A model generated the notes under the pieces. It was given only the letters and a program-made list of their open reading frames with translations. It did no database searches and had not been told where the DNA came from. This document shows, one piece after another, positions 1 through 64,000 of a stretch of 64,000 nt of DNA; the first letter of the stretch is position 1, and each line of letters starts with the position of its first letter. The stretch lies in assembly GCA_018262775.1 (NCBI GenBank), contig JADFDU010000001.1, positions 33,769 to 97,768 on the forward strand, given 5' to 3'. This stretch comes from Rhodocyclaceae bacterium (GTDB lineage Bacteria > Pseudomonadota > Gammaproteobacteria > Burkholderiales > Rhodocyclaceae). The position numbers and the translations under genes are program-made.

Positions 1-112
1 ACTCCGGCTCGTCATTGAGGAAGCGCTCGAAAGGCGTGAGGCAGCCCTGCAGCGCAGCGCGCCGACGGCGGCACGAACGCCGCGTTGCCCCGCCTTGGGT
101 TGATATTTTGAG

Positions 113-159
113 TAATATATTGACCAAAATAGCTAGTTATGGTTAATATATTGACCAAA
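113..159 (+). promoter_or_regulatory. Two 16-bp direct repeats TAATATATTGACCAAA (113-128, 144-159) directly upstream of and abutting the start codon
   Basis: Exact repeat read in sequence, 31-bp centre-to-centre spacing, AT-rich island; second copy ends on the A of the ATG at 159. Confidence 0.75.
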
Positions 160-863
160 TGAGCACTTCGGAAATAATCAGCCTCGTCCTGGAACGCCAG
201 TTGTTGCTGCAACTGGGCGACCGGCTCAAGCGCCTGCGCAAAGCGCAGGGCGTCGGCACGGTCGAGATGGCCGCGCGCGCCGGGGTCACCCGCAACACAT
301 TGCGGGCAGTCGAGGCCGGCGATCCGACACCCTCCATCGGTACCTACCTGCGCGTAATGTCCATCCTGGGCATCTGCGGCGAGTTGGCTCTGCTGGCCGG
401 AGACACTATCCAGCCACCGCCGGCGGATTCCGCCGCGGCACGATCCCGGCGCGCGGCACCGGTGGTGCAGGTGCGTGTTTCGGTGGACGACGCTCTGCAC
501 CGGCTTCAGGATCTGCAGAGTCTGGCGCTCCATGAGGAGGCCGTACGGTTGGTGAAGGCGGACCCGGCCCTGGTGCTACAGGCCCAGGAAACCGTCAAGC
601 GCTGGCTCACCACCGGCGACTCGCGCTCCGCGAGCCTGTGGCGCGAGTGGCAGCGCATTCTGGGCGCGGGCGCCTGGCGCAAGGCGCTCGGCCGCACGCG
701 CCATGCCCAGCAACTGCGGCAGGCCTCGCCGCTCATCACCGTCCTTCCGGAAGAGGTGCGACAACGCATCCTGCGGCAAGTGAGTGCCCTTAAAAAAGGG
801 GTCGTGATCGGCGGCGATCCAGGAGAGCCGCAGGACGGGAAGAATTTCCGGGAAACACCATGA
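159..863 (+). CDS. XRE-family helix-turn-helix protein, antitoxin-like
   Basis: N-terminal HTH (RLKRLRKAQGVGTVEMAARAGVTRNTLRAVEAGDPTPSIGTYLRVM); overlaps downstream nucleotidyltransferase gene by 4 bp. Confidence 0.75.
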   Translation: MSTSEIISLVLERQLLLQLGDRLKRLRKAQGVGTVEMAARAGVTRNTLRAVEAGDPTPSIGTYLRVMSILGICGELALLAGDTIQPPPADSAAARSRRAAPVVQVRVSVDDALHRLQDLQSLALHEEAVRLVKADPALVLQAQETVKRWLTTGDSRSASLWREWQRILGAGAWRKALGRTRHAQQLRQASPLITVLPEEVRQRILRQVSALKKGVVIGGDPGEPQDGKNFRETP

Positions 864-1420
864 CACGAGATGAACTCGAACATATCATCCGCGCCGCGGG
901 CGAAATCACGAACGAGTACGAGTTCGTGATCGTCGGGAGCCAGTCAATGCTCGGCTCCGTGCCCAACCCCGAAGAAGTATTCACCGTGTCCATGGAGGCC
1001 GACATCTATCCGCTCCACGCCCCCGAACTCGCTGACACGATCGACAGCGCCATCGGCGAAGCCTCGCCGTTCCACCAGCAATTCGGCTACTACGCTCAGG
1101 GAACAAACCCCGCAACCGCCCTGTTGCCTAAAGATTGGATGCAACGCGTGCATCGAGTCCAGAACGCAGGTACCGGAGATCGAGTGGGCTACTGCCTAGA
1201 CGTGCTCGACCTCTTCCTTTCGAAGGCCGTGGCGGGACGCGAGAAGGATCGCGAGTTCTGCAAGGCGCTGTTGGTGCACGGCTACGTTACTCCGGGGCGG
1301 GTGTTGCAGGCGGTACCAAGCATGCCCATCGACGACAAGGGCCTGCGAACACTGCGCGCAACGATTCGCCGCTGGGTGAAAGCCGTACGAGACGCCGGTC
1401 ACAACGTTCCCGAGGAGTGA
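860..1420 (+). CDS. DUF6036-like nucleotidyltransferase (putative toxin partner)
   Basis: VIVGSQSML ... EADIYPL nucleotidyltransferase-like motif; ATGA overlap with HTH gene. Confidence 0.65.
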   Translation: MTRDELEHIIRAAGEITNEYEFVIVGSQSMLGSVPNPEEVFTVSMEADIYPLHAPELADTIDSAIGEASPFHQQFGYYAQGTNPATALLPKDWMQRVHRVQNAGTGDRVGYCLDVLDLFLSKAVAGREKDREFCKALLVHGYVTPGRVLQAVPSMPIDDKGLRTLRATIRRWVKAVRDAGHNVPEE

Positions 1421-1462
1421 GCGGCGCAAAGCACAGGACTCCCTGGCAAAGCCGAAGGATAC

Positions 1463-3802
1463 TTACTCCGCGCGCAGCATCGGCCGCGCGGCGTTGATGA
1501 CGACGAGGATGCTGCTGGCGGACATGGCGATGGCGGCGGCGAGGGGGTTGAGGACGCCGGCCATCGCCAGCGGAATGGCGACGACGTTGTAGGCGAGCGC
1601 CCAGCCGAGGTTCTGGCGGATGCGGCGGCGGGTGATGGCGATGAGGTCGAAGGCGTCGATGACGCGATCGAGGCGCTTGCCGGGGATGACGACGTCGGCG
1701 GCTTCGGCGGCGAGCGCGGTGGGCGCGCCGAAGGCGATGCCGAGGTCGGCTTCGGCGAGCGCCGGTGCGTCGTTGCTGCCGTCGCCGATCATGGCGACGC
1801 GGCCCTTGGCTTTCAACCTGCGGATGACGGCGGCCTTGGCTTCGGGCGGCACGCCGGCATGGACTTCGTCGACGTGCGCCTGGTAGCCGTTGGGATGCTC
1901 GGCGCCAGTGAGGAGGACGACGCGACTGTGGCGGCGCAGGCGCGCGACGACCTGTTCCCATTCCGGGCGCGAACTGTCGCGGGTGACGATGGCCCCTTCG
2001 GCGCGGCCGTCCCAGCCGACGAAGGAGACGACACTCTCGCCGTGGCGATGCTGTTCCATCTCTTGCGCCAGCGTGTCCGGAATCGTCCAGCCGAGCGTGG
2101 CGAAGAGGGCGCGGCTGCCGACCGCGACGCGCTTGCCGGCGACGACGGCCGAGGCGCCGCGGCCGGGATGGATGTCGACCTCGGTGGCGCTGCGGCTGGC
2201 GTCGAGCCGCGCGATGGCGCGGGCGACGGGATGCGGCGAATGCCGCTCGACGGCGGCGGCGCGGGCGGCAATTTCGGCCGGGCCAATCACTTCGACAACG
2301 GCCATCTCGCCGGTGGACAGGGTGCCGGTCTTGTCGAGGGCGATGACGTCGACGTCGGGCGAGTTCTCGAAGAGGTTGGCAGCGGTGATGACGATGCCGC
2401 GTTGCAGCGCGGCATTGATGGCGGCGGCAGTGGTGAGCGGAATGGCGAGGCCGAAGGTACACGGGCAGGAGACGATCAGCGTGGCCAGGCTCGCCAGCAG
2501 CGCCTTCTCGATGGGCGCGCCACTGATGTGAAAGCCGAGCCCGACGAGGCAGGCGAGCACCAGCACAATCGGCACGAAGGCGCGCGCGAGGCGGTCGATG
2601 CGGCCCTGCAGGCCGGTGCCGGCGCTCTGCGTGTGCCAGAGGATGCGCGCGAGGTTGGCCATGCGGCTTTCGATGTGCGGCCCGGTCTCGATCTCCAGGT
2701 TGCCTTCGAGCAGGACGCTGCCACCGAGTACTTTCTCGCCGGCGCCGCGCAACACCGGGAAGGGCTCGCCGGTGAGGAGGGATTCGTCGACGGCGCCCTC
2801 GCCTTCGACAATGCCGCCGTCGACGGGAATGGCTTCGCCCTGGCGCACGAAGACGCGGTCGCCGGGCAGCAGGTCGGCGAGTTCGCACATGAGGTACTGG
2901 CCGTCGCGCAGGACGCAGGCCTGCGGCGACCAGGCGCGCATGATGGTGTTGAGCGACTGCGTGGCGCGCGCGCGCATGCCGCGTTCGAGGAAGCGGCCGA
3001 TGGTGATCACCGCGACGAGCGTGCCCGCCACTTCGAAATAGAGGTCGATCGGGTCGTGGAACAGCTGCACCACGCTGTAGCCCCAGGCGGAGAGGATGGA
3101 CAGGGCAAGCAGGGCGTCCATGTTGAGCAGGCCGGCGCGGATGCCCGTCCACGCCCCGCGCAGGATCGGCCAGCCGACGTAGAAGACGAGGATCGAGGAC
3201 AGCAGGAAGAGGGCGCTGGGCGTGAGGATGAACGCCATCCAGCGCATGGCGCCGTAATCCTCCACCGTGAGGAGGCCGGCGTGGATCGGGTAGATGAACA
3301 GCAGGGTGAGCATCATCACCGACGAGGCGAGCGTGGCGCCGGTGAGCAGCCGCAGCAGGTCCATGCCTTCGTCGTATTCCGGCACGGGTTCGTTGCGCAG
3401 CTGGGCACGGTAGCCGGCGCGGCTGACGAGCGCCGGCAGTTCGGCTTCCTGGACGAGGGCGGGATCGTAGACGATGCGGGCCGTGGCGGTGGCGTAGTTC
3501 GACGCCGCGGCGAGCACGCCGGGGTGCTTCAGGGCGAGCTTCTCGATGAGGAATTCGCAGGAGGCGCAGTGCATGCCGTCGATCCACAGGAAGGCTTCGC
3601 TGCCCTGCGGCTCGGGCACTGTGTTCGCCGTATTGCGGGGACTGACTTTTGCGGCGGTGAAGACGTCTTCACCGAAGGCGCGGTACACCTCGCGGCAACC
3701 GTAGCAGCAGAAGGCGTGCCCGGCATCCTGGATCGGCGGCTCGGGTGCGGGCAGGCCGCAAAGCTGGCAGGGAATGGCGATCAGGGTTCTGTCCATGCGC
3801 AT
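1463..3802 (-). CDS. Heavy-metal (Cu) translocating P-type ATPase, CcoI/FixI-like
   Basis: N-terminal CxxC and FCCYGC region, GMHCASC MBD, SCPC membrane motif, DKTGT phosphorylation site, GDGSNDAPAL. Confidence 0.92.
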   Translation of the reverse strand: MRMDRTLIAIPCQLCGLPAPEPPIQDAGHAFCCYGCREVYRAFGEDVFTAAKVSPRNTANTVPEPQGSEAFLWIDGMHCASCEFLIEKLALKHPGVLAAASNYATATARIVYDPALVQEAELPALVSRAGYRAQLRNEPVPEYDEGMDLLRLLTGATLASSVMMLTLLFIYPIHAGLLTVEDYGAMRWMAFILTPSALFLLSSILVFYVGWPILRGAWTGIRAGLLNMDALLALSILSAWGYSVVQLFHDPIDLYFEVAGTLVAVITIGRFLERGMRARATQSLNTIMRAWSPQACVLRDGQYLMCELADLLPGDRVFVRQGEAIPVDGGIVEGEGAVDESLLTGEPFPVLRGAGEKVLGGSVLLEGNLEIETGPHIESRMANLARILWHTQSAGTGLQGRIDRLARAFVPIVLVLACLVGLGFHISGAPIEKALLASLATLIVSCPCTFGLAIPLTTAAAINAALQRGIVITAANLFENSPDVDVIALDKTGTLSTGEMAVVEVIGPAEIAARAAAVERHSPHPVARAIARLDASRSATEVDIHPGRGASAVVAGKRVAVGSRALFATLGWTIPDTLAQEMEQHRHGESVVSFVGWDGRAEGAIVTRDSSRPEWEQVVARLRRHSRVVLLTGAEHPNGYQAHVDEVHAGVPPEAKAAVIRRLKAKGRVAMIGDGSNDAPALAEADLGIAFGAPTALAAEAADVVIPGKRLDRVIDAFDLIAITRRRIRQNLGWALAYNVVAIPLAMAGVLNPLAAAIAMSASSILVVINAARPMLRAE

Positions 3803-3863
3803 GTCGGCAGGGCTGGCGAATATCCTGGCCCTTCGCCCTCATGATACCCCCCCCTCACCCCAG

Positions 3864-3889
3864 CCCTCTCCCCGCAAGCGGGGAGAGGG
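3864..3889. repeat. Perfect hairpin CCCTCTCCCCGC-AA-GCGGGGAGAGGG
   Basis: 12-bp inverted repeat between the P-type ATPase and the oxidase operon. Confidence 0.7.
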
Positions 3890-3911
3890 GGAGGCGGGAT
3901 GAAACAGCAGG

Positions 3912-5441
3912 CTAGGCCGTGGCCATTTCGCCCATGGGGGCGGAGATCTCGCGGGACTTCATCATGTTGTACACAAAGAGCGCGAACGAGGCGCCGAGGA
4001 TGAGGCCGAAGAACACGATGAGGTCACCGTAGAACATCCAGCCTTCCTGGTTCCAGGCGGCGAAGCGCCGCGGCATGCCGGCCGAGCCGGCAGCCAGCAT
4101 CGACAGCGCCGCACCGATGCCGCCAATGGTGAAGAGGCGGACGAACCAGGTGCCCAGCACGGGATCGAGCTTGCGGCCGGTCATCACGGGGTAGTGGTGG
4201 TAGAGCACGCCCATCCACATCATGGACATCGCCACGATCACCGTCATGGTGTGGCCGCTCTGCCACATCGTGCCATGCAACTGGTAGGCCCAGGCGATGT
4301 TCGAGGTGACCATGGCGCTGGCGCCGTCGAGGATGTACAGCACCCAGCCGATCAGCGCGGCCATGATGCCCGGCTCGGGGCGCAGACCATGCTGCCAGAT
4401 GGTGGCGAAGATGGTGAAGATGCTGAGGGCGGCGCCGATGCCGGTGCCCCAGCTCATGATGTTGCCCCAGTAGGACAGCATGGACGGCTGGTTCGGATAC
4501 AGTGTGATGAAGTGGTGCAGGAACGAGGTGACGGACGTCACCAGCAGGATCCACAGCGCCAGGTTGGCGAGCTTGTCGCTGAACAGCTTGCGCGTGCCGT
4601 CGGCCAGGTACAGCGGCAAGGTGGCGTAGAGCGCGCTCGTCACCATGATCGCCATCGCTTCCATGAGGTTGTGGGCGAAGATGAAGAAGGCGTACTGGAA
4701 GACCACCGGTTCCGTCGCCCAGGACGCCATCGACATCGGAATGATGCCGTAGAGCGCGCCCACCACCGTCGTGCCGACAATGACCAGCGGCGTACCCGCG
4801 ACCAGCAGTACCAGGGCGGCGAGGATCATGCCCAGCATGCCGGGGTCGTTGAGCGTGCGCGCCGAGAGAACGAGCTCGGGCCGCTTCTTGCCGAAGAACA
4901 TCATCTTCAGTACCAGCATCGGATAGAGCAGGATCATGCAGGCGAGGACGAGGTAGATGCCGGTGAAGCCGACTATGACCGAGTTCATGCTCCACACGCC
5001 CATCTGCGCGCCCACCAGCGGCAGCGGGTACATGACGATAAGACTCACCTTGAGGCCCATGAGGACGGCTACCGTCAGCAGGGCCGCGCCCAGGTTCATG
5101 GTGATGAACGTCATGGCGGGCAACCAGCCCGTGATCGCCTTGCCCACGCAGCCGCCCGAGCGGTGCAGGCCGACGCCCACCATGAGCTGGAACGAGAACG
5201 GGAAGGCCAGCGCCGCGCCATGCAGCGTCAGGCCCGTGTAGTAATGGTCGGTGTTGAGATCGAAGATCTGCGTCGCCGGCATGACGAAGCCGAGCAGACC
5301 GGCAACGGCGAGCCAAATGAACGAGGCCATGATCATCAGGGCCGGCCAGGCGTTGATCTCTTCCAGGCCGGTACTCTTGTCGACGGGGAACATCCTGCCG
5401 AAGATCGGCGTCTTTTGAATGATTGCGGTGGCGATTGTCAT
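3912..5441 (-). CDS. Heme-copper oxidoreductase subunit I, NOR-like (HxxxE instead of HPEVY)
   Basis: Multi-TM protein with LHG (TM2), AHNLMEAM (TM6), LHHFIT (TM7), SGHTMTV (TM10). Confidence 0.85.
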   Translation of the reverse strand: MTIATAIIQKTPIFGRMFPVDKSTGLEEINAWPALMIMASFIWLAVAGLLGFVMPATQIFDLNTDHYYTGLTLHGAALAFPFSFQLMVGVGLHRSGGCVGKAITGWLPAMTFITMNLGAALLTVAVLMGLKVSLIVMYPLPLVGAQMGVWSMNSVIVGFTGIYLVLACMILLYPMLVLKMMFFGKKRPELVLSARTLNDPGMLGMILAALVLLVAGTPLVIVGTTVVGALYGIIPMSMASWATEPVVFQYAFFIFAHNLMEAMAIMVTSALYATLPLYLADGTRKLFSDKLANLALWILLVTSVTSFLHHFITLYPNQPSMLSYWGNIMSWGTGIGAALSIFTIFATIWQHGLRPEPGIMAALIGWVLYILDGASAMVTSNIAWAYQLHGTMWQSGHTMTVIVAMSMMWMGVLYHHYPVMTGRKLDPVLGTWFVRLFTIGGIGAALSMLAAGSAGMPRRFAAWNQEGWMFYGDLIVFFGLILGASFALFVYNMMKSREISAPMGEMATA

Positions 5442-5469
5442 GGTGTGTCCTCCTCCGGGCGGGTCAGTC

Positions 5470-6066
5470 TCAATTATTCTTCACAATGGTCAGTTCATCC
5501 ATCATCGCATGGTGCGCGATGCCGCAGTACTCGAGGCAGCGCACCTTGTATTTGCCCGGCTCATTGAACGTATGTATGAGCGTGGTGGGGTTTTTCAGGC
5601 CCGGCATGAGCATCATGGTGAACAGCATCCTGCCGTCGGGGTGGTACACCGCGAAGCCGTGCATGGTGTCTTTGCTCCGGCCGGAGAAGCGCACGGTGCT
5701 GCCGGCTTCAATCTGGCGGTTCGATATGTCGAAGGCCCATGAGGTCGCCGAGACGTCGACTTCATGCAGTGGCTGATTGCTGGTCGCGGCATGCGCGGCC
5801 TTGATCAGCGGCATGAATTTGAGGCTGGCAAGGTTCACGCCGACGAAGATGACGAACGCCACGGTCAGCCAGATGCCCTCAAGCCGCGACAATGTCGCCC
5901 GCGGTGTGGCGCTCGGCCCGGAGTCGGTGACGCTTTTTCTGTACACGACGTAGAAGAACATGGCCGCGAACGGCACCAGCATGAAGAGCGTCATCCAGAA
6001 TGCGCCCCATCCGGTAAATAGCATATCCAGCATTTGTTGCCTCCTTTGGCGGTACGGGCTACTCAA
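5470..6066 (-). CDS. Cytochrome c oxidase subunit II-like protein with CuA site
   Basis: N-terminal TM helices, cupredoxin domain with MHGFAVYH and CLEYCGIAHHAM (CxxxCxxxHxxM). Confidence 0.88.
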   Translation of the reverse strand: MSSPYRQRRQQMLDMLFTGWGAFWMTLFMLVPFAAMFFYVVYRKSVTDSGPSATPRATLSRLEGIWLTVAFVIFVGVNLASLKFMPLIKAAHAATSNQPLHEVDVSATSWAFDISNRQIEAGSTVRFSGRSKDTMHGFAVYHPDGRMLFTMMLMPGLKNPTTLIHTFNEPGKYKVRCLEYCGIAHHAMMDELTIVKNN

Positions 6067-6223
6067 CGGCAGCCGAACTTATCGGTCGAACAGGTGTGCC
6101 GGCTGCGTCTGCTCTGTGTCTACCCTGTGTCTGCTGATGGACCCCTCAGACACACACGCCGGCACGCTATCTCTTTTGTAGTAGCAGAAACTTAAACCTG
6201 GCAACCGGGCCGGACAATTAGGA

Positions 6224-6261
6224 TGTCTACCTAGTAGGGCGGAGGATGTCCCTGATTGATC
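6224..6261 (+). promoter_or_regulatory. Bipartite element TGTCTACCTAG-N12-TGTCCCTGATTGATC
   Basis: Also present, same spacing, at 11782-11819 (minus). Confidence 0.7.
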
Positions 6262-6340
6262 ACCGGCATGAGCGGACTAGACTGATACGCTCTGATACGC
6301 TCGACAACCCGCCCATAACCTGCGCATACAGGAGCTACTT

Positions 6341-7249
6341 ATGGCTGAGACGCTTCTCACACGCCACCTCACCCGGCCCGGCATCAACGACAGGCTGCGG
6401 AGCTATATTCGCCTGACCAAGCCGCGCGTGGTGTCGCTGATCGTTTTCTGCGCGGTAATCGGCATGTTTCTTGCCACCCCCGGCATGGTGCCGCCGACGA
6501 TACTCGTTGCGGCCACGCTTGGCATCGCCCTGGTGGCCGGCGCCGCCGCCGCCGTGAACTGCCTGATCGAACGCCAGATCGACGCCATCATGGCGCGCAC
6601 CCGCGGCCGGCCGCTACCGCGCGGTGACGTGAACACGCTCGAAACCTTCCTCGTCTCCGGTGCGCTGGGCGGCTTCGGCCTGTCGCTGCTCTATGCCTAC
6701 GTGAATCCGCTGACCATGTGGCTGACGCTGGCGACCTTCATCGGCTACGCCATCATCTACACGGTGATCCTGAAGCCACTGACACCGCAGAACATTGTCA
6801 TCGGCGGTGCCTCCGGCGCCATGCCGCCGGTACTCGGCTGGGCGGCCGTCACCGGGCAGATGCCGGAGCAGGCGTGGCTGCTGTTCCTCATCATCTTCGT
6901 GTGGACGCCGCCGCACTTCTGGTTCCTGGCGCTGTATCGCGCCAAGGAGTACGCCGACGTGAATCTGCCGATGCTGCCGGTGGTGCATGGGCGCGAGTAC
7001 ACCCAGCGCAGCATCTTCGCCTACTCGCTCGGCCTGGCGCTGGTGGCGCTGATGCCCTTCTTCATCGGCATGAGCGGCTGGTTCTATCTGGCGGCGGCGG
7101 TGCCGCTGAATGCGCTGTTCATCAGGCATGCCTGGCGCATCTGGCGCCGCTACAGCGATCCGCTGGCGCAGCAGGCCTTCCGCTATTCGATCCTCTATCT
7201 GTCCCTGCTCTTCGCCGCCCTGCTGGTCGATCACTACCTGCCCTACTGA
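6341..7249 (+). CDS. ctaB: Protoheme IX farnesyltransferase (heme O synthase)
   Basis: UbiA-superfamily membrane protein; [57 protein letters not shown]. Confidence 0.95.
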
Positions 7250-7454
7250 GCAAAGCTGCGGCCGCATGGCCGCAGCACACCCTTCTCTAAAGGGTTATCC
7301 CCTATTTCGCAAGGGGTACTTCCCGAAGCGTTTCAAGGAACGCCCCAATTCAATTGCACACGGATTTGCCCCACATTCAGCAGCGGGCAATGTTTGGCAA
7401 TGGTTGACAGGTGCCCGCTAATTCCACAACAAGAACTTATGGAGGAAACCCGTC

Positions 7455-7982
7455 ATGTCGCAGGCAGCCTTGAAGGAAGCGCTCAGCAAGACCGTGAAAG
7501 GCATTCAGGACAATCCCGTCATGTCGCGCGTGGTTTTCGAAGCGCAGACGGCGCTGGTCGAGGGCGTGCGTTGTAGCGGTCACGTGCGCAACTTCCCACC
7601 GATGGACGTCGACGAACCGCCGGAGCTCGGCGGCGGCGACAAGGGTGCGAATCCGGTCGAGCTGGTGCTCGTCGCGCTCGGCACCTGCCAGGAGATCATG
7701 TACGCCGCCATGGCCGCAATGATGGGCATCCAGCTGGACGAAGTGAAGGTCAGCCTGAAAGGATCGCTCGACCTGAAGGGCCTGTTCGGCATGGACCCCG
7801 CCATCCCGCCGGGCTACCAGAAGATCACTTACGAAACCATCCTCCGCAGCCCTGCACCCGCAGCACAACTGCAGCAACTGATCGAGGCAGTGGAGAGCCA
7901 TTGCCCCGTACTGGACACGCTCGTGCGGCCCATCGAGGTGTCGGGCAAGGTGACGATCAACGGCGCCCTGATGGCGGCCTGA
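7455..7982 (+). CDS. OsmC-family protein
   Basis: Both redox-type cysteines retained (ALGTCQEI and SHCPVLDTL). Confidence 0.85.
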   Translation: MSQAALKEALSKTVKGIQDNPVMSRVVFEAQTALVEGVRCSGHVRNFPPMDVDEPPELGGGDKGANPVELVLVALGTCQEIMYAAMAAMMGIQLDEVKVSLKGSLDLKGLFGMDPAIPPGYQKITYETILRSPAPAAQLQQLIEAVESHCPVLDTLVRPIEVSGKVTINGALMAA

Positions 7983-8036
7983 TGCCTGAAGGCGTCGGCG
8001 CATGGCAACGCGCTGACGCCTTTCTGTTGCGAGAGG

Positions 8037-9848
8037 ATGCGGATGGCTGAAGTGCATGAGGTTGCCGTACCCGATGTCGGCAGCAAGGAGGCGTTGCTGG
8101 TCGCGGAAATACACGTCAAGACCGGCGACATGGTGTGGGCAGACGCTGCGCTGATCACCGTCGAATCGGGTAAGGCGGCGCTGGATGTGCAGGCGCCCGT
8201 GGATGGCATGGTCATGGAAGTCCGGGTCGTCCTGGGCGACAGCGTGACCGTCAGCAGCATCGTCGTCGTCATCGAGGCCAGCCTGGAGCAGCGTCCCAGA
8301 AGTCAGCCGCCCCAACACGGCGGCACACCTTCTGCACCACCGCGTTTTTCCCTCTTCGCCGCATTCAATGCCGCCACCCAGGTTGCTCACACTCCCGAAG
8401 AGATTGCGTGCGATGTGCTGGTGCTCGGCGCCGGTCCGGGCGGCTATTCCGCAGCGTTTCGTGCCGCCGACCTGGGCTTGAAGACGGTGCTGGTCGAGCG
8501 CCATGCCGTCATGGGGGGCGTTTGCCTCAATGTCGGCTGCATCCCATCCAAGGCGCTGTTGCATCTGACCGCGGCAATGGAAGGCGCTGCCGGCCTGGCC
8601 GAGGCAGGCATCCGCTTCGCCGCGCCCGACATCGACCTCGCCCGCCTGCGCGCCCACAAGGACAAAGTGGTGGGCAGGCTCACCGGTGGTCTGGCAGGCA
8701 TGGCCAAGGCGCGCAAGGTGCGCCAGGTGTTCGGCAGCGGCCGCTTTCGCGACGCGCACAGCATCGAGGTCGAACTCGCCGACAACACCGGCCGGCAGGT
8801 CATCCGCTTCGACAAGTGCATCATCGCCGCCGGCTCGCATCCCATCCACCTGCCCTTCCTGCCCAGGGATGAACGCATCGTCGACTCCACCGGCGCGCTG
8901 GCGCTGCGCTTCCTGCCACGAAGGATGCTGGTGATCGGTGGCGGCATCATCGGCCTGGAGATGGCGACGGTCTATTCGGCACTCGGCGCGCGCGTCGATG
9001 TGGTTGAGATGCAGGACGTGCTGATGCCCGGGCCCGACCGCGACCTGGTGAGCATCTGGGAAGGACAGAACCGGCATCGCTTCGACCACATCATGCTGCG
9101 CACGCGCACCGTCGCGGCAGACGCCCGCGAGGACGGCGTGTGGGTGCGTTTCGAGGGCGACATGGCGCCGGCGGATGCGCAGCGCTACGACATGATCCTG
9201 CAGTCGGTCGGGCGCAAACCAAACGGCCTGCGCATCGATGCGGAGAAGGCGGGCCTTGCGGCCGACGCGGCCGGCTTCATTGCCGTCAACAGCCGCATGG
9301 CCACCCGCGTGCCGCACATCTTCGCCGTCGGTGACATCACGGGCATGCCGATGCTGGCCCACAAGGCGGTGCACCAGGCCCACGTGGCGGCCGAATCCGC
9401 TGCGGGCCTCGACTGCCATCACGATGACTCGCTGATCCCCGGCGTGGCCTACACGCATCCCGAGATCGCCTGGGTCGGCTTGTCCGAGGATGAGGCAAAG
9501 CGGAAGGGCATGCACGTCGACGTGGCGCGCTTTCCCTGGGCTGCCTCGGGGCGGGCGATTGCCAACGGCGCGGATTACGGCATGACGAAGCTGGTGTTCG
9601 ACCGCGCCAGCGGCGCCATCCTGGGCGGCGCCATCGCCGGCCCCGGCGCCGGCGACATGATCGGCGAGATCGTCCTGGCAGTCAGCCGGGGATGCGACGC
9701 CGCCGCCATCGGCAAGGCCATCCACCACCCGCATCCCACGCTCGGCGAGACGGTCGGCATGGCCGCCAGTGTTGCCCACGGCTGTTGCACCGACCTGCCG
9801 CAGGATCTGGCGCGGCAACGTGGCCTGGCGGCGCTAGTGCAGGCTTAA
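8037..9848 (+). CDS. lpdA: Dihydrolipoamide dehydrogenase with N-terminal lipoyl domain
   Basis: Lipoyl domain (ITVESGKAALDVQAP) + GAGPGGYSAAFRAADLG, GGVCLNVGCIPSKALLH redox disulfide, HPE motif (AYTHPEIAWVG). Confidence 0.93.
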   Translation: MRMAEVHEVAVPDVGSKEALLVAEIHVKTGDMVWADAALITVESGKAALDVQAPVDGMVMEVRVVLGDSVTVSSIVVVIEASLEQRPRSQPPQHGGTPSAPPRFSLFAAFNAATQVAHTPEEIACDVLVLGAGPGGYSAAFRAADLGLKTVLVERHAVMGGVCLNVGCIPSKALLHLTAAMEGAAGLAEAGIRFAAPDIDLARLRAHKDKVVGRLTGGLAGMAKARKVRQVFGSGRFRDAHSIEVELADNTGRQVIRFDKCIIAAGSHPIHLPFLPRDERIVDSTGALALRFLPRRMLVIGGGIIGLEMATVYSALGARVDVVEMQDVLMPGPDRDLVSIWEGQNRHRFDHIMLRTRTVAADAREDGVWVRFEGDMAPADAQRYDMILQSVGRKPNGLRIDAEKAGLAADAAGFIAVNSRMATRVPHIFAVGDITGMPMLAHKAVHQAHVAAESAAGLDCHHDDSLIPGVAYTHPEIAWVGLSEDEAKRKGMHVDVARFPWAASGRAIANGADYGMTKLVFDRASGAILGGAIAGPGAGDMIGEIVLAVSRGCDAAAIGKAIHHPHPTLGETVGMAASVAHGCCTDLPQDLARQRGLAALVQA

Positions 9849-10462
9849 GTTGTCACCGAAGGGTTCTGCATGGCCATCTTCACCAGGTCGGAGATCGAGC
9901 GCGCATGCATCTTCTCCATCACCTTGGCACGATGGACTTCGACGGTCTTCGCACTCAGCCCAAGGGTGTTGGCAATGGCCTTGTTGGACATGCCCTCCAC
10001 CACCAGGTCCAGCACTTCGCGTTCGCGCGGGGTGAGGCTGGCGAACAGCGCCTTGAGCTGCGAACGCTGTTCTTCCCTGTTGCGCTGGCCGGCGTCATGG
10101 GCGATCGCCCGCTGGATGCGGTCGAGCAGGTCCTGGTCATGGAACGGCTTCTCGACGAAATCGAATGCGCCCGCCTGCACCGCGCGCACCGCCATCTGCA
10201 CGTCGCCATGCCCGGTGATGAAAATGATCGGCACATGGTACATGCGCCGCGCCGCCAGGCGCTCCTGCAGATCCAGGCCGCTCATGCCCGGCATGCGCAC
10301 ATCGAGCACCAGGCAGCCCGGCTTCGACGCATCGTAGCCGTCAAGGAAGGCCTGGACCGAGGCGAATGTCTCCACCTTCAGGCGCACCGTCTCGATGAGC
10401 CAGCGCAGGCTGCGGGCGACCGCCTGGTCATCGTCAACTATGAAGACTGTAGCGTCGCTCAT
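9845..10462 (-). CDS. FixJ-type response regulator (REC + LuxR-type HTH)
   Basis: VFIVDDDQAV, LVLDVRMPGMSG, KPF; LTPREREVLDLVVEGMSNKAIANTLGLSAKTVEVHR. Confidence 0.93.
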   Translation of the reverse strand: MSDATVFIVDDDQAVARSLRWLIETVRLKVETFASVQAFLDGYDASKPGCLVLDVRMPGMSGLDLQERLAARRMYHVPIIFITGHGDVQMAVRAVQAGAFDFVEKPFHDQDLLDRIQRAIAHDAGQRNREEQRSQLKALFASLTPREREVLDLVVEGMSNKAIANTLGLSAKTVEVHRAKVMEKMHARSISDLVKMAMQNPSVTT

Positions 10463-11729
10463 CTTTGCGCAAAACGACCGGAATGGCCTGCAGGGTGAAG
10501 CGGAAGGTGGCACCGCCGGCGCGCGATTCGGCGCGGATGTTGCCGCCGTGCGATTCGACGATGGAGCGGCTGATCGACAGCCCCATGCCGACGCCTTCCG
10601 CCTTGGTGGTGAAGAACTGGTCGAACACCTGGTCGATGACGGTCTCGTCGATGCCGGGTCCGGTGTCGACGACTTCGACCTCTATCTTGTCCTCGCCGTG
10701 GGGCACGGTGCGAATGAGGATTTCGCGGCGCAGCGAATGCCGCTCGGCCATCGCCTCGACGGCATTGCGCACCAGGTTGCAGATCACCTGCTCGACCATG
10801 ATGGAATCGGCCCATACGCGCGGCTGGTGCGGCGCCAGTTGCAGCGTCACGACCGTTTCGTGCTGGCGCGCTTCGTGTTCGGTGAATTTGACGACGCTGC
10901 GCACGACCTGGTTGATGTCGACCGCACTCATGCGCGGTTCGCTCTTGCGCACGAAGTCGCGCGCGTGGCGCATGATCTCGCCGGCGCGCTCCGCCTGTTC
11001 GCAGACTTCCTCGAGCGGCTCGATCAATTCAACCGGGGCCACTTCGCCGGTGCGCAGGCGGCGAATGCAGCCGCGGGCAAAGTTGGCGATTGCCGCGAGC
11101 GGCTGGTTGAGCTCGTGGGCCAGGCCGGTGGCCATCTCGCCCATGGTGGACAGACGCGCCACGCGCGCCAGTTCCGTCTGGTGGCGCCGCCCCTGCTCCT
11201 CGGCCCACTTGTGCTCGGTGATGTCGCGCGTGATGCCAAGCAGCGCGTAAACCTCGCTGCGCGCATCGCGCAGGGGTACGGCATGCGTCTCCATCCAGCG
11301 CGTGCGGCCCTTGAGGGTGATCGACTTGAATTCATAGACGGCCGCTTCGCCGGCAAACACGCGCGCCATGTTTTCCTGATAGATGCCTATGTATTCCGGC
11401 GCGACGACATCGTAGATCCGCTTGCCGATGATGTCCTCCGCGCACTCGGCATCCACCAGTCTGAGGCCGGCCGGGTTGATCTCCAGCACCGTGCCGTCGG
11501 CAGCCTGCAGCTTGACGCACTCCGGCTCGGATTCGATGATGGTGCGCAGGCGGTATTCGTTCTCCTGCAGCCTGTCCAGCACGCCCTCGTGCTCGGCCTC
11601 TTTTGCCCGCACGCGCAACTCCGCTTCGTGCAGGCGCAGCAACAGGTAGACGAGGCTGATCAGCGCCAACGCCAATCCGCCGCCGAGTGCAACCAGGCCC
11701 AACCACATGACTTCACTTCCCATGAACAT
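10434..11729 (-). CDS. PAS-domain sensor histidine kinase (FixL/DctB-like)
   Basis: N-terminal TM, PAS/PAC (GITRDITEHK), H-box AHELNQPLAAI, NLVRNAVEAM, DTGPGI, GMGLSISRSI. Confidence 0.92.
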   Translation of the reverse strand: MFMGSEVMWLGLVALGGGLALALISLVYLLLRLHEAELRVRAKEAEHEGVLDRLQENEYRLRTIIESEPECVKLQAADGTVLEINPAGLRLVDAECAEDIIGKRIYDVVAPEYIGIYQENMARVFAGEAAVYEFKSITLKGRTRWMETHAVPLRDARSEVYALLGITRDITEHKWAEEQGRRHQTELARVARLSTMGEMATGLAHELNQPLAAIANFARGCIRRLRTGEVAPVELIEPLEEVCEQAERAGEIMRHARDFVRKSEPRMSAVDINQVVRSVVKFTEHEARQHETVVTLQLAPHQPRVWADSIMVEQVICNLVRNAVEAMAERHSLRREILIRTVPHGEDKIEVEVVDTGPGIDETVIDQVFDQFFTTKAEGVGMGLSISRSIVESHGGNIRAESRAGGATFRFTLQAIPVVLRKDERRYSLHS

Positions 11730-11781
11730 TCCGCCGATCGTATTCCATTGTGCAAGGTAACCTTAACAGCCCCCCATGACA

Positions 11782-11819
11782 GATCAATCAGGGACAACCG
11801 CCAGACAGCTAGGTAAACA
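11782..11819 (-). promoter_or_regulatory. Bipartite element TGTTTACCTAG-N12-TGTCCCTGATTGATC
   Basis: Matches 6224-6261; lies 53 bp upstream of kinase start in the direction of transcription. Confidence 0.7.
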
Positions 11820-12030
11820 CCCCTAAGCACCCCTAGACCCCAATTGCCCGCAGGCATTTCAGCTTCCCCGTTACCGGGGCATTCAATCATAGTGCCTTCA
11901 TGGGCGGAATGCACCTGTTCACAGGTGTGTGTGCGGCGACTCCCGGCTGTCGGCGCGTTCTGGCACAATGCCCATCAGACGATGGCTCCGCGCCACCGGC
12001 ACCGCAACCCAACCGCTAAAGGAGACCCCC

Positions 12031-12591
12031 ATGAAAAAACTCATTCTTGCCGCCGCACTGCCGCTGCTGGCCGCCCACGCCTTCGCCGACTCCGGCATGA
12101 AAGCCGGCCTGTGGGAGGTCAAGACCCTCAAGCAGATGGTAGACGGCCAGGACATGAAGGCACAGATGGCCGCCGCGCAGGCACAGATGCAGCAGCAGAT
12201 GGCGAGCATGCCGCCCGAGCAGCGCAAGCAGATGGAGGCCATGCTGGGCCGCCAGGGCATGGGCGCAGGCGGGGGCGGCACCATGCGCATGTGCATCAGC
12301 GAGGAAATGGCCAAGCGCGACACGCCGGTGGTCGACCCCGAAGGACGCTGCCAGCCGGCCAAAATGAGCCGCAGCGGCAACACCATGCGCTACGAGATCG
12401 ACTGCACCGTCGATGGTCGCCGCTCCCAGGGCAAGGGTGAAAGCACCTTCTCCGGCAACACGATCCACTCGCGCATGGACATGACGACGACCGATGCGCG
12501 CGGCCGCCACACCATGCAGACGGAGTCACAGATGAACTACCTCGGACGCGACTGCCAGGGCCTGGCACCCGTCGGCGCCGGACGCCGCTAG
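12031..12591 (+). CDS. DUF3617-like secreted protein
   Basis: Signal peptide [40 protein letters not shown] upstream. Confidence 0.7.
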
Positions 12592-13478
12592 AAGGGCATT
12601 CTTCCCGGGCGCAGCGCGTAGTCGAGGGCGAGGCCGGCGAAGATCACCGCGCCCACCCAGTTGTTGTCCATGAAGGCGTGAAAACAGGCCATGCGCTCGC
12701 GCCCGCGAATCCAGAAATAGTGGCGCAGCATCATGCCGCCGGCCACCGCCAGCCCGGCGTAGAACCAGAGGCCGCGCCCCGCCTGCGCGCCCACCCAGGC
12801 GAGCGTCGCCAGCGTTGCCGCATAGCTGAGCATCACCGCCGCCACGTCGTAGCGGCCGAAGGTGATGGCGGAAGTGCGGATGCCGATCTTCAGGTCGTCG
12901 TCGCGGTCCACCATGGCGTAGCAGGTGTCGTAGCCGATGGCCCAGAAGATGTTCGCCAATAGCAGCACCCACGCCAGCGGCGGCACGGTGAACAGCTGTG
13001 CGGCGAAGGCCATGGGAATGCCGAAGCCGAAGGCCACGCCCAGGTACGCCTGCGGGATGGCGAGGAAACGCTTGGTGAGCGGATAGCTCATCGCCAGGAA
13101 CAGCGCCACCACCGAGAGCAGCCACACCAGCCTGTGCAGCGGCAGGATGAGCAGGAAAGACAACAGCGTCAGCACGCCGGCGAGCAACAGCGCCTCCGTC
13201 TCCGTCACCTGTTTCGCCGCCAGCGGCCGGTTCTTCGTGCGCTCGACATGTGGATCGAAATGGCGATCGGCATAGTCGTTCATCACCACCCCGGCCGAAC
13301 GCATCAGCAGCGTGCCCAGGGCGAAAATCCAGACGATGAAAAAACTCGGCATGCCGTCCGCCGCAATCCACACCGCCCACATCGTCGGCCACAACAGCAA
13401 CAGCGTGCCGATCGGCTTGTCGAGCCGCATCAGGCGTTCGTAGGCGTTGAGGCGCTGGCGCAGGGTGAGTTCGGACAT
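12588..13478 (-). CDS. ubiA: 4-hydroxybenzoate octaprenyltransferase
   Basis: [61 protein letters not shown]. Confidence 0.95.
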
Positions 13479-13622
13479 GGCGCAAATTTTACACCGCGAC
13501 AACGGCAGACCTGCATCCTGCACGGCGCGGCTTGCATCGCCGTCCTGCAGCGGCTGACTTTCCGCCTGCGCCCGGCGCCGGTGCTAGAATCGTTCGTCAT
13601 AGCGGAGGGAGGGCGTGGCAGC

Positions 13623-15974
13623 ATGGCGCTGAGCGAAGCCGACACCTGCAGGAAATTCATTGTTCCAAGGCTCCAGGAAGCGGGCTGGGACAATGAGCCG
13701 CATTCCATTGCGGAGCAGCGTTCCATCACGGACGGCCGCATCGTGCCGGTCGGCAAGGGCTTCGTGCGCAAACCGCAGCAGCGCCCCGATTATCTCCTGC
13801 GCTACGAGCGCAACTTCGTCCTCGCCGTGGTCGAAGCCAAGGCCGCGTGGAAACATGCCGGCGAAGGCCTGCAACAGTCCAAGCGCTACGCCGAGATGCT
13901 CGGCCTCAAATTCGCCTACGCCACCAACGGCGAGGAGATCATCGAGTTCGATTACTTCACCGGGCGCGAGAACATCGTCGCCGCTTATCCGACTCCTGCC
14001 GAATTGTGGGCGCGCTACCGGGCCGGCAACCAGGTCGCCGACGACAGCGCCGCCCAGTTGCTCACGCCGATGAACCACAGCGTCGGCAAGGGCGAGCGCT
14101 ACTACCAGGAGATCGCCGTCAATCGCAGCGTGGAGGGCATCCTCGGCGGGAAGCGCCGCCAGCTGCTCACCATGGCCACCGGCACCGGCAAGACCGCGGT
14201 GGCCTTCCAAATCTGCTGGAAACTGTGGAACGCCCGCTGGAACCGGTCCGGCGAGCACCGCCGTCCGAAAATTCTCTACCTCGCCGACCGCAACATCCTG
14301 GTTGACCAGCCCAAGGATGGCATGTTCGCCCCTTTCGGCCTGGCGCGCTGGAAAATCGAGGGTGGCGAGGCGGTGAAGAGCCGCGAGATGTATTTCGCCA
14401 TCTATCAGGCGCTGGCACGCGACGAGCGCCGGCCCGGCCTCTACCGCGAATTCGCGCCGGACTTCTTCGACCTCATCATCGTGGACGAATGCCATCGCGG
14501 CAGCGCCCGCGAGGATTCCAACTGGCGCGAAATCCTCACGTACTTCGAGCCCGCCTACCAGCTCGGCATGACCGCCACGCCGCTGCGCGAAGACAACCGC
14601 GACACTTATCTCTACTTCGGCAACCCGATCTACGAATACAGCCTGCGCCAGGGCATCGAGGACGGTTTCCTCGCGCCCTACCGCGTACATCGCGTCATCA
14701 CGGAGTGGGACGCCGCCGGCTGGCGGCCGAGCCGGGACGAGCTCGACCGCTACGGCCGTGCCATTCCCGACGACGAGTACCAGACCAAGGACTTCGAGCG
14801 CATCGTCGCCCTGCGCGCCCGCACCGACGCCATCGCCCGCCACCTGACCGATTTCCTCAGGAAGACCGACCGCTACGCCAAGACCATCGTCTTCTGCGTC
14901 GACCAGGAACACGCCGACGAGATGCGCCGCGCGCTCAACAACCTCAACGCCGATCTCGTACAGAAGCACCCCGACTACGCCTGCCGCGTCACCGCCGACG
15001 AAGGCGACATCGGCCGCGGCCACCTCGGCCGCTTCCAGGACGTGGAAACGCAGACTCCGGTGATTCTCACCACCTCGCAATTGCTCACCACCGGCGTCGA
15101 CGCCCCGACCTGCAAGAACGTGGTGCTGGCCCGCGTCGTCGGCTCCATGAGCGACTTCAAGCAAATCATCGGCCGTGGCACCCGCGTGCGCGACGACTAC
15201 GGCAAGCTATGGTTCAACATCGTCGACTACACCGGCTCGGCCACGCGCATGTTCGCCGACCCGGAATTCGACGGCGATCCGGCGCGCATCACCGAAGAGG
15301 AACTGCTGGCGAATGGCGAAACCAAGGCGCTGGTCGAGTACGTCGTCGCCCAGGAACCCGAAGACGCCGCGCCCGAAGTGAATGAACCGCCCGCCGAGGA
15401 CCGCCGCAAGTTCTACTTCGACGGCGGCCGCGTCGAGATCGCCGCCCACATCGTTTACGAGCTCGATCCCGACGGCAAGCAGCTTTCAGTAAGCCGCTAC
15501 ACCGACTACGCCGCCGACAAGGTGCGCACCCTCTGCCCCAGTGCGCCGGAACTGCGCGCCCGCTGGGCCGATCCCGTTCAGCGCGCCGAGATCATCGAGC
15601 GCCTGGCCGAACGCGGCGTCAGCTTCGACGAGCTGGCCGATGCGGCGCAGCAGCCCGAGGCCGATCCCTTCGACCTGCTCTGCCACTTCGCCTTCAACGC
15701 CCCGCTGCGCACCCGCCGCGAACGTGCCCAGCGCCTGCGCGCCGAGCGCAAGGATTTCTTCGAACGCCACGGCGCGGAAGCCCGCGCCATCCTCGACGAG
15801 CTGCTGGAGAAGTACGCCGAGCACGGCGCCGCGCAGTTCGTCATCCCCGACGTACTCAAGGTGCCGCCGGTGTCCACGCACGGCAACGTCACGGAAATCG
15901 TCCATCTCTTCGGCGGAGCTGATAAGCTGCGCGCCGCCGTAACCGAACTGCAGAACCTCCTCTATGCCGCGTAA
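13623..15974 (+). CDS. hsdR: Type I restriction endonuclease subunit R
   Basis: RPDYLL...AVVEAKA nuclease core, ATGTGKTAVAF Walker A, DECHRG, C-terminal HsdR domain. Confidence 0.94.
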   Translation: MALSEADTCRKFIVPRLQEAGWDNEPHSIAEQRSITDGRIVPVGKGFVRKPQQRPDYLLRYERNFVLAVVEAKAAWKHAGEGLQQSKRYAEMLGLKFAYATNGEEIIEFDYFTGRENIVAAYPTPAELWARYRAGNQVADDSAAQLLTPMNHSVGKGERYYQEIAVNRSVEGILGGKRRQLLTMATGTGKTAVAFQICWKLWNARWNRSGEHRRPKILYLADRNILVDQPKDGMFAPFGLARWKIEGGEAVKSREMYFAIYQALARDERRPGLYREFAPDFFDLIIVDECHRGSAREDSNWREILTYFEPAYQLGMTATPLREDNRDTYLYFGNPIYEYSLRQGIEDGFLAPYRVHRVITEWDAAGWRPSRDELDRYGRAIPDDEYQTKDFERIVALRARTDAIARHLTDFLRKTDRYAKTIVFCVDQEHADEMRRALNNLNADLVQKHPDYACRVTADEGDIGRGHLGRFQDVETQTPVILTTSQLLTTGVDAPTCKNVVLARVVGSMSDFKQIIGRGTRVRDDYGKLWFNIVDYTGSATRMFADPEFDGDPARITEEELLANGETKALVEYVVAQEPEDAAPEVNEPPAEDRRKFYFDGGRVEIAAHIVYELDPDGKQLSVSRYTDYAADKVRTLCPSAPELRARWADPVQRAEIIERLAERGVSFDELADAAQQPEADPFDLLCHFAFNAPLRTRRERAQRLRAERKDFFERHGAEARAILDELLEKYAEHGAAQFVIPDVLKVPPVSTHGNVTEIVHLFGGADKLRAAVTELQNLLYAA

Positions 15975-17526
15975 AGCCTCTACCAAGAAGACAGCCGCTC
16001 CGCTCACCACCGCCCAGTCCCTTGGCAGCCTGCTGAAATCCGCGCGCGACATCATGCGCAAGGACAAGGGCCTCAACGGCGACCTCGACCGGCTGCCGAT
16101 GCTCACCTGGATCATGTTCCTCAAGTTCCTCGACGACCTGGAACTGCAGCGCGAGGACGAGGCCGCGCTCGCCGGCAAGCGCTTCCGCCCCGCCGTGGAG
16201 GCGCCCTACCGCTGGCGCGACTGGGCGGCCGATGCGCAGGGCGGCATGACCGGCGACGACCTGATCCAATTCATCGGCCAGGACGAGGCGACCGGCCCTG
16301 ACGGCCGACGCGGCCAGGGCCTCTTCGCCTACCTGCGCGCGCTCACCAGCGCCAACGGCGACAACCGCCGCGACGTCATCGCCACCGTCTTCCGCGGCGT
16401 GCAGAACCGCATGGTCAGCGGCTACCTGCTGCGCGACGTGATCAACAAGGTCTCCGCCATCCATTTCACGGCGAGCGACGAGCTGCACACCCTGGGCAGC
16501 CTGTACGAATCCATGCTGCGCGAGATGCGCGACGCGGCGGGCGATTCCGGCGAGTTCTACACGCCGCGCGCCGTGGTGCGCTTCATGGTCGAGGTCAGCG
16601 ACCCGCGCCTGGGCGAGACGGTGCTCGATCCCGCCGCCGGCACCGGCGGCTTCCTCGTCGAGGCCTACAACCATCTTTTCGCGCAGGTGAAGACCGTCCC
16701 CCAGCACAGACAGTTGCAGGACGAAGCCCTCTACGGCTTCGAGCCCAAGCCCCTGCCCTATCTGCTCTGCCAGATGAACCTGCTCCTGCACGGCATCGAA
16801 CGGCCCTGGATCGACCCCGGCAATTCCTTGCGCTACAAGCTCACCGAGATCGGCGAGGCCCAGCGCCAGGACGTCATCCTCACCAACCCGCCCTTCGGCG
16901 GCGAGGAGGAGAAGGGCATCCAGGGCAACTTCCCCGAGGACCGGCAGACCGCCGAAACCGCGCTGCTGTTCCTCCAGCTCATCATGCGCCGCCTGCACCG
17001 CCAGCCGACCAAGGCCGGGCGTCCCGCCCGCGCGGCAGTCGTGGTGCCCAACGGCACGCTCTTCGGCGACGGCGTCTGCGCCCGCATCAAGGAGGAGTTG
17101 CTGAAAGAATTCAACCTGCACACCATCGTGCGCCTGCCCAACGGCGTCTTCGCGCCCTACACCGGCATCCCCACCAACCTGCTGTTCTTCGACCGCGCCG
17201 GCCCGACGAAAGAGGTGTGGTACTACGAGCAGCCCCTGCCCGCAGGGCGCAAGAACTACACCAAGACCCAGCCCATCCAGTTCGAGGATTTCCGCGACTG
17301 CCTCGATTGGTGGAGCAAACGCGAAGAGAACGCGCGCGCCTGGAAAGTCCCCGCCGCCGAGCTGCTCGCCAACAACTGCAACCTCGACCGCAAGAACCCG
17401 AGCACCAAGGAGGACGTCACCCACCTGCCGCCGGAGCAACTGGCGGCCAGCATCCTCGACAAGGAGCGACGCATCGCGGAAATTGTCGGCAAGATTCAGG
17501 GGCTGCTGGCGAAGAGCGGGGCATGA
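15964..17526 (+). CDS. hsdM: Type I restriction-modification DNA methyltransferase subunit M
   Basis: GEFYTPRAVVRFMV, DPAAGTGGFLVEAY, LTNPPFGG (NPPF). Confidence 0.96.
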   Translation: MPRKASTKKTAAPLTTAQSLGSLLKSARDIMRKDKGLNGDLDRLPMLTWIMFLKFLDDLELQREDEAALAGKRFRPAVEAPYRWRDWAADAQGGMTGDDLIQFIGQDEATGPDGRRGQGLFAYLRALTSANGDNRRDVIATVFRGVQNRMVSGYLLRDVINKVSAIHFTASDELHTLGSLYESMLREMRDAAGDSGEFYTPRAVVRFMVEVSDPRLGETVLDPAAGTGGFLVEAYNHLFAQVKTVPQHRQLQDEALYGFEPKPLPYLLCQMNLLLHGIERPWIDPGNSLRYKLTEIGEAQRQDVILTNPPFGGEEEKGIQGNFPEDRQTAETALLFLQLIMRRLHRQPTKAGRPARAAVVVPNGTLFGDGVCARIKEELLKEFNLHTIVRLPNGVFAPYTGIPTNLLFFDRAGPTKEVWYYEQPLPAGRKNYTKTQPIQFEDFRDCLDWWSKREENARAWKVPAAELLANNCNLDRKNPSTKEDVTHLPPEQLAASILDKERRIAEIVGKIQGLLAKSGA

Positions 17527-18689
17527 GCAGGCATTGGCCGAAGGTGCGGCTGGGCGATGTGCTTCGCCACCGCAAGGAATTCATCACCATCGACGACCTC
17601 GAAACCTATCGGCGGCCAAGGGTGCAACTGCATGCTCAAGGCATCGTTCTCCGAGACGAGGTGCCCGGTGCGCTGATCAAGACCAAGAGCCAACAGGTCT
17701 GCCGTGCAGGCGAATTGCTGGTCGCGGAGATCGACGCCAAGGTTGGCGGCTTCGGCATCGTGCCCGAAAGCTTGGACAGCGCAGTCGTCAGTAGCCACTA
17801 TTTCCTCTTCGAAGTCGATGCGGCCAAGCTGGAGCGCCGTTTCCTCGACTACTTCATTCGCACGCACGCTTTCCGTGGTCAAGTTGAAGCGCAGGGTTCG
17901 ACAAACTACGCAGCAATTCGGCCTACGCATGTCCTAGGCTACGAAATCCCCCTGCCACCCCTCGCCGAGCAGCGCCGCATCGTGGCGCGCATCGAAGAAC
18001 TGGCCGCCGAAATCCACGAGGCCCGCAAACTACGAGAGGAAGCTGGCAATGAGGCTTCGGCCCTGATTCAAAGCGTGCTGCACGATCATTTCTCTCGCCG
18101 ATCGGTGTCTTGGTGTTCTTTGCCGATTGGGGATGTAATCGAAATCAAGGATAAGTTGGTCGACCCAACGTTGCCCGCATATCGTCACTTTCCACACATC
18201 AGCGGTGAGAACATGGAAAGCGGAACTTGCCGACTGCTCCCTTGGCGTACTGCAGAACAAGATGGCGTTCGGAGCAATAACTATCTTTTCGGCCCCGGAA
18301 CCATACTCTATTCGAAAATCCGACCCTACCTTCGAAAGGCGATCCTTGTTGATTTCGAGGGCGTCTGCAGCGCGGACGTGTATCCCATCCGTGCGACTAA
18401 CAACGAGCTCGATCCGACATTTGTCATGTGGTCTCTTGTGGCAGAACCATTTACCGCGCATGCAAACCGATTGTCTGGCCGCACGAGAATGCCGAAGCTG
18501 AACAGAAAGCAACTCTTCGATTTCCGGCTCGCCTATCCACCTCTAGACGAACAACGCCGCATCGTCGCCGAACTGGACGCCCTGCAAGCCGAGGTCGACA
18601 CTCTGAAACGCCACCAGGCCGACACCGCCGCCAAGCTCGACGCACTGCTCCCCGCCATCCTCGACCGCGCCTTCCGCGGCGAACTCTAG
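17523..18689 (+). CDS. hsdS: Type I restriction-modification specificity subunit S
   Basis: Two TRDs each followed by (L/P)PLxEQRRIVxxxxxL conserved helices. Confidence 0.94.
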   Translation: MSRHWPKVRLGDVLRHRKEFITIDDLETYRRPRVQLHAQGIVLRDEVPGALIKTKSQQVCRAGELLVAEIDAKVGGFGIVPESLDSAVVSSHYFLFEVDAAKLERRFLDYFIRTHAFRGQVEAQGSTNYAAIRPTHVLGYEIPLPPLAEQRRIVARIEELAAEIHEARKLREEAGNEASALIQSVLHDHFSRRSVSWCSLPIGDVIEIKDKLVDPTLPAYRHFPHISGENMESGTCRLLPWRTAEQDGVRSNNYLFGPGTILYSKIRPYLRKAILVDFEGVCSADVYPIRATNNELDPTFVMWSLVAEPFTAHANRLSGRTRMPKLNRKQLFDFRLAYPPLDEQRRIVAELDALQAEVDTLKRHQADTAAKLDALLPAILDRAFRGEL

Positions 18690-18704
18690 AAGAAACGACA
18701 GGCC

Positions 18705-19448
18705 ATGACCACAGCCCCTCTGCTCGTCACGGAAATCATCCGCCGGCTCGACCAGGGCGTCACGCGGCCCTTCCTCGTGCGCGCCGAAGATGACGCGCTC
18801 TATGTTGCGAAGGGCAGGGAGGCGACGCGGCCCGGTCTTATCGCCGAATGGCTGTGCGGCCATCTTGCGCGAAACGTCGGGCTGGCCGTCCCCGAATTCA
18901 GCTTGCTGGAAGTGCCGCGAGAGTTGATCGAGGCCTTCGGCCCGGAAGGCGGCGCCCTTGGAACCGGCATCGTATTTGGCTCGCGGCAGGAAGCCGATGT
19001 GCAGGAATTCGCGATCACGCAACTCAAGCACATCGACAAGGCAGATCGCCAGCGCTTGCTGGCGTTCGACTGGTGGGTCGAGAACGGCGACCGCTCGCTG
19101 TCGCCCCACGGCGGCAACCCCAACCTGCTTTGGCGCGCGGCACAGAGCCGTCTGCTGGTAATCGACCACAACCTTGCGTTCGATCCGGAATTCGACGAGG
19201 CGGCTTTTTTCGAAACCCACGTATTCCGGGATGATTTTGAAGCAGTCTTCGGCGATCTGGTATGCCAGGCGGAATTATCGGCCCTGTTGTCGGCAGCCTT
19301 GGGATGCTTCAACGAAGCCGCCTCAAAGCTGCCCACGGCGTGGCATTGGATAGATCTGGAGCAAACCTTGCCAGTTCAGGTAGACTTGGCGTCCATCAAA
19401 GAGCGGCTGGAAAATCGCGCCGCGCTTGTCCGGGGGGGCAAGACATGA
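18705..19448 (+). CDS. HipA-like kinase family protein
   Basis: WWVENGDRS ... GGNPNLLW ... LLVIDHNLAF kinase motifs; 15 bp after hsdS. Confidence 0.75.
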   Translation: MTTAPLLVTEIIRRLDQGVTRPFLVRAEDDALYVAKGREATRPGLIAEWLCGHLARNVGLAVPEFSLLEVPRELIEAFGPEGGALGTGIVFGSRQEADVQEFAITQLKHIDKADRQRLLAFDWWVENGDRSLSPHGGNPNLLWRAAQSRLLVIDHNLAFDPEFDEAAFFETHVFRDDFEAVFGDLVCQAELSALLSAALGCFNEAASKLPTAWHWIDLEQTLPVQVDLASIKERLENRAALVRGGKT

Positions 19449-20266
19449 ACCACACTGCCCGTTATTCGATAGTGCGTTTCCTGCCTTATGCGGAAACAGA
19501 GGAATTCGCCAACGTTGGCGTGGTGTTGTTCGCCCCGGCCAAACGTTATTTCGATTTCCGCCTGACCCACAAATGGCGACGCATCGGTGCCTTCTTCGAG
19601 CCGCTGGAGCGGCGCGTATTTGCGGAAGGCGTCCGGGCCTTCAACGAGGAACTCCAGCGCACTCGCGCCCTGACCGCTGACATGTTGGGTGACGGGCTCG
19701 GGCAGACTTCGGCTGCGCGGGTATTCGAAGACCTGGTGCGCCCGCGTGAAGCGCTGTTCCGCTTCTCTTCGGTTCGCGCCGTCATGACCGAGGCGCCGGA
19801 AGCCAAGCTGGCGGCGCTGTTCGACCATTATGTCGAGCATGCCTTTGCCACGCCGGAGTACCACGAAGCGCTTATCGAGCGGGCAGTGCGTGGTGTTCTG
19901 CGCAGAGAAGGACTGGGGCAGCGATTCCGCCAGGCCAAACTCGGGACGGGAACCCTGCGCTTCAGCGTGCCTTTTGCTGAGATGGATGAAGCCGGCAGGG
20001 TTCGCCGCGTCATCAAGCCCATGCATCTTGCTCACGATGATCCGATTCGTATTCTGGATCATGGCAGCCAGTGGGTTGGGCGCCTGCGTCATCTGGAGCG
20101 CGTTCATGCACTGCCGGATAAGTTGTTGCTGGCGGTCACCGAACCGGATGGAGACGGTGACCGGCTTGAGGCCTACAACGAAGCTCGCCGCGAACTGCAA
20201 GATACCGGAGCAATCCTGGTACCGGCGAAGGACGAAACACGCATTCTCGCCTTCGCTCGCACTTAA
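19445..20266 (+). CDS. DUF3037 domain protein
   Basis: ARYSIVRFLPYAETEEFANVGVVLFAP is characteristic of DUF3037; 4-bp overlap with HipA-like gene. Confidence 0.8.
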   Translation: MNHTARYSIVRFLPYAETEEFANVGVVLFAPAKRYFDFRLTHKWRRIGAFFEPLERRVFAEGVRAFNEELQRTRALTADMLGDGLGQTSAARVFEDLVRPREALFRFSSVRAVMTEAPEAKLAALFDHYVEHAFATPEYHEALIERAVRGVLRREGLGQRFRQAKLGTGTLRFSVPFAEMDEAGRVRRVIKPMHLAHDDPIRILDHGSQWVGRLRHLERVHALPDKLLLAVTEPDGDGDRLEAYNEARRELQDTGAILVPAKDETRILAFART

Positions 20267-22314
20267 ACCTTCATCAGCTCCCGCCGCCCGCCCAGCCAGC
20301 GCTCGACGTGGCGGTCGGCGGCATCCGGATAATCCTTCAACAACAACTCCGCCGCCTCGCGCGCAGCTTCAAGCAAGTCGGCGTCCGTTTCCAGATCGGC
20401 GAAGCGCAGCAGCGGCACGCCGCTCTGACGTCTGCCAAGGAATTCGCCGGGGCCGCGCAGGTGCAGGTCCTGGCGCGCGATCTCGAAGCCGTCGGCGTTT
20501 TCGAAAATGATTTTCAGGCGTGCGCGCGCGATCTCGCCGAGCGGGTGGGCGTAGAGCAGGATGCATACCGAGTCGTCGGCGCCACGGCCGATGCGCCCGC
20601 GCAGCTGGTGCAGCTGCGAAAGGCCGAAGCGCTCGGCGTGCTCGATCACCATGAGCGAGGCGTTGGCCACGTCGACGCCGACCTCGATCACCGTGGTGGC
20701 GACGAGCAGATGTATCTTCCCTGCCGCGAAGTCGGCCATCACGCGCGCCTTCTCCTCGCCCTTGAGGCGGCCATGCACCAGGCCGACGTTCAGCCTGGGG
20801 AGTTCGGTGCGCAGGCGCTCGAAGGTGTCCACCGCAGTCTGCAACTGCAATTTCTCGCTCTCTTCGATGAGCGGGCACACCCAGTAGGCCTGCCGGCCCT
20901 GCGCGCAGGCGTCGCGGATGCGCGCGATGACTTCGTCGCGGCGCGCCTCCGACGCGAGCTTGGTGAGCACCGGCTGGCGGCCGGGCGGCAGTTCGTCGAT
21001 CACCGAAACGTCGAGGTCGGCGTAGTAGCTCATGGCCAGGGTGCGCGGGATGGGCGTGGCGGACATCATCAACTGGTGCGGATTGACGCCCTTCTCGCGC
21101 AAAGTCAGTCGCTGGCGCACGCCGAAGCGGTGCTGCTCGTCGATGATGGCGAGCCCTAACTTGGGGAAAGTCACAGCCTCTTCGATCAGTGCATGCGTGC
21201 CGACGGCGAGGCGGGCGCGGCCACTGGAGATGGCCTCGGCCATGGCCGTTTTCTCCTTCTTCTTCAGGCTACCGGAGAGCCAGGCGATGTCCAGCCCGAG
21301 CGGCGCCAGCCACTGCGCGAGCTTGCGGTAATGCTGCTCGGCGAGGATCTCGGTGGGCGCCATGAGCACGGCCTGGTATCCGTTCTCGACGGCCTGCAGC
21401 ATGGCGAGCGCAGCGACCACCGTCTTGCCGCTGCCGACGTCGCCCTGCAGCAGGCGCTGCATGGGATGGGATTCACCAAGGTCATGGGCGATCTCGCGCC
21501 AGACGCGCTGCTGCGCGGTGGTGAGGGTGAAGGGCAGCGCGGCGAGGAATTTTTTCGTCAGTGTGCCTTTTTTCGGTAGCGGCGGCGCGGTCTTGGCGCG
21601 GCGCGCTTCGTGGGCGCGGCGCAAGGAAAGCTGCTGCGCAAGCAGCTCGTCGAACTTGATGCGCCGCCAGGCCGGATGGACGCGTGCATCGAGATCGGCG
21701 GCGGCGGTCTGCGGCGTGGGGTGATGCAGCAGCCGCACGCTGCCGGCAAAGTCCGCCAGGCGCAGCTTCTTGCGCAGCGTGTTGGGCAAGGTCTCGGCGA
21801 GGTCGGCCTGCTTCAGCGTGAGGTCGATGAGCCGCCGCAGCGCCAATTGCGAGAGGCCGGCGGTGGTCGGATAAATCGGCGTCAGCGCCTCAGGCAACGC
21901 CTCGCCTTCCTCGACAACACGGCAGCGCGGGTGCACCATCTCGTCGCCAAGAAAGCCGCCGCGCGGCTCGCCGAAGAGGCGCAGGCGCCGGCCGGCGGCA
22001 AGCTGCTTTACCTGGCTGCCGTAGAAATTGAGGAAGCGCAGCACCAGCACACCGCTGTCGTCACGCACGCGCACGACGAGCTGGCGGCGCGGACGGTACT
22101 GCACGGAAGAATCGACGATCTCAGCTTCGACCTGGGCCGGCACACCCGGACGCAGGTCGGCGATCGGCGTAAGCTGCGTTTCGTCCTCGTAGCGCAGCGG
22201 CAGATGCACGACGAGGTCGGCCTGCGTGCGGATGCCGAGCTTGGCGAGCTTGTCGGTGGTCGCCGAGGTGACGCCGGGAATTGCGGACGGAGCGCCGTCT
22301 GCGCGAGGCATCAT
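20263..22314 (-). CDS. recG: ATP-dependent DNA helicase RecG
   Basis: LLQGDVGSGKTVVA, DEQHRFGVRQR, MSATPIPRTLA, QLRGRIGRG; start placed inside ORF because the 5' extension reads through a palindromic repeat. Confidence 0.95.
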   Translation of the reverse strand: MMPRADGAPSAIPGVTSATTDKLAKLGIRTQADLVVHLPLRYEDETQLTPIADLRPGVPAQVEAEIVDSSVQYRPRRQLVVRVRDDSGVLVLRFLNFYGSQVKQLAAGRRLRLFGEPRGGFLGDEMVHPRCRVVEEGEALPEALTPIYPTTAGLSQLALRRLIDLTLKQADLAETLPNTLRKKLRLADFAGSVRLLHHPTPQTAAADLDARVHPAWRRIKFDELLAQQLSLRRAHEARRAKTAPPLPKKGTLTKKFLAALPFTLTTAQQRVWREIAHDLGESHPMQRLLQGDVGSGKTVVAALAMLQAVENGYQAVLMAPTEILAEQHYRKLAQWLAPLGLDIAWLSGSLKKKEKTAMAEAISSGRARLAVGTHALIEEAVTFPKLGLAIIDEQHRFGVRQRLTLREKGVNPHQLMMSATPIPRTLAMSYYADLDVSVIDELPPGRQPVLTKLASEARRDEVIARIRDACAQGRQAYWVCPLIEESEKLQLQTAVDTFERLRTELPRLNVGLVHGRLKGEEKARVMADFAAGKIHLLVATTVIEVGVDVANASLMVIEHAERFGLSQLHQLRGRIGRGADDSVCILLYAHPLGEIARARLKIIFENADGFEIARQDLHLRGPGEFLGRRQSGVPLLRFADLETDADLLEAAREAAELLLKDYPDAADRHVERWLGGRRELMKV

Positions 22315-22395
22315 CGTCATTCCCGCGGAAGCGGGAATCCATGAGTGCAAACGTAAAGCCACTGGGTCCCCGCTTTCGCGGGGACGACGATCATG
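22314..22395. repeat. REP-like inverted repeat unit (GTCATTCCCGCGGAAGCGGGAATCCA ... CCCCGCTTTCGCGGGGACGACGAT)
   Basis: Inverted palindromic arms read directly; similar unit at 29843-29925. Confidence 0.75.
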
Positions 22396-22405
22396 CGGCC
22401 TGCTT

Positions 22406-22786
22406 TCATTCCACAACGAGCACCGCATCTACCTCGATAAGCGCGCCACGTGGCAGCGCCGCCACCTGCACCGTGGCGCGGGCCGGATAGGGTTCCTTGA
22501 AGTGTTGCGCCATGATCTCATTCACCCGTGCGAAGTCGCCAAGATCGACCAGATAGATCGTCAGCTTCACGGCATCGGCGAGGGAACTGCCGGCCGCGGC
22601 GGCGACGGCGGCGAGGTTGCCGAAGACGCGCTCGGCCTGCGCCTCGAGGCCTTCGGCCAGCTGCATGGTGGCGGGATCGAAGCCGATCTGGCCGGAAAGA
22701 TAGACGCTGTTGCCGGCCTGCACACCCTGCGAATAGGGGCCGATGGCGGCGGGAGCATTCGTCGTGGCGATGACCTTCTTGCTCAT
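22406..22786 (-). CDS. RidA/YjgF family reactive intermediate deaminase
   Basis: [35 protein letters not shown]. Confidence 0.95.
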
Positions 22787-22919
22787 GGCGTGTCCTGTGG
22801 AATCGTATGGGTTGCCTATGTTAATCGACCTCGCCCGCCGCATGGCGCCGCATGGATGAGGGCGTCCGAAAAACCCTGGGCGGCATCACCTTTCCCGTCG
22901 GCTTGTTGCAGGCCTGGTG

Positions 22920-23567
22920 CTACTTCTTCTGCGGCGGGATCAGCAGGCCGGGACCGAGGCCGAGTTCCTTCAGCTTGCGGCGCGCCGCATCGGCTTCCTT
23001 CTGCGTCTTGAAGGGGCCGACCTGCACATGCGACTCGATATAGGAGGGAATGCCGGCCTTCTCCAGTTTGGCGTGCAGTTCCTCCGCATTCGAGATGGTC
23101 GTAAACACGCCCATCTGCAGGCGGTAGCTGTGTGCCAGCGCGGTGGCAGGATCAGGCGGCGGAGGGTGAGGGGCAACCGCCCTGGACAGCGCCGGCTCGA
23201 CTTTCTTCGCCGGCGCGGGAGGGGGCGCCTTGATGACGACGCGCGAAGCGGGGTGCGATGCGGGTACAGGTGCGGGTGCAAGCGGTGTTTCGGTTTTCTC
23301 GGGTTCGGCCTTGGGCTCTTCAGCAGCCTTCTCCTCGACTTTCGGTTCTTCTTTCTTCTCTTCGGCGGGTTTTTCCTCGATTTTGTCGGCGACAGGTGCT
23401 GCCGCCATGGGCGCCGGCACAGCAGGCGGCGCGGGCTTTTCCAGCAGGAGATCCTCGACGAGCGTCAAGCCGCCGAGCAGCACGGCGACGAGCACGCCGG
23501 CAATCACGATGCGGCGCACCAGTTTCTTCTTCAGGTCATCCTGGTCAGGCTGTACCGGTTCCGCCAT
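22920..23567 (-). CDS. SPOR domain-containing membrane protein
   Basis: TM helix, long low-complexity E/K/P/A linker, C-terminal SPOR repeat (YRLQMGVFTTISNAEELHAKLEKAGIPSYIE). Confidence 0.85.
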   Translation of the reverse strand: MAEPVQPDQDDLKKKLVRRIVIAGVLVAVLLGGLTLVEDLLLEKPAPPAVPAPMAAAPVADKIEEKPAEEKKEEPKVEEKAAEEPKAEPEKTETPLAPAPVPASHPASRVVIKAPPPAPAKKVEPALSRAVAPHPPPPDPATALAHSYRLQMGVFTTISNAEELHAKLEKAGIPSYIESHVQVGPFKTQKEADAARRKLKELGLGPGLLIPPQKK

Positions 23568-23577
23568 CTGGTCTCTC

Positions 23578-23970
23578 CTATTCGTGACGGGCGCGGCTCA
23601 AGGCGCACACCATGTCGGCCTCCGCCACCGAAATACCGCAGCGCTCGGCAATCTGTTGCGTGGTCATGCCCTTTTGTGCCATGGCCACCGCCTCGCCGTA
23701 CTGCGGCGAGACATTGCGCGCCGCCTTGAGTAGCGCCACCTCGTCCGTGAGTGCGGCCACTTCGCCGCGCAGCTCGGCAAGCTCCGCCTCGATGCCGGTT
23801 TTCAGCACCTGCTCGCCAAACTGCGTTTGCGGCTGCTTCCACACCGGCTCGGGCGGCCTCTGCCGCGACATGCGGGCAAGGCGGATGATGACGATGCCGG
23901 AATAGATGCCGAGCAGCACCGCGGTGCCGATCACCAGCTCGTGCAAACCGAAATTCTCGAAAAACTCCAT
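23578..23970 (-). CDS. DUF2802-like membrane-anchored coiled coil/HTH protein
   Basis: TM + coiled coil + AVAMAQKGMTTQQIAERCGISVAEADMVCAL. Confidence 0.65.
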   Translation of the reverse strand: MEFFENFGLHELVIGTAVLLGIYSGIVIIRLARMSRQRPPEPVWKQPQTQFGEQVLKTGIEAELAELRGEVAALTDEVALLKAARNVSPQYGEAVAMAQKGMTTQQIAERCGISVAEADMVCALSRARHE

Positions 23971-23981
23971 TGTTGCTTTCC

Positions 23982-25289
23982 TTAGGCGCTTTGTTCGAGC
24001 GCCTGGTCGATGTCCCACAAAATGTCGTCGAGCGTCTCCAGCCCCACCGACAGGCGGATCATGTCGGGCGAGACGCCGGCCTTGATCTGCTGCTCTTCGG
24101 AAAGCTGCCGATGCGTGGTCGAGGCCGGATGGATCACCAGCGTCTTGGCGTCGCCCACATTGGCCAGGTGGGAAAGGAACTGCACATGCTCGATAAATTT
24201 CTCGCCTGCCCGTTGACCGCCATTTTCGCCGCCCTTGATGCCGAAGGTAAAGATGGAGCCGGCGCCCTTCGGCAGATACTTGCGCGACAGCGCATGGTAG
24301 GGATTATCCGCTAGTCCGGCGTGATTGACCCAGGCGACGCGCGGATGTGCCGCAAGAAATTCGGCCACCGCCTGCGCGTTGGCGACGTGGCGTTCCATGC
24401 GCAAGTGCAGCGTCTCCAGTCCCTGCAGCAGCAGCCAGGCATTCATCGGCGAGAGCGCGGGGCCGAGCGTACGCAGCGTTTCGAAGCGGGCGCGCATGGT
24501 GAAGCCGAAATCGCCGAAGGTCTCGTAGAAACGCACGCCGTGGTAGCCCGGCGAAGGCTCATGCATCCCCGGAAACTTGCCGCGAATTTTTTCATCTCCC
24601 CAGGGAAATTTTCCCGACTCGACGATGACGCCGCCCATGGTGGTGCCGTGGCCGCCGATGAACTTGGTGGCCGAATGCACGACGATGTCGGCGCCGTGCT
24701 CGATGGGGCGGCACAGATACGGCGAGGCAAAGGTGTTGTCGATCACCAGCGGCAGGCCGGCCTCGCGCGCGACGGCCGCCACGGCGGCGATGTCGAGGAC
24801 ATTGCCGCGCGGGTTGCCGATGGTCTCGGCGTAGAGGCATTTCGTCTGCGGCGTGATGGCACGGCGGAAATTTTCCGCATCGTCGGGATCGACGAAGCTG
24901 GTGTCGATGCCGAGCTTGCGGAAATTGAAATCAAACTGCGAGTGGGTGCCGCCGTAGAGCGTGCTGGCGGAGACGATGTGGTCGCCCGCTTCGCACAGCG
25001 TCAGCAGCGCCACCATCTGCGCCGACTGGCCGGTGGCGGCGGCAAGCGCCGCACGGCCGCCTTCGAGCGCCGCCATGCGCTCCTCCAGCACCGCCACCGT
25101 GGGGTTGGAGATGCGCGAGTAGACGTTGCCGAAGGTTTGCAGGTTGAACAGGCTGGCGGCGTGTTCAGCGGAGTCGAAGACGAAGGACGTGGTCTGATAG
25201 ATGGGCGTCGCGCGCGCACCGGTGGCGGCGTCGGGCTGGCTGCCCGCGTGAAGGCACAGGGTTTCGAATCCGAATTTCCTCTCGGGCAT
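23982..25289 (-). CDS. metY: O-acetylhomoserine aminocarboxypropyltransferase
   Basis: Cys/Met metabolism PLP enzyme; VVHSATKFIGGHGTTMGGVIVESGKF. Confidence 0.93.
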   Translation of the reverse strand: MPERKFGFETLCLHAGSQPDAATGARATPIYQTTSFVFDSAEHAASLFNLQTFGNVYSRISNPTVAVLEERMAALEGGRAALAAATGQSAQMVALLTLCEAGDHIVSASTLYGGTHSQFDFNFRKLGIDTSFVDPDDAENFRRAITPQTKCLYAETIGNPRGNVLDIAAVAAVAREAGLPLVIDNTFASPYLCRPIEHGADIVVHSATKFIGGHGTTMGGVIVESGKFPWGDEKIRGKFPGMHEPSPGYHGVRFYETFGDFGFTMRARFETLRTLGPALSPMNAWLLLQGLETLHLRMERHVANAQAVAEFLAAHPRVAWVNHAGLADNPYHALSRKYLPKGAGSIFTFGIKGGENGGQRAGEKFIEHVQFLSHLANVGDAKTLVIHPASTTHRQLSEEQQIKAGVSPDMIRLSVGLETLDDILWDIDQALEQSA

Positions 25290-25372
25290 GGCGCACGCCG
25301 TTCTCTTGACGGCCCCATTATGCCAGTAGCGGCCGGGTTTTCACCCGCTGCGATCCGGTTCCGGGCCCGCAA

Positions 25373-25404
25373 CAAAAAAGCGGGCGCCGCAAGGGCGCCC
25401 GAAA
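25373..25404 (-). terminator. Rho-independent terminator downstream of bactofilin gene
   Basis: Minus strand reads TTTTCGGGCGCCCTTGCGGCGCCCGCTTTTTTG: GC hairpin followed by T6. Confidence 0.75.
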
Positions 25405-25451
25405 ACGGAGGAGAGGAGTGTCTGCGTTAGTTTTCTGCGTTATTGTCTGCG

Positions 25452-26051
25452 TTATTTCTGGAAGGCCTGACGCGGGCGGCCGGCGGCGGCGTCGATGCCG
25501 ATCAGTTCGGCCCGCTTGGCATCGTCGGGCCCCGCCGACGCAGTGGTGGCGGCCTGCTCGGAGGCGAGCGAGCGCACGTCGCCGGAGACTTCGCCGCCTT
25601 CCTCGATGACGATCTTGCCGTAGCGGATCTTGCCCGAGACCTGCCCCGTCGCATGCACCACCAGCTTCGTGCGCGCCAGCAGGTCGCCGTCGAAGTGGCC
25701 GTGGATCTCGGCCACGTCGATGACCACGCGCCCGGAAAAAGCGCCCTGTTCGGCGATCTGGATGGCCAGGCTGTCGAGCACTGCCTCGACGCGTCCCTCG
25801 ACGACGAGCGTGCCGCAGTCGCTGATCTCGGCGCCCTTGAGCTTGATGTCGGGGCCGACGATGAGTTTGCTGCCCTGAATGTTGTCCGGCTTGTCGCCGA
25901 CCTTCACCGTCGCCGCTGGCGGGGGCATGGATTCGGGGCGCGGCGGCGTGACGCTGGCGGGCTCGCCGGGTTTGCGCAGCGGCGGCATGCCGGGTCGCTG
26001 CGGCGGCTGGGGATTGTTGTGTTTGCCGAAGAGTTGCATCTTGTCGAGCAT
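25452..26051 (-). CDS. Bactofilin (polymer-forming cytoskeletal protein)
   Basis: GSKLIVGPDIKLKGAEISDCGTLVVEGRVEAVL...GVFSGRVVIDVAEIHGHFDGDL-type beta repeats. Confidence 0.9.
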   Translation of the reverse strand: MLDKMQLFGKHNNPQPPQRPGMPPLRKPGEPASVTPPRPESMPPPAATVKVGDKPDNIQGSKLIVGPDIKLKGAEISDCGTLVVEGRVEAVLDSLAIQIAEQGAFSGRVVIDVAEIHGHFDGDLLARTKLVVHATGQVSGKIRYGKIVIEEGGEVSGDVRSLASEQAATTASAGPDDAKRAELIGIDAAAGRPRQAFQK

Positions 26052-26471
26052 GGTGACTCCTTGTGATGAGTAAGCAACATGCCGCCGGAATCTGGCGGCA
26101 CAATCCCTTTGCAAGGGTCGTGCCTGTCCGGTTTTTTCCCTAGGTATCAGGCGGCTGGCGCCGTAGGTCGCCGCTTTCGGCAACCTGCCGCCGCGAAACC
26201 TGTCGTCCCCCACCGACGGGAATTCGGCCCGGCGGCACGAACCCTTTGTCGGCAATGACTTGGCGTGTCGCCGAATGACGACTCATGCGCTATGCTTCCG
26301 TATCGCGGGACAGGGATGAAACAACACCCCGCAGCAGACGGCCGCCCTGTCCACGAGGAGGAAATATGTACCCCCACGCTCGCATTCGTTCGCTGCCCCC
26401 AAGGGGGCGCATGCCTCCCTTGTCCCGCAGGGATTCCCTTCGGTCAGGGCGGCCCTGCAGGAGGCATGATC

Positions 26472-28085
26472 ATGCGTACCTACAAGAGTGACGTCGTCGT
26501 CATCGGCGGCGGCCTGGCGGGCATCTGCGCCGCGCTGGAACTGCTCGACGCCGGCAAAAGCGTGACGATCCTGGACCGCGACGGCGAGGAGAACTTCGGC
26601 GGCCTGGCGAAGGAGAGCTTCGGCGGCATCTTCGTCGTCGGCAGCCGCGAGCAGCAACGCGCCGGATTCCAGGACTCCCCCCGCCAGGCCTACGACGACT
26701 GGTGCGCCTTCGCCGAATTCGGCGTCGACGACCACTGGCCGCGTCGCTGGGCCGAGGCCTACACCGGACGCTGCCACGACGAGGTGTATCTCTGGCTCAA
26801 GGCCAGGGGCATCACGTTTTTTCCGGTGCCGCACTGGATCGAGCGCGGCCTGCACACGCCGGGCAATTCGCTGCCGCGCTTCCACATCGTCTGGGGAACC
26901 GGCCGCGAGTTGGCGGTGCAGCTCATCAAGCGGCTGCGCAACCACGCGAATGCGGCCAGACTGACGCTGCATTTCGGCCACCGCGTCGAGGCATTCACCC
27001 GCCTGATGGGCGAGATCAGCGGCTGCAGCGGCCAGCTCGAAGCGGGCGGCGAACCCTTCGAGGCTTTCGGCGATGCCATCCTCGTCGCCGCGGGCGGCAT
27101 CAACGGCAATCTGGAGCGGGTACGACAGAACTGGCATGCCGACTGGCGCACGCCGCCGCAAACACTTCTCAACGGCTCGCACCGCTACGCCGACGGCATG
27201 CTGCACGACGCGGTCGGCAAGGTTGGCGGCAACGTCACGCACCTGGACAAGATGTGGGACTACGCCGCCGGCGTGCGTCACTGGAATCCGCGCAAGCCCA
27301 ACCACGGCCTGTCGCTGGTGCCACCGCGCACCGCCCTGTGGGTGGACTGGCGCGGCCAGCGCTTCATGCCGCCGCTGCTGACGGGCTACGACACGCGCGA
27401 CCTGGTGACGCGGGTGTGCGCCACCGAGCGCCAGTACTCCTGGCAGATCCTCAACCGCAAGATCGCGCTGAAAGAGCTGGGCATCTCCGGCGCCGAGTTC
27501 AACCCTTCGATCCGCGACAAGAAGAAGCTGTCCTTCCTGCGCGACCTGCTGTTCGGCAACCGCTGGCTGGTGGACCAGCTGACCACGCACTGCGAGGACG
27601 TCGTCGTCGCCGGCACGCTGCCGGCGCTGGTGGAAAAAATGAATGCACTGCAGGGCGACCAGGGCAACGATGGCGTCGATATAGAAGTGCTGGCCGCGGC
27701 GCTGACGAAATACGATGCGCAGATCGCGCGCGGCCCGGCCCATTACGAGGATGAGCAACTGCAGCGCATTGCCTACCTGCGGCAATGGAAGGGCGACCGC
27801 ATCCGCACCTGCAAGTCGCAGCGCATCCTCGACGACAAGGCGCTGCCGCTCATCGCCATTCGCGAGTCCATCATCAGCCGCAAGAGCCTGGGCGGCATCC
27901 AGACCGACCTCGACAGCCGCGTGCTCGACAGCGCCGGCCAGCCGATCCCGCGGCTCTATGCGGCGGGCGAGGCGACCGGTTTCGGCGGTGGCGGCAGCCA
28001 TGGCCTGCGCGCGCTGGAAGGCACTTTCCTCGGCTGTTGCGTCCTCACCGGACGCATCGCCGGTCAATCGATCGCAAAGGGTTAA
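26472..28085 (+). CDS. FAD-binding dehydrogenase (fumarate reductase/KstD-like flavoprotein)
   Basis: DVVVIGGGLAGICAALELLDAGKSVTILDRD; C-terminal LYAAGEATGFGGGGSHGLRALEGTFLGCCVLTGR. Confidence 0.88.
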   Translation: MRTYKSDVVVIGGGLAGICAALELLDAGKSVTILDRDGEENFGGLAKESFGGIFVVGSREQQRAGFQDSPRQAYDDWCAFAEFGVDDHWPRRWAEAYTGRCHDEVYLWLKARGITFFPVPHWIERGLHTPGNSLPRFHIVWGTGRELAVQLIKRLRNHANAARLTLHFGHRVEAFTRLMGEISGCSGQLEAGGEPFEAFGDAILVAAGGINGNLERVRQNWHADWRTPPQTLLNGSHRYADGMLHDAVGKVGGNVTHLDKMWDYAAGVRHWNPRKPNHGLSLVPPRTALWVDWRGQRFMPPLLTGYDTRDLVTRVCATERQYSWQILNRKIALKELGISGAEFNPSIRDKKKLSFLRDLLFGNRWLVDQLTTHCEDVVVAGTLPALVEKMNALQGDQGNDGVDIEVLAAALTKYDAQIARGPAHYEDEQLQRIAYLRQWKGDRIRTCKSQRILDDKALPLIAIRESIISRKSLGGIQTDLDSRVLDSAGQPIPRLYAAGEATGFGGGGSHGLRALEGTFLGCCVLTGRIAGQSIAKG

Positions 28086-28087
28086 CC

Positions 28088-29821
28088 ATGAAGAAAACCG
28101 CGGCATGGCTTGCCACCCACGCGCTGGAGCAGCTCGGCGTGCGCTTCACCTTCGGCATCCCCGGCGTGCAGAACACCGAGTTCTACGACGAGCTGAACCA
28201 GTCTGAAACGATCACGCCGATCCTCGTCACCCACGAAGGCAGCGCTGCTTTCATCGCCGACGCGGTGAGCCGCGTCTCCGGCTCGATCGGCACGCTCGCC
28301 ATCGTGCCGGCGGCCGGTCTCACCCACGCCTCGAGCGGCATTGCCGAGGCGCTGCTCGCCGGCGTGCCGATGCTGGTGATCACCGGCGGCATCCGCACCG
28401 ACCTGGGCAAACACTACCAGCTGCACGAGATCGACCAGCACGCTTTCATGAAGCCGCTGACCAAGGCGACCTTCCGCATCGAGCGCCACGTCGATGTCGT
28501 GCCGACGATCTTCGAGGCCTATCGCATCGCCACCTCGGGCGAGCCGGGCCCGGTCTTCGTCGAACTGCCGGCGAACCTGCAGCTGTTTCCGCAAGAGGTG
28601 GGCGAGCTGCCCGCGTGGGTGCGACCGGCGGCACCGCCCCTGCCGGCGCAGGAAGACATCGCGCGTGCGGCCGAGGTGCTGCTGACGGCTGACCACCCCG
28701 GCATCTTTGCCGGCTGGGGCGCGGTGGACGCGCTACCGCAACTGAAGGAGATCGCGGAGTTCCTGCAGGCGCCGGTGGCCACCACCCTGCAGGGCTTGTC
28801 GACCTTCCCCGCCACACATCCGCTGCATGCCGGCTTCAGCTTCGGCCCGCATGCCGTGCCCGCCGCACGCAACGCCTTCGCCGCTTGCGACGCCCTGCTC
28901 GCCGTCGGCACGCGCTTCGGCGAGATCGGCACCGGCAGCTTCGGCGTGACGGTACCGGAAAAGCTGGTGCACATCGACATCAACCCGCAGGTGTTCGACA
29001 AGAACTATCCGGCCAAGGTGGCACTTGAAGGCGATGCGGCCGCCGTATTGCAGAAACTGACTTTTGAATTGCAGCAGCGCGGCGCGGCACGCGCGGCCGG
29101 CAACGGGCCGCAGGAGCAGATCCGCCGCGACAAGCAGGCCTACCGCGAGGAATGGTATGCGCATGACTCCAAGGGGCGCGTGAACCCGGCACGCTTCTTC
29201 GATGAGCTGCGGCTACAGATGCCCGACAACGCCATCGCCACGGTGGACGACGGCAACCACACCTTCCTCACCGCCGAGCTCTTCCCGGTGCACGCCAGCC
29301 GCGCGCTGATCCTGCCGACCGATTTCAACTGCATGGGTTATGCGGTGCCCGCCGCCGTCGGCGCCAAACTGTCGCAACCGCAACGCGAGGTGTTCTCCAT
29401 CGTCGGCGACGGCGCCTTCATGATGACAGGCATAGAAATCCTCACGGCGACGAAGGAGGGACTGGGCGTCGCTTACTTCGTCTTCCACGACGGCGAGCTG
29501 TCGCAGATCGCCCAGGCGCAGGAGATTCCCTACAACCGCAAGCCGTGCGCCGTGCTCGGCTCGGTGAACCTCGAGGGCATCGCCATGGCCACCGGCGCGG
29601 CCTACGTGCGCATGGAAAACGACGCGGCCATCGCCGGCGCCATCAGCGAGGCGCGCCGCATCACCGCGACCGGCCGGCCGGTGGTGGTGGACGTGAACAT
29701 CGACTATTCGAAGCGCACCGCCTTCACCAAGGGCGCGGTGAAGACCAACTTCAAGCGCTTCCCGCTGGCGCAGCGCCTGCGCATGGTAAGCCGGGCGCTG
29801 GTGCGCAAGGTAACGGGTTGA
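28088..29821 (+). CDS. Thiamine diphosphate-dependent enzyme, acetolactate synthase-like
   Basis: FTFGIPGVQNTEFYD, THEGSAAFIADA catalytic Glu region, VGDGAFMMTGIEILTATKEGLGVAYFVFHDGELSQIAQ. Confidence 0.88.
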   Translation: MKKTAAWLATHALEQLGVRFTFGIPGVQNTEFYDELNQSETITPILVTHEGSAAFIADAVSRVSGSIGTLAIVPAAGLTHASSGIAEALLAGVPMLVITGGIRTDLGKHYQLHEIDQHAFMKPLTKATFRIERHVDVVPTIFEAYRIATSGEPGPVFVELPANLQLFPQEVGELPAWVRPAAPPLPAQEDIARAAEVLLTADHPGIFAGWGAVDALPQLKEIAEFLQAPVATTLQGLSTFPATHPLHAGFSFGPHAVPAARNAFAACDALLAVGTRFGEIGTGSFGVTVPEKLVHIDINPQVFDKNYPAKVALEGDAAAVLQKLTFELQQRGAARAAGNGPQEQIRRDKQAYREEWYAHDSKGRVNPARFFDELRLQMPDNAIATVDDGNHTFLTAELFPVHASRALILPTDFNCMGYAVPAAVGAKLSQPQREVFSIVGDGAFMMTGIEILTATKEGLGVAYFVFHDGELSQIAQAQEIPYNRKPCAVLGSVNLEGIAMATGAAYVRMENDAAIAGAISEARRITATGRPVVVDVNIDYSKRTAFTKGAVKTNFKRFPLAQRLRMVSRALVRKVTG

Positions 29822-29842
29822 CAGGGTTGGGCACGCATCCGT

Positions 29843-29925
29843 CATTCCCGCGAAAGCGGGAATCCAGAGTCTTTTCCTTCCCGCTGGATTCCGGCTCGCG
29901 CTATGCGCGTCCGGAATGACGACCG
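29843..29925. repeat. REP-like inverted repeat unit (CGTCATTCCCGCGAAAGCGGGAATCCA ... TGGATTCCGGCTCGCGC...CCGGAATGACG)
   Basis: Shares GTCATTCCCGCGnAAGCGGGAATCCA with 22314-22395. Confidence 0.75.
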
Positions 29926-29935
29926 GTTTCGGCAA

Positions 29936-30682
29936 ATGATGTTCCTGCTCAAGAAACTTCTCACCGCGCTGGTGTTACCGCCGGCGGGGCCGTTGCTTCT
30001 GGCGTTGCTGGGTTTGCTGCTGCTGCGGCGCCGGCCGCGCCTGGGCAAGACGCTGGCCTGGGGCGGCCTCATCCTGCTGTGGCTGCTCGCCACGCCCGCC
30101 GTGACGAAACCGATGCTCGCCACGCTCGAGGACGTGCCGCCACTCGACCTCGCGCAGGCAAAGGACGCACAAGCCATCGTCGTGCTCGGCGGCGGCAGTT
30201 ACTGGGCGGCGCCGGAATACGGCGGAGATACGGTGAGCCGCTGGTCGCTGGAGCGCATCCGCTACGCGGCGCGGCTGCACCGCGACACCGGCCTGCCGCT
30301 GCTGGTGACGGGTGGCGCGCCGCTGGGCGGCGTGCCCGAGGGCCGCAGCATGCGCGACGCGCTGGAGCGGGATTTTGGCGTCAAGGTGCGCTGGGTCGAG
30401 GACCGCTCCGCCGACACGCGCGACAATGCGCGCATGAGCGCAGCCCTGCTGAAAGAAGCCGGTGTCGGGCGCGTGCTGCTGGTGACGCACGCCTGGCATA
30501 TGAAGCGCGCACGAGCAGCGTTTGCTTCTGCCAACCTGCAAGTCATCGCCGCACCGACCGGCTACGAGACGACCGGCCCGCTCACACCGCTGGATTTCTT
30601 GCCACGTCCGGGCGGCCTGTGGGCCGGGCATGTCGCCGTGCACGAGTGGCTCGGTCGTCTCGTGCAGTCACTGCGGCGCTAA
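29936..30682 (+). CDS. YdcF/ElyC family DUF218 membrane protein
   Basis: AIVVLGGGSYWAAPEYGGDTVSRWSLERIRYAARLHRDTGLPLLVTGG; TRDNARMSAALLKEAG. Confidence 0.88.
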   Translation: MMFLLKKLLTALVLPPAGPLLLALLGLLLLRRRPRLGKTLAWGGLILLWLLATPAVTKPMLATLEDVPPLDLAQAKDAQAIVVLGGGSYWAAPEYGGDTVSRWSLERIRYAARLHRDTGLPLLVTGGAPLGGVPEGRSMRDALERDFGVKVRWVEDRSADTRDNARMSAALLKEAGVGRVLLVTHAWHMKRARAAFASANLQVIAAPTGYETTGPLTPLDFLPRPGGLWAGHVAVHEWLGRLVQSLRR

Positions 30683-30726
30683 GGCACCAAGGCGCCAAGG
30701 TAAACTGGCACGCCAGCAGGCAAGGC

Positions 30727-31194
30727 TTATTCCTGCAGCAGTTCGATTTCCACCCGTCGGTTCGGCGCCAGGCAGCGGATCAGTTCCGCTCGCGGTTTCC
30801 TTGCATCGCACTTCACCAGCGGCTGGGTTTCGCCGAGGCCGGCAACCTCGATGCGGAAATTCCCATCACGGGAAATGAGGTAATTACGCACCGCCTCGGC
30901 GCGACGCAGCGAGAGCTTGCGGTTGTCGTCTTCCTTGCCCATGTTGTCCGTGTGCCCGGACACCTTGATCCTGCGCATGACCAGTGCCGGGTTGTCCTTG
31001 ACCACCTTGTCGAGGGCCTTCCTGCCACCCGGGGTGAGGACGTCCTCGGCACTGCCGAATAGCGTCGCGCCGTCGAGCCGGATGACACCGAGGTTGCGGC
31101 TGCCTTGCACCTGATCGCGCTTCGCGTTGATCTCGGCGGCGGCGGGAAGCGCCAGCATGGCGCAGGCAAGCAATAGCAAGACCGGTTTCTTCAT
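30727..31194 (-). CDS. OmpA-family protein
   Basis: Signal peptide; IKVSGHTDNMGKEDDNRKLSLRRAEAVRNYL. Confidence 0.9.
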   Translation of the reverse strand: MKKPVLLLLACAMLALPAAAEINAKRDQVQGSRNLGVIRLDGATLFGSAEDVLTPGGRKALDKVVKDNPALVMRRIKVSGHTDNMGKEDDNRKLSLRRAEAVRNYLISRDGNFRIEVAGLGETQPLVKCDARKPRAELIRCLAPNRRVEIELLQE

Positions 31195-31225
31195 GGGGAG
31201 TCCCCTTGGTGGTTGAACGGCGGTG

Positions 31226-32026
31226 TCAGCGGCCCGTGAAGACCGGTTTGCGTTTCTCGATGAAAGCCGCCACGCCCTCGGCGAAATCGTCGCTGGCGCT
31301 GCAGTGCGCGAAGGACTGCGCCTCGGCGCGCAACTGATCGGCGAGCGACGTATGCAACGACTGGCCCAGCAGGCGCTTGGTGCCGGCATGAGCCTGCGCC
31401 GGCCCGGCGGCCAGGCGCTGTACCAGGGCGGCGCTGGCCGCATCGAGTTCGGCCAATGGCACGACGCGGTTGACCAGGCCGAAGGAAAGCGCCTGCTGCG
31501 CGTCGAGGCGCTCGGCCAGCAGCATGAGTTCAGCCGCGCACTTGGCGCCGAGCAGGCGCGGCAGGAACCAGGTGCTGCCGCCGTCGGCGCTGGTGCCGAG
31601 CAGCGCGTAGCCGCTGGTGAAGTAGGCGTTGTCGGCGGCCACTGCCAGGTCGCAGCCGGCCATCAGCGAAAAGCCAAAACCGGCGCAGGCGCCGCGCACC
31701 TTGGCGACGACCGGCTGCGGCAGGCCGCGCAGGATTTCGACGGCCGGATGCACGTAGTCGCTGATCATGCCGTGAAAGGCCTGCTGCCGCTGTTGCGGCG
31801 CGGCGGCGATGATGCCCTTGAATTCCTTGATGTCGCCGCCGGCCATGAAGTGATCACCGGCGCCGGTGACGACGACGACCTTCACGCCTGTCGCCTGCTG
31901 CAGTTCTTCGGTACGCACCAGCAGAGCTTTGGCCATCTCCATGCCGAGTGCGTTCATCGCCTGCGGACGGTTCAGAGTCAAGGTGGCGACGTCACCGTCA
32001 ATGTCGAGGAGGACCTGGTCGTGCAT
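31226..32026 (-). CDS. Enoyl-CoA hydratase/isomerase
   Basis: Crotonase fold: VTGAGDHFMAGGDIKEF, KVRGACAGFGFSLMAGCDLAVAAD. Confidence 0.92.
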   Translation of the reverse strand: MHDQVLLDIDGDVATLTLNRPQAMNALGMEMAKALLVRTEELQQATGVKVVVVTGAGDHFMAGGDIKEFKGIIAAAPQQRQQAFHGMISDYVHPAVEILRGLPQPVVAKVRGACAGFGFSLMAGCDLAVAADNAYFTSGYALLGTSADGGSTWFLPRLLGAKCAAELMLLAERLDAQQALSFGLVNRVVPLAELDAASAALVQRLAAGPAQAHAGTKRLLGQSLHTSLADQLRAEAQSFAHCSASDDFAEGVAAFIEKRKPVFTGR

Positions 32027-32038
32027 GTTCCGCTCCGC

Positions 32039-33508
32039 TTATTTTTCCGCCGCGGCGTTGCGCAGCAGGCGATGGTAGAAGCCGATCAGCTCGGCGTAGT
32101 TGGCGGTCGAGATGCGCTCGTTGGTGCCGTGGAAGCGTGGCAGGTCCTCACTCTTCGCACGCACCGGCGAGAAGCGGTAGATATGCTCGGCGATCGGCGC
32201 CATGTGGCGCGAATCGGTGGCGCCGATCATCAGTCCCGGCGCGACGACGGTGCCGGGGAACAGTTCGCGCACGGTGCGGGCGATGAGCTGGTAGGACGGC
32301 GCCGTCGACGGCGAGATCGGCGTCGGCTCGTAGGAGAAGCCGCTTTTCGCCACCGTAATCCTGTCGTTGGCGACGACCGACTTGACGTGCGTCGTCACAC
32401 TCTCCGAGTCATCGCCGGGGAGGATGCGGAAATTCACCAGGGCATCGGCGCGGCCGGGCAGCACGTTCTCTTTGTTGCCGGCGTGCATCACCGTCAGCGC
32501 GGTGGTGGTGCGCAGCATGGCATTGGTGGCGGCGCCCTTCTCCAGCTGACTTTTGACGACGGGGCCGAACAGCCACAGATTGGAGAGGAGCACGCGGTTC
32601 AGGCCATTCATCTCCGGCGCGATGGTGTCGAACATCTCGGCGGCGACGCCGCGGAAGGCCGCCGGCATCTGCCGCACTTCCAGTTGCACCAGCGCCGCGC
32701 TCAACATGCCGATGGCGGTCTGTGGCGGCGGCATCGAGGAGTGCCCCGGCACGGCGCTCGCACCGAGTGCGAGGGTGAGGTAGCCCTTCTCCGCGGTACC
32801 GATGAGGGCCACCGGCCGCTCGAGGCCCTTGAGCACGCCCTCGGTGATCAGCAGGCCCTCGTCAGTGACGAAATCGAGCTTGACGCCGCGCGACTGCAGC
32901 AGGGCGGCAATGGCCTTGGCGCCGCGCTCGCCGCCGATCTCCTCGTCGTGGCCGAAGGCGAGATAAACAGTCTGACGCGGCTTGAAGCCGCTCGCGGCGA
33001 GCATCTCCACGGCTTCCATGATGGCGAACAGGTTGCCCTTGTCATCCCAGGCACCGCGCCCCCAGACGAAGCCATCGCGAATCTCGCCGCCGAAGGGATC
33101 GGCCTGCCAGTCCTTCTCCGTGCCGGCGGCGATGGGCACCACATCCTGGTGCGCCATCAGCATGATCGGCTTGGCCGCGGCATCGCTGCCGGGCCAGGTA
33201 AAGAGCAGGCTGAACTCGTTGACACGTTCGCGCTTCAGCACGGCATGGGCGCGCGGGTAATATTTTTGCAGGAGCGCGTGCAACTTGCGGAATTCTTCTG
33301 CGCCGGCACCCGGCTTGTCATCGAGGGAAATGGTGCGCAGGCGCACGGCGGCGGACAGGCGTTGCGCCGCGGCGTTGGCATCGATGGCGGGCGGCGGCGA
33401 CGGTGGCACGTCGATCTGTCGCGAGCCGTGGCGCAGCGTGTTGGCGGCGAGCGCAACAAGCAGGACGGCAAGCAGCGCGGCAAGCGTCAATCCTATTTTT
33501 TTCAGCAT
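32039..33508 (-). CDS. M20-family metallopeptidase (carboxypeptidase S-like)
   Basis: MLMAHQDVVPI, WGRGAWDDKGNLFAIMEA, GHDEEIGGERGA. Confidence 0.93.
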   Translation of the reverse strand: MLKKIGLTLAALLAVLLVALAANTLRHGSRQIDVPPSPPPAIDANAAAQRLSAAVRLRTISLDDKPGAGAEEFRKLHALLQKYYPRAHAVLKRERVNEFSLLFTWPGSDAAAKPIMLMAHQDVVPIAAGTEKDWQADPFGGEIRDGFVWGRGAWDDKGNLFAIMEAVEMLAASGFKPRQTVYLAFGHDEEIGGERGAKAIAALLQSRGVKLDFVTDEGLLITEGVLKGLERPVALIGTAEKGYLTLALGASAVPGHSSMPPPQTAIGMLSAALVQLEVRQMPAAFRGVAAEMFDTIAPEMNGLNRVLLSNLWLFGPVVKSQLEKGAATNAMLRTTTALTVMHAGNKENVLPGRADALVNFRILPGDDSESVTTHVKSVVANDRITVAKSGFSYEPTPISPSTAPSYQLIARTVRELFPGTVVAPGLMIGATDSRHMAPIAEHIYRFSPVRAKSEDLPRFHGTNERISTANYAELIGFYHRLLRNAAAEK

Positions 33509-33564
33509 GCTTCTCCCCCCGGGCAACGGCGTGCCGCGGCGTGCTGCCGCGGCCGAATCGGATA

Positions 33565-33963
33565 TTACATCTCGGGCGGCACGTCGCGCTTTCTGCCGTC
33601 CGCGGCGAGGGCGACATACGTGAGCTGCGCTTCCGTCACCTTGACCACGATGGGATCGGTCGGACGGCGCTCGGCATAGACCTCGACGTTGATGGTCATG
33701 GAGGTGCGGCCGACCTCGATCACCTCGGCGTAGAAGGACAGCACGTCGCCCACCGACACCGGCTGTTTGAAGAGGAACTGGTTGACGGCAATGGTGGCGA
33801 CGCGACCGCGCGCGCGGCGGATGGCGACGATGCCGCCAGCCAGGTCGACATTGGCCATGACGTAGCCGCCGAAGATGTCACCGGCGTGATTCACGTCGGC
33901 CGGCATCGGCATCAGGCGCAGCGTCGGCTGCCTGCTCGGCAATCGCGTCGGTTCGTCGCTCAT
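33565..33963 (-). CDS. Acyl-CoA thioesterase (hot-dog, YciA-like)
   Basis: MPADVNHAGDIFGGYVMANVDLAGGIVA. Confidence 0.9.
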   Translation of the reverse strand: MSDEPTRLPSRQPTLRLMPMPADVNHAGDIFGGYVMANVDLAGGIVAIRRARGRVATIAVNQFLFKQPVSVGDVLSFYAEVIEVGRTSMTINVEVYAERRPTDPIVVKVTEAQLTYVALAADGRKRDVPPEM

Positions 33964-33997
33964 CGGTTTGCTCCTTGTCCCACGGGACTTCCTTTGG

Positions 33998-34057
33998 TCG
34001 TAGGTCGGCCTTCAGGCCGACTCGGCCGCTGCAGTCGGACTGAAGCCCGACCTACGA
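33998..34057. repeat. Imperfect inverted repeat TCGTAGGTCGGCCTTCAGGCCGACT...AGTCGGACTGAAGCCCGACCTACGA
   Basis: Palindromic arms read in sequence; right arm overlaps stop codon of the FadJ-like gene. Confidence 0.7.
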
Positions 34058-35989
34058 ATGCGCCTTCAAATAGTTCATCGGCCCGCCGGTGAAGGGGGCG
34101 AAGCCAGTGCCGAAGATCACGCCGGCATCGGCCAGTTCGGCGTCGGCGACGACACCCTGCTCGACGCAGCGCTGCACCGCCTGCAGCAGCGGCCGCACGA
34201 GCCGTTCGGCGAGCCCGGCCGGCACCGTGCCGACGGCCCCTTTCTGCGGCTTGCCCTGATTGTACGTGTAGAAGCCGCGGCCGGTCTTGCGGCCGAGATG
34301 GCCGGCCGCGACCAGTTCGAGCAGCTTCTTCGGCGGCACCACGCCTTCGCCGGCCAGTTCCTTGCCCGCCGCCACGGCGATGTCGAGGCCGACGGTGTCG
34401 GCCAGTTCGATCGGGCCGAGCGGCATGCCGAAAGCCAGCGCCGCCTCGTCCACCGCCTCGGGCGCAATGCCCTCGTCCACGCAACGCATCGCTTCCTGCA
34501 TGTACGGCGCCAGCACGGCGTTGACCAGAAAGCCCGGCGCGCTCTTCACCGGCAGCGGCAGTTTGTCGATCTTGCGCACGAAGGCCATGGCCTGCTTCAG
34601 CGCCACGGCATCCGAGGCGGCACCCTCGACCACCTCGACCAGCGGCATCTTCGCCACCGGATTGAAGAAGTGGATGCCGACCAGGCGCGCGGGGTTCTGC
34701 AGCGCCGTGGCGATGTCCTCGAGCCGCAGGCTGGAAGTGTTGGTGGCGAGCACTGCACCGGGCTTGGCGATGCGCTCGATGTCGGCGAAGAGCTTCTGCT
34801 TCGCTTCGAGGTTCTCGAAGATCGCCTCGATCACCACGTCGGCCTGGCGCGCACCCTGGCCGCTCGGATCGGGAATCAGGCGGTCGAGCGTGAAGCGCAC
34901 CTGGGTGTCGTCGCGCAGCTTCTTCTTGAACGCCGCCGCCGCGCGCTGGATGGCCGGCGCGATGCGCTCAATGTTCTGGTCCTGCAGCGTCACGGTGAGG
35001 CCGCGCAGCGCCGCCCAGGCGGCGATGTCGCCACCCATGACACCGGCGCCGATCACGTGCAGATGCTTCGGCGCGAAGTCACCGCTTTTGCCATCACTCT
35101 TGCCAAAGCCTTTCAGGCGCTCCTGCAGGTAGTAGACGCGGACGAGGTTCTTCGTCGTCGGCGAGGCGGCGATGGCGTCCATCGAGGTCGGCTTGTCGGC
35201 CGGCACGGCGAGCGCGTTGCCGCCGTAATTCGCCCACATGTCAATGATGGCGTAGGGCGCCGGATAATGTTCGGGGCGGGCGCGCGCGGCTACCTGTTTT
35301 TTCGCCTGCGACGCGACGAAGCCCTTCAGCGGGCCATTCATCAGGCGCTGCATGAAGGGCAGCGTGCGCGGCGGCCGGCCGGAGGTGGCCAGCATGCGCG
35401 CGGCGTTGTCCATGACGCGCGGCGGCACGCATTCATCGGCGAAACCGAGCCGCTTCGCGCGCTTGGTGTCGAGGGCGCGGCCGCTGAGCATCATGTCGAG
35501 CGCGGCAGTCGGGCCGATGATCTGCGGCAGACGCAGCATGCCGCCCCAGCCCGGGACGATGCCGAGCATGACTTCCGGCAGGGCGATGCGCGTGCCCGGC
35601 TCGTCCACCGCCACGCGGTAGCGGCAGGCCAGCGCCAGCTCGGTGCCGCCGCCCATGCAATGGCCGCGGATCAGCGCCAGGGTCGGGTATTTCACCGCAG
35701 CGAGGCGGTTGTACATGTCCCAGCCGCGCTGGACGAGTGCGCGCGCATCTGCGGGCGAGCCGATCTGCGTAAATTCCTCGATGTCGGCGCCGGCGATGAA
35801 GCCGGCGCTCTTGCCGGAGCGGATCACCAGCGCCTTCGGCGGTTCACGCTCGAGTTCATCGAGCACCAGGCCGAGCTCGTGCATCGCTGCTGCGGAAAGC
35901 GTGTTGGTCGATTCGCCGGCCTTGTCGAAAATCAGCCAGGCGAGTCCGGCGGGTTCGCGCTCGAGGCGCCAGTGTTTCAGTTCCTGCAT
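34052..35989 (-). CDS. fadJ: Bifunctional enoyl-CoA hydratase/3-hydroxyacyl-CoA dehydrogenase
   Basis: N-terminal crotonase domain and HVIGAGVMGGDIAAWAALRGLTVTLQD NAD-binding domain. Confidence 0.92.
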   Translation of the reverse strand: MQELKHWRLEREPAGLAWLIFDKAGESTNTLSAAAMHELGLVLDELEREPPKALVIRSGKSAGFIAGADIEEFTQIGSPADARALVQRGWDMYNRLAAVKYPTLALIRGHCMGGGTELALACRYRVAVDEPGTRIALPEVMLGIVPGWGGMLRLPQIIGPTAALDMMLSGRALDTKRAKRLGFADECVPPRVMDNAARMLATSGRPPRTLPFMQRLMNGPLKGFVASQAKKQVAARARPEHYPAPYAIIDMWANYGGNALAVPADKPTSMDAIAASPTTKNLVRVYYLQERLKGFGKSDGKSGDFAPKHLHVIGAGVMGGDIAAWAALRGLTVTLQDQNIERIAPAIQRAAAAFKKKLRDDTQVRFTLDRLIPDPSGQGARQADVVIEAIFENLEAKQKLFADIERIAKPGAVLATNTSSLRLEDIATALQNPARLVGIHFFNPVAKMPLVEVVEGAASDAVALKQAMAFVRKIDKLPLPVKSAPGFLVNAVLAPYMQEAMRCVDEGIAPEAVDEAALAFGMPLGPIELADTVGLDIAVAAGKELAGEGVVPPKKLLELVAAGHLGRKTGRGFYTYNQGKPQKGAVGTVPAGLAERLVRPLLQAVQRCVEQGVVADAELADAGVIFGTGFAPFTGGPMNYLKAHS

Positions 35990-36954
35990 GGCTCTTCCTT
36001 TCTCAAATCATGTCCATTTTTCTGCAGCGGCATCGGTGTCAGCCGGCCGACGATGGCGGGTCGCGCATCGCCTTCCACGTGCAGCGCGAACACCGTGCCG
36101 CCTGCATCCTGGGCATGGTGCAGCGTCACCTCTGCGCCGTAGAAGACCGGACCTTTCAGCCATGTGTCCAGAGCGGCCGTATCCAGGCCGCCCTCGCCGT
36201 CCAGCCGCGGCAGGCGCGCCAGGCAGTGCCCGAGCACACGCTGCGGATGCAGGAAGGCGCGCGCATAGCCGCGCCTTTTCGCGTAACCGTTCCACAAGTG
36301 CAGCGGGTTGTAGTCGCCCGAGAGGCCGCCGTATTGCCAGCCGCCGCGCATGGGCAGGCGCCAGCTCGCCGTCTCGCCGGGACTGCCTTTTGGTTCCGGT
36401 GTAAGGCCCGCTACGCGGGCATTAGCCTCCACCGAAACTAGTTTTGGCGCTGCGGGTACGTTGGCGTCCGCCGTCGGTGCGCCGTAGCGGCCGCGCGCAT
36501 AGAAGGTGTTCACGCTTTCCCAGGCGACGTCGTCACCGGCGCGCACCGTGGTGCGCAGGTCGAACTCGGCACCCTTGTCGAGGACACGGTGAGCGGCAAT
36601 GTCGACGGCGATGTCCAGGGTGGCATCCGCAGCGATCGCGCGGTGCTGCAGGATGCGGTTGCGCACCTGCAGCATCCTCCAGATCGGCAGCGGAAACGCC
36701 GGCTGGGTGAGGATCGCCATGTGCAGGGGAAAACCGAGGGTGTGCGGCAGGAGCAGCGGCAGGGTGTGCGTCTCGGGCAGGCCGGAGAGGGCCAGGAAGC
36801 GCGCGAGTTCGCTGCCGTCGACGCGATGCCGCCAGCGCGCGCCGATCGCCGGCACACCGCCCCGGCGTACACCGGGCGAGGTGCGCAGCAGCCGTGCCAT
36901 GAAGGCCAGCGCCGAGGGACGCCTGCGGTAATCGAGGCGGATATCCCTGTGCAT
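35977..36954 (-). CDS. MaoC-like acyl dehydratase family protein
   Basis: GGLSGDYNPLHLWNGYAKRRGYARAFLHPQRVLGHCLARL hot-dog hydratase signature. Confidence 0.75.
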   Translation of the reverse strand: MHRDIRLDYRRRPSALAFMARLLRTSPGVRRGGVPAIGARWRHRVDGSELARFLALSGLPETHTLPLLLPHTLGFPLHMAILTQPAFPLPIWRMLQVRNRILQHRAIAADATLDIAVDIAAHRVLDKGAEFDLRTTVRAGDDVAWESVNTFYARGRYGAPTADANVPAAPKLVSVEANARVAGLTPEPKGSPGETASWRLPMRGGWQYGGLSGDYNPLHLWNGYAKRRGYARAFLHPQRVLGHCLARLPRLDGEGGLDTAALDTWLKGPVFYGAEVTLHHAQDAGGTVFALHVEGDARPAIVGRLTPMPLQKNGHDLRKEEPCRN

Positions 36955-36971
36955 TGCGCGAAGGCCCGGCG

Positions 36972-38258
36972 TCAGACGGTTTCCACCAGCATGGCGCCGC
37001 CCTGGCCGCCGCCGATGCAGATCGTGGCGATGCCGCGCTTGCCGCCGCTGCGGCGGAGCACCTGCAGCACATGCAGGACGATGCGCGCGCCGGAGGCGCC
37101 GACTGGATGGCCCAGTGCCACAGCGCCACCGTCTACGTTGAGCTTGTCGGGGTCGATCGCGCCCAGCGGCGCGTCGAGGCCGAGCTCGTCCCTGCAGTAG
37201 GCGGCATCTTCCCAGGCGGCGAGGCAGGCCAGCACCTGCGCGGCGAAGGCCTCGTTGATTTCCCAGGCATCGAGATCGTTGAGGCCGAGCTTGTGGCGCT
37301 GCAGGATGGGCGTGGCGGCATGCACCGGGCCGAGGCCCATCTGCGCCGGATCGAGGGCGGCCCACTGCGAATCGACGATGCGACCGAGCGGCTGCAAGCC
37401 GTGGCGCTTGACTGCCTCCTCGGAGGCGAGGATCAGCCAGACGCCGCCGTCGGTGATCTGCGAGCTGTTGCCGGGCGTGACGTTGCCGTACTTGCGGTCG
37501 AAGAAGGGCTTGAGCTTGGCCAGGGCCGCCATCGAGGAATCGCGGCGCACGCCGTCGTCGGCGGCATAGACCTTGCCGTCGCGGTCGACCAGGGGCACGA
37601 CCTCACCGTAGTGACCGGCATCCTGGCCGGCGGCGACGCGCTGGTGGCTGCGCACGGAGAATTCGTCCATCTGCTCGCGCGTGATGCCGAAGCGGAAAGC
37701 GAGGTTCTCCGCCGTCTGCCCCATGAGCAGGTTCACTACCGGGTCGGTGAGGCCCTTCATGATGCCGATCACCGGCGAGAGCAGCGCAGTAGGACTCAGT
37801 TTCGCGAACAGCGCCGCCTTCTGGCCCGGCGACCTGGCCTGCGCCATTTTCGCGAACCACAGCACCATGGTCTTCGAATAGAGCAGCGGTGCATGCGACA
37901 GCGCATCGACGCCGCCGGCCAGCACCAGCTGCGAACGGCCGTTCTGGATATTGGCGATGGCCGAGTCGAGCGCCTGCATGCCGCTGGCGCAATTGCGCAT
38001 CACCGTCCACCCGGGCACCTTGTGGCCGCAGCCCATGCGCAGGGCGGCGACGCGGCCGATGTTCACTTCATCCGGCGAGGGCGAGGCGCAACCGAGGATG
38101 ACTTCATCAAATTCATCGGCGGCGAAGGGCTGGCGCACCAGCAGGGCACCGCCGGCGGCGGTGGCCAGGTCGCCTGCCGAGAAGGGGCCGGGGGCATTGC
38201 GCGCCTTGAGGAACGGCGTGCGCGCGCCGTCGACGATATAGACCGCTTGCTTGTTCAT
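36972..38258 (-). CDS. fadI: Acetyl-CoA C-acyltransferase (thiolase)
   Basis: VMRNCASGMQALDSAI active Cys, NVDGGAVALGHPVGASGARI, CIGGGQGGAMLVE. Confidence 0.94.
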   Translation of the reverse strand: MNKQAVYIVDGARTPFLKARNAPGPFSAGDLATAAGGALLVRQPFAADEFDEVILGCASPSPDEVNIGRVAALRMGCGHKVPGWTVMRNCASGMQALDSAIANIQNGRSQLVLAGGVDALSHAPLLYSKTMVLWFAKMAQARSPGQKAALFAKLSPTALLSPVIGIMKGLTDPVVNLLMGQTAENLAFRFGITREQMDEFSVRSHQRVAAGQDAGHYGEVVPLVDRDGKVYAADDGVRRDSSMAALAKLKPFFDRKYGNVTPGNSSQITDGGVWLILASEEAVKRHGLQPLGRIVDSQWAALDPAQMGLGPVHAATPILQRHKLGLNDLDAWEINEAFAAQVLACLAAWEDAAYCRDELGLDAPLGAIDPDKLNVDGGAVALGHPVGASGARIVLHVLQVLRRSGGKRGIATICIGGGQGGAMLVETV

Positions 38259-38310
38259 GTTCGCTCCTGAAAAGAACCTTTCGCCACAAAGTCACAAAAT
38301 CACAAGAGGC

Positions 38311-40662
38311 TTAGGCCGCCGCGCGCTGCGGCGCCGGTTTCGCCTCGCTGCGCTGCAGGCCGAGGTCGAAGGGGAAATCGTCCACCTTGATGACTTCGTC
38401 CGCCAGCGCATGGGCACGGGCGAGCAGCGCCTGCTCTTCGGCATTGATGACGCCGTGTTGCAGCGCCTGACTTTCGATTTCCTGCGTGCTGTTGCCGGAG
38501 AGCGTGCCGGCCTTCTGCGCGGCGCGGATCTTCGCCGCCACGCTTTCGGCCTTGAGCGTCGCCTCCAGCGCCAGCTCGACGACGCCGACGGGATCGTGCT
38601 CGTCGCGCGGCAGGTACATGCCTGCGGTGAGGCGGTCACGCGTGACGGAAGGCGCGATGAGCAGATTCGCCACCTGGCCGCCGAGGCGGTCGGAGGGCAC
38701 GACGTAGGGCCGGCCGAGCGGGAAGATGGTTCGTTGCAGCAGGGTCGAGACGAAGCGGCTGGGGAAATTCGAAACCACGCCCTCGAAGGCGTTCTGCGCC
38801 TTGAACATCGAATCCCACATGGCCCAGTGCATGAGCGGGGCGTCGGCCGCCTGGCGACCTTCCGACTCGTAGCGCTTGAGCACCGCCGAGGAGAGGTACA
38901 TGAGAGAGAGGATGTCGCCCATGCGCGCCGAGAGTTTCTCCTTGCGCTTGAGGTCGCCGCCCATGACGAGCATGGAGATGTCGGCGAGGAAGGCGAAGGC
39001 CGAGGAGAAGCGCGTCAGCTGCTGGTAGTAGCGGCGCGCCTCGGGCGCCACGTTGCCGGGCACCTTGACGAAGTGCGAGCCGGTGATGCCGGTGATGAAG
39101 GCGTTCCAGCCATTGGAAACGGTGTGGCCGATGTGCGCGAAGAGCGCATTGTCGAAAGCCTTCAGGTCGTCATTCTGCGCGGCCTGCATTTCCGCCAGCA
39201 CATAGGGATGGCAGCGCACCGCACCTTGGCCGAAGATGATCAGGCTGCGCGTGAGGATGTTGGCGCCTTCGACGGTGATGGCCACCGGCACCTGCTGATA
39301 GGCGCGGCCGAGGAAGTTCGAGGGGCCGAGGCAGATGCCCTTGCCGCCGAGGATGTCCATGCCGTCGTTGATCGACTCGCGCGCACGCTCGGTGACGTGG
39401 TACTTGACGATGGCGGAGATGACCGAGGGTTTCTCGCCGAGGTCGATGGCGCCGGCGGTCATGACGCGCGCGGCATCGCACAGATAGAGGTTGCCACCCA
39501 TGCGCGCCAGCGGCTCCTGGATGCCCTCGAACTTGCCGATGGCCGTCTTGAACTGGGTGCGCACGCGGGCGTAGCCGCCGACCGCGCGCACCGCCAGCTT
39601 CTGCATGCCGGTGTTGGAGCCGGGCAGGGAAATCGCGCGGCCGGCGGCGAGGCACTCCATGAGCATGCGCCAGCCCTGGCCGGCCATCTTCGGTCCGCCG
39701 ATGATGAAGTCGAGCGGCATGAAGACATCCTTGCCGCGCGTCGGACCGTTGTGCCAGGCGGCGTTGAGCGGGAAATGGCGGCGGCCGGTGTCCACACCGG
39801 GATGGTCGGCCGGCACCAGTGCGCAGGTGATGCCGATATCCGCATTTCCGCCGAACGCGTCACCGAGCAGATGCTCCGGGTCGAAGAGGCGGATGGCGAG
39901 GCCAACCACCGTGGCCACCGGCGCGAGCGTGATGTAGCGCTTGTCCCAGGTGACGCGCATGCCGACGACTTCCCTGCCCTGCCACATACCCTTGCAGACG
40001 ATGCCCTGGTCGGGGATCGAGGCGGCATCGGAGCCAGCCCAGGGGCTGGTCAGGGCGAAGCAGGGAATGTCGAGGCCCTTGGCCAGGCGCGGCAGGTAGT
40101 GGTTCTTCTGTTCGTCGGTGCCGTAATGCAGCAGCAACTCGGCCGGGCCGAGAGAGTTGGGCACCATCACCGAGACCACCGTCGCCGAACAGCGCGTGGC
40201 CAGCTTGGTCACCACCTCGGAATGGGCGTAGGCGGAAAACTCGAGGCCACCGTAGCGCTTCGGGATGATCATGCCGAGGAAGCCCTTGTCCTTCATGTAC
40301 TGCCAGGTCTCGGCCGGCAGGTCATGGTCGTAGTGCGACGACGTCCAGTCGTTGGAGAGGCGGCAGAGTTCCGCCGTCTCGTTGTCGAGGAAGGACTGCT
40401 CTTCCGGCGTGAGTTTGGGCAGCGGATAGGCCAGCAGCTTGTTCCAGTCGGGGCGGCCATGAAACAGTTCGCCCTCCCACCAGACGGAGCCAGCTTCGAT
40501 CGCCTCCTTCTCGGTTTGCGACATCTGCGGCAGCATCTTGCGGTAGGCGGCGAAGAGCGGCCGCGTCACCAGCGCGCGGCGCAGCGGCTTGATGGCGAAC
40601 AGCGCCACGATCGCAGCGATCGGCAGAAGTATCAGAAGTGTCCAAGTCGGTGTCCAGGTCAT
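38311..40662 (-). CDS. fadE: Acyl-CoA dehydrogenase, FadE type
   Basis: ~780 aa with N-terminal TM segment and acyl-CoA dehydrogenase core (LTSPWAGSDAASIPDQGIVCKG, DILGGKGICLGPSNFLGRAYQQVPVAITVEGANILTRSL). Confidence 0.93.
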   Translation of the reverse strand: MTWTPTWTLLILLPIAAIVALFAIKPLRRALVTRPLFAAYRKMLPQMSQTEKEAIEAGSVWWEGELFHGRPDWNKLLAYPLPKLTPEEQSFLDNETAELCRLSNDWTSSHYDHDLPAETWQYMKDKGFLGMIIPKRYGGLEFSAYAHSEVVTKLATRCSATVVSVMVPNSLGPAELLLHYGTDEQKNHYLPRLAKGLDIPCFALTSPWAGSDAASIPDQGIVCKGMWQGREVVGMRVTWDKRYITLAPVATVVGLAIRLFDPEHLLGDAFGGNADIGITCALVPADHPGVDTGRRHFPLNAAWHNGPTRGKDVFMPLDFIIGGPKMAGQGWRMLMECLAAGRAISLPGSNTGMQKLAVRAVGGYARVRTQFKTAIGKFEGIQEPLARMGGNLYLCDAARVMTAGAIDLGEKPSVISAIVKYHVTERARESINDGMDILGGKGICLGPSNFLGRAYQQVPVAITVEGANILTRSLIIFGQGAVRCHPYVLAEMQAAQNDDLKAFDNALFAHIGHTVSNGWNAFITGITGSHFVKVPGNVAPEARRYYQQLTRFSSAFAFLADISMLVMGGDLKRKEKLSARMGDILSLMYLSSAVLKRYESEGRQAADAPLMHWAMWDSMFKAQNAFEGVVSNFPSRFVSTLLQRTIFPLGRPYVVPSDRLGGQVANLLIAPSVTRDRLTAGMYLPRDEHDPVGVVELALEATLKAESVAAKIRAAQKAGTLSGNSTQEIESQALQHGVINAEEQALLARAHALADEVIKVDDFPFDLGLQRSEAKPAPQRAAA

Positions 40663-40749
40663 GTGCTTCTCCTTAGTCTTCCTCCGGCGGATTTCCGCCG
40701 GGGACAGGTACGCAGCAAAGTCAGTGCCGGCTGCACGGCGATGGGGAAA

Positions 40750-41448
40750 TCAGGCCGCCCTGCGCGAACCCTTCTCCTTGGGTTTGACGCGCTGATCGGT
40801 CAAAGGTGCGCGCAGGCCGCCGAGCAGGAAGGGCATCAGGCGGCGCGCCAGGGCGCCGGGGTCTTTCTCGTCCAGTTCATACCCGGCAACGAGTTGCAGG
40901 GCGTCGGTGCCGGCGATGGCATAGGACATGGCGCCGAGCATGAAGTGAAAGCGCCAGAGGATGTCCTCGGGCGGCACGTCCGGCAGCGCGCGAAACAATG
41001 CCTGCTTGAAGCGCGGCACCACGGCCGCGTATTCGTCGGCGAGGAACTGGCGCACGAAGGCGGCGGGTTCGGTATAGGTGCGTCCGAGCAGGCGCATGAA
41101 GGTGTGGCCGCCATGCTCGGTGTCCGCCGCCATGCGCAGCGACACGCCGAAGAAGGCGTCGACGATCTGGTGCGGTTTCAGCGGCGCGCCCTGCGCCTCT
41201 TGCTCCAGGTGCTCGAGCGCGCCCAGGCGCTCATGGTTGAGCCAGGTCAGGCGGCGGCGAAAAACCTCCTGGATGAGCGCCTCCTTGCCGCCAAAGTGGT
41301 AATTCACCGAGGCCAGGTTAACCCCGGCGCGGCCGGTGATCATGCGCATCGAGGTCGCCTCGAAGCCATGTTCGACGAACAGCGCTTCCGCCGCATCGAG
41401 GATGCGCGCGCGGGTATCGAGGTGATGTTTCGCTTCGGTCTGGGTCAT
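40750..41448 (-). CDS. TetR/AcrR-family transcriptional regulator
   Basis: TRARILDAAEALFVEHGFEATSMRMITGRAGVNLASVNYHFGGKEALIQEVF. Confidence 0.93.
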   Translation of the reverse strand: MTQTEAKHHLDTRARILDAAEALFVEHGFEATSMRMITGRAGVNLASVNYHFGGKEALIQEVFRRRLTWLNHERLGALEHLEQEAQGAPLKPHQIVDAFFGVSLRMAADTEHGGHTFMRLLGRTYTEPAAFVRQFLADEYAAVVPRFKQALFRALPDVPPEDILWRFHFMLGAMSYAIAGTDALQLVAGYELDEKDPGALARRLMPFLLGGLRAPLTDQRVKPKEKGSRRAA

Positions 41449-41626
41449 ATAAGAAAGAAAGGGAACGCTCGTTTCAAACAATCGTTTTAATGATACGTCA
41501 GGCAAGCTCGATGTCAAGCCGATAAGCAGCCGATTAGGTGCCGCCACCTAAGTCACGTGGGTCACGCGGAGACAAGTCGCAGCACCCCAGAACCAAGAGC
41601 GGGCACTAGTCATTTAGAATTGAACC

Positions 41627-43444
41627 ATGCGCCGCAGCCATACAACCCGGACATTGCCCGCGCCCGCCACGGGCAAGACCCGCGACTGGGAAACCCTCCG
41701 CAGCCTGATTCCCTACATCTGGGCCTATCGCGGCCGCGTGCTGTTCGCCCTCGCCTGTCTGATCGCTGCCAAGATGGCTAACGTCGGCGTGCCGCTGGTG
41801 TTCAAGGAGGTGGTGGACACCTTCACGGCGGAAAAAACGACACAGCAGGCCGCGCTCGTCGTGCCGCTGGCGCTGCTCGCCGCCTATGGCCTGCTGCGCT
41901 TTTCCATGTCCCTGTTCACGGAATTGCGCGAGCTGCTTTTTGCGCGGGTGACGCAGCAGGCGGTAAGCAACATCGCCCTGCAGGTGTTCTGCCACCTGCA
42001 CGCGCTCTCCCTGCGCTTCCACCTCGAGCGCCAGACCGGCGGCCTCACGCGCGACATCGAGCGCGGCACGCGCTCCATCGGCACGCTCATCAGCTACACC
42101 ATCTACAGCATCCTGCCGACCCTGGTGGAGGTGGGGCTGGTGATCGGCATCCTGGCGACGCGCTATGAGGCGAGCTTTGCCTGGATCACCTTCGGCGCCC
42201 TCCTCCTCTTTATCACCTTCACCGTACTGGTGACCAACTGGCGCACCCACCTGCGGCGCGAGGCAAATGAGCTCGACTCGGCCGCAAACTCACGCGCCAT
42301 CGACAGCCTGATCAACTACGAAACCGTGAAGTACTTCAACAACGAGGACTACGAGGCGCAGCGCTACGACCAGCAGATGCAGAAATGGGCGACGGCGCAG
42401 GTGAAGAGCCAGCTGTCCCTGTCCCTGCTCAACGTCGGCCAGGCAGGCATCATCGCCGTGACGGTAACGCTGATCATGTGGCGCGCGGCGACCGGCGTGG
42501 CGAACGGCTCGATGACAGTGGGTGACATCGTGCTGGTCAACGGCCTGCTCATCCAGCTCTACATTCCGCTCAACTGGCTCGGCGTGCTCTACCGCGAGAT
42601 TCGCCAGGCGCTGACCGACATCGAGCGCATGTTCGCCCTCAAGGAAGAGCACCGCGAGATCGCCGACGCGCCTGGCGCAGCCGCGCTTGTCGCCGGACCC
42701 TGCGCGGTGCGCTTCGAACACGTCGGTTTTTCTTACGAGGCGAAGCGGCAGATCCTCTTCGACGTGGATTTTGCCATTCCCGCCGGCGGCACGGTAGCAG
42801 TGGTGGGGCATTCGGGCTCGGGCAAGTCGACGCTCTCGCGCCTGCTGTTCCGCTTCTACGACGTGCAGTCGGGCGCGGTGAAGGTGAACGGCACGGACAT
42901 CCGCCAGATGACGCAGGCCTCACTGCGCGCGGCGATCGGCATCGTGCCGCAGGACACGGTGCTGTTCAACGACACCATCCTCTACAACATCCAGTATGGC
43001 CGGCCCGAGGCGGTGCGAGAGGACGTCATCGCCGCCGCCCAGGCCGCCCACATCCACGATTTCGTCGAATCCCTGCCCGAGAAGTACGAGACGCGCGTCG
43101 GCGAGCGCGGTCTCAAGCTCTCCGGCGGCGAGAAGCAGCGCGTCGCCATCGCGCGCACCCTGCTGAAGAATCCGCCCATCCTGATTTTCGACGAGGCTAC
43201 CTCGGCGCTGGACTCGCAATCGGAAAAGGCCATCCAGGCTGAACTGGAGCGCATCGCCGTCGGCCGCACCACTCTGGTCATCGCCCACCGCCTGTCGACG
43301 GTCATGAATGCAGACGAAATCCTCGTGCTCGATCAGGGCCGCATCGCCGAGCGCGGCACCCACCGCAGCCTGCTGGAACGCGGCGGCGCCTATGCGCAAA
43401 TGTGGGCGCTACAGCAGCAGGAAGAGGAAACCGAAGCCGCTTAA
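41627..43444 (+). CDS. ABC transporter, fused permease/ATPase, ATM1/HMT1 type
   Basis: [21 protein letters not shown] Walker A, LSGGEKQRVAIARTLLKNPPILIFDEATSALD. Confidence 0.94.
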   Translation: MRRSHTTRTLPAPATGKTRDWETLRSLIPYIWAYRGRVLFALACLIAAKMANVGVPLVFKEVVDTFTAEKTTQQAALVVPLALLAAYGLLRFSMSLFTELRELLFARVTQQAVSNIALQVFCHLHALSLRFHLERQTGGLTRDIERGTRSIGTLISYTIYSILPTLVEVGLVIGILATRYEASFAWITFGALLLFITFTVLVTNWRTHLRREANELDSAANSRAIDSLINYETVKYFNNEDYEAQRYDQQMQKWATAQVKSQLSLSLLNVGQAGIIAVTVTLIMWRAATGVANGSMTVGDIVLVNGLLIQLYIPLNWLGVLYREIRQALTDIERMFALKEEHREIADAPGAAALVAGPCAVRFEHVGFSYEAKRQILFDVDFAIPAGGTVAVVGHSGSGKSTLSRLLFRFYDVQSGAVKVNGTDIRQMTQASLRAAIGIVPQDTVLFNDTILYNIQYGRPEAVREDVIAAAQAAHIHDFVESLPEKYETRVGERGLKLSGGEKQRVAIARTLLKNPPILIFDEATSALDSQSEKAIQAELERIAVGRTTLVIAHRLSTVMNADEILVLDQGRIAERGTHRSLLERGGAYAQMWALQQQEEETEAA

Positions 43445-43509
43445 CAAAGCGTAACACCGGGCATAGAATGCTCACTCCAACAACAACCACCGCCCCTGAG
43501 GAGACCGCC

Positions 43510-44421
43510 ATGAAAAAAATCGCCGTGCTGCAGGCACTGACTTTGTCCGCTGGCCTGCTGGCTGCCCTGCCGGCCTTCGCCCTCGACGGCACACTGAAGA
43601 AGATCAAAGACAGCAGCGCCGTCACCATGGGCGTGCGCGAGTCCTCCGGCGGCCTCTCCTTCACGCTCGGCGACGGCAAGTTCGCCGGCTTCCATGTCGA
43701 GCTGTGCCAACGCGCGCTGGCGGACATCCAGAAGCAGCTGGGTCTGACCAAGCTGGACATCAAGTACCAGCCGGTCACCTCACAGAACCGCATTCCGCTC
43801 GTGCAGAACGGCACGGTGGATATCGAATGCGGCTCGACCACCAACAACGTCGCCCGCCAGAAGGACGTGGCTTTCGCCGACACCACCTATGTCGAGGAAG
43901 TGCGCATCGCCGTCAAGGCAAATTCCGGCATCACCTCCATCGCCCAGCTCAACGGCAAGAACGTCGCCACCACCACCGGCACCACCTCCGTGCAGCACCT
44001 GCGCAAGCATGAACGCGCCGCCGGCGTGAAATTCAACGAGGTGTACGGCAAGGACCATGCCGACAGCTTCCTCCTGCTCGAGTCCGATCGCGCCGACGCC
44101 TTCGTCATGGATGGCCAGATCCTTGCCGGCAACATCGCCAAATCGAAGAACCCGGCGGCCTTCAAGATCGTCGGCGAAGTGCTCTCCGTCGAGCCGATCG
44201 CCATCATGGTCAGAAAAGGCGACCCGGCCTTCAAGAAAGCCGTCGATGACAGCCTTCAAGCACTGATGAAGTCCGGCGAGATTGCCAAGATCTACGACAA
44301 GTGGTTCATGCAGCCGATTCCGCCGACGAACACGCGCATCGGCCTGCCGGCGTCCGAAGCGACGAAAGCGGCCTGGGCCCATCCCAACGACAAGCCGATG
44401 GAAGACTACGCGAAGAAGTAA
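43510..44421 (+). CDS. gltI: Glutamate/aspartate ABC transporter substrate-binding protein
   Basis: Signal peptide; VTMGVRESSGGLSFTLGDGKFAGFHVELCQRAL; operon with permeases and ATPase. Confidence 0.9.
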   Translation: MKKIAVLQALTLSAGLLAALPAFALDGTLKKIKDSSAVTMGVRESSGGLSFTLGDGKFAGFHVELCQRALADIQKQLGLTKLDIKYQPVTSQNRIPLVQNGTVDIECGSTTNNVARQKDVAFADTTYVEEVRIAVKANSGITSIAQLNGKNVATTTGTTSVQHLRKHERAAGVKFNEVYGKDHADSFLLLESDRADAFVMDGQILAGNIAKSKNPAAFKIVGEVLSVEPIAIMVRKGDPAFKKAVDDSLQALMKSGEIAKIYDKWFMQPIPPTNTRIGLPASEATKAAWAHPNDKPMEDYAKK

Positions 44422-44506
44422 GACGCACTTCCTAAACATCGAGCCGCGCAGCGGCGAACAACCGTCACCCCCTTCCCCCGGAAGGGGAGCGGGGGGAAGG
44501 TAGTTC

Positions 44507-45250
44507 ATGGCCACCTGGGACTGGCAGGTTTTCTGCAAGGACACCATCGACGGCAAGATCGTGCCGGGCTGCTTCGGCGGTTCCGGCGACACCACCTACC
44601 TTGACTGGCTGCTCTCGGCCTGGGGCTGGACGCTTTCGGTGTCGTTGCTGGCGCTGCTGGTGGCGCTGGCGCTGGGCGCACTCATGGGCATCCTGCGCAC
44701 CACGCCGCACCGCGGACTGGTGCTGCTGGGCAATGCGTGGACCGAGCTGTTCCGCAACATCCCCCTGCTGGTGCAGATTTTTCTCTGGTACCACGTCGTG
44801 CCGGCGCTGATCCCGCCCCTGCGCGGCGTACCCAGCTTCATCCTGGTGGTGCTGGGCCTTGGGCTGTTCACCTCGGCGCGCATCTCCGAGCAGGTGCGTG
44901 CCGGCATCCAGTCGCTGGCGGGGGGGCAGCGCATGGCCGGGCTGGCGATGGGCTTCACCCTGCCGCAGACCTACCGCTACGTGCTGCTGCCGATGGCGTT
45001 CCGTATCATCATCCCGCCGCTCACCAGCGAGTCGATGAACATCATAAAGAATTCATCGGTGGCCTTCGCCGTCAGCATCTCCGAACTCACCCTCTTCGCC
45101 CTGCAGGCGCAGGAGGAGACCTCGCGCGGCATCGAGGTCTACCTGGCGGTCACCGGGCTGTATTTCATATCCGCCTTCGCCATCAACCGTGCCATGCTGT
45201 TCGTCGAAAATCGCATGCGCGTGCCGGGCATGATCGGGGGCGGGACATAA
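44507..45250 (+). CDS. gltJ: Amino acid ABC transporter permease
   Basis: WTLSVSLLALLVALALG, ELFRNIPLLVQIFLWYHVVP. Confidence 0.92.
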   Translation: MATWDWQVFCKDTIDGKIVPGCFGGSGDTTYLDWLLSAWGWTLSVSLLALLVALALGALMGILRTTPHRGLVLLGNAWTELFRNIPLLVQIFLWYHVVPALIPPLRGVPSFILVVLGLGLFTSARISEQVRAGIQSLAGGQRMAGLAMGFTLPQTYRYVLLPMAFRIIIPPLTSESMNIIKNSSVAFAVSISELTLFALQAQEETSRGIEVYLAVTGLYFISAFAINRAMLFVENRMRVPGMIGGGT

Positions 45251-45918
45251 TGCTGACTTTGGACTTCGCATTCCTCACGCCGGCAGTCATCTCCGGCTAT
45301 ATCGTCAAAGGCTTCATCTTCTCGCTGCAACTGACGCTCATCGCCATGCTCGGCGGCATCATACTGGGCACCCTTCTGGCGTTGATGCGCCTCTCGAGCA
45401 AGCCCTGGCTAATCCTGCCGGCAGCGGGCTACGTGAACACCATGCGCAGCGTTCCGCTGGTGATGGTGATCCTCTGGTTCTTCCTCCTCATCCCCCTGGT
45501 GATCGGGCGGCCGCTCGGTGCTGAGGTTTCCGCCATCATCACCTTCACCCTGTTCGAGGCAGCGTACTACTCCGAGATCATGCGCGCCGGCATCCAGAGC
45601 ATCTCCCGCGGCCAGGTTGCCGCCGGCTACGCGCTGGGCATGAGCTACAGGCAAACCATGGGCCTCATCGTGCTGCCGCAGGCCTTCCGCAACATGCTGC
45701 CGGTGCTGCTCACGCAGACCATCATCCTCTTCCAGGACACCTCGCTGGTGTATGCCATCGGCGCCTACGACCTGCTCAAGGGTTTCGAGATCGCCGGCAA
45801 GAACTTCAACCGCCCGGTCGAAACCTATCTGGTAGCCGCCGTGTTGTACTTCGTCATCAGCTTCAGTCTGTCGATGCTGGTGAAAAAACTTCAGCAGCGC
45901 ATCGCAATAATCCGCTAG
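45250..45918 (+). CDS. gltK: Amino acid ABC transporter permease
   Basis: GFIFSLQLTLIAMLGGIILGTLLALMRL, EIMRAGIQSISRGQVAAGYALGMSYRQTMGLIVLPQAFRNMLPVLL. Confidence 0.92.
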   Translation: MLTLDFAFLTPAVISGYIVKGFIFSLQLTLIAMLGGIILGTLLALMRLSSKPWLILPAAGYVNTMRSVPLVMVILWFFLLIPLVIGRPLGAEVSAIITFTLFEAAYYSEIMRAGIQSISRGQVAAGYALGMSYRQTMGLIVLPQAFRNMLPVLLTQTIILFQDTSLVYAIGAYDLLKGFEIAGKNFNRPVETYLVAAVLYFVISFSLSMLVKKLQQRIAIIR

Positions 45919-45931
45919 CCGGAACGCCATC

Positions 45932-46666
45932 ATGCCCATGATCGAAATGAAGAACGTCAGCAAATGGTACGGCGAATTCCGCGTGCTGACTGAATGCACG
46001 ACACAGGTGGAGAAGGGCGAGGTCATCGTCGTCTGCGGACCCTCCGGCTCGGGAAAATCCACTCTCATCAAGTGCGTCAATGGCCTCGAACTCTTTCAGC
46101 AAGGCGATATCCTCGTCAACGGTATTTCCGTTGGCGATACGAAAACCAACCTGCCGAAGCTGCGCGCCCGCGTCGGCATGGTGTTCCAGCACTTCGAACT
46201 GTTTCCGCACATGACCATCACCGAGAACCTCTCGATCGCCCAGATCAAGGTGCTGGGGCGGAGCAAGGATGAGGCCACAGAGCGCGGCCTCAAGCTGCTG
46301 GAGCGGGTAGGCCTCAAGGAGCAGGCCGCCAAGCATCCCGGCCAGCTCTCCGGCGGCCAGCAGCAGCGCGTCGCCATCGCCCGCGCCTTGTCCATGGACC
46401 CGATCTGCATGCTCTTCGACGAACCCACCTCGGCGCTCGACCCGGAGATGATCAACGAGGTGCTCGACGTCATGGTGGAACTGGCGCAGGAGGGCATGAC
46501 CATGATGGTGGTGACGCACGAGATGGGCTTTGCGCACAAGGTCGCACACCGTGTCGTCTTCATGGATCAAGGTAAAATCGTCGAGGACGACAAAAAAGAC
46601 GCTTTCTTCGGCAGCCCGCGCTCCGAGCGCGCGCAGCAGTTCCTTTCCAAGATCCTCCACCATTAA
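45932..46666 (+). CDS. gltL: Amino acid ABC transporter ATP-binding protein
   Basis: [56 protein letters not shown]. Confidence 0.95.
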
Positions 46667-46676
46667 GGGAATCGTC

Positions 46677-47489
46677 ATGGCCGCACAGAACGAAACGAAG
46701 AACATGGCGCTGTTCTGCGACTTTGAGAACGTCGCACTCGGCGTACAGGAAGCAAAGTACGAGCGCTTCGACATCCGCAAGGTGCTCGAACGCCTGCTGC
46801 TCAAGGGCAGCATCGTCGTCAAGAAGGCCTACTGCGACTGGGCGCGCTACAAGGACTTCAAGGCGCCCATGCACGAGGCCGCCTTCGAGCTGATCGAGAT
46901 CCCGCACGTGCGCCAGTCCGGCAAGAACTCCGCCGACATCCGCATGGTGGTGGACGCCCTAGATCTGTGCTACACCAAGGCGCACGTCGACACCTTCGTC
47001 ATCATCAGCGGCGACTCCGACTTCTCGCCGCTGGTGTCCAAGCTGCGCGAGAACAACAAGCTGGTGATCGGCGTCGGTGTAAAGAAGTCAACCTCCGATC
47101 TCCTCATGGCCAACTGCGACGAGTTCATCTACTACGACGATCTGGTGCGCGAGGAGGAAACAAAGAAGCGCGCTGCGAAGAAACGCCCGGCGAAGCCGAA
47201 AGCGGCGCCGAAGAAAGAAGGCGGCGAGTCTGCAGAGGACGAGGACCGCAAGCAGGAAGCACTCGATCTCGTTCTGGAAACCATCGAGGCGCTTATCGTC
47301 GAGCGCGCCGGCGAACCGATTTGGGGATCCATGATCAAACCGGCCATCCAGCGCCGCAAACCGGGTTTTACCGAGTCTTATTACGGCTTCAAATCGTTTG
47401 GCCAACTGCTTGAAGAGGCACAGGCGCGGCACCTAATCGAATTACAGCGCGACGAGAAATCCAGCAACTACATCGTGCGCATCATCTGA
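46677..47489 (+). CDS. NYN-domain protein with C-terminal OST-HTH/LOTUS domain
   Basis: MALFCDFENVALGV..., VVDALDLCYTKAHVDTFVIISGDSDFSPLVSKLRENNKLVIGVG; C-terminal LOTUS-like region. Confidence 0.9.
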   Translation: MAAQNETKNMALFCDFENVALGVQEAKYERFDIRKVLERLLLKGSIVVKKAYCDWARYKDFKAPMHEAAFELIEIPHVRQSGKNSADIRMVVDALDLCYTKAHVDTFVIISGDSDFSPLVSKLRENNKLVIGVGVKKSTSDLLMANCDEFIYYDDLVREEETKKRAAKKRPAKPKAAPKKEGGESAEDEDRKQEALDLVLETIEALIVERAGEPIWGSMIKPAIQRRKPGFTESYYGFKSFGQLLEEAQARHLIELQRDEKSSNYIVRII

Positions 47490-47668
47490 CATCGACAGCG
47501 GGGGAAATGGGAGGTGAGGTATGGCCTTGGGGAATGGGCAGGCTCAGGGATGCGGACATACGTTCTGTTCGGTAGCCGGGGCCGCGTTCGCTTGAAAGTC
47601 AGCCTCCCGCATACGGCGACAGACTGCCTGCGGGAATTGGAACAGACCACGTTTCCATTGCGGTACCA

Positions 47669-48091
47669 TTAAAACTTCACGGCCCGCATCTTCAATCGCC
47701 GGGCGTTTGCAGCCAGGGTCGCATCAAGAGTGGCGATCGCCTTCGTGCCCGCTTCCAGCGCAACGGCAAGGTGAAGCGCATCGCCGGCGCGCAGGCCATG
47801 TGCCTGTTGCCGCGCCAGCCGCGCACCCTCCCGGAAGGCCTCCCGACTCACCGTAACCAGTCGCAGGCCTGATTCGCAGAACGCCTCGAAGCCGCGCCAT
47901 GCTGCTCGCGCGTCCTTTGCCGAGAGCACCCCGGATCGCTCCTTGAGCGAAAGCGCGCTGGCGAACTCGGTCATGATCCAGTCGGATGACAACAGCGGAT
48001 CGGCACAGGTCTCGAACCACGCGTCGACGGCCGCGCTGGCCGGCTCACGTATGAACAGCGGAACGACGGCGCTTGTGTCGAAATAGATCAT
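47669..48091 (-). CDS. vapC: PIN-domain VapC-like toxin
   Basis: MIYFDTSAVVPLFIREP, SDWIMTEFASALS, LRAGDALHLAVAL. Confidence 0.88.
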   Translation of the reverse strand: MIYFDTSAVVPLFIREPASAAVDAWFETCADPLLSSDWIMTEFASALSLKERSGVLSAKDARAAWRGFEAFCESGLRLVTVSREAFREGARLARQQAHGLRAGDALHLAVALEAGTKAIATLDATLAANARRLKMRAVKF

Positions 48092-48345
48092 CAGTAGCGT
48101 GCCTCTTTGCGCATCTTCTCGACCACCGGTTCGGTTTCCGGCATGGCTTCGCGCAATTTGCGCGTCTGCACGAGAAATGCAGTTTTGTCGAAGGGTCTGG
48201 TCGGCACCAAGGTGATCTCGCCGCGCGCTGTCACTTCCGCCTCGACGCTGTCCCCCTCGCGCAGCCCCGCCTTGCGAACCCATTCGTTGGGCAGCCGCAC
48301 CGCCAGACTATTGCCCCATTTCGCCACCTGCAATCGCACATTCAT
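48091..48345 (-). CDS. vapB: AbrB/SpoVT-type antitoxin
   Basis: MNVRLQVAKWGNSLAVRLPNEWVRKAGLREGDSVE; stop overlaps VapC start. Confidence 0.88.
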   Translation of the reverse strand: MNVRLQVAKWGNSLAVRLPNEWVRKAGLREGDSVEAEVTARGEITLVPTRPFDKTAFLVQTRKLREAMPETEPVVEKMRKEARY

Positions 48346-48360
48346 GATTCGAGCCTCTAT

Positions 48361-48390
48361 GTATATCCGTGTATATCCGTGTATATCCAT
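48361..48390. repeat. Three tandem 10-bp repeats GTATATCCGT GTATATCCGT GTATATCCAT upstream of vapB
   Basis: Read directly. Confidence 0.9.
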
Positions 48391-48400
48391 GTTAGCATAA

Positions 48401-49345
48401 TTACAGCCCCGGATCGCTCCCCTCCTTGCCACCCAGCGCCGACTCCACCATGCGGCGCGTCAGGTGAGGTGCGAATAGTTCGATGAAGGTATAGGCATAG
48501 CTGCGCAGCCAGGCGTTCCTGTGGATGCCGATGCGCGTGGTGGCCGACTCGAACAGGTGGGCGGCATCCACCGCACGCAGCTCCTTATCCGCCCCCGGAT
48601 CGTAGGCCATATAGGCGACGATGCCGATGCCCAGCCCCAGCGCCACGTAGGTTTTGATGATGTCGGCGTCGAGAGCCGTCAGTACCACATTCGGCGCAAG
48701 GCCGCGCCCGGCGAAAGCCTTGTTGATCTGGCTGCGGCCGGTGAAGGCGAAGTCGTAGGTGATGATCGGGTATTTCGCGATCGCCTCCAGCGTCAGCGGC
48801 TTCGCCTTGAGGATGGGGTGATTCGGCGGCGCGATGACGCAGCGGTTCCACTGGTAGCAGGGCAGCATGACCAGATCATTCTGCTCGGCGATGGCTTCGG
48901 TGGCGATGGCGATATCCGCCGCGCCGCCCAATACGTATTCGCACACCTCGGCCGGACTGCCCTGGCGCAGGCTCACCCGCACGTTCGGGTGGCACTGCAT
49001 GAACTGTTGCACGACAGACGGCAGGACGTAGCGTGCCTGGGTGTGAGTGGTGGCGATGGCCAGCGTGCCGGACTCCTCGGCACCGAATTCCTTGCCCACG
49101 CTGCGCATGTTGTCGAGGTCACGCAGCATGCGCTCGGCGATCTTCAACACCTCCCGCCCTGGATCCGTAATGGCGGTGAGGCGTCTACCCTGGCGCACGA
49201 AGACCTCCACGCCGAGTTCTTCCTCCAACAGGCGAATCTGCTTCGACACGCCCGGCTGCGAGGTATGCAAGACTGCGGCGGCCACGGAGACGTTGAGGCC
49301 GCTGCGGGCGACCTCGAAGACATAGCGCAGTTGCTGTAGATTCAT
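48401..49345 (-). CDS. cysB: LysR-family CysB-like regulator
   Basis: MNLQQLRYVFEVARSGLNVSVAAAVLHTSQPGVSKQIRLLEEELGVEVFVRQGRRL; adjacent to cys genes. Confidence 0.93.
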   Translation of the reverse strand: MNLQQLRYVFEVARSGLNVSVAAAVLHTSQPGVSKQIRLLEEELGVEVFVRQGRRLTAITDPGREVLKIAERMLRDLDNMRSVGKEFGAEESGTLAIATTHTQARYVLPSVVQQFMQCHPNVRVSLRQGSPAEVCEYVLGGAADIAIATEAIAEQNDLVMLPCYQWNRCVIAPPNHPILKAKPLTLEAIAKYPIITYDFAFTGRSQINKAFAGRGLAPNVVLTALDADIIKTYVALGLGIGIVAYMAYDPGADKELRAVDAAHLFESATTRIGIHRNAWLRSYAYTFIELFAPHLTRRMVESALGGKEGSDPGL

Positions 49346-49433
49346 TTCTCGACTCTATATAGCTAACGGTTATTTAATACTAACATCAAAGTATTTTTCT
49401 ATTCTATAGGCCGTCGATACCATTCGCCTCACC

Positions 49434-50207
49434 ATGAATGAGGCCTACACACTTTCCGGATTCGCCGTCGGCGCCATCGTCGGCCTGACCGGCGTCGGCG
49501 GCGGCGCGCTCATGACGCCACTGCTGGTGCTGCTGTTCGGCGTGCCCCCGGCCACGGCGGTGGGCACCGATCTCCTCTACGCCACGCTGACCAAAGCCGG
49601 CGGCACGGCGGTACATGCCAGGCACCACACGGTGGACTGGCGCGTCAGCGGACGGCTGGCCGCGGGCAGCCTGCCCGCTGCTGCGCTGACGCTCGCCTCG
49701 GTCTGGTACTTCGATGTCGACCGCGGCCTCTTCTCGCACCTGATTTCAGGTGCGCTCGGCGTGGCGCTACTGCTCACCGCCGCCGCGCTCGTCTTCAAGG
49801 CGCGCGTACAACGCTTCGCCCTGGATCACCTCTCCGACGCCTGGCATATGCGCCGCGCCAAGCTAATCACTATGGCAGTCGGGGCGCTGCTCGGCGTGCT
49901 GGTCTCGCTCTCCTCGGTGGGCGCCGGCGCGCTCGGCGCCACCGCTCTGCTGTTCCTCTACCCGACCCTGCCAACGGTGCGCATCGTCGGCACGGACCTC
50001 GCCCATGCCGTGCCACTGACCCTGATCGCCGGCCTCGGCCACTGGCTGCTCGGCAACATCGACTGGTCGTTGCTTGCATACTTGCTGCTGGGTTCGTTAC
50101 CCGGCATCTGGCTCGGCAGCCACTTCGCGGTGAAGGTGTCTGAGCGCTGGCTGTGCTCAGGCCTCGCGGCGCTGCTTGTCCTCATTGGAACAAAGCTGGT
50201 TTTTTGA
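49434..50207 (+). CDS. TauE/SafE (TSUP) family membrane transporter
   Basis: GFAVGAIVGLTGVGGGALMTPLLVLLFGVPPATAVGTDLLYATLTKAGG. Confidence 0.92.
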   Translation: MNEAYTLSGFAVGAIVGLTGVGGGALMTPLLVLLFGVPPATAVGTDLLYATLTKAGGTAVHARHHTVDWRVSGRLAAGSLPAAALTLASVWYFDVDRGLFSHLISGALGVALLLTAAALVFKARVQRFALDHLSDAWHMRRAKLITMAVGALLGVLVSLSSVGAGALGATALLFLYPTLPTVRIVGTDLAHAVPLTLIAGLGHWLLGNIDWSLLAYLLLGSLPGIWLGSHFAVKVSERWLCSGLAALLVLIGTKLVF

Positions 50208-50220
50208 AAAGGGAAACATC

Positions 50221-52314
50221 ATGACGACCCAACTCGCCCCCCTCGTCCCCCTCGCCGACGCCGACGAAATCGTCCACTACGAAGCGGCGCTCGCCCGCTA
50301 CCTCGACCTGGAACTCGACGCCGAGCGCTTCACTGCCCTGCGTCTGCAGCAGGGCGTGTACGGCCAACGCCAGGAGGGCGTGAACATGGTGCGCATCAAG
50401 CTGCCGGGTGGCCGCCTCGACCCCGCGCGGCTGGCGGCCATCGCCGAGGTTGCCGAGAAGCATGTGCCGCAACAGGTGGTGCACATCACCACACGGCAGG
50501 ACATCCAACTGCACCACGTGCCGCTGACGGAGACCGGCGCCGTGCTGCGCCGCCTCGCCGAGGACGGCGTGACGACGCGCGAGGCCTGCGGCAACACCAT
50601 CCGCAACATCACCGCCTGCCCGCTCGCCGGCGTCTGCCCACGGGAGCACACCGATGTCAGCCGACATCTCGACGGCGCGGTAGCGCACTTCCTGCGCAAC
50701 CCGCTCAACCAGCAGATGCCGCGCAAGTTCAAGGTCAGCTTTTCCGGCTGCGAGGCGGACTGCGCCCAGGGCCTGATCCACGACCTCGGCATCGTCGCCA
50801 CGCAACAGGGCGAGAGCAGCGGCTTCACTGTGCTCGCCGGCGGCGGCCTCGGCCACAAGCCGCACGAGGCCATCACCGTCGCCGAGTTCATCGAGGAGCG
50901 CGACCTGCTGCCAGCCATGGAAGCCGTCATCACGCTGCACAACAAGTATTCAGCTCGGACGAAGCGCGCCAAATCGCGCGTCAAGTTCCTGGTGGACCGC
51001 TTCGGCGAGACCGGCTTCATCGAGCGCTTCAATGAAGAGTTCGCGCGCACGCGGGCGGCGCTCGCCGGCAAGCCGGCGCCACGAGGCGAGTGGCGCGCGG
51101 CCACGCGCGGTCCGGTGCCCGGCCCATGTGCGCCCCGCGTATTTTTTGCCCAGAAGCAAGCGGGACTGCACGTCGTTCCTCTCGCCGCGCCGCTCGGTCA
51201 GCTCACCTCCGTCCAGTTGCAGGGTCTTGCCGCCCTGCTCGGCGAATTCGGTCTGGCTGATGTGCGCACCACCCAGGATCAGAACCTGATCGTGCTCAAC
51301 GTGCCGGCCGCATGGATCTCACCCCTGACCGCGCGCCTGGCCGAACTCGGCCTGAAGACGCCGCAGGCAGGTGACAACGTTGTCGCCTGCCCCGGCAGCT
51401 CGACCTGTCGCCTCGGCATCACCGCCTCGATGCACATCGCGCCGAAGCTCTCCGGCGGCAAGCACGATCTGCGCATCCGCGTCTCCGGCTGTCACAACGG
51501 CTGCGCGCAGCCGGAATCGGGCGACATCGGCATCTACGGCGAGGGCAAGCGCCAGCACGGCAAGCTGATCCCGCACTACCAGATGTACTTCGGCGGCGAC
51601 GGCACCAGCGCCTGCGGTTCGATCGCCCTGAAGGGACCGTCAATCCCGGCGGCCCGCATCGAGCAGGCCATCCAGCGCATACAAAAGGTCTATGACGAAG
51701 AACACGTCGAGGGCGAGCGCTTCTTCGGCTGGGCGCAGCGCCAAGGAGCCGGGCGCTTCCAGTCCCTGCTCGCCGACCTGACCCAGGTATCGCGCTTCGA
51801 ACTGGCGAAGCTCACGCGCGACCATGGCGACGCGGCAGATTTCCACGTCGTTTCGCTCGGCGGCGGCGAATGTGCCTCAGCCACCGACGTCGCCATCGGC
51901 CGTGCCTTCTTCGACGCTGCGCACGAACGCAGCTATCGCGAGGCCTTCACCTTCCAACGCAAGTATGAGGATGCGGCGGCCTGCGCCGAGGCCCAACTCA
52001 AGCTGGTCGGTGGCGGCCTGGCCAGCTTCCTCGGCGGCAAGGCGAAGGAACTCGCCGACATTGCCGCCGTGCTGCAGGGACTGACTTTTGCGGAAGCGCT
52101 CGGCAACCGCCTCAGCCACCTGGCCGGCGCGTTGGCCGGCCTTGTCGAGGCCGCCGAGGCGGAAGTGCATCGGGTCTTCGTCGAGATCGACCTGTGGATC
52201 GTCGACGCCGCTGCCCTGTGCCAGTCGCACGACCCGCAACTCGACCTGCGCGGCGCCCTGCCCGCCGTTCCTGCACCGCGTCCAACACGCCAGACCGCAG
52301 CCGCGGTTGCCTGA
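50221..52314 (+). CDS. cysI: Siroheme nitrite/sulfite reductase with C-terminal extension
   Basis: TTREACGNTIRNITACPLAGVC, SGCEADC, VACPGSSTC, SGCHNGCAQPESGDIG. Confidence 0.9.
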   Translation: MTTQLAPLVPLADADEIVHYEAALARYLDLELDAERFTALRLQQGVYGQRQEGVNMVRIKLPGGRLDPARLAAIAEVAEKHVPQQVVHITTRQDIQLHHVPLTETGAVLRRLAEDGVTTREACGNTIRNITACPLAGVCPREHTDVSRHLDGAVAHFLRNPLNQQMPRKFKVSFSGCEADCAQGLIHDLGIVATQQGESSGFTVLAGGGLGHKPHEAITVAEFIEERDLLPAMEAVITLHNKYSARTKRAKSRVKFLVDRFGETGFIERFNEEFARTRAALAGKPAPRGEWRAATRGPVPGPCAPRVFFAQKQAGLHVVPLAAPLGQLTSVQLQGLAALLGEFGLADVRTTQDQNLIVLNVPAAWISPLTARLAELGLKTPQAGDNVVACPGSSTCRLGITASMHIAPKLSGGKHDLRIRVSGCHNGCAQPESGDIGIYGEGKRQHGKLIPHYQMYFGGDGTSACGSIALKGPSIPAARIEQAIQRIQKVYDEEHVEGERFFGWAQRQGAGRFQSLLADLTQVSRFELAKLTRDHGDAADFHVVSLGGGECASATDVAIGRAFFDAAHERSYREAFTFQRKYEDAAACAEAQLKLVGGGLASFLGGKAKELADIAAVLQGLTFAEALGNRLSHLAGALAGLVEAAEAEVHRVFVEIDLWIVDAAALCQSHDPQLDLRGALPAVPAPRPTRQTAAAVA

Positions 52315-52326
52315 AGAGAAATCCAT

Positions 52327-53037
52327 ATGAGCATCGAATGCATCCCGCAGCAGCGCATCGGCGAGGCCGTCAGCCTGCTCAAGCGTATCGAGCGCGAGTT
52401 CACTCCAGCCGCCTTCGCCAACAGCCTTGGCGCAGAAGACATGGTGCTGACGGACCTGATCGCCCGCCACGCACCGGGCATCGAAGTGTTCACGCTCGAC
52501 ACCGGCCGCCTGCACGAGGAAACCTACCGCTTGATGCAGAGGGTGGCCGACCAGTACGACCTGCGTCTGCGCGTCTATTTCCCGCAACCCGAGGCCGTGC
52601 AGCAGTTTGCGATGGCGTACGGCGCGAACGGCTTCTACGAAAGCATCGAACAGCGCAAAGCCTGCTGCCATGCGCGCAAGATCGAGCCACTCGGCCGTGC
52701 CCTGAAGGGCAAGGCGGCCTGGATCACCGGCCTGCGCCGCGAGCAGGCTGTCACCCGGCGCGACCTGCCGGAGCGTGAATTCGACGCTGCCCACGGCATC
52801 GAGAAGTTCAACCCGCTCGCTGCCTGGAGCGAAGCGGAAGTATGGGCCTACCTGCATGCCTACGGCGTGCCCACCAACGAACTGCATGAGCGGGGGTTTC
52901 CCAGCATCGGTTGCGCGCCCTGCACCCGCGCCCTGGCCGCGGGTGAAGACCTGCGCGCGGGCAGGTGGTGGTGGGAGGATCCGCAAAGCAAGGAATGCGG
53001 CCTGCACACGAACAAGCGCGACAAGGACGCTGCCTGA
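52327..53037 (+). CDS. cysH: Phosphoadenylyl/adenylyl-sulfate reductase (Fe-S type)
   Basis: ANSLGAEDMVLTDLI, TLDTGRLHEETY, KACCHARKIEPL, CAPCTRAL (CC...CxxC). Confidence 0.94.
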   Translation: MSIECIPQQRIGEAVSLLKRIEREFTPAAFANSLGAEDMVLTDLIARHAPGIEVFTLDTGRLHEETYRLMQRVADQYDLRLRVYFPQPEAVQQFAMAYGANGFYESIEQRKACCHARKIEPLGRALKGKAAWITGLRREQAVTRRDLPEREFDAAHGIEKFNPLAAWSEAEVWAYLHAYGVPTNELHERGFPSIGCAPCTRALAAGEDLRAGRWWWEDPQSKECGLHTNKRDKDAA

Positions 53038-53046
53038 GGCTCCCCC

Positions 53047-53979
53047 ATGGACGCACATTGCAGCGCTTTCGCTCCACCCGCCGCCCGCCTCGATCATCTC
53101 GACTGGCTGGAGGCCGAGGCCATCCACATCCTGCGCGAAGTCGCCGGCCAGTGCAGCAATCCGGTGCTGCTCTTCTCCGGCGGCAAGGATTCGGTCTGCC
53201 TGCTGCGGCTGGCGGAGAAGGCGTTTCGGCCAGGAATGTTTCCCTTCCCCCTGCTGCATGTCGACACCGGGCACAACTATGCCGAAGTGACGGCCTTCCG
53301 TGACACGCGTGCCACCGAACTGGGCGAACGCCTCATCGTGCGCTCGGTCGAGGACTCGATTGCACGCGGCACGGTCGTGCTGAGGACGCCAGGCGATTCG
53401 CGCAACAAACATCAGTCGGTCACCCTGCTCGAAGCCATCGCCGAATTCGCCTTCGATGCCTGCATCGGCGGTGCGCGCCGCGACGAAGAAAAGGCACGCG
53501 CCAAGGAACGGATTTTCTCGTTCCGCGACGAATACGGTCAGTGGGATCCAAAGAACCAAAGGCCCGAGCTGTGGAGTCTCTATAACGCCCGCATCCATCC
53601 GGGCGAGAACATTCGCGTCTTTCCCATCTCCAACTGGACCGAGCTGGACGTCTGGGAGTACGTCGCTCGCGAAGGCCTCGAACTGCCCTCGATCTACTTC
53701 GCCCACAAGCGCCCGGTCGTACGCCGCAACGGCAATCTGGTTCCTGTCACTGCGCTGACACCGCCCCGAAGTGGCGAGTCTGTTGAGGAAATCCTGGTGC
53801 GCTTTCGTACTGTGGGCGACATCACCTGCACGGCGCCGGTGGCATCCGTTGCCGACACGCTGGAAAAGATCGTCGCCGAGACGGCCCTGTCGACTATCTC
53901 CGAGCGCGGCGCCACGCGACTGGATGACCAGACCTCCGAGTCTTCGATGGAACGGCGCAAGAAAGAGGGCTATTTCTGA
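53047..53979 (+). CDS. cysD: Sulfate adenylyltransferase subunit 2
   Basis: LLFSGGKDSVCLLRLAEKAF, HVDTGHNYAEV, GGARRDEEKARAKERIFSFRD. Confidence 0.96.
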   Translation: MDAHCSAFAPPAARLDHLDWLEAEAIHILREVAGQCSNPVLLFSGGKDSVCLLRLAEKAFRPGMFPFPLLHVDTGHNYAEVTAFRDTRATELGERLIVRSVEDSIARGTVVLRTPGDSRNKHQSVTLLEAIAEFAFDACIGGARRDEEKARAKERIFSFRDEYGQWDPKNQRPELWSLYNARIHPGENIRVFPISNWTELDVWEYVAREGLELPSIYFAHKRPVVRRNGNLVPVTALTPPRSGESVEEILVRFRTVGDITCTAPVASVADTLEKIVAETALSTISERGATRLDDQTSESSMERRKKEGYF

Positions 53980-55259
53980 TGTCCGTTCGCGAACCATTTC
54001 CGGAAGTGCGATTCAAGGATAACGGACTGTTGCGTTTTCTCACTTGTGGCAGTGTTGACGACGGTAAGAGCACCCTCATCGGCCGACTGCTCCACGACAG
54101 TAAATCCATACTCGCCGATACGCTCACCGCCATCAAGCGCACCTCGCAGAAGCGCGGCCTGGAGGCTGCCGACCTCTCGCTGCTCACCGACGGCCTGCAG
54201 GCCGAACGCGAGCAGGGCATCACCATCGACGTCGCCTACCGCTACTTTTCTACCGGCACGCGCAAGTACATCATTGCCGACGCGCCCGGCCACGAACAGT
54301 ACACGCGCAACATGGTGACGGCGGCGTCCACCGCCAACCTGGCTGTCATCCTGGTAGATGCGCGCAAGGGCGTACTGACGCAGACCCGGCGCCACTCGTA
54401 TATCGCCCACCTCATCGGCATTCCACACCTGGTGGTGGCCGTTAACAAGATGGATCTGGTTGGTTATTCCCAAGAAGTCTTCGATATGATCCACAGTACC
54501 TATCTCGAGTTTGCTGCCGGCCTGGGCATCCGCGACGTACGCTTCATCCCCCTCTCGGCATTGAGCGGTGACATGGTGGTGGCGCGTGGCAACAAGCTCG
54601 ACTGGTACGATGGACCGACGCTGATGGAACTGCTCGAGTCGGTACCGGCCGCACGCAGCGAGGCATCGGGGGCGTTCCGTTTTCCCGTGCAGTACGTCAG
54701 CCGGCCACGTACGGAGGCGCAGCGCGATTTCAGGGGTTACATGGGCCGCGTCGAGTCCGGCGATATCCGCGTCGGCGACACGGTGCAAGTACTGCCCTGC
54801 GGCCTGACCACCCGCATCAAGGACATTCGCCTCCTCGATCACTCCCTGCCCGTGGCGGAAAGCGAACGCTCAGTCACGCTACTGCTGGAGGACGAGATCG
54901 ACATTTCGCGCGGCGACATGATAGTCAGTCTCGCCGCTACGCCGACCGTGACAAAACTGATCGAAGCGGTGGTCTGCTGGCTGGCGGACGCACCTCTTGA
55001 AACGGGTCGTAAGCTTGTCTTGCGGCACGCCACGCGCGAGACGAAAGCGCTGGTGGCAGCGATCGAGTACCGGCTGGATATCAATGCACTGAAGCGCACA
55101 AGTGGCGGACGGCTGGCCATGAACGACATCGGCAGCGTAACCCTGAAGCTGGCACAGCCGCTGTGCGTCGACCGCTACCGCGACAACCGCGCCACGGGTG
55201 CTTTTATCCTCCTCGACGAAGCGACGAACAATACCGTCTGCGCCGGCATGATCGTCTAG
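53979..55259 (+). CDS. cysN: Sulfate adenylyltransferase subunit 1 (GTPase)
   Basis: GSVDDGKSTLIGRLLHDSK, DAPGHEQYTRNMVTAAS, NKMDLV. Confidence 0.97.
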   Translation: MSVREPFPEVRFKDNGLLRFLTCGSVDDGKSTLIGRLLHDSKSILADTLTAIKRTSQKRGLEAADLSLLTDGLQAEREQGITIDVAYRYFSTGTRKYIIADAPGHEQYTRNMVTAASTANLAVILVDARKGVLTQTRRHSYIAHLIGIPHLVVAVNKMDLVGYSQEVFDMIHSTYLEFAAGLGIRDVRFIPLSALSGDMVVARGNKLDWYDGPTLMELLESVPAARSEASGAFRFPVQYVSRPRTEAQRDFRGYMGRVESGDIRVGDTVQVLPCGLTTRIKDIRLLDHSLPVAESERSVTLLLEDEIDISRGDMIVSLAATPTVTKLIEAVVCWLADAPLETGRKLVLRHATRETKALVAAIEYRLDINALKRTSGGRLAMNDIGSVTLKLAQPLCVDRYRDNRATGAFILLDEATNNTVCAGMIV

Positions 55260-56242
55260 ATGCTTTCCGGATAGCCGAACAGCCCTGGAGCGCCGCCGGT
55301 GTGCACGAACAGCAGGGATTGCTCCTTGCCGAAACGGCCACTGCGTGCCAGTGCGATGAAACCGGCGAACGCTTTGCCGGTGTAGACGGGGTCCAGCACC
55401 AGCCCCTCGTGGCGCGCCGCCAGCGTCAGTGCTTCACGCATCGCCGCCGTCGGCCGGGCATAACCGGGGCCAACAAAGTCATCCAGTACATACACGTGGG
55501 CAGCCGGGTTCGCATTGCTTCGTCCGAGCAGGTGCAGCGCTTCACACGCCTGGCGTGTCGCCAGCGCTTCCTGCTCGCGGCGATCGCCCTCAACGGCAAT
55601 CCCCGTAACCGAAGCACCGCTGAGCATGAGCATTCCGGCCACTAGCCCACCCTGCGTCCCGCCGCTACCGGTTGCCACAACAATCGATTCGAAAAGCAGG
55701 TCTAGTTCCTCGGACTGAGAAAGTATTTCTGCGGCGCAAGCGGCATAGCCGAGATTCCCCAGGCCGCAGCTGCCGCCGACGGGAATGCAGTAAGGTCGGC
55801 GGCCCTCGCTGCGCAATGCATCGGCGCGCGCCACCATAAGTGCCTCACGGCTTTCAGGCGGCTCGACGACATGAATACGTGCCCCGAACAGCCGGTCGAG
55901 CAGAATGTTGCCATTGTTCAGGTAGGCTTCAGTAGCGTGACTGCTTTGGCGCAGGATCAGTTCGCAGTCGATTCCAAGCCGGGCGCAGGCAGCGGCCGTC
56001 TGCCGGGCGTGATTCGACTGCAGGGCACCGACGGTGAGCACCACATCGGCGTCCTGCGCCACGGCATCACCGAGAAGGAATTCCAGCTTGCGCAGCTTGT
56101 TGCCGCCTAGGCCGAGCCCGGTGCAGTCGTCGCGCTTGACATAGAGTTGAGGACCGCCGAGATGCGCCGACAGGCGCGGCAGCGGCTCGATTGGCGTGGG
56201 CAACCGGGCCAGCGCAAGACGAGGAAAACGGGACAGATCCAT
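55256..56242 (-). CDS. D-cysteine desulfhydrase/ACC deaminase-family PLP enzyme
   Basis: LYVKRDDCTGLGLGGNKLRKLEFLL, ATGSGGTQGGLVAG, FVHTGGAPGLFGY. Confidence 0.92.
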   Translation of the reverse strand: MDLSRFPRLALARLPTPIEPLPRLSAHLGGPQLYVKRDDCTGLGLGGNKLRKLEFLLGDAVAQDADVVLTVGALQSNHARQTAAACARLGIDCELILRQSSHATEAYLNNGNILLDRLFGARIHVVEPPESREALMVARADALRSEGRRPYCIPVGGSCGLGNLGYAACAAEILSQSEELDLLFESIVVATGSGGTQGGLVAGMLMLSGASVTGIAVEGDRREQEALATRQACEALHLLGRSNANPAAHVYVLDDFVGPGYARPTAAMREALTLAARHEGLVLDPVYTGKAFAGFIALARSGRFGKEQSLLFVHTGGAPGLFGYPESI

Positions 56243-56314
56243 GCGTCCAGCTTAGCAGCCGGCCGCAAAACGACAAAGCCCGCCGAAGCGGGCTTTGTCA
56301 TGGAGCGTATGAGC

Positions 56315-56707
56315 TTACTCGGCAGCGGCGGAGGCTCCCACGGACTGCTCCGACCGATCCACCAGCTCGACCAATGCCATTGGCGCATTGTCACCTTGGC
56401 GGAATCCAAACTTCAGGATGCGCAGATAGCCCCCATTACGGTTGGCAAAGCGCGGGCCGAGTTCCTCAAACAGCTTGGTGACGATGTCACGGTCGCGCAG
56501 GCGATTGAAGGCCAGGCGGCGGTTGGCGAGCGAGGGCTTCTTGCCGAGCGTGATCATGGGCTCGACGACGCGGCGCAATTCCTTGGCCTTGGGCAGCGTG
56601 GTTTTGATCGCCTCATGCAGCAGCAGTGAGTTGGTCATATTACGCAGCATGGCCAGACGATGGCTGCTGGTGCGGTTGAGTTTGCGAAGGCCGTGACGGT
56701 GGCGCAT
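56315..56707 (-). CDS. rplQ: Ribosomal protein bL17
   Basis: [24 protein letters not shown]. Confidence 0.98.
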
Positions 56708-56740
56708 TTGTATTACCTCTTGTTCTGTCCGCTGCCGTGG

Positions 56741-57721
56741 TTACGACAGTTTTTCCAGGCCCAGCGGGGGCCAGTTCTCGAGCTTCATGCCCAACGTGAG
56801 ACCGCGGGAGGCCAACACTTCCTTGATCTCGTTGAGCGACTTGCGGCCGAGATTCGGCGTCTTCAGCAGCTCCGTCTCGGTGCGCTGGATCAGGTCGCCG
56901 ATGTAGTAAATGTTCTCGGCCTTGAGGCAATTGGCCGAGCGCACCGTCAATTCGAGATCGTCCACCGGGCGCAGCAAAATCGGATCGACCTGGCTGGGGC
57001 GCGGGGTCTCGACGGCGATCGGCGTGCCTTCGAGGTCGGCAAAGACGGAAAGTTGCTCCATCAGCACGCGGGCCGCATAGCGAATGGCCTCCTCCGGCTC
57101 AATGGCGCCGTTGGTCTCGATGTCAATGATCAGCTTGTCTAGATCGGTACGCTGTTCGACACGTGCGGATTCAACCGTGTAGGCGACGCGGCGGACCGGG
57201 CTGAACGATGCATCGATGACGATGCGGCCGATACCCTTGGTCTCACCGTCGCTGGGGCGGGTGTTCGCCGGCACATAGCCCAGACCGCTCTCGACCTTGA
57301 TCTGCATTTCCAGCTTGCCGCCGGGGGCGACATGCGCAATGACATGATCAGGGTTGATGATCTCGATATCATGACCGACTTCGATGTCACCGGCGGTGAC
57401 GACGCCTTCGCCCGACTTGCTCAGCGTAAGCACAGCCTCGCCGCGGCCATGCAGCTTGAGCACGACACCCTTCAGGTTGAGCATCAGGTCAACAACATCT
57501 TCGCGCACGCCATCCAGTGTGGAGTACTCATGCAGTACGCCTTCAATATTGACCTCGGTCGGCGCGGCGCCGGGCATCGAGGACAGCAGGATGCGGCGCA
57601 GGGCATTGCCGAGCGTATGGCCGTAACCGCGCTCGAATGGTTCCATGACGACGCGGGCATGCACCGGGGAGAGGGTTTGCACATCAATAATGCGCGGTTT
57701 CAGAAGTGAATTCGCTTGCAT
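56741..57721 (-). CDS. rpoA: RNA polymerase alpha subunit
   Basis: [25 protein letters not shown]; alpha-CTD. Confidence 0.99.
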
Positions 57722-57761
57722 CTGGTTCCCTTCAGATTCGTTGCGTCAGCGAGACGTCGGG

Positions 57762-58391
57762 TTAGCGCGAATACAATTCAACGACGAGACTTTCATTGAT
57801 CGTCGCCGGAAGCTCGGTACGTGCCGGATAGGCCTTGAACACACCCTTGCCGGCCTTGGCATCGACCTCGATCCACTCCGGGAAGCCGCGCGACTCGGCA
57901 GCATCCAGCGCAGCTTTGACGCGCAGATGGCCACGCGTTTTTTCGACCAACTCGACTGTGTCGCCGGGACGCACATCGTAGGAGGGGATGTTCACACGCC
58001 GGCCGTTGACCAGCACGCCGTTGTGGCGCACCAACTGGCGCGCTTCGGCACGCGAGACACCAAAGCCCATACGGTAGGCAACGGTATCCAGACGGCTTTC
58101 CAGCAGCTGCAGCAGATTCTCGCCGGTCTGCCCCCTGCGGCGATCGGCTTCGGCGTAGATTTTGCGAAACTGGCGCTCGAGCACCCCGTAGGTGCGGCGA
58201 ATTTTTTGCTTCTCACGCAGTTGCACGCCGTAGCCGGACAGGCGCTGACCGGATTTCTGGCCATGCTGGCCAGGGGCATAGGAACGGCGCTCAATCGCAC
58301 ATTTGTCGGTGAAGCACTTTTCGCCTTTCAGGAAGAGCTTCTCGCCTTCCCGGCGGCATTGACGGCATTTGGCATCTAGATTGCGGGCCAC
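57762..58391 (-). CDS. rpsD: Ribosomal protein uS4
   Basis: [27 protein letters not shown]4 domain. Confidence 0.98.
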
Positions 58392-58418
58392 AGTTCAACT
58401 CCTGATGTTCGCGGGTTC

Positions 58419-58814
58419 TCAGACGCGACGTTTTTTCGGCGGGCGGCAGCCGTTATGGGGAATCGGCGTGATGTCGGTGATACTTGTGATCTTCATGCCG
58501 ATGGCGTTGAGTGCGCGAACTGCAGACTCACGTCCTGGGCCGGGACCCGTAATGCGCACTTCCAGATTTTTCACGCCGCACTCCTGTGCCGCTTTGCCGG
58601 CATGCTCGGCAGCCACCTGGGCGGCAAACGGCGTGCTCTTGCGCGAGCCCTTGAAGCCGGCGCCGCCCGAAGTGGCCCAGGACAGGGCATTGCCCTGGCG
58701 GTCGGTGATCGTGATGATCGTATTGTTGAAGGACGCGTGAACGTGGGCAATGCCCTCGGCAACGTTCTTCTTGACTTTCTTGCGCGCCTTGGTGGAGGCG
58801 GATTTTGTAACCAT
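58419..58814 (-). CDS. rpsK: Ribosomal protein uS11
   Basis: [21 protein letters not shown]...[11 protein letters not shown]. Confidence 0.99.
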
Positions 58815-58825
58815 CTGTCAGTCCC

Positions 58826-59188
58826 TTACTTCGTCATGCGGATCGCCTTGCGCGGACCCTTGCGCGTGCGAGCGTTAGTGCGCGTGCGCTGGCCGCGACA
58901 GGGCAGACCCTTGCGGTGGCGCACGCCGCGATAGCTGCCAAGGTCCATCAGGCGCTTGATGCTCATGGTCACTTCGCGGCGCAGGTCGCCTTCGATCGTG
59001 AACCTGCCGACTTCCTCGCGCAATTTGTCCATCTGCGTGTCGGTCAGATCCTTGACCTTCGTCGCGTGCACGATGCCGGCGGCGCTGCAAATCTTCTGCG
59101 CGCGCGTACGGCCAATACCGTAGATCGCTGTCAGCGCGATGGCGGTGTGTTGATGGTTGGGAATGTTTACCCCTGCTATACGGGCCAT
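58826..59188 (-). CDS. rpsM: Ribosomal protein uS13
   Basis: [30 protein letters not shown]. Confidence 0.99.
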
Positions 59189-59254
59189 AAGCGTAGACCT
59201 TTCGTCACCCCGAAAAAGCGAAACCGTTGATTATATCTAAACCGTCCTGCCTGA

Positions 59255-59368
59255 TCAACCTTGGCGCTGCTTATGGCGGGGATCCGTACAAATGATACGA
59301 ACCACACCCTTGCGGCGGATGACCTTGCAGTGGCGGCACAATTTCTTGACCGATGCGAGAACTTTCAT
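59255..59368 (-). CDS. rpmJ: Ribosomal protein bL36
   Basis: Hand translation [37 protein letters not shown] (absent from supplied ORF track). Confidence 0.97.
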
Positions 59369-59389
59369 AGTTGTCTCCGTAGTACTTCC

Positions 59390-59607
59390 TTACTTGGCGC
59401 GGAAGGTGATGCGGCCATTGGTCAGATCATACGGCGTCAGTAGTACCGTCACCTTGTCGCCCAGCAGGATGCGGTATAGTGCATTCGTATTCTGCCCGAT
59501 ATAACTGCATGAATCACATGGCCGTTTTCGAGTTTCACCTTGAAGGTTGCGTTGGGTAAATTTTCCACAACCTCACCCTGCATCTCGATGGCGTCTTCCT
59601 TGGTCAT
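59390..59607 (-). pseudogene. infA: Translation initiation factor IF-1 with apparent 1-nt deletion (frameshift)
   Basis: Frame 1: [52 protein letters not shown]; the remainder [28 protein letters not shown] is in another frame; span is 218 nt. Confidence 0.85.
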
Positions 59608-59616
59608 GCGCCCTAT

Positions 59617-60942
59617 CTATCTGCTGGGAATTCCGGCCCCCTTGAAATTGGCTTTCTTCAGCAGACTCTCATATTGATGCGACATGATGTAGGCCTGTAC
59701 CTGCGACATGAAGTCCATGGTCACAACGACGATGATTAGCAGACTGGTGCCACCGAAGTAGAACGGCACATTCCACTTCAGAATAAGGAATTCCGGCAAC
59801 AGACAGACAAGCGTCACGTAAATCGCACCGGCCAGCGTGAGGCGCATCAGAATTTTGTCGACATAGCGGGCCGTCTGGTCACCCGGTCGGATACCCGGCA
59901 CAAACGCACCGCTTTTCTTCAGGTTATCCGCCGTCTCCTTCGAGTTGAAGACCAGCGCAGTATAGAAAAAGCAGAAAAAAACAATCGCCCCAGCGTACAG
60001 CATGACGTAAATCGGCTGGCCGGGCGAAAGCGTCGCGGCTATATCCTTCAGCCAGAACATACCCTCGCTTGAGCCAAACCAGCCAGCCACGGTAGCGGGA
60101 AAGAGAATGATCGACGAGGCAAAGATCGGCGGAATGACGCCCGACATATTCAACTTCAGCGGCAGGTGCGAACTCTGTCCGCCATAAACTTTATTGCCGA
60201 CCTGACGTTTGGCATAGTTCACCAAAATCTTGCGCTGACCGCGTTCGACGAAAACGACGAAGCCCGTCACAAGGAACACCAGGGCAAGAATGAAGATTGC
60301 CGTTAGTGCGTGCATGGCACCGGTGCGTACCAGTTCAAGCAGGCCACCAATGGCATTGGGCAGGCCCGCAATGATACCGGCGAAAATAATGATGGAAATG
60401 CCGTTGCCCAGACCACGTTCGGTGATCTGCTCACCCAGCCACATGAGAAACATGGTCCCCGTCAGCAACGTTGTCACGCAGGTGAGCCGGAACAGGATGC
60501 CGGGATCCGGAACTAGACCTGCCTGCGACTCCATCGCGATAGCAATGCCGAGGCCCTGAACCAGGGCCAGACCTACCGTGCCGTAGCGGGTATATTGCGT
60601 GATCTTGCGTCGGCCGGCTTCACCTTCTTTTTTCAGCGCCTCCAGCGTAGGCACCGCCACCGTCATCAGTTGCATGATGATGGAGGCTGAGATGTAGGGC
60701 ATGATCCCTAGGGCGAAGATCGTGAAGCGTGACAAAGCGCCGCCAGAGAACAGGTTGAATATGCCAAGTATCCCCCCCTGCTGACCTTGGAATAGTTCCG
60801 CCAGTCTTACCGGATCGATGCCCGGCACGGGAATGTGCGTACCGATACGGTAGACGATCAAAGCGCCGAGCAGGAACAGCAGCCGGCGTTTCAGATCGCC
60901 GAACTTTCCGGTCTTACCTAGCGCTGCGGATTCTTTGGCCAA
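59617..60942 (-). CDS. secY: Preprotein translocase subunit SecY
   Basis: [26 protein letters not shown], spc operon position. Confidence 0.99.
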
Positions 60943-60954
60943 GTCGATTCTCGA

Positions 60955-61392
60955 TTATTCCGCTGCGACACTACCACCGGCGGCTTCGATGGCCGCCTTG
61001 GCACCTTTGGTCGCACCGACGCCCTTCAGGATGACATTCTTGGTTAACTTTCCCGACAGAATGACCTTGGCTGAAAGTGCATCGCCTGGCACCACACCAG
61101 CCTGCTGGAGTACCAGCAGATCAACCTCCACGACCGGCAGTTTCTCCAGATCGGACAAGCGCACCTCGATATTGCGCGCGTGCGTCAACGAAACAAAGCC
61201 GCGTTTGGGCAGGCGGCGTTGCAGTGGCATCTGGCCACCTTCAAAGCCAACCTTGTGAAAACCGCCTGCGCGGGACGTCTGACCCTTGTGGCCACGGCCT
61301 GCCGTTTTACCGAGACCGCTACCAATACCGCGTCCGACGCGGCGCTTGGCATGCTTGGCGCCAGCTGCAGGCTTGAGATTGTTCAGTTCCAT
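60955..61392 (-). CDS. rplO: Ribosomal protein uL15
   Basis: [38 protein letters not shown]. Confidence 0.99.
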
Positions 61393-61575
61393 TCAGGCCT
61401 CCCACTTTAAGAGGTACGCAACCTTGTTGATCATGCCGCGCACAGCAGGCGTATCCACCAGTTCGACCGTATGATTACGACGCTTCAGCCCGAGGCCTCG
61501 TACTGTGGCGCGGTGATCCTGCTTGGTGCCCATCAGGCCTTTCACCAAGGTGACTTTGACTTTCTTCTCGGCCAT
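61393..61575 (-). CDS. rpmD: Ribosomal protein uL30
   Basis: [46 protein letters not shown]. Confidence 0.98.
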
Positions 61576-61578
61576 GGC

Positions 61579-62103
61579 TTACCCCTGAATCTCTTCGAGA
61601 GTCTTGCCGCGCTTGGCTGCCACTTCCGCCGGCGTATTCATCTTGGTCAAGCCGTTGAGCGTCGCGCGCACCACGTTGTACGGATTGGTCGAACCTAGGC
61701 ATTTGGCCAGCACGTCAGTTACGCCCATCACTTCGAAAACGGCGCGCATCGGTCCGCCGGCAATGATGCCGGTACCGGCGGAGGCTGGCTGCATCAGCAC
61801 ACGCGAAGCGCCATGCTCACCAATCACGGCATGCTGCAGCGTGCCTTTCTTGAGAGATATCTTGACCATCTTGCGACGCGCCTCTTCCATGGCTTTCTGC
61901 ACGGCCACGGGCACTTCACGCGACTTGCCCTTGCCCATGCCGATACCTCCGTCACCATCACCCACCACGGTGAGCGCGGCGAAACCGAGTATGCGGCCGC
62001 CTTTCACCACTTTGGTAACGCGATTGATGGAAACCATCTTTTCGCGCAGGCCATCATCACGCTCTTCGGATGCCTGCGGTTTTCTCGTCTGCGGTTTTGC
62101 CAT
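61579..62103 (-). CDS. rpsE: Ribosomal protein uS5
   Basis: [47 protein letters not shown]. Confidence 0.99.
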
Positions 62104-62115
62104 TGCTAACCTCGC

Positions 62116-62469
62116 TTAAAACTTGAGCCCGCCTTCACGCGCGGCATCGGCCAGCGCCTTGACGCGACCGTGGTACATGAATCCGGAACGGTCAAAGGCC
62201 ACCGTCTCGACGCCAGCTGCCTTGGCGCGTTCGGCGATCAGCTTGCCGACCAGAGTCGCCGCCTTGACGTTTCCGCCACTAAGTGCTTGCTTGCGAACGC
62301 TTTCTTCGACCGTAGAAGCGGCAGCCAGCACCTTTGCGCCCTGGCCATCGATGATCTGAGCATAGATGTGGCTGTTGGAGCGATGCACGCAAAGGCGCAT
62401 CACTTTGAGTTCGGCAATCTTGGCCCGGGTTTTGCGAGCCCTGCGCAAACGTGTCTGTTTTTTGTCCAT
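62116..62469 (-). CDS. rplR: Ribosomal protein uL18
   Basis: [29 protein letters not shown]. Confidence 0.99.
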
Positions 62470-62479
62470 TGCGGTACCC

Positions 62480-63013
62480 TTACTTCTTCTTCGTTTCTTT
62501 CAGAACAATGACTTCGTTCGCGTAGCGAACGCCCTTGCCCTTGTAAGGCTCCGGCGGGCGATAGCCGCGCACTACAGCCGCCACCTGCCCCACGACCTGC
62601 CTGTCAATACCCTTGATGAGGATTTCCGTCTGCGTCGGGGTTTCTACCTTGATGCCCTCAGGCATTTCGTGCACGACCGGATGCGAAAAACCAAGTGCGA
62701 GATTAAGCTTAGTGCCCTGCGCTTGTGCGCGATAGCCGACACCGACCAGTGTCAGCTTCTTCTCGAATCCTTTGGTGACACCCGTTACCATATTCGCCAA
62801 AAGGGCACGCATCGTGCCCGACTGTGCGCCGCCATTCTCGGCACCCGCAACCGCCTTGCACTGTAGTTTGTCGCCTTCGCGCTCAATGCTCACGGAGGGG
62901 TGCACCACCTGCTTGAGCGTGCCCAGTGGCCCCTTGACGCTGATCTCACCTGCCGTCAGCGTGATGTCCACGCCCTTGGGCAGATCGACTGGATACTTTG
63001 CAATACGTGACAT
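62480..63013 (-). CDS. rplF: Ribosomal protein uL6
   Basis: [19 protein letters not shown]...[15 protein letters not shown]. Confidence 0.99.
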
Positions 63014-63023
63014 CGCTCTCTCC

Positions 63024-63419
63024 TTACGCCACGATGCACAGCACTTCGCCACCAACATTGGTAGCGCGGGCACGGCGGTCAGTCATGACACCCTTGGGTG
63101 TCGAAACAATGGCGATGCCCAGGCCATTCATCACGCGAGGCAGGTCGCCGGAACCTTTGTAGACACGCAGACCGGGGCGCGAGATTCTCTCGATACGCTC
63201 GATCACGGGACGGCCGGCATAGTACTTGAGGGCGATGTCCAACTGCGGCTTTCCTTCGGCATCACGCACGGCAAAATCATCAATATAGCCTTCATCCTTC
63301 AGCACAGCAGCTATGGCCACCTTCAGCCTGGAGGACGGCATGGCAACGGTATTTTTTTGGGCCATCTGCGCATTGCGAATGCGCGTCAGCATATCGGCGA
63401 CCGGATCAGTCATACTCAT
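63024..63419 (-). CDS. rpsH: Ribosomal protein uS8
   Basis: [18 protein letters not shown]. Confidence 0.99.
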
Positions 63420-63433
63420 TTCTCGATCTCCTC

Positions 63434-63739
63434 TTACCAGCTGGCCTTGATCATGCCGGGCACCTCGCCACGCATAGCCACTTCGCGTAATTTAAGGCGG
63501 CAAAGGCCGAACTTGCGGAAGTAGCCGCGCGGGCGACCGGTCAACTCACAGCGGTTACGCTGGCGCACCGGACTGGCATTGCGCGGTAGCTGCTGATACT
63601 TTAGGCGTGCATCCATGCGCTCCTCGTCGGAGAGCTTGAAATTGTTGATAATGGCGAGCAGTTCAGCGCGCTTGACAGCGTATTTGGCCACTGTTTTGGC
63701 GCGCTTGGCTTCGCGATTCTTAAGTGCAAGTTTCGCCAT
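63434..63739 (-). CDS. rpsN: Ribosomal protein uS14 (zinc-independent long form)
   Basis: [47 protein letters not shown]. Confidence 0.98.
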
Positions 63740-63746
63740 GGTTCCC

Positions 63747-64000
63747 TCAGTTCTTGAAGGGGAATTTGAAGGCGGCGAGAAGCGCCTTGGCCTCTTCGTC
63801 GGTCTTCGCGGTTGTAGTAATGCTGATGTTCATGCCACGCAGGGCATCAATCTTGTCGTACTCGACTTCGGGAAAGATGATCTGCTCCTTGACGCCCAGG
63901 TTGTAGTTACCACGCCCATCAAAAGCCTTGCCCGAGATGCCGCGGAAGTCACGAATGCGCGGCAGGACGACGGTGACCAGGCGATCAAGAAACTCGTACA
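63747..64000 (-). CDS. rplE: Ribosomal protein uL5, partial (truncated by window edge)
   Basis: Minus-strand reading ends ...AFKFPFKN*; conserved position upstream of rpsN. Confidence 0.9.

Follow-up and report, generated by a model that had tools for sequence, protein, structure and literature searches.

A candidate DNA-uptake sequence with clade-specific dialects in the Rhodocyclaceae

The window analyzed here, a stretch of 64,000 nucleotides from the genome (G000) of a relative of Candidatus Desulfobacillus (Rhodocyclaceae), carries among its genes, and between them, dispersed copies of a 24-bp motif with the consensus t-CGCCGT-VYYGCRGVGR-CTGACTTT-c. The window has eight exact copies and three with one mismatch, while base composition predicts 0.0005 and 0.02 copies, respectively, in 64 kb; the preliminary description of this DNA had rightly estimated that far fewer than one exact copy should occur. 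A further copy with two mismatches is probably a genuine motif as well. The twelve copies are:

3626..3649, + strand: exact; antisense inside a P-type ATPase gene (1463-3802, - strand)
8299..8322, - strand: one mismatch (CTGACTTC); antisense in a lipoyl/Lpd gene (8037-9848, + strand)
13538..13561, + strand: exact; intergenic, at the left edge of a type I restriction-modification island
21101..21124, - strand: one mismatch (GGCGT half); sense, in the conserved RecG segment FGVRQRLTLREK
29041..29064, + strand: exact; sense in a ThDP-dependent enzyme gene (28088-29821, + strand)
36367..36390, + strand: one mismatch (CTGCCTTT); antisense in a gene at 35977-36954, - strand
38451..38474, + strand: exact; antisense in a FadE-type acyl-CoA dehydrogenase gene (38311-40662, - strand)
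40717..40740, - strand: exact; intergenic, between fadE and a TetR-type regulator gene
43521..43544, + strand: exact; sense, at the signal-peptide start of a GltI-type gene (43510-44421, + strand)
47595..47618, - strand: exact; intergenic, 3' of vapC
52065..52088, + strand: exact; sense in a CysI-type sulfite reductase reading frame
54921..54944, - strand: two mismatches; antisense in a CysN-type gene (53979-55259, + strand)

All eight exact and two near-exact copies known from the preliminary description were recovered where it had placed them; it had overlooked those at 36367 and 54921, and the copy at 47595, which it set upstream of vapC, actually lies 3' of this gene (47669-48283, - strand). 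Our statistics are based on 459 kb of the genome, supplemented by genome-wide pattern counts. In the 459-kb sample, the edges of the motif are sharp and its flanks lack conservation, and all 63 exact copies have a gap of 10 bp between the two halves, with none at gaps of 0-9 or 11-30 bp. Fifteen copies with one mismatch and another fifteen with two were found, so that exact copies dominate, as they also do for the DUS of the Neisseriaceae and the USS of the Pasteurellaceae (PMC1626085). The inner consensus NNTGCAGNNN proposed earlier proved too narrow, the actual middle being VYYGCRGVGR, which varies little whether copies are intergenic, sense or antisense; of the proposed left end YCGCCGT, the CGCCGT part holds, while the preceding pyrimidine dissolves into a weak preference, with T in 46% of the copies. 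The motif is asymmetric, and a search for a stable fold of it found none.

Across the 3.09-Mb genome, 531 copies with at most one mismatch were counted (272 on the + and 259 on the - strand), a density of about 0.17 per kb. Counts against chance and confinement to the window had been named beforehand as the tests of the motif, and neither refuted it: the reversed motif has no copy genome-wide at the same threshold, and the motif itself occurs throughout the genome and in relatives. Both strands carry copies, which fall in several reading frames as well as between genes; this bears out the earlier view that this is a signal at the level of the DNA. By our own gene calls over 459 kb, 33 of 78 copies are intergenic against 11 expected, an approximately threefold enrichment between genes, and 58% lie within genes (21 sense, 24 antisense); divergent promoter regions hold just three of the 33 intergenic copies. 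DUS and USS are likewise reported to be enriched between genes yet common inside them. Close inverted pairs are rare. Uptake sequences are expected at about one copy per kb, the density of DUS and USS, and with more even than random spacing; here the density is several times lower and the spacing is random (CV 0.99). Depletion of the motif in foreign DNA was considered, and five motif-free stretches of more than 25 kb, classified by eye from protein starts, yielded no clear rule: one resembles a polysaccharide island that includes an IS66-type element, another carries IS66/IS21-type elements, and the rest resemble ordinary core genes.

The complete genome AP021857.1 (G158) belongs to a relative with the same motif and permits a cross-species comparison. 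Where both genomes share a site, identity is 98% over the 14 core positions and 81% over the middle ten, the genomes as a whole being about 82% identical; the alignments contain no gaps except at the copy at 8299, which is degenerate in AP021857.1 and has a 3-bp indel. The copies at 43521 and 52065 are identical there, that at 3626 keeps its core exactly while its middle has diverged, those at 38451 and 54921 have one mismatch each, and that at 36367 is exact; the region around the copy at 47595 does not align. The RecG copy, the one site studied in this way, was made by point substitutions, with no gap relative to 35 other RecG genes, and an eroded version of it survives in a genome where the motif is almost gone (five copies). 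Loss of the motif is seen in the lineages ZoogPmx449 and G084.

Within the sampled order, the motif reaches high abundance in just two clades, both of the same family. The second, sister clade has dialects of its own, and in most of this clade CCG replaces CTG; dialects are shared within clades and follow the RecG tree. In three motif-free relatives (80 kb each), no alternative uptake-like word stood out. The sister dialect was found in 74 viral contigs; eight of their proteins were tested, and all but one are phage proteins (transposase, portal, tail, baseplate, primase/helicase). Excluding the one match by which each contig was recruited, these contigs hold about 54 further copies per Mb, roughly one third of the host density, the host of each contig being assigned from the motif only. 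Accumulation in temperate phages, a property of uptake sequences that Pasteurellaceae phages display for USS (PMC6776037), is seen here with the dialect of the sister clade. When the dialect of the window's own genus was sought with a strict pattern, viral contigs gave no match, and a search of plasmids gave no convincing one.

We suggest that the motif is probably a DNA-uptake (self-recognition) sequence. The preliminary description had listed this possibility first, and the motif matches known uptake sequences in distribution, dialects, perfect consensus and presence in phages (PMC1626085, PMC6776037). Such a tag would be preferred by the DNA-import machinery of the cell, and DNA released by relatives would be imported and recombined; biased import and homologous recombination would then spread and repair perfect copies, starting in permissive DNA where point mutations had brought a sequence close to the motif; over time, temperate phages and whatever else resides in the chromosome would gain it too. 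Three elements of this model are inferred: a reader belonging to the uptake apparatus, uptake biased toward the motif, and maintenance of the copies by recombination.

The motif is best read as independent of both DUS and USS. The Pasteurellaceae USS resembles it in being dispersed, non-polar and discontinuous, with parts about one helical turn apart, in its strong perfect consensus in coding and intergenic DNA, in its origin by substitution, in its two clade dialects and in its accumulation in temperate phages; it differs in sequence (AAGTGCGGT / ACAAGCGGT plus AT tracts), is several times denser, and belongs to a gammaproteobacterial family remote from the one studied here. The motif logo shows no GCGGT core with 3' AT tracts. 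The Neisseriaceae DUS shares with the motif a betaproteobacterial host, a GC-rich GCCGT start, dialects that track phylogeny and enrichment in permissive DNA. However, DUS is a continuous 10-12-mer, whereas the motif spans 24 bp, of which the middle 10 are looser, and the CTG core that is invariant across DUS dialects is not kept across those described here. The earlier remark that the Neisseria DUS core is made up of the same halves, GCCGT and CTGA, therefore probably points to a coincidence, since the sister genera use CCGA.

DUS is read by ComP, and the motif-bearing genome possesses ComEC, type IV pilins and a ComP_DUS (PF16732) gene. ComEC was rejected as a marker of motif-bearing genomes, being found everywhere, and both ComEC and ComP_DUS pilins are equally common in relatives without the motif. 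The ComP_DUS pilin, the most obvious candidate for the reader, does not appear to be tied to the motif here: the comP, fimT, pilV, pilW operon of G000 is 79-87% identical in G155 and non-orthologous in AP021857.1, a genome that shares the motif. A second candidate reader, an MSHA-like pilin operon, was discarded, as it is missing from the motif-rich genomes G046 and G126 and occurs in several motif-free relatives. For the Pasteurellaceae USS, the reader is a prediction, and orthogroup and mutual-information analysis has been applied there to PpdA/ComN (PMC12616744). Possible, and considerably less likely than a conventional uptake sequence, is a self-DNA tag whose reader is not one of the known kinds of type IV pilin but belongs to a new protein family of uptake receptors, or to a novel intracellular system that discriminates own from foreign DNA and is satisfied by resident phages.

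Hundreds of dispersed copies kept in place between species might also be expected of a site read intracellularly by a chromosome-organizing or segregation protein (an SMC loader, a nucleoid protein or an FtsK-type guide), an explanation that we consider unlikely. Sites such as parS, KOPS and matS are short, palindromic, polar or regional, and change little; the motif is asymmetric, its dialects differ between genera, and it shows no polarity. A small sample of AP021857.1 had seemed polar, but positions on both strands over its first 1.27 Mb gave 100/83, strand clustering never exceeded 1.6 sd, and the whole genome has 241/237 copies without orientation bias. Because polarity is absent and phage contigs carry copies, the nucleoid or segregation role offered earlier as an alternative is weakened. 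An asymmetric, over-represented sequence in phages could also be a Chi-like hot-spot of recombination or repair, its phage copies giving protection from nuclease; sites of this type are short, with a strong orientation relative to replication, and a 24-bp motif with the unoriented strand counts just given makes this improbable. Some copies occupy short intergenic gaps and the window contains a type I restriction system, but a regulatory or restriction/methylation site is highly improbable, given the 58% genic share, the scarcity in divergent promoter regions, a length too great for restriction, and the persistence of the motif in AP021857.1, from whose syntenic place the restriction-modification island is missing. 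A short mobile or palindromic (REP/REPIN-like) repeat would fit the many copies and their intergenic enrichment, but is already largely refuted by the lack of a stable fold, the exact edges without conserved flanks, the diverged middle ten positions at shared sites and the substitution origin in RecG.

To our knowledge, two families, the Neisseriaceae and the Pasteurellaceae, have documented sequence-specific uptake, and work on both has concentrated on bacteria from animal mucosae. We did not find the motif described in the literature searched, and our analysis suggests a third bacterial group that recognizes its own DNA by sequence. If the motif is an uptake sequence, environmental Rhodocyclaceae would add a third case, apparently independent and with dialects of its own, and self-recognition in transformation would be shown to evolve repeatedly. 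Natural competence would be predicted in bacteria of anammox reactors, groundwater and sludge. Its dialects and tag-losing relatives would offer a fresh system for identifying the receptor and allow a test of whether import bias alone creates such tags, and the tag would assign phages and contigs to these hosts.

The preliminary description had reported eight exact and two near-exact copies of a bipartite motif thought to be rare by chance; all of these were found at their positions in the window, and composition alone predicts 0.0005 exact copies per 64 kb. In the whole source assembly (3.09 Mb in 57 contigs; the window corresponds to G000:C1:33769-97768), CGCCGT-N10-CTGACTTT with at most one mismatch returned 272 forward and 259 reverse copies, and the reversed control 0. 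A 459-kb sample of this genome contains 63 exact, 15 one-mismatch and 15 two-mismatch copies, beyond which chance matches dominate. In the same sample, the half-motif CTGACTTT occurs 87 times (5.6 expected), and 10 is the only gap, of those from 0 to 30, at which the two halves are paired (63 copies). The motif forms no hairpin of note. Its logo reads t-CGCCGT-VYYGCRGVGR-CTGACTTT-c; information drops to background 1-2 bases outside the motif on both sides, and hence no longer unit is copied. Base preferences in the middle ten positions are much alike across intergenic, sense and antisense copies, so that the middle is a DNA-level feature as well.

Gene calls from our own script place 33 of 78 copies between genes (11 expected), 21 within genes in sense and 24 within genes in antisense orientation; the frame in which a sense copy would introduce a TGA into the gene is avoided. 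The intergenic copies are found mainly between tandem genes, and only 3 of the 33 separate divergent gene pairs. Across 1.27 Mb of AP021857.1, the genome of Candidatus Desulfobacillus denitrificans with the same motif dialect, spacing is random (CV 0.99) and the strands carry 100 and 83 copies without clear clustering. Other features of the window were seen in passing. An island with a type I restriction-modification system (hsdR, hsdM, hsdS and neighbours; 13496-20262) is missing at the equivalent place in AP021857.1 and has the motif at its left edge only; a vapC-type toxin gene region (47481-48401) is unaligned to AP021857.1 amid otherwise syntenic DNA; and inverted repeats at 22280-22430 and 29850-29935, with reading frames for RESGDP...WIPASAGMT-like peptides, resemble a common REP-like repeat type.

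The best RecG matches to named records are betaproteobacterial bins and the complete genome AP021857.1 (86% identity). With a slightly wider pattern, each of six close relatives yields 357-478 copies; in AP021857.1, the strands carry 241 and 237. A survey of 151 genomes from the GTDB family shows the motif to be abundant in nine genera and at about chance level in the others; with a widened pattern, it is also found in the two remaining sampled members of genus g19. Motif-rich genomes are confined to this family among 399 genomes of the order. Outside the family, one genome contains 17 copies and another 4 of the sister kind; both may reflect contamination or transfer. The 17 copies (G273, from another family) mix letters of more than one dialect. 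Most sister genera use [CT]GCCGT-CYCGCCAGCR-CCGACTTT-t, and genus g66 uses GGCGT-nCCGCCAYGG-CTGACTTT. In a RecG tree, the motif-bearing genera fall into the Desulfobacillus clade and a second clade of thirteen rows, each with full support. A motif-free clade including Thauera is placed between them with weak support, which is compatible with either a single origin followed by loss or two origins. The motif is nearly lost in two genomes inside motif-bearing clades, ZoogPmx449 (5 copies) and G084 (2; genome incomplete).

The window and AP021857.1 align at ~82% identity. At eight shared sites (at most one mismatch in both genomes; identities counted by hand from alignments), 110 of 112 core positions are identical, whereas the middle ten positions are 81% identical, similar to the genome at large. 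The contrast points the same way, but is smaller, in a looser set including weak two-mismatch matches. The core is thus maintained place by place and not recently copied. One copy allows its origin to be traced:

Window 21101-21124: motif copy in recG, encoding part of the conserved peptide FGVRQRLTLREK.

The site has equal length in all 35 other RecG genes found. Most other Rhodocyclaceae read CTG-GCG-CTG or nearly so, and the five Desulfobacillus-clade genes read CTG-ACT-TTG, a change from Ala to Thr that creates the motif; ZoogPmx449 has CTG-ACC-TTG, in which the amino acid is retained and the motif eroded. This copy therefore originated through substitution and, it seems, decays once the maintaining force is gone.

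The DNA uptake sequences (DUS) of Neisseriaceae and the uptake signal sequences (USS) of Pasteurellaceae share strong over-representation, an unusually perfect consensus, no orientation bias, a non-coding preference despite many genic copies, over-representation in relatives, and origin by substitution (PMC1626085, Redfield and colleagues). All of these traits are found in the motif, whose discontinuous layout also matches that of the USS, in which the parts are separated by roughly one turn of the helix (PMC1626085). It differs from both in their density of ~1 per kb, their more even than random spacing, and their close inverted pairs (PMC1626085). From the shared attributes we infer the step from pattern to function: the motif is probably a DNA uptake sequence.

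The sister dialect is also present in 74 contigs of a viral collection. Eight large proteins encoded on such contigs were tested, and seven of them are phage proteins (Mu-type transposases, portal, tail, baseplate, primase/helicase). Not counting the single match by which each contig was retrieved, these contigs carry ~54 further copies per Mb ((111 - 74)/682 kb), roughly one third of host density. Host USS likewise accumulate in phages lysogenising Pasteurellaceae and not in other phages (PMC6776037). The copies on phage contigs argue against a purely chromosomal role of the motif. In ten contigs of this collection (L329, L334, L346, L356, L365, L373, L379, L387, L389, L394), the sister motif lies near GTTGAGCGACGTGTTA beside small reading frames; these sites look like integron attC sites, and gene cassettes of sister-dialect hosts may carry the motif as a tag. 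On another contig (L339, 883-2238), a tandem repeat contains five sister-motif copies, most of them spaced by 316 bp.

Two pilins were considered as readers of the motif, and ComEC as a marker of motif-bearing genomes. ComEC is present everywhere. An MSHA-like pilin is kept in the Desulfobacillus species; as a reader it is rejected, being missing in two motif-rich relatives (G046, G126) and present in motif-free genomes. In the source genome, a ComP_DUS minor pilin (PF16732) heads a fimT-pilV-pilW operon. It cannot simply be the reader, since AP021857.1, with the same dialect, has a minor-pilin operon of another, non-orthologous type and PF16732 pilins are equally common in motif-free relatives. 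The operon has been replaced wholesale between these two species of one genus (G000:C10:49508 versus G158:C1:2295259).

Literature searches that left subscription journals and preprints mostly uncovered returned no paper mentioning both uptake sequences and either Rhodocyclaceae or Rhodocyclales, and no match to a 15-letter string of the sister dialect. Next to the DUS and the USS as the known kinds, the Rhodocyclaceae motif would represent a third, independent lineage, and a longer motif.
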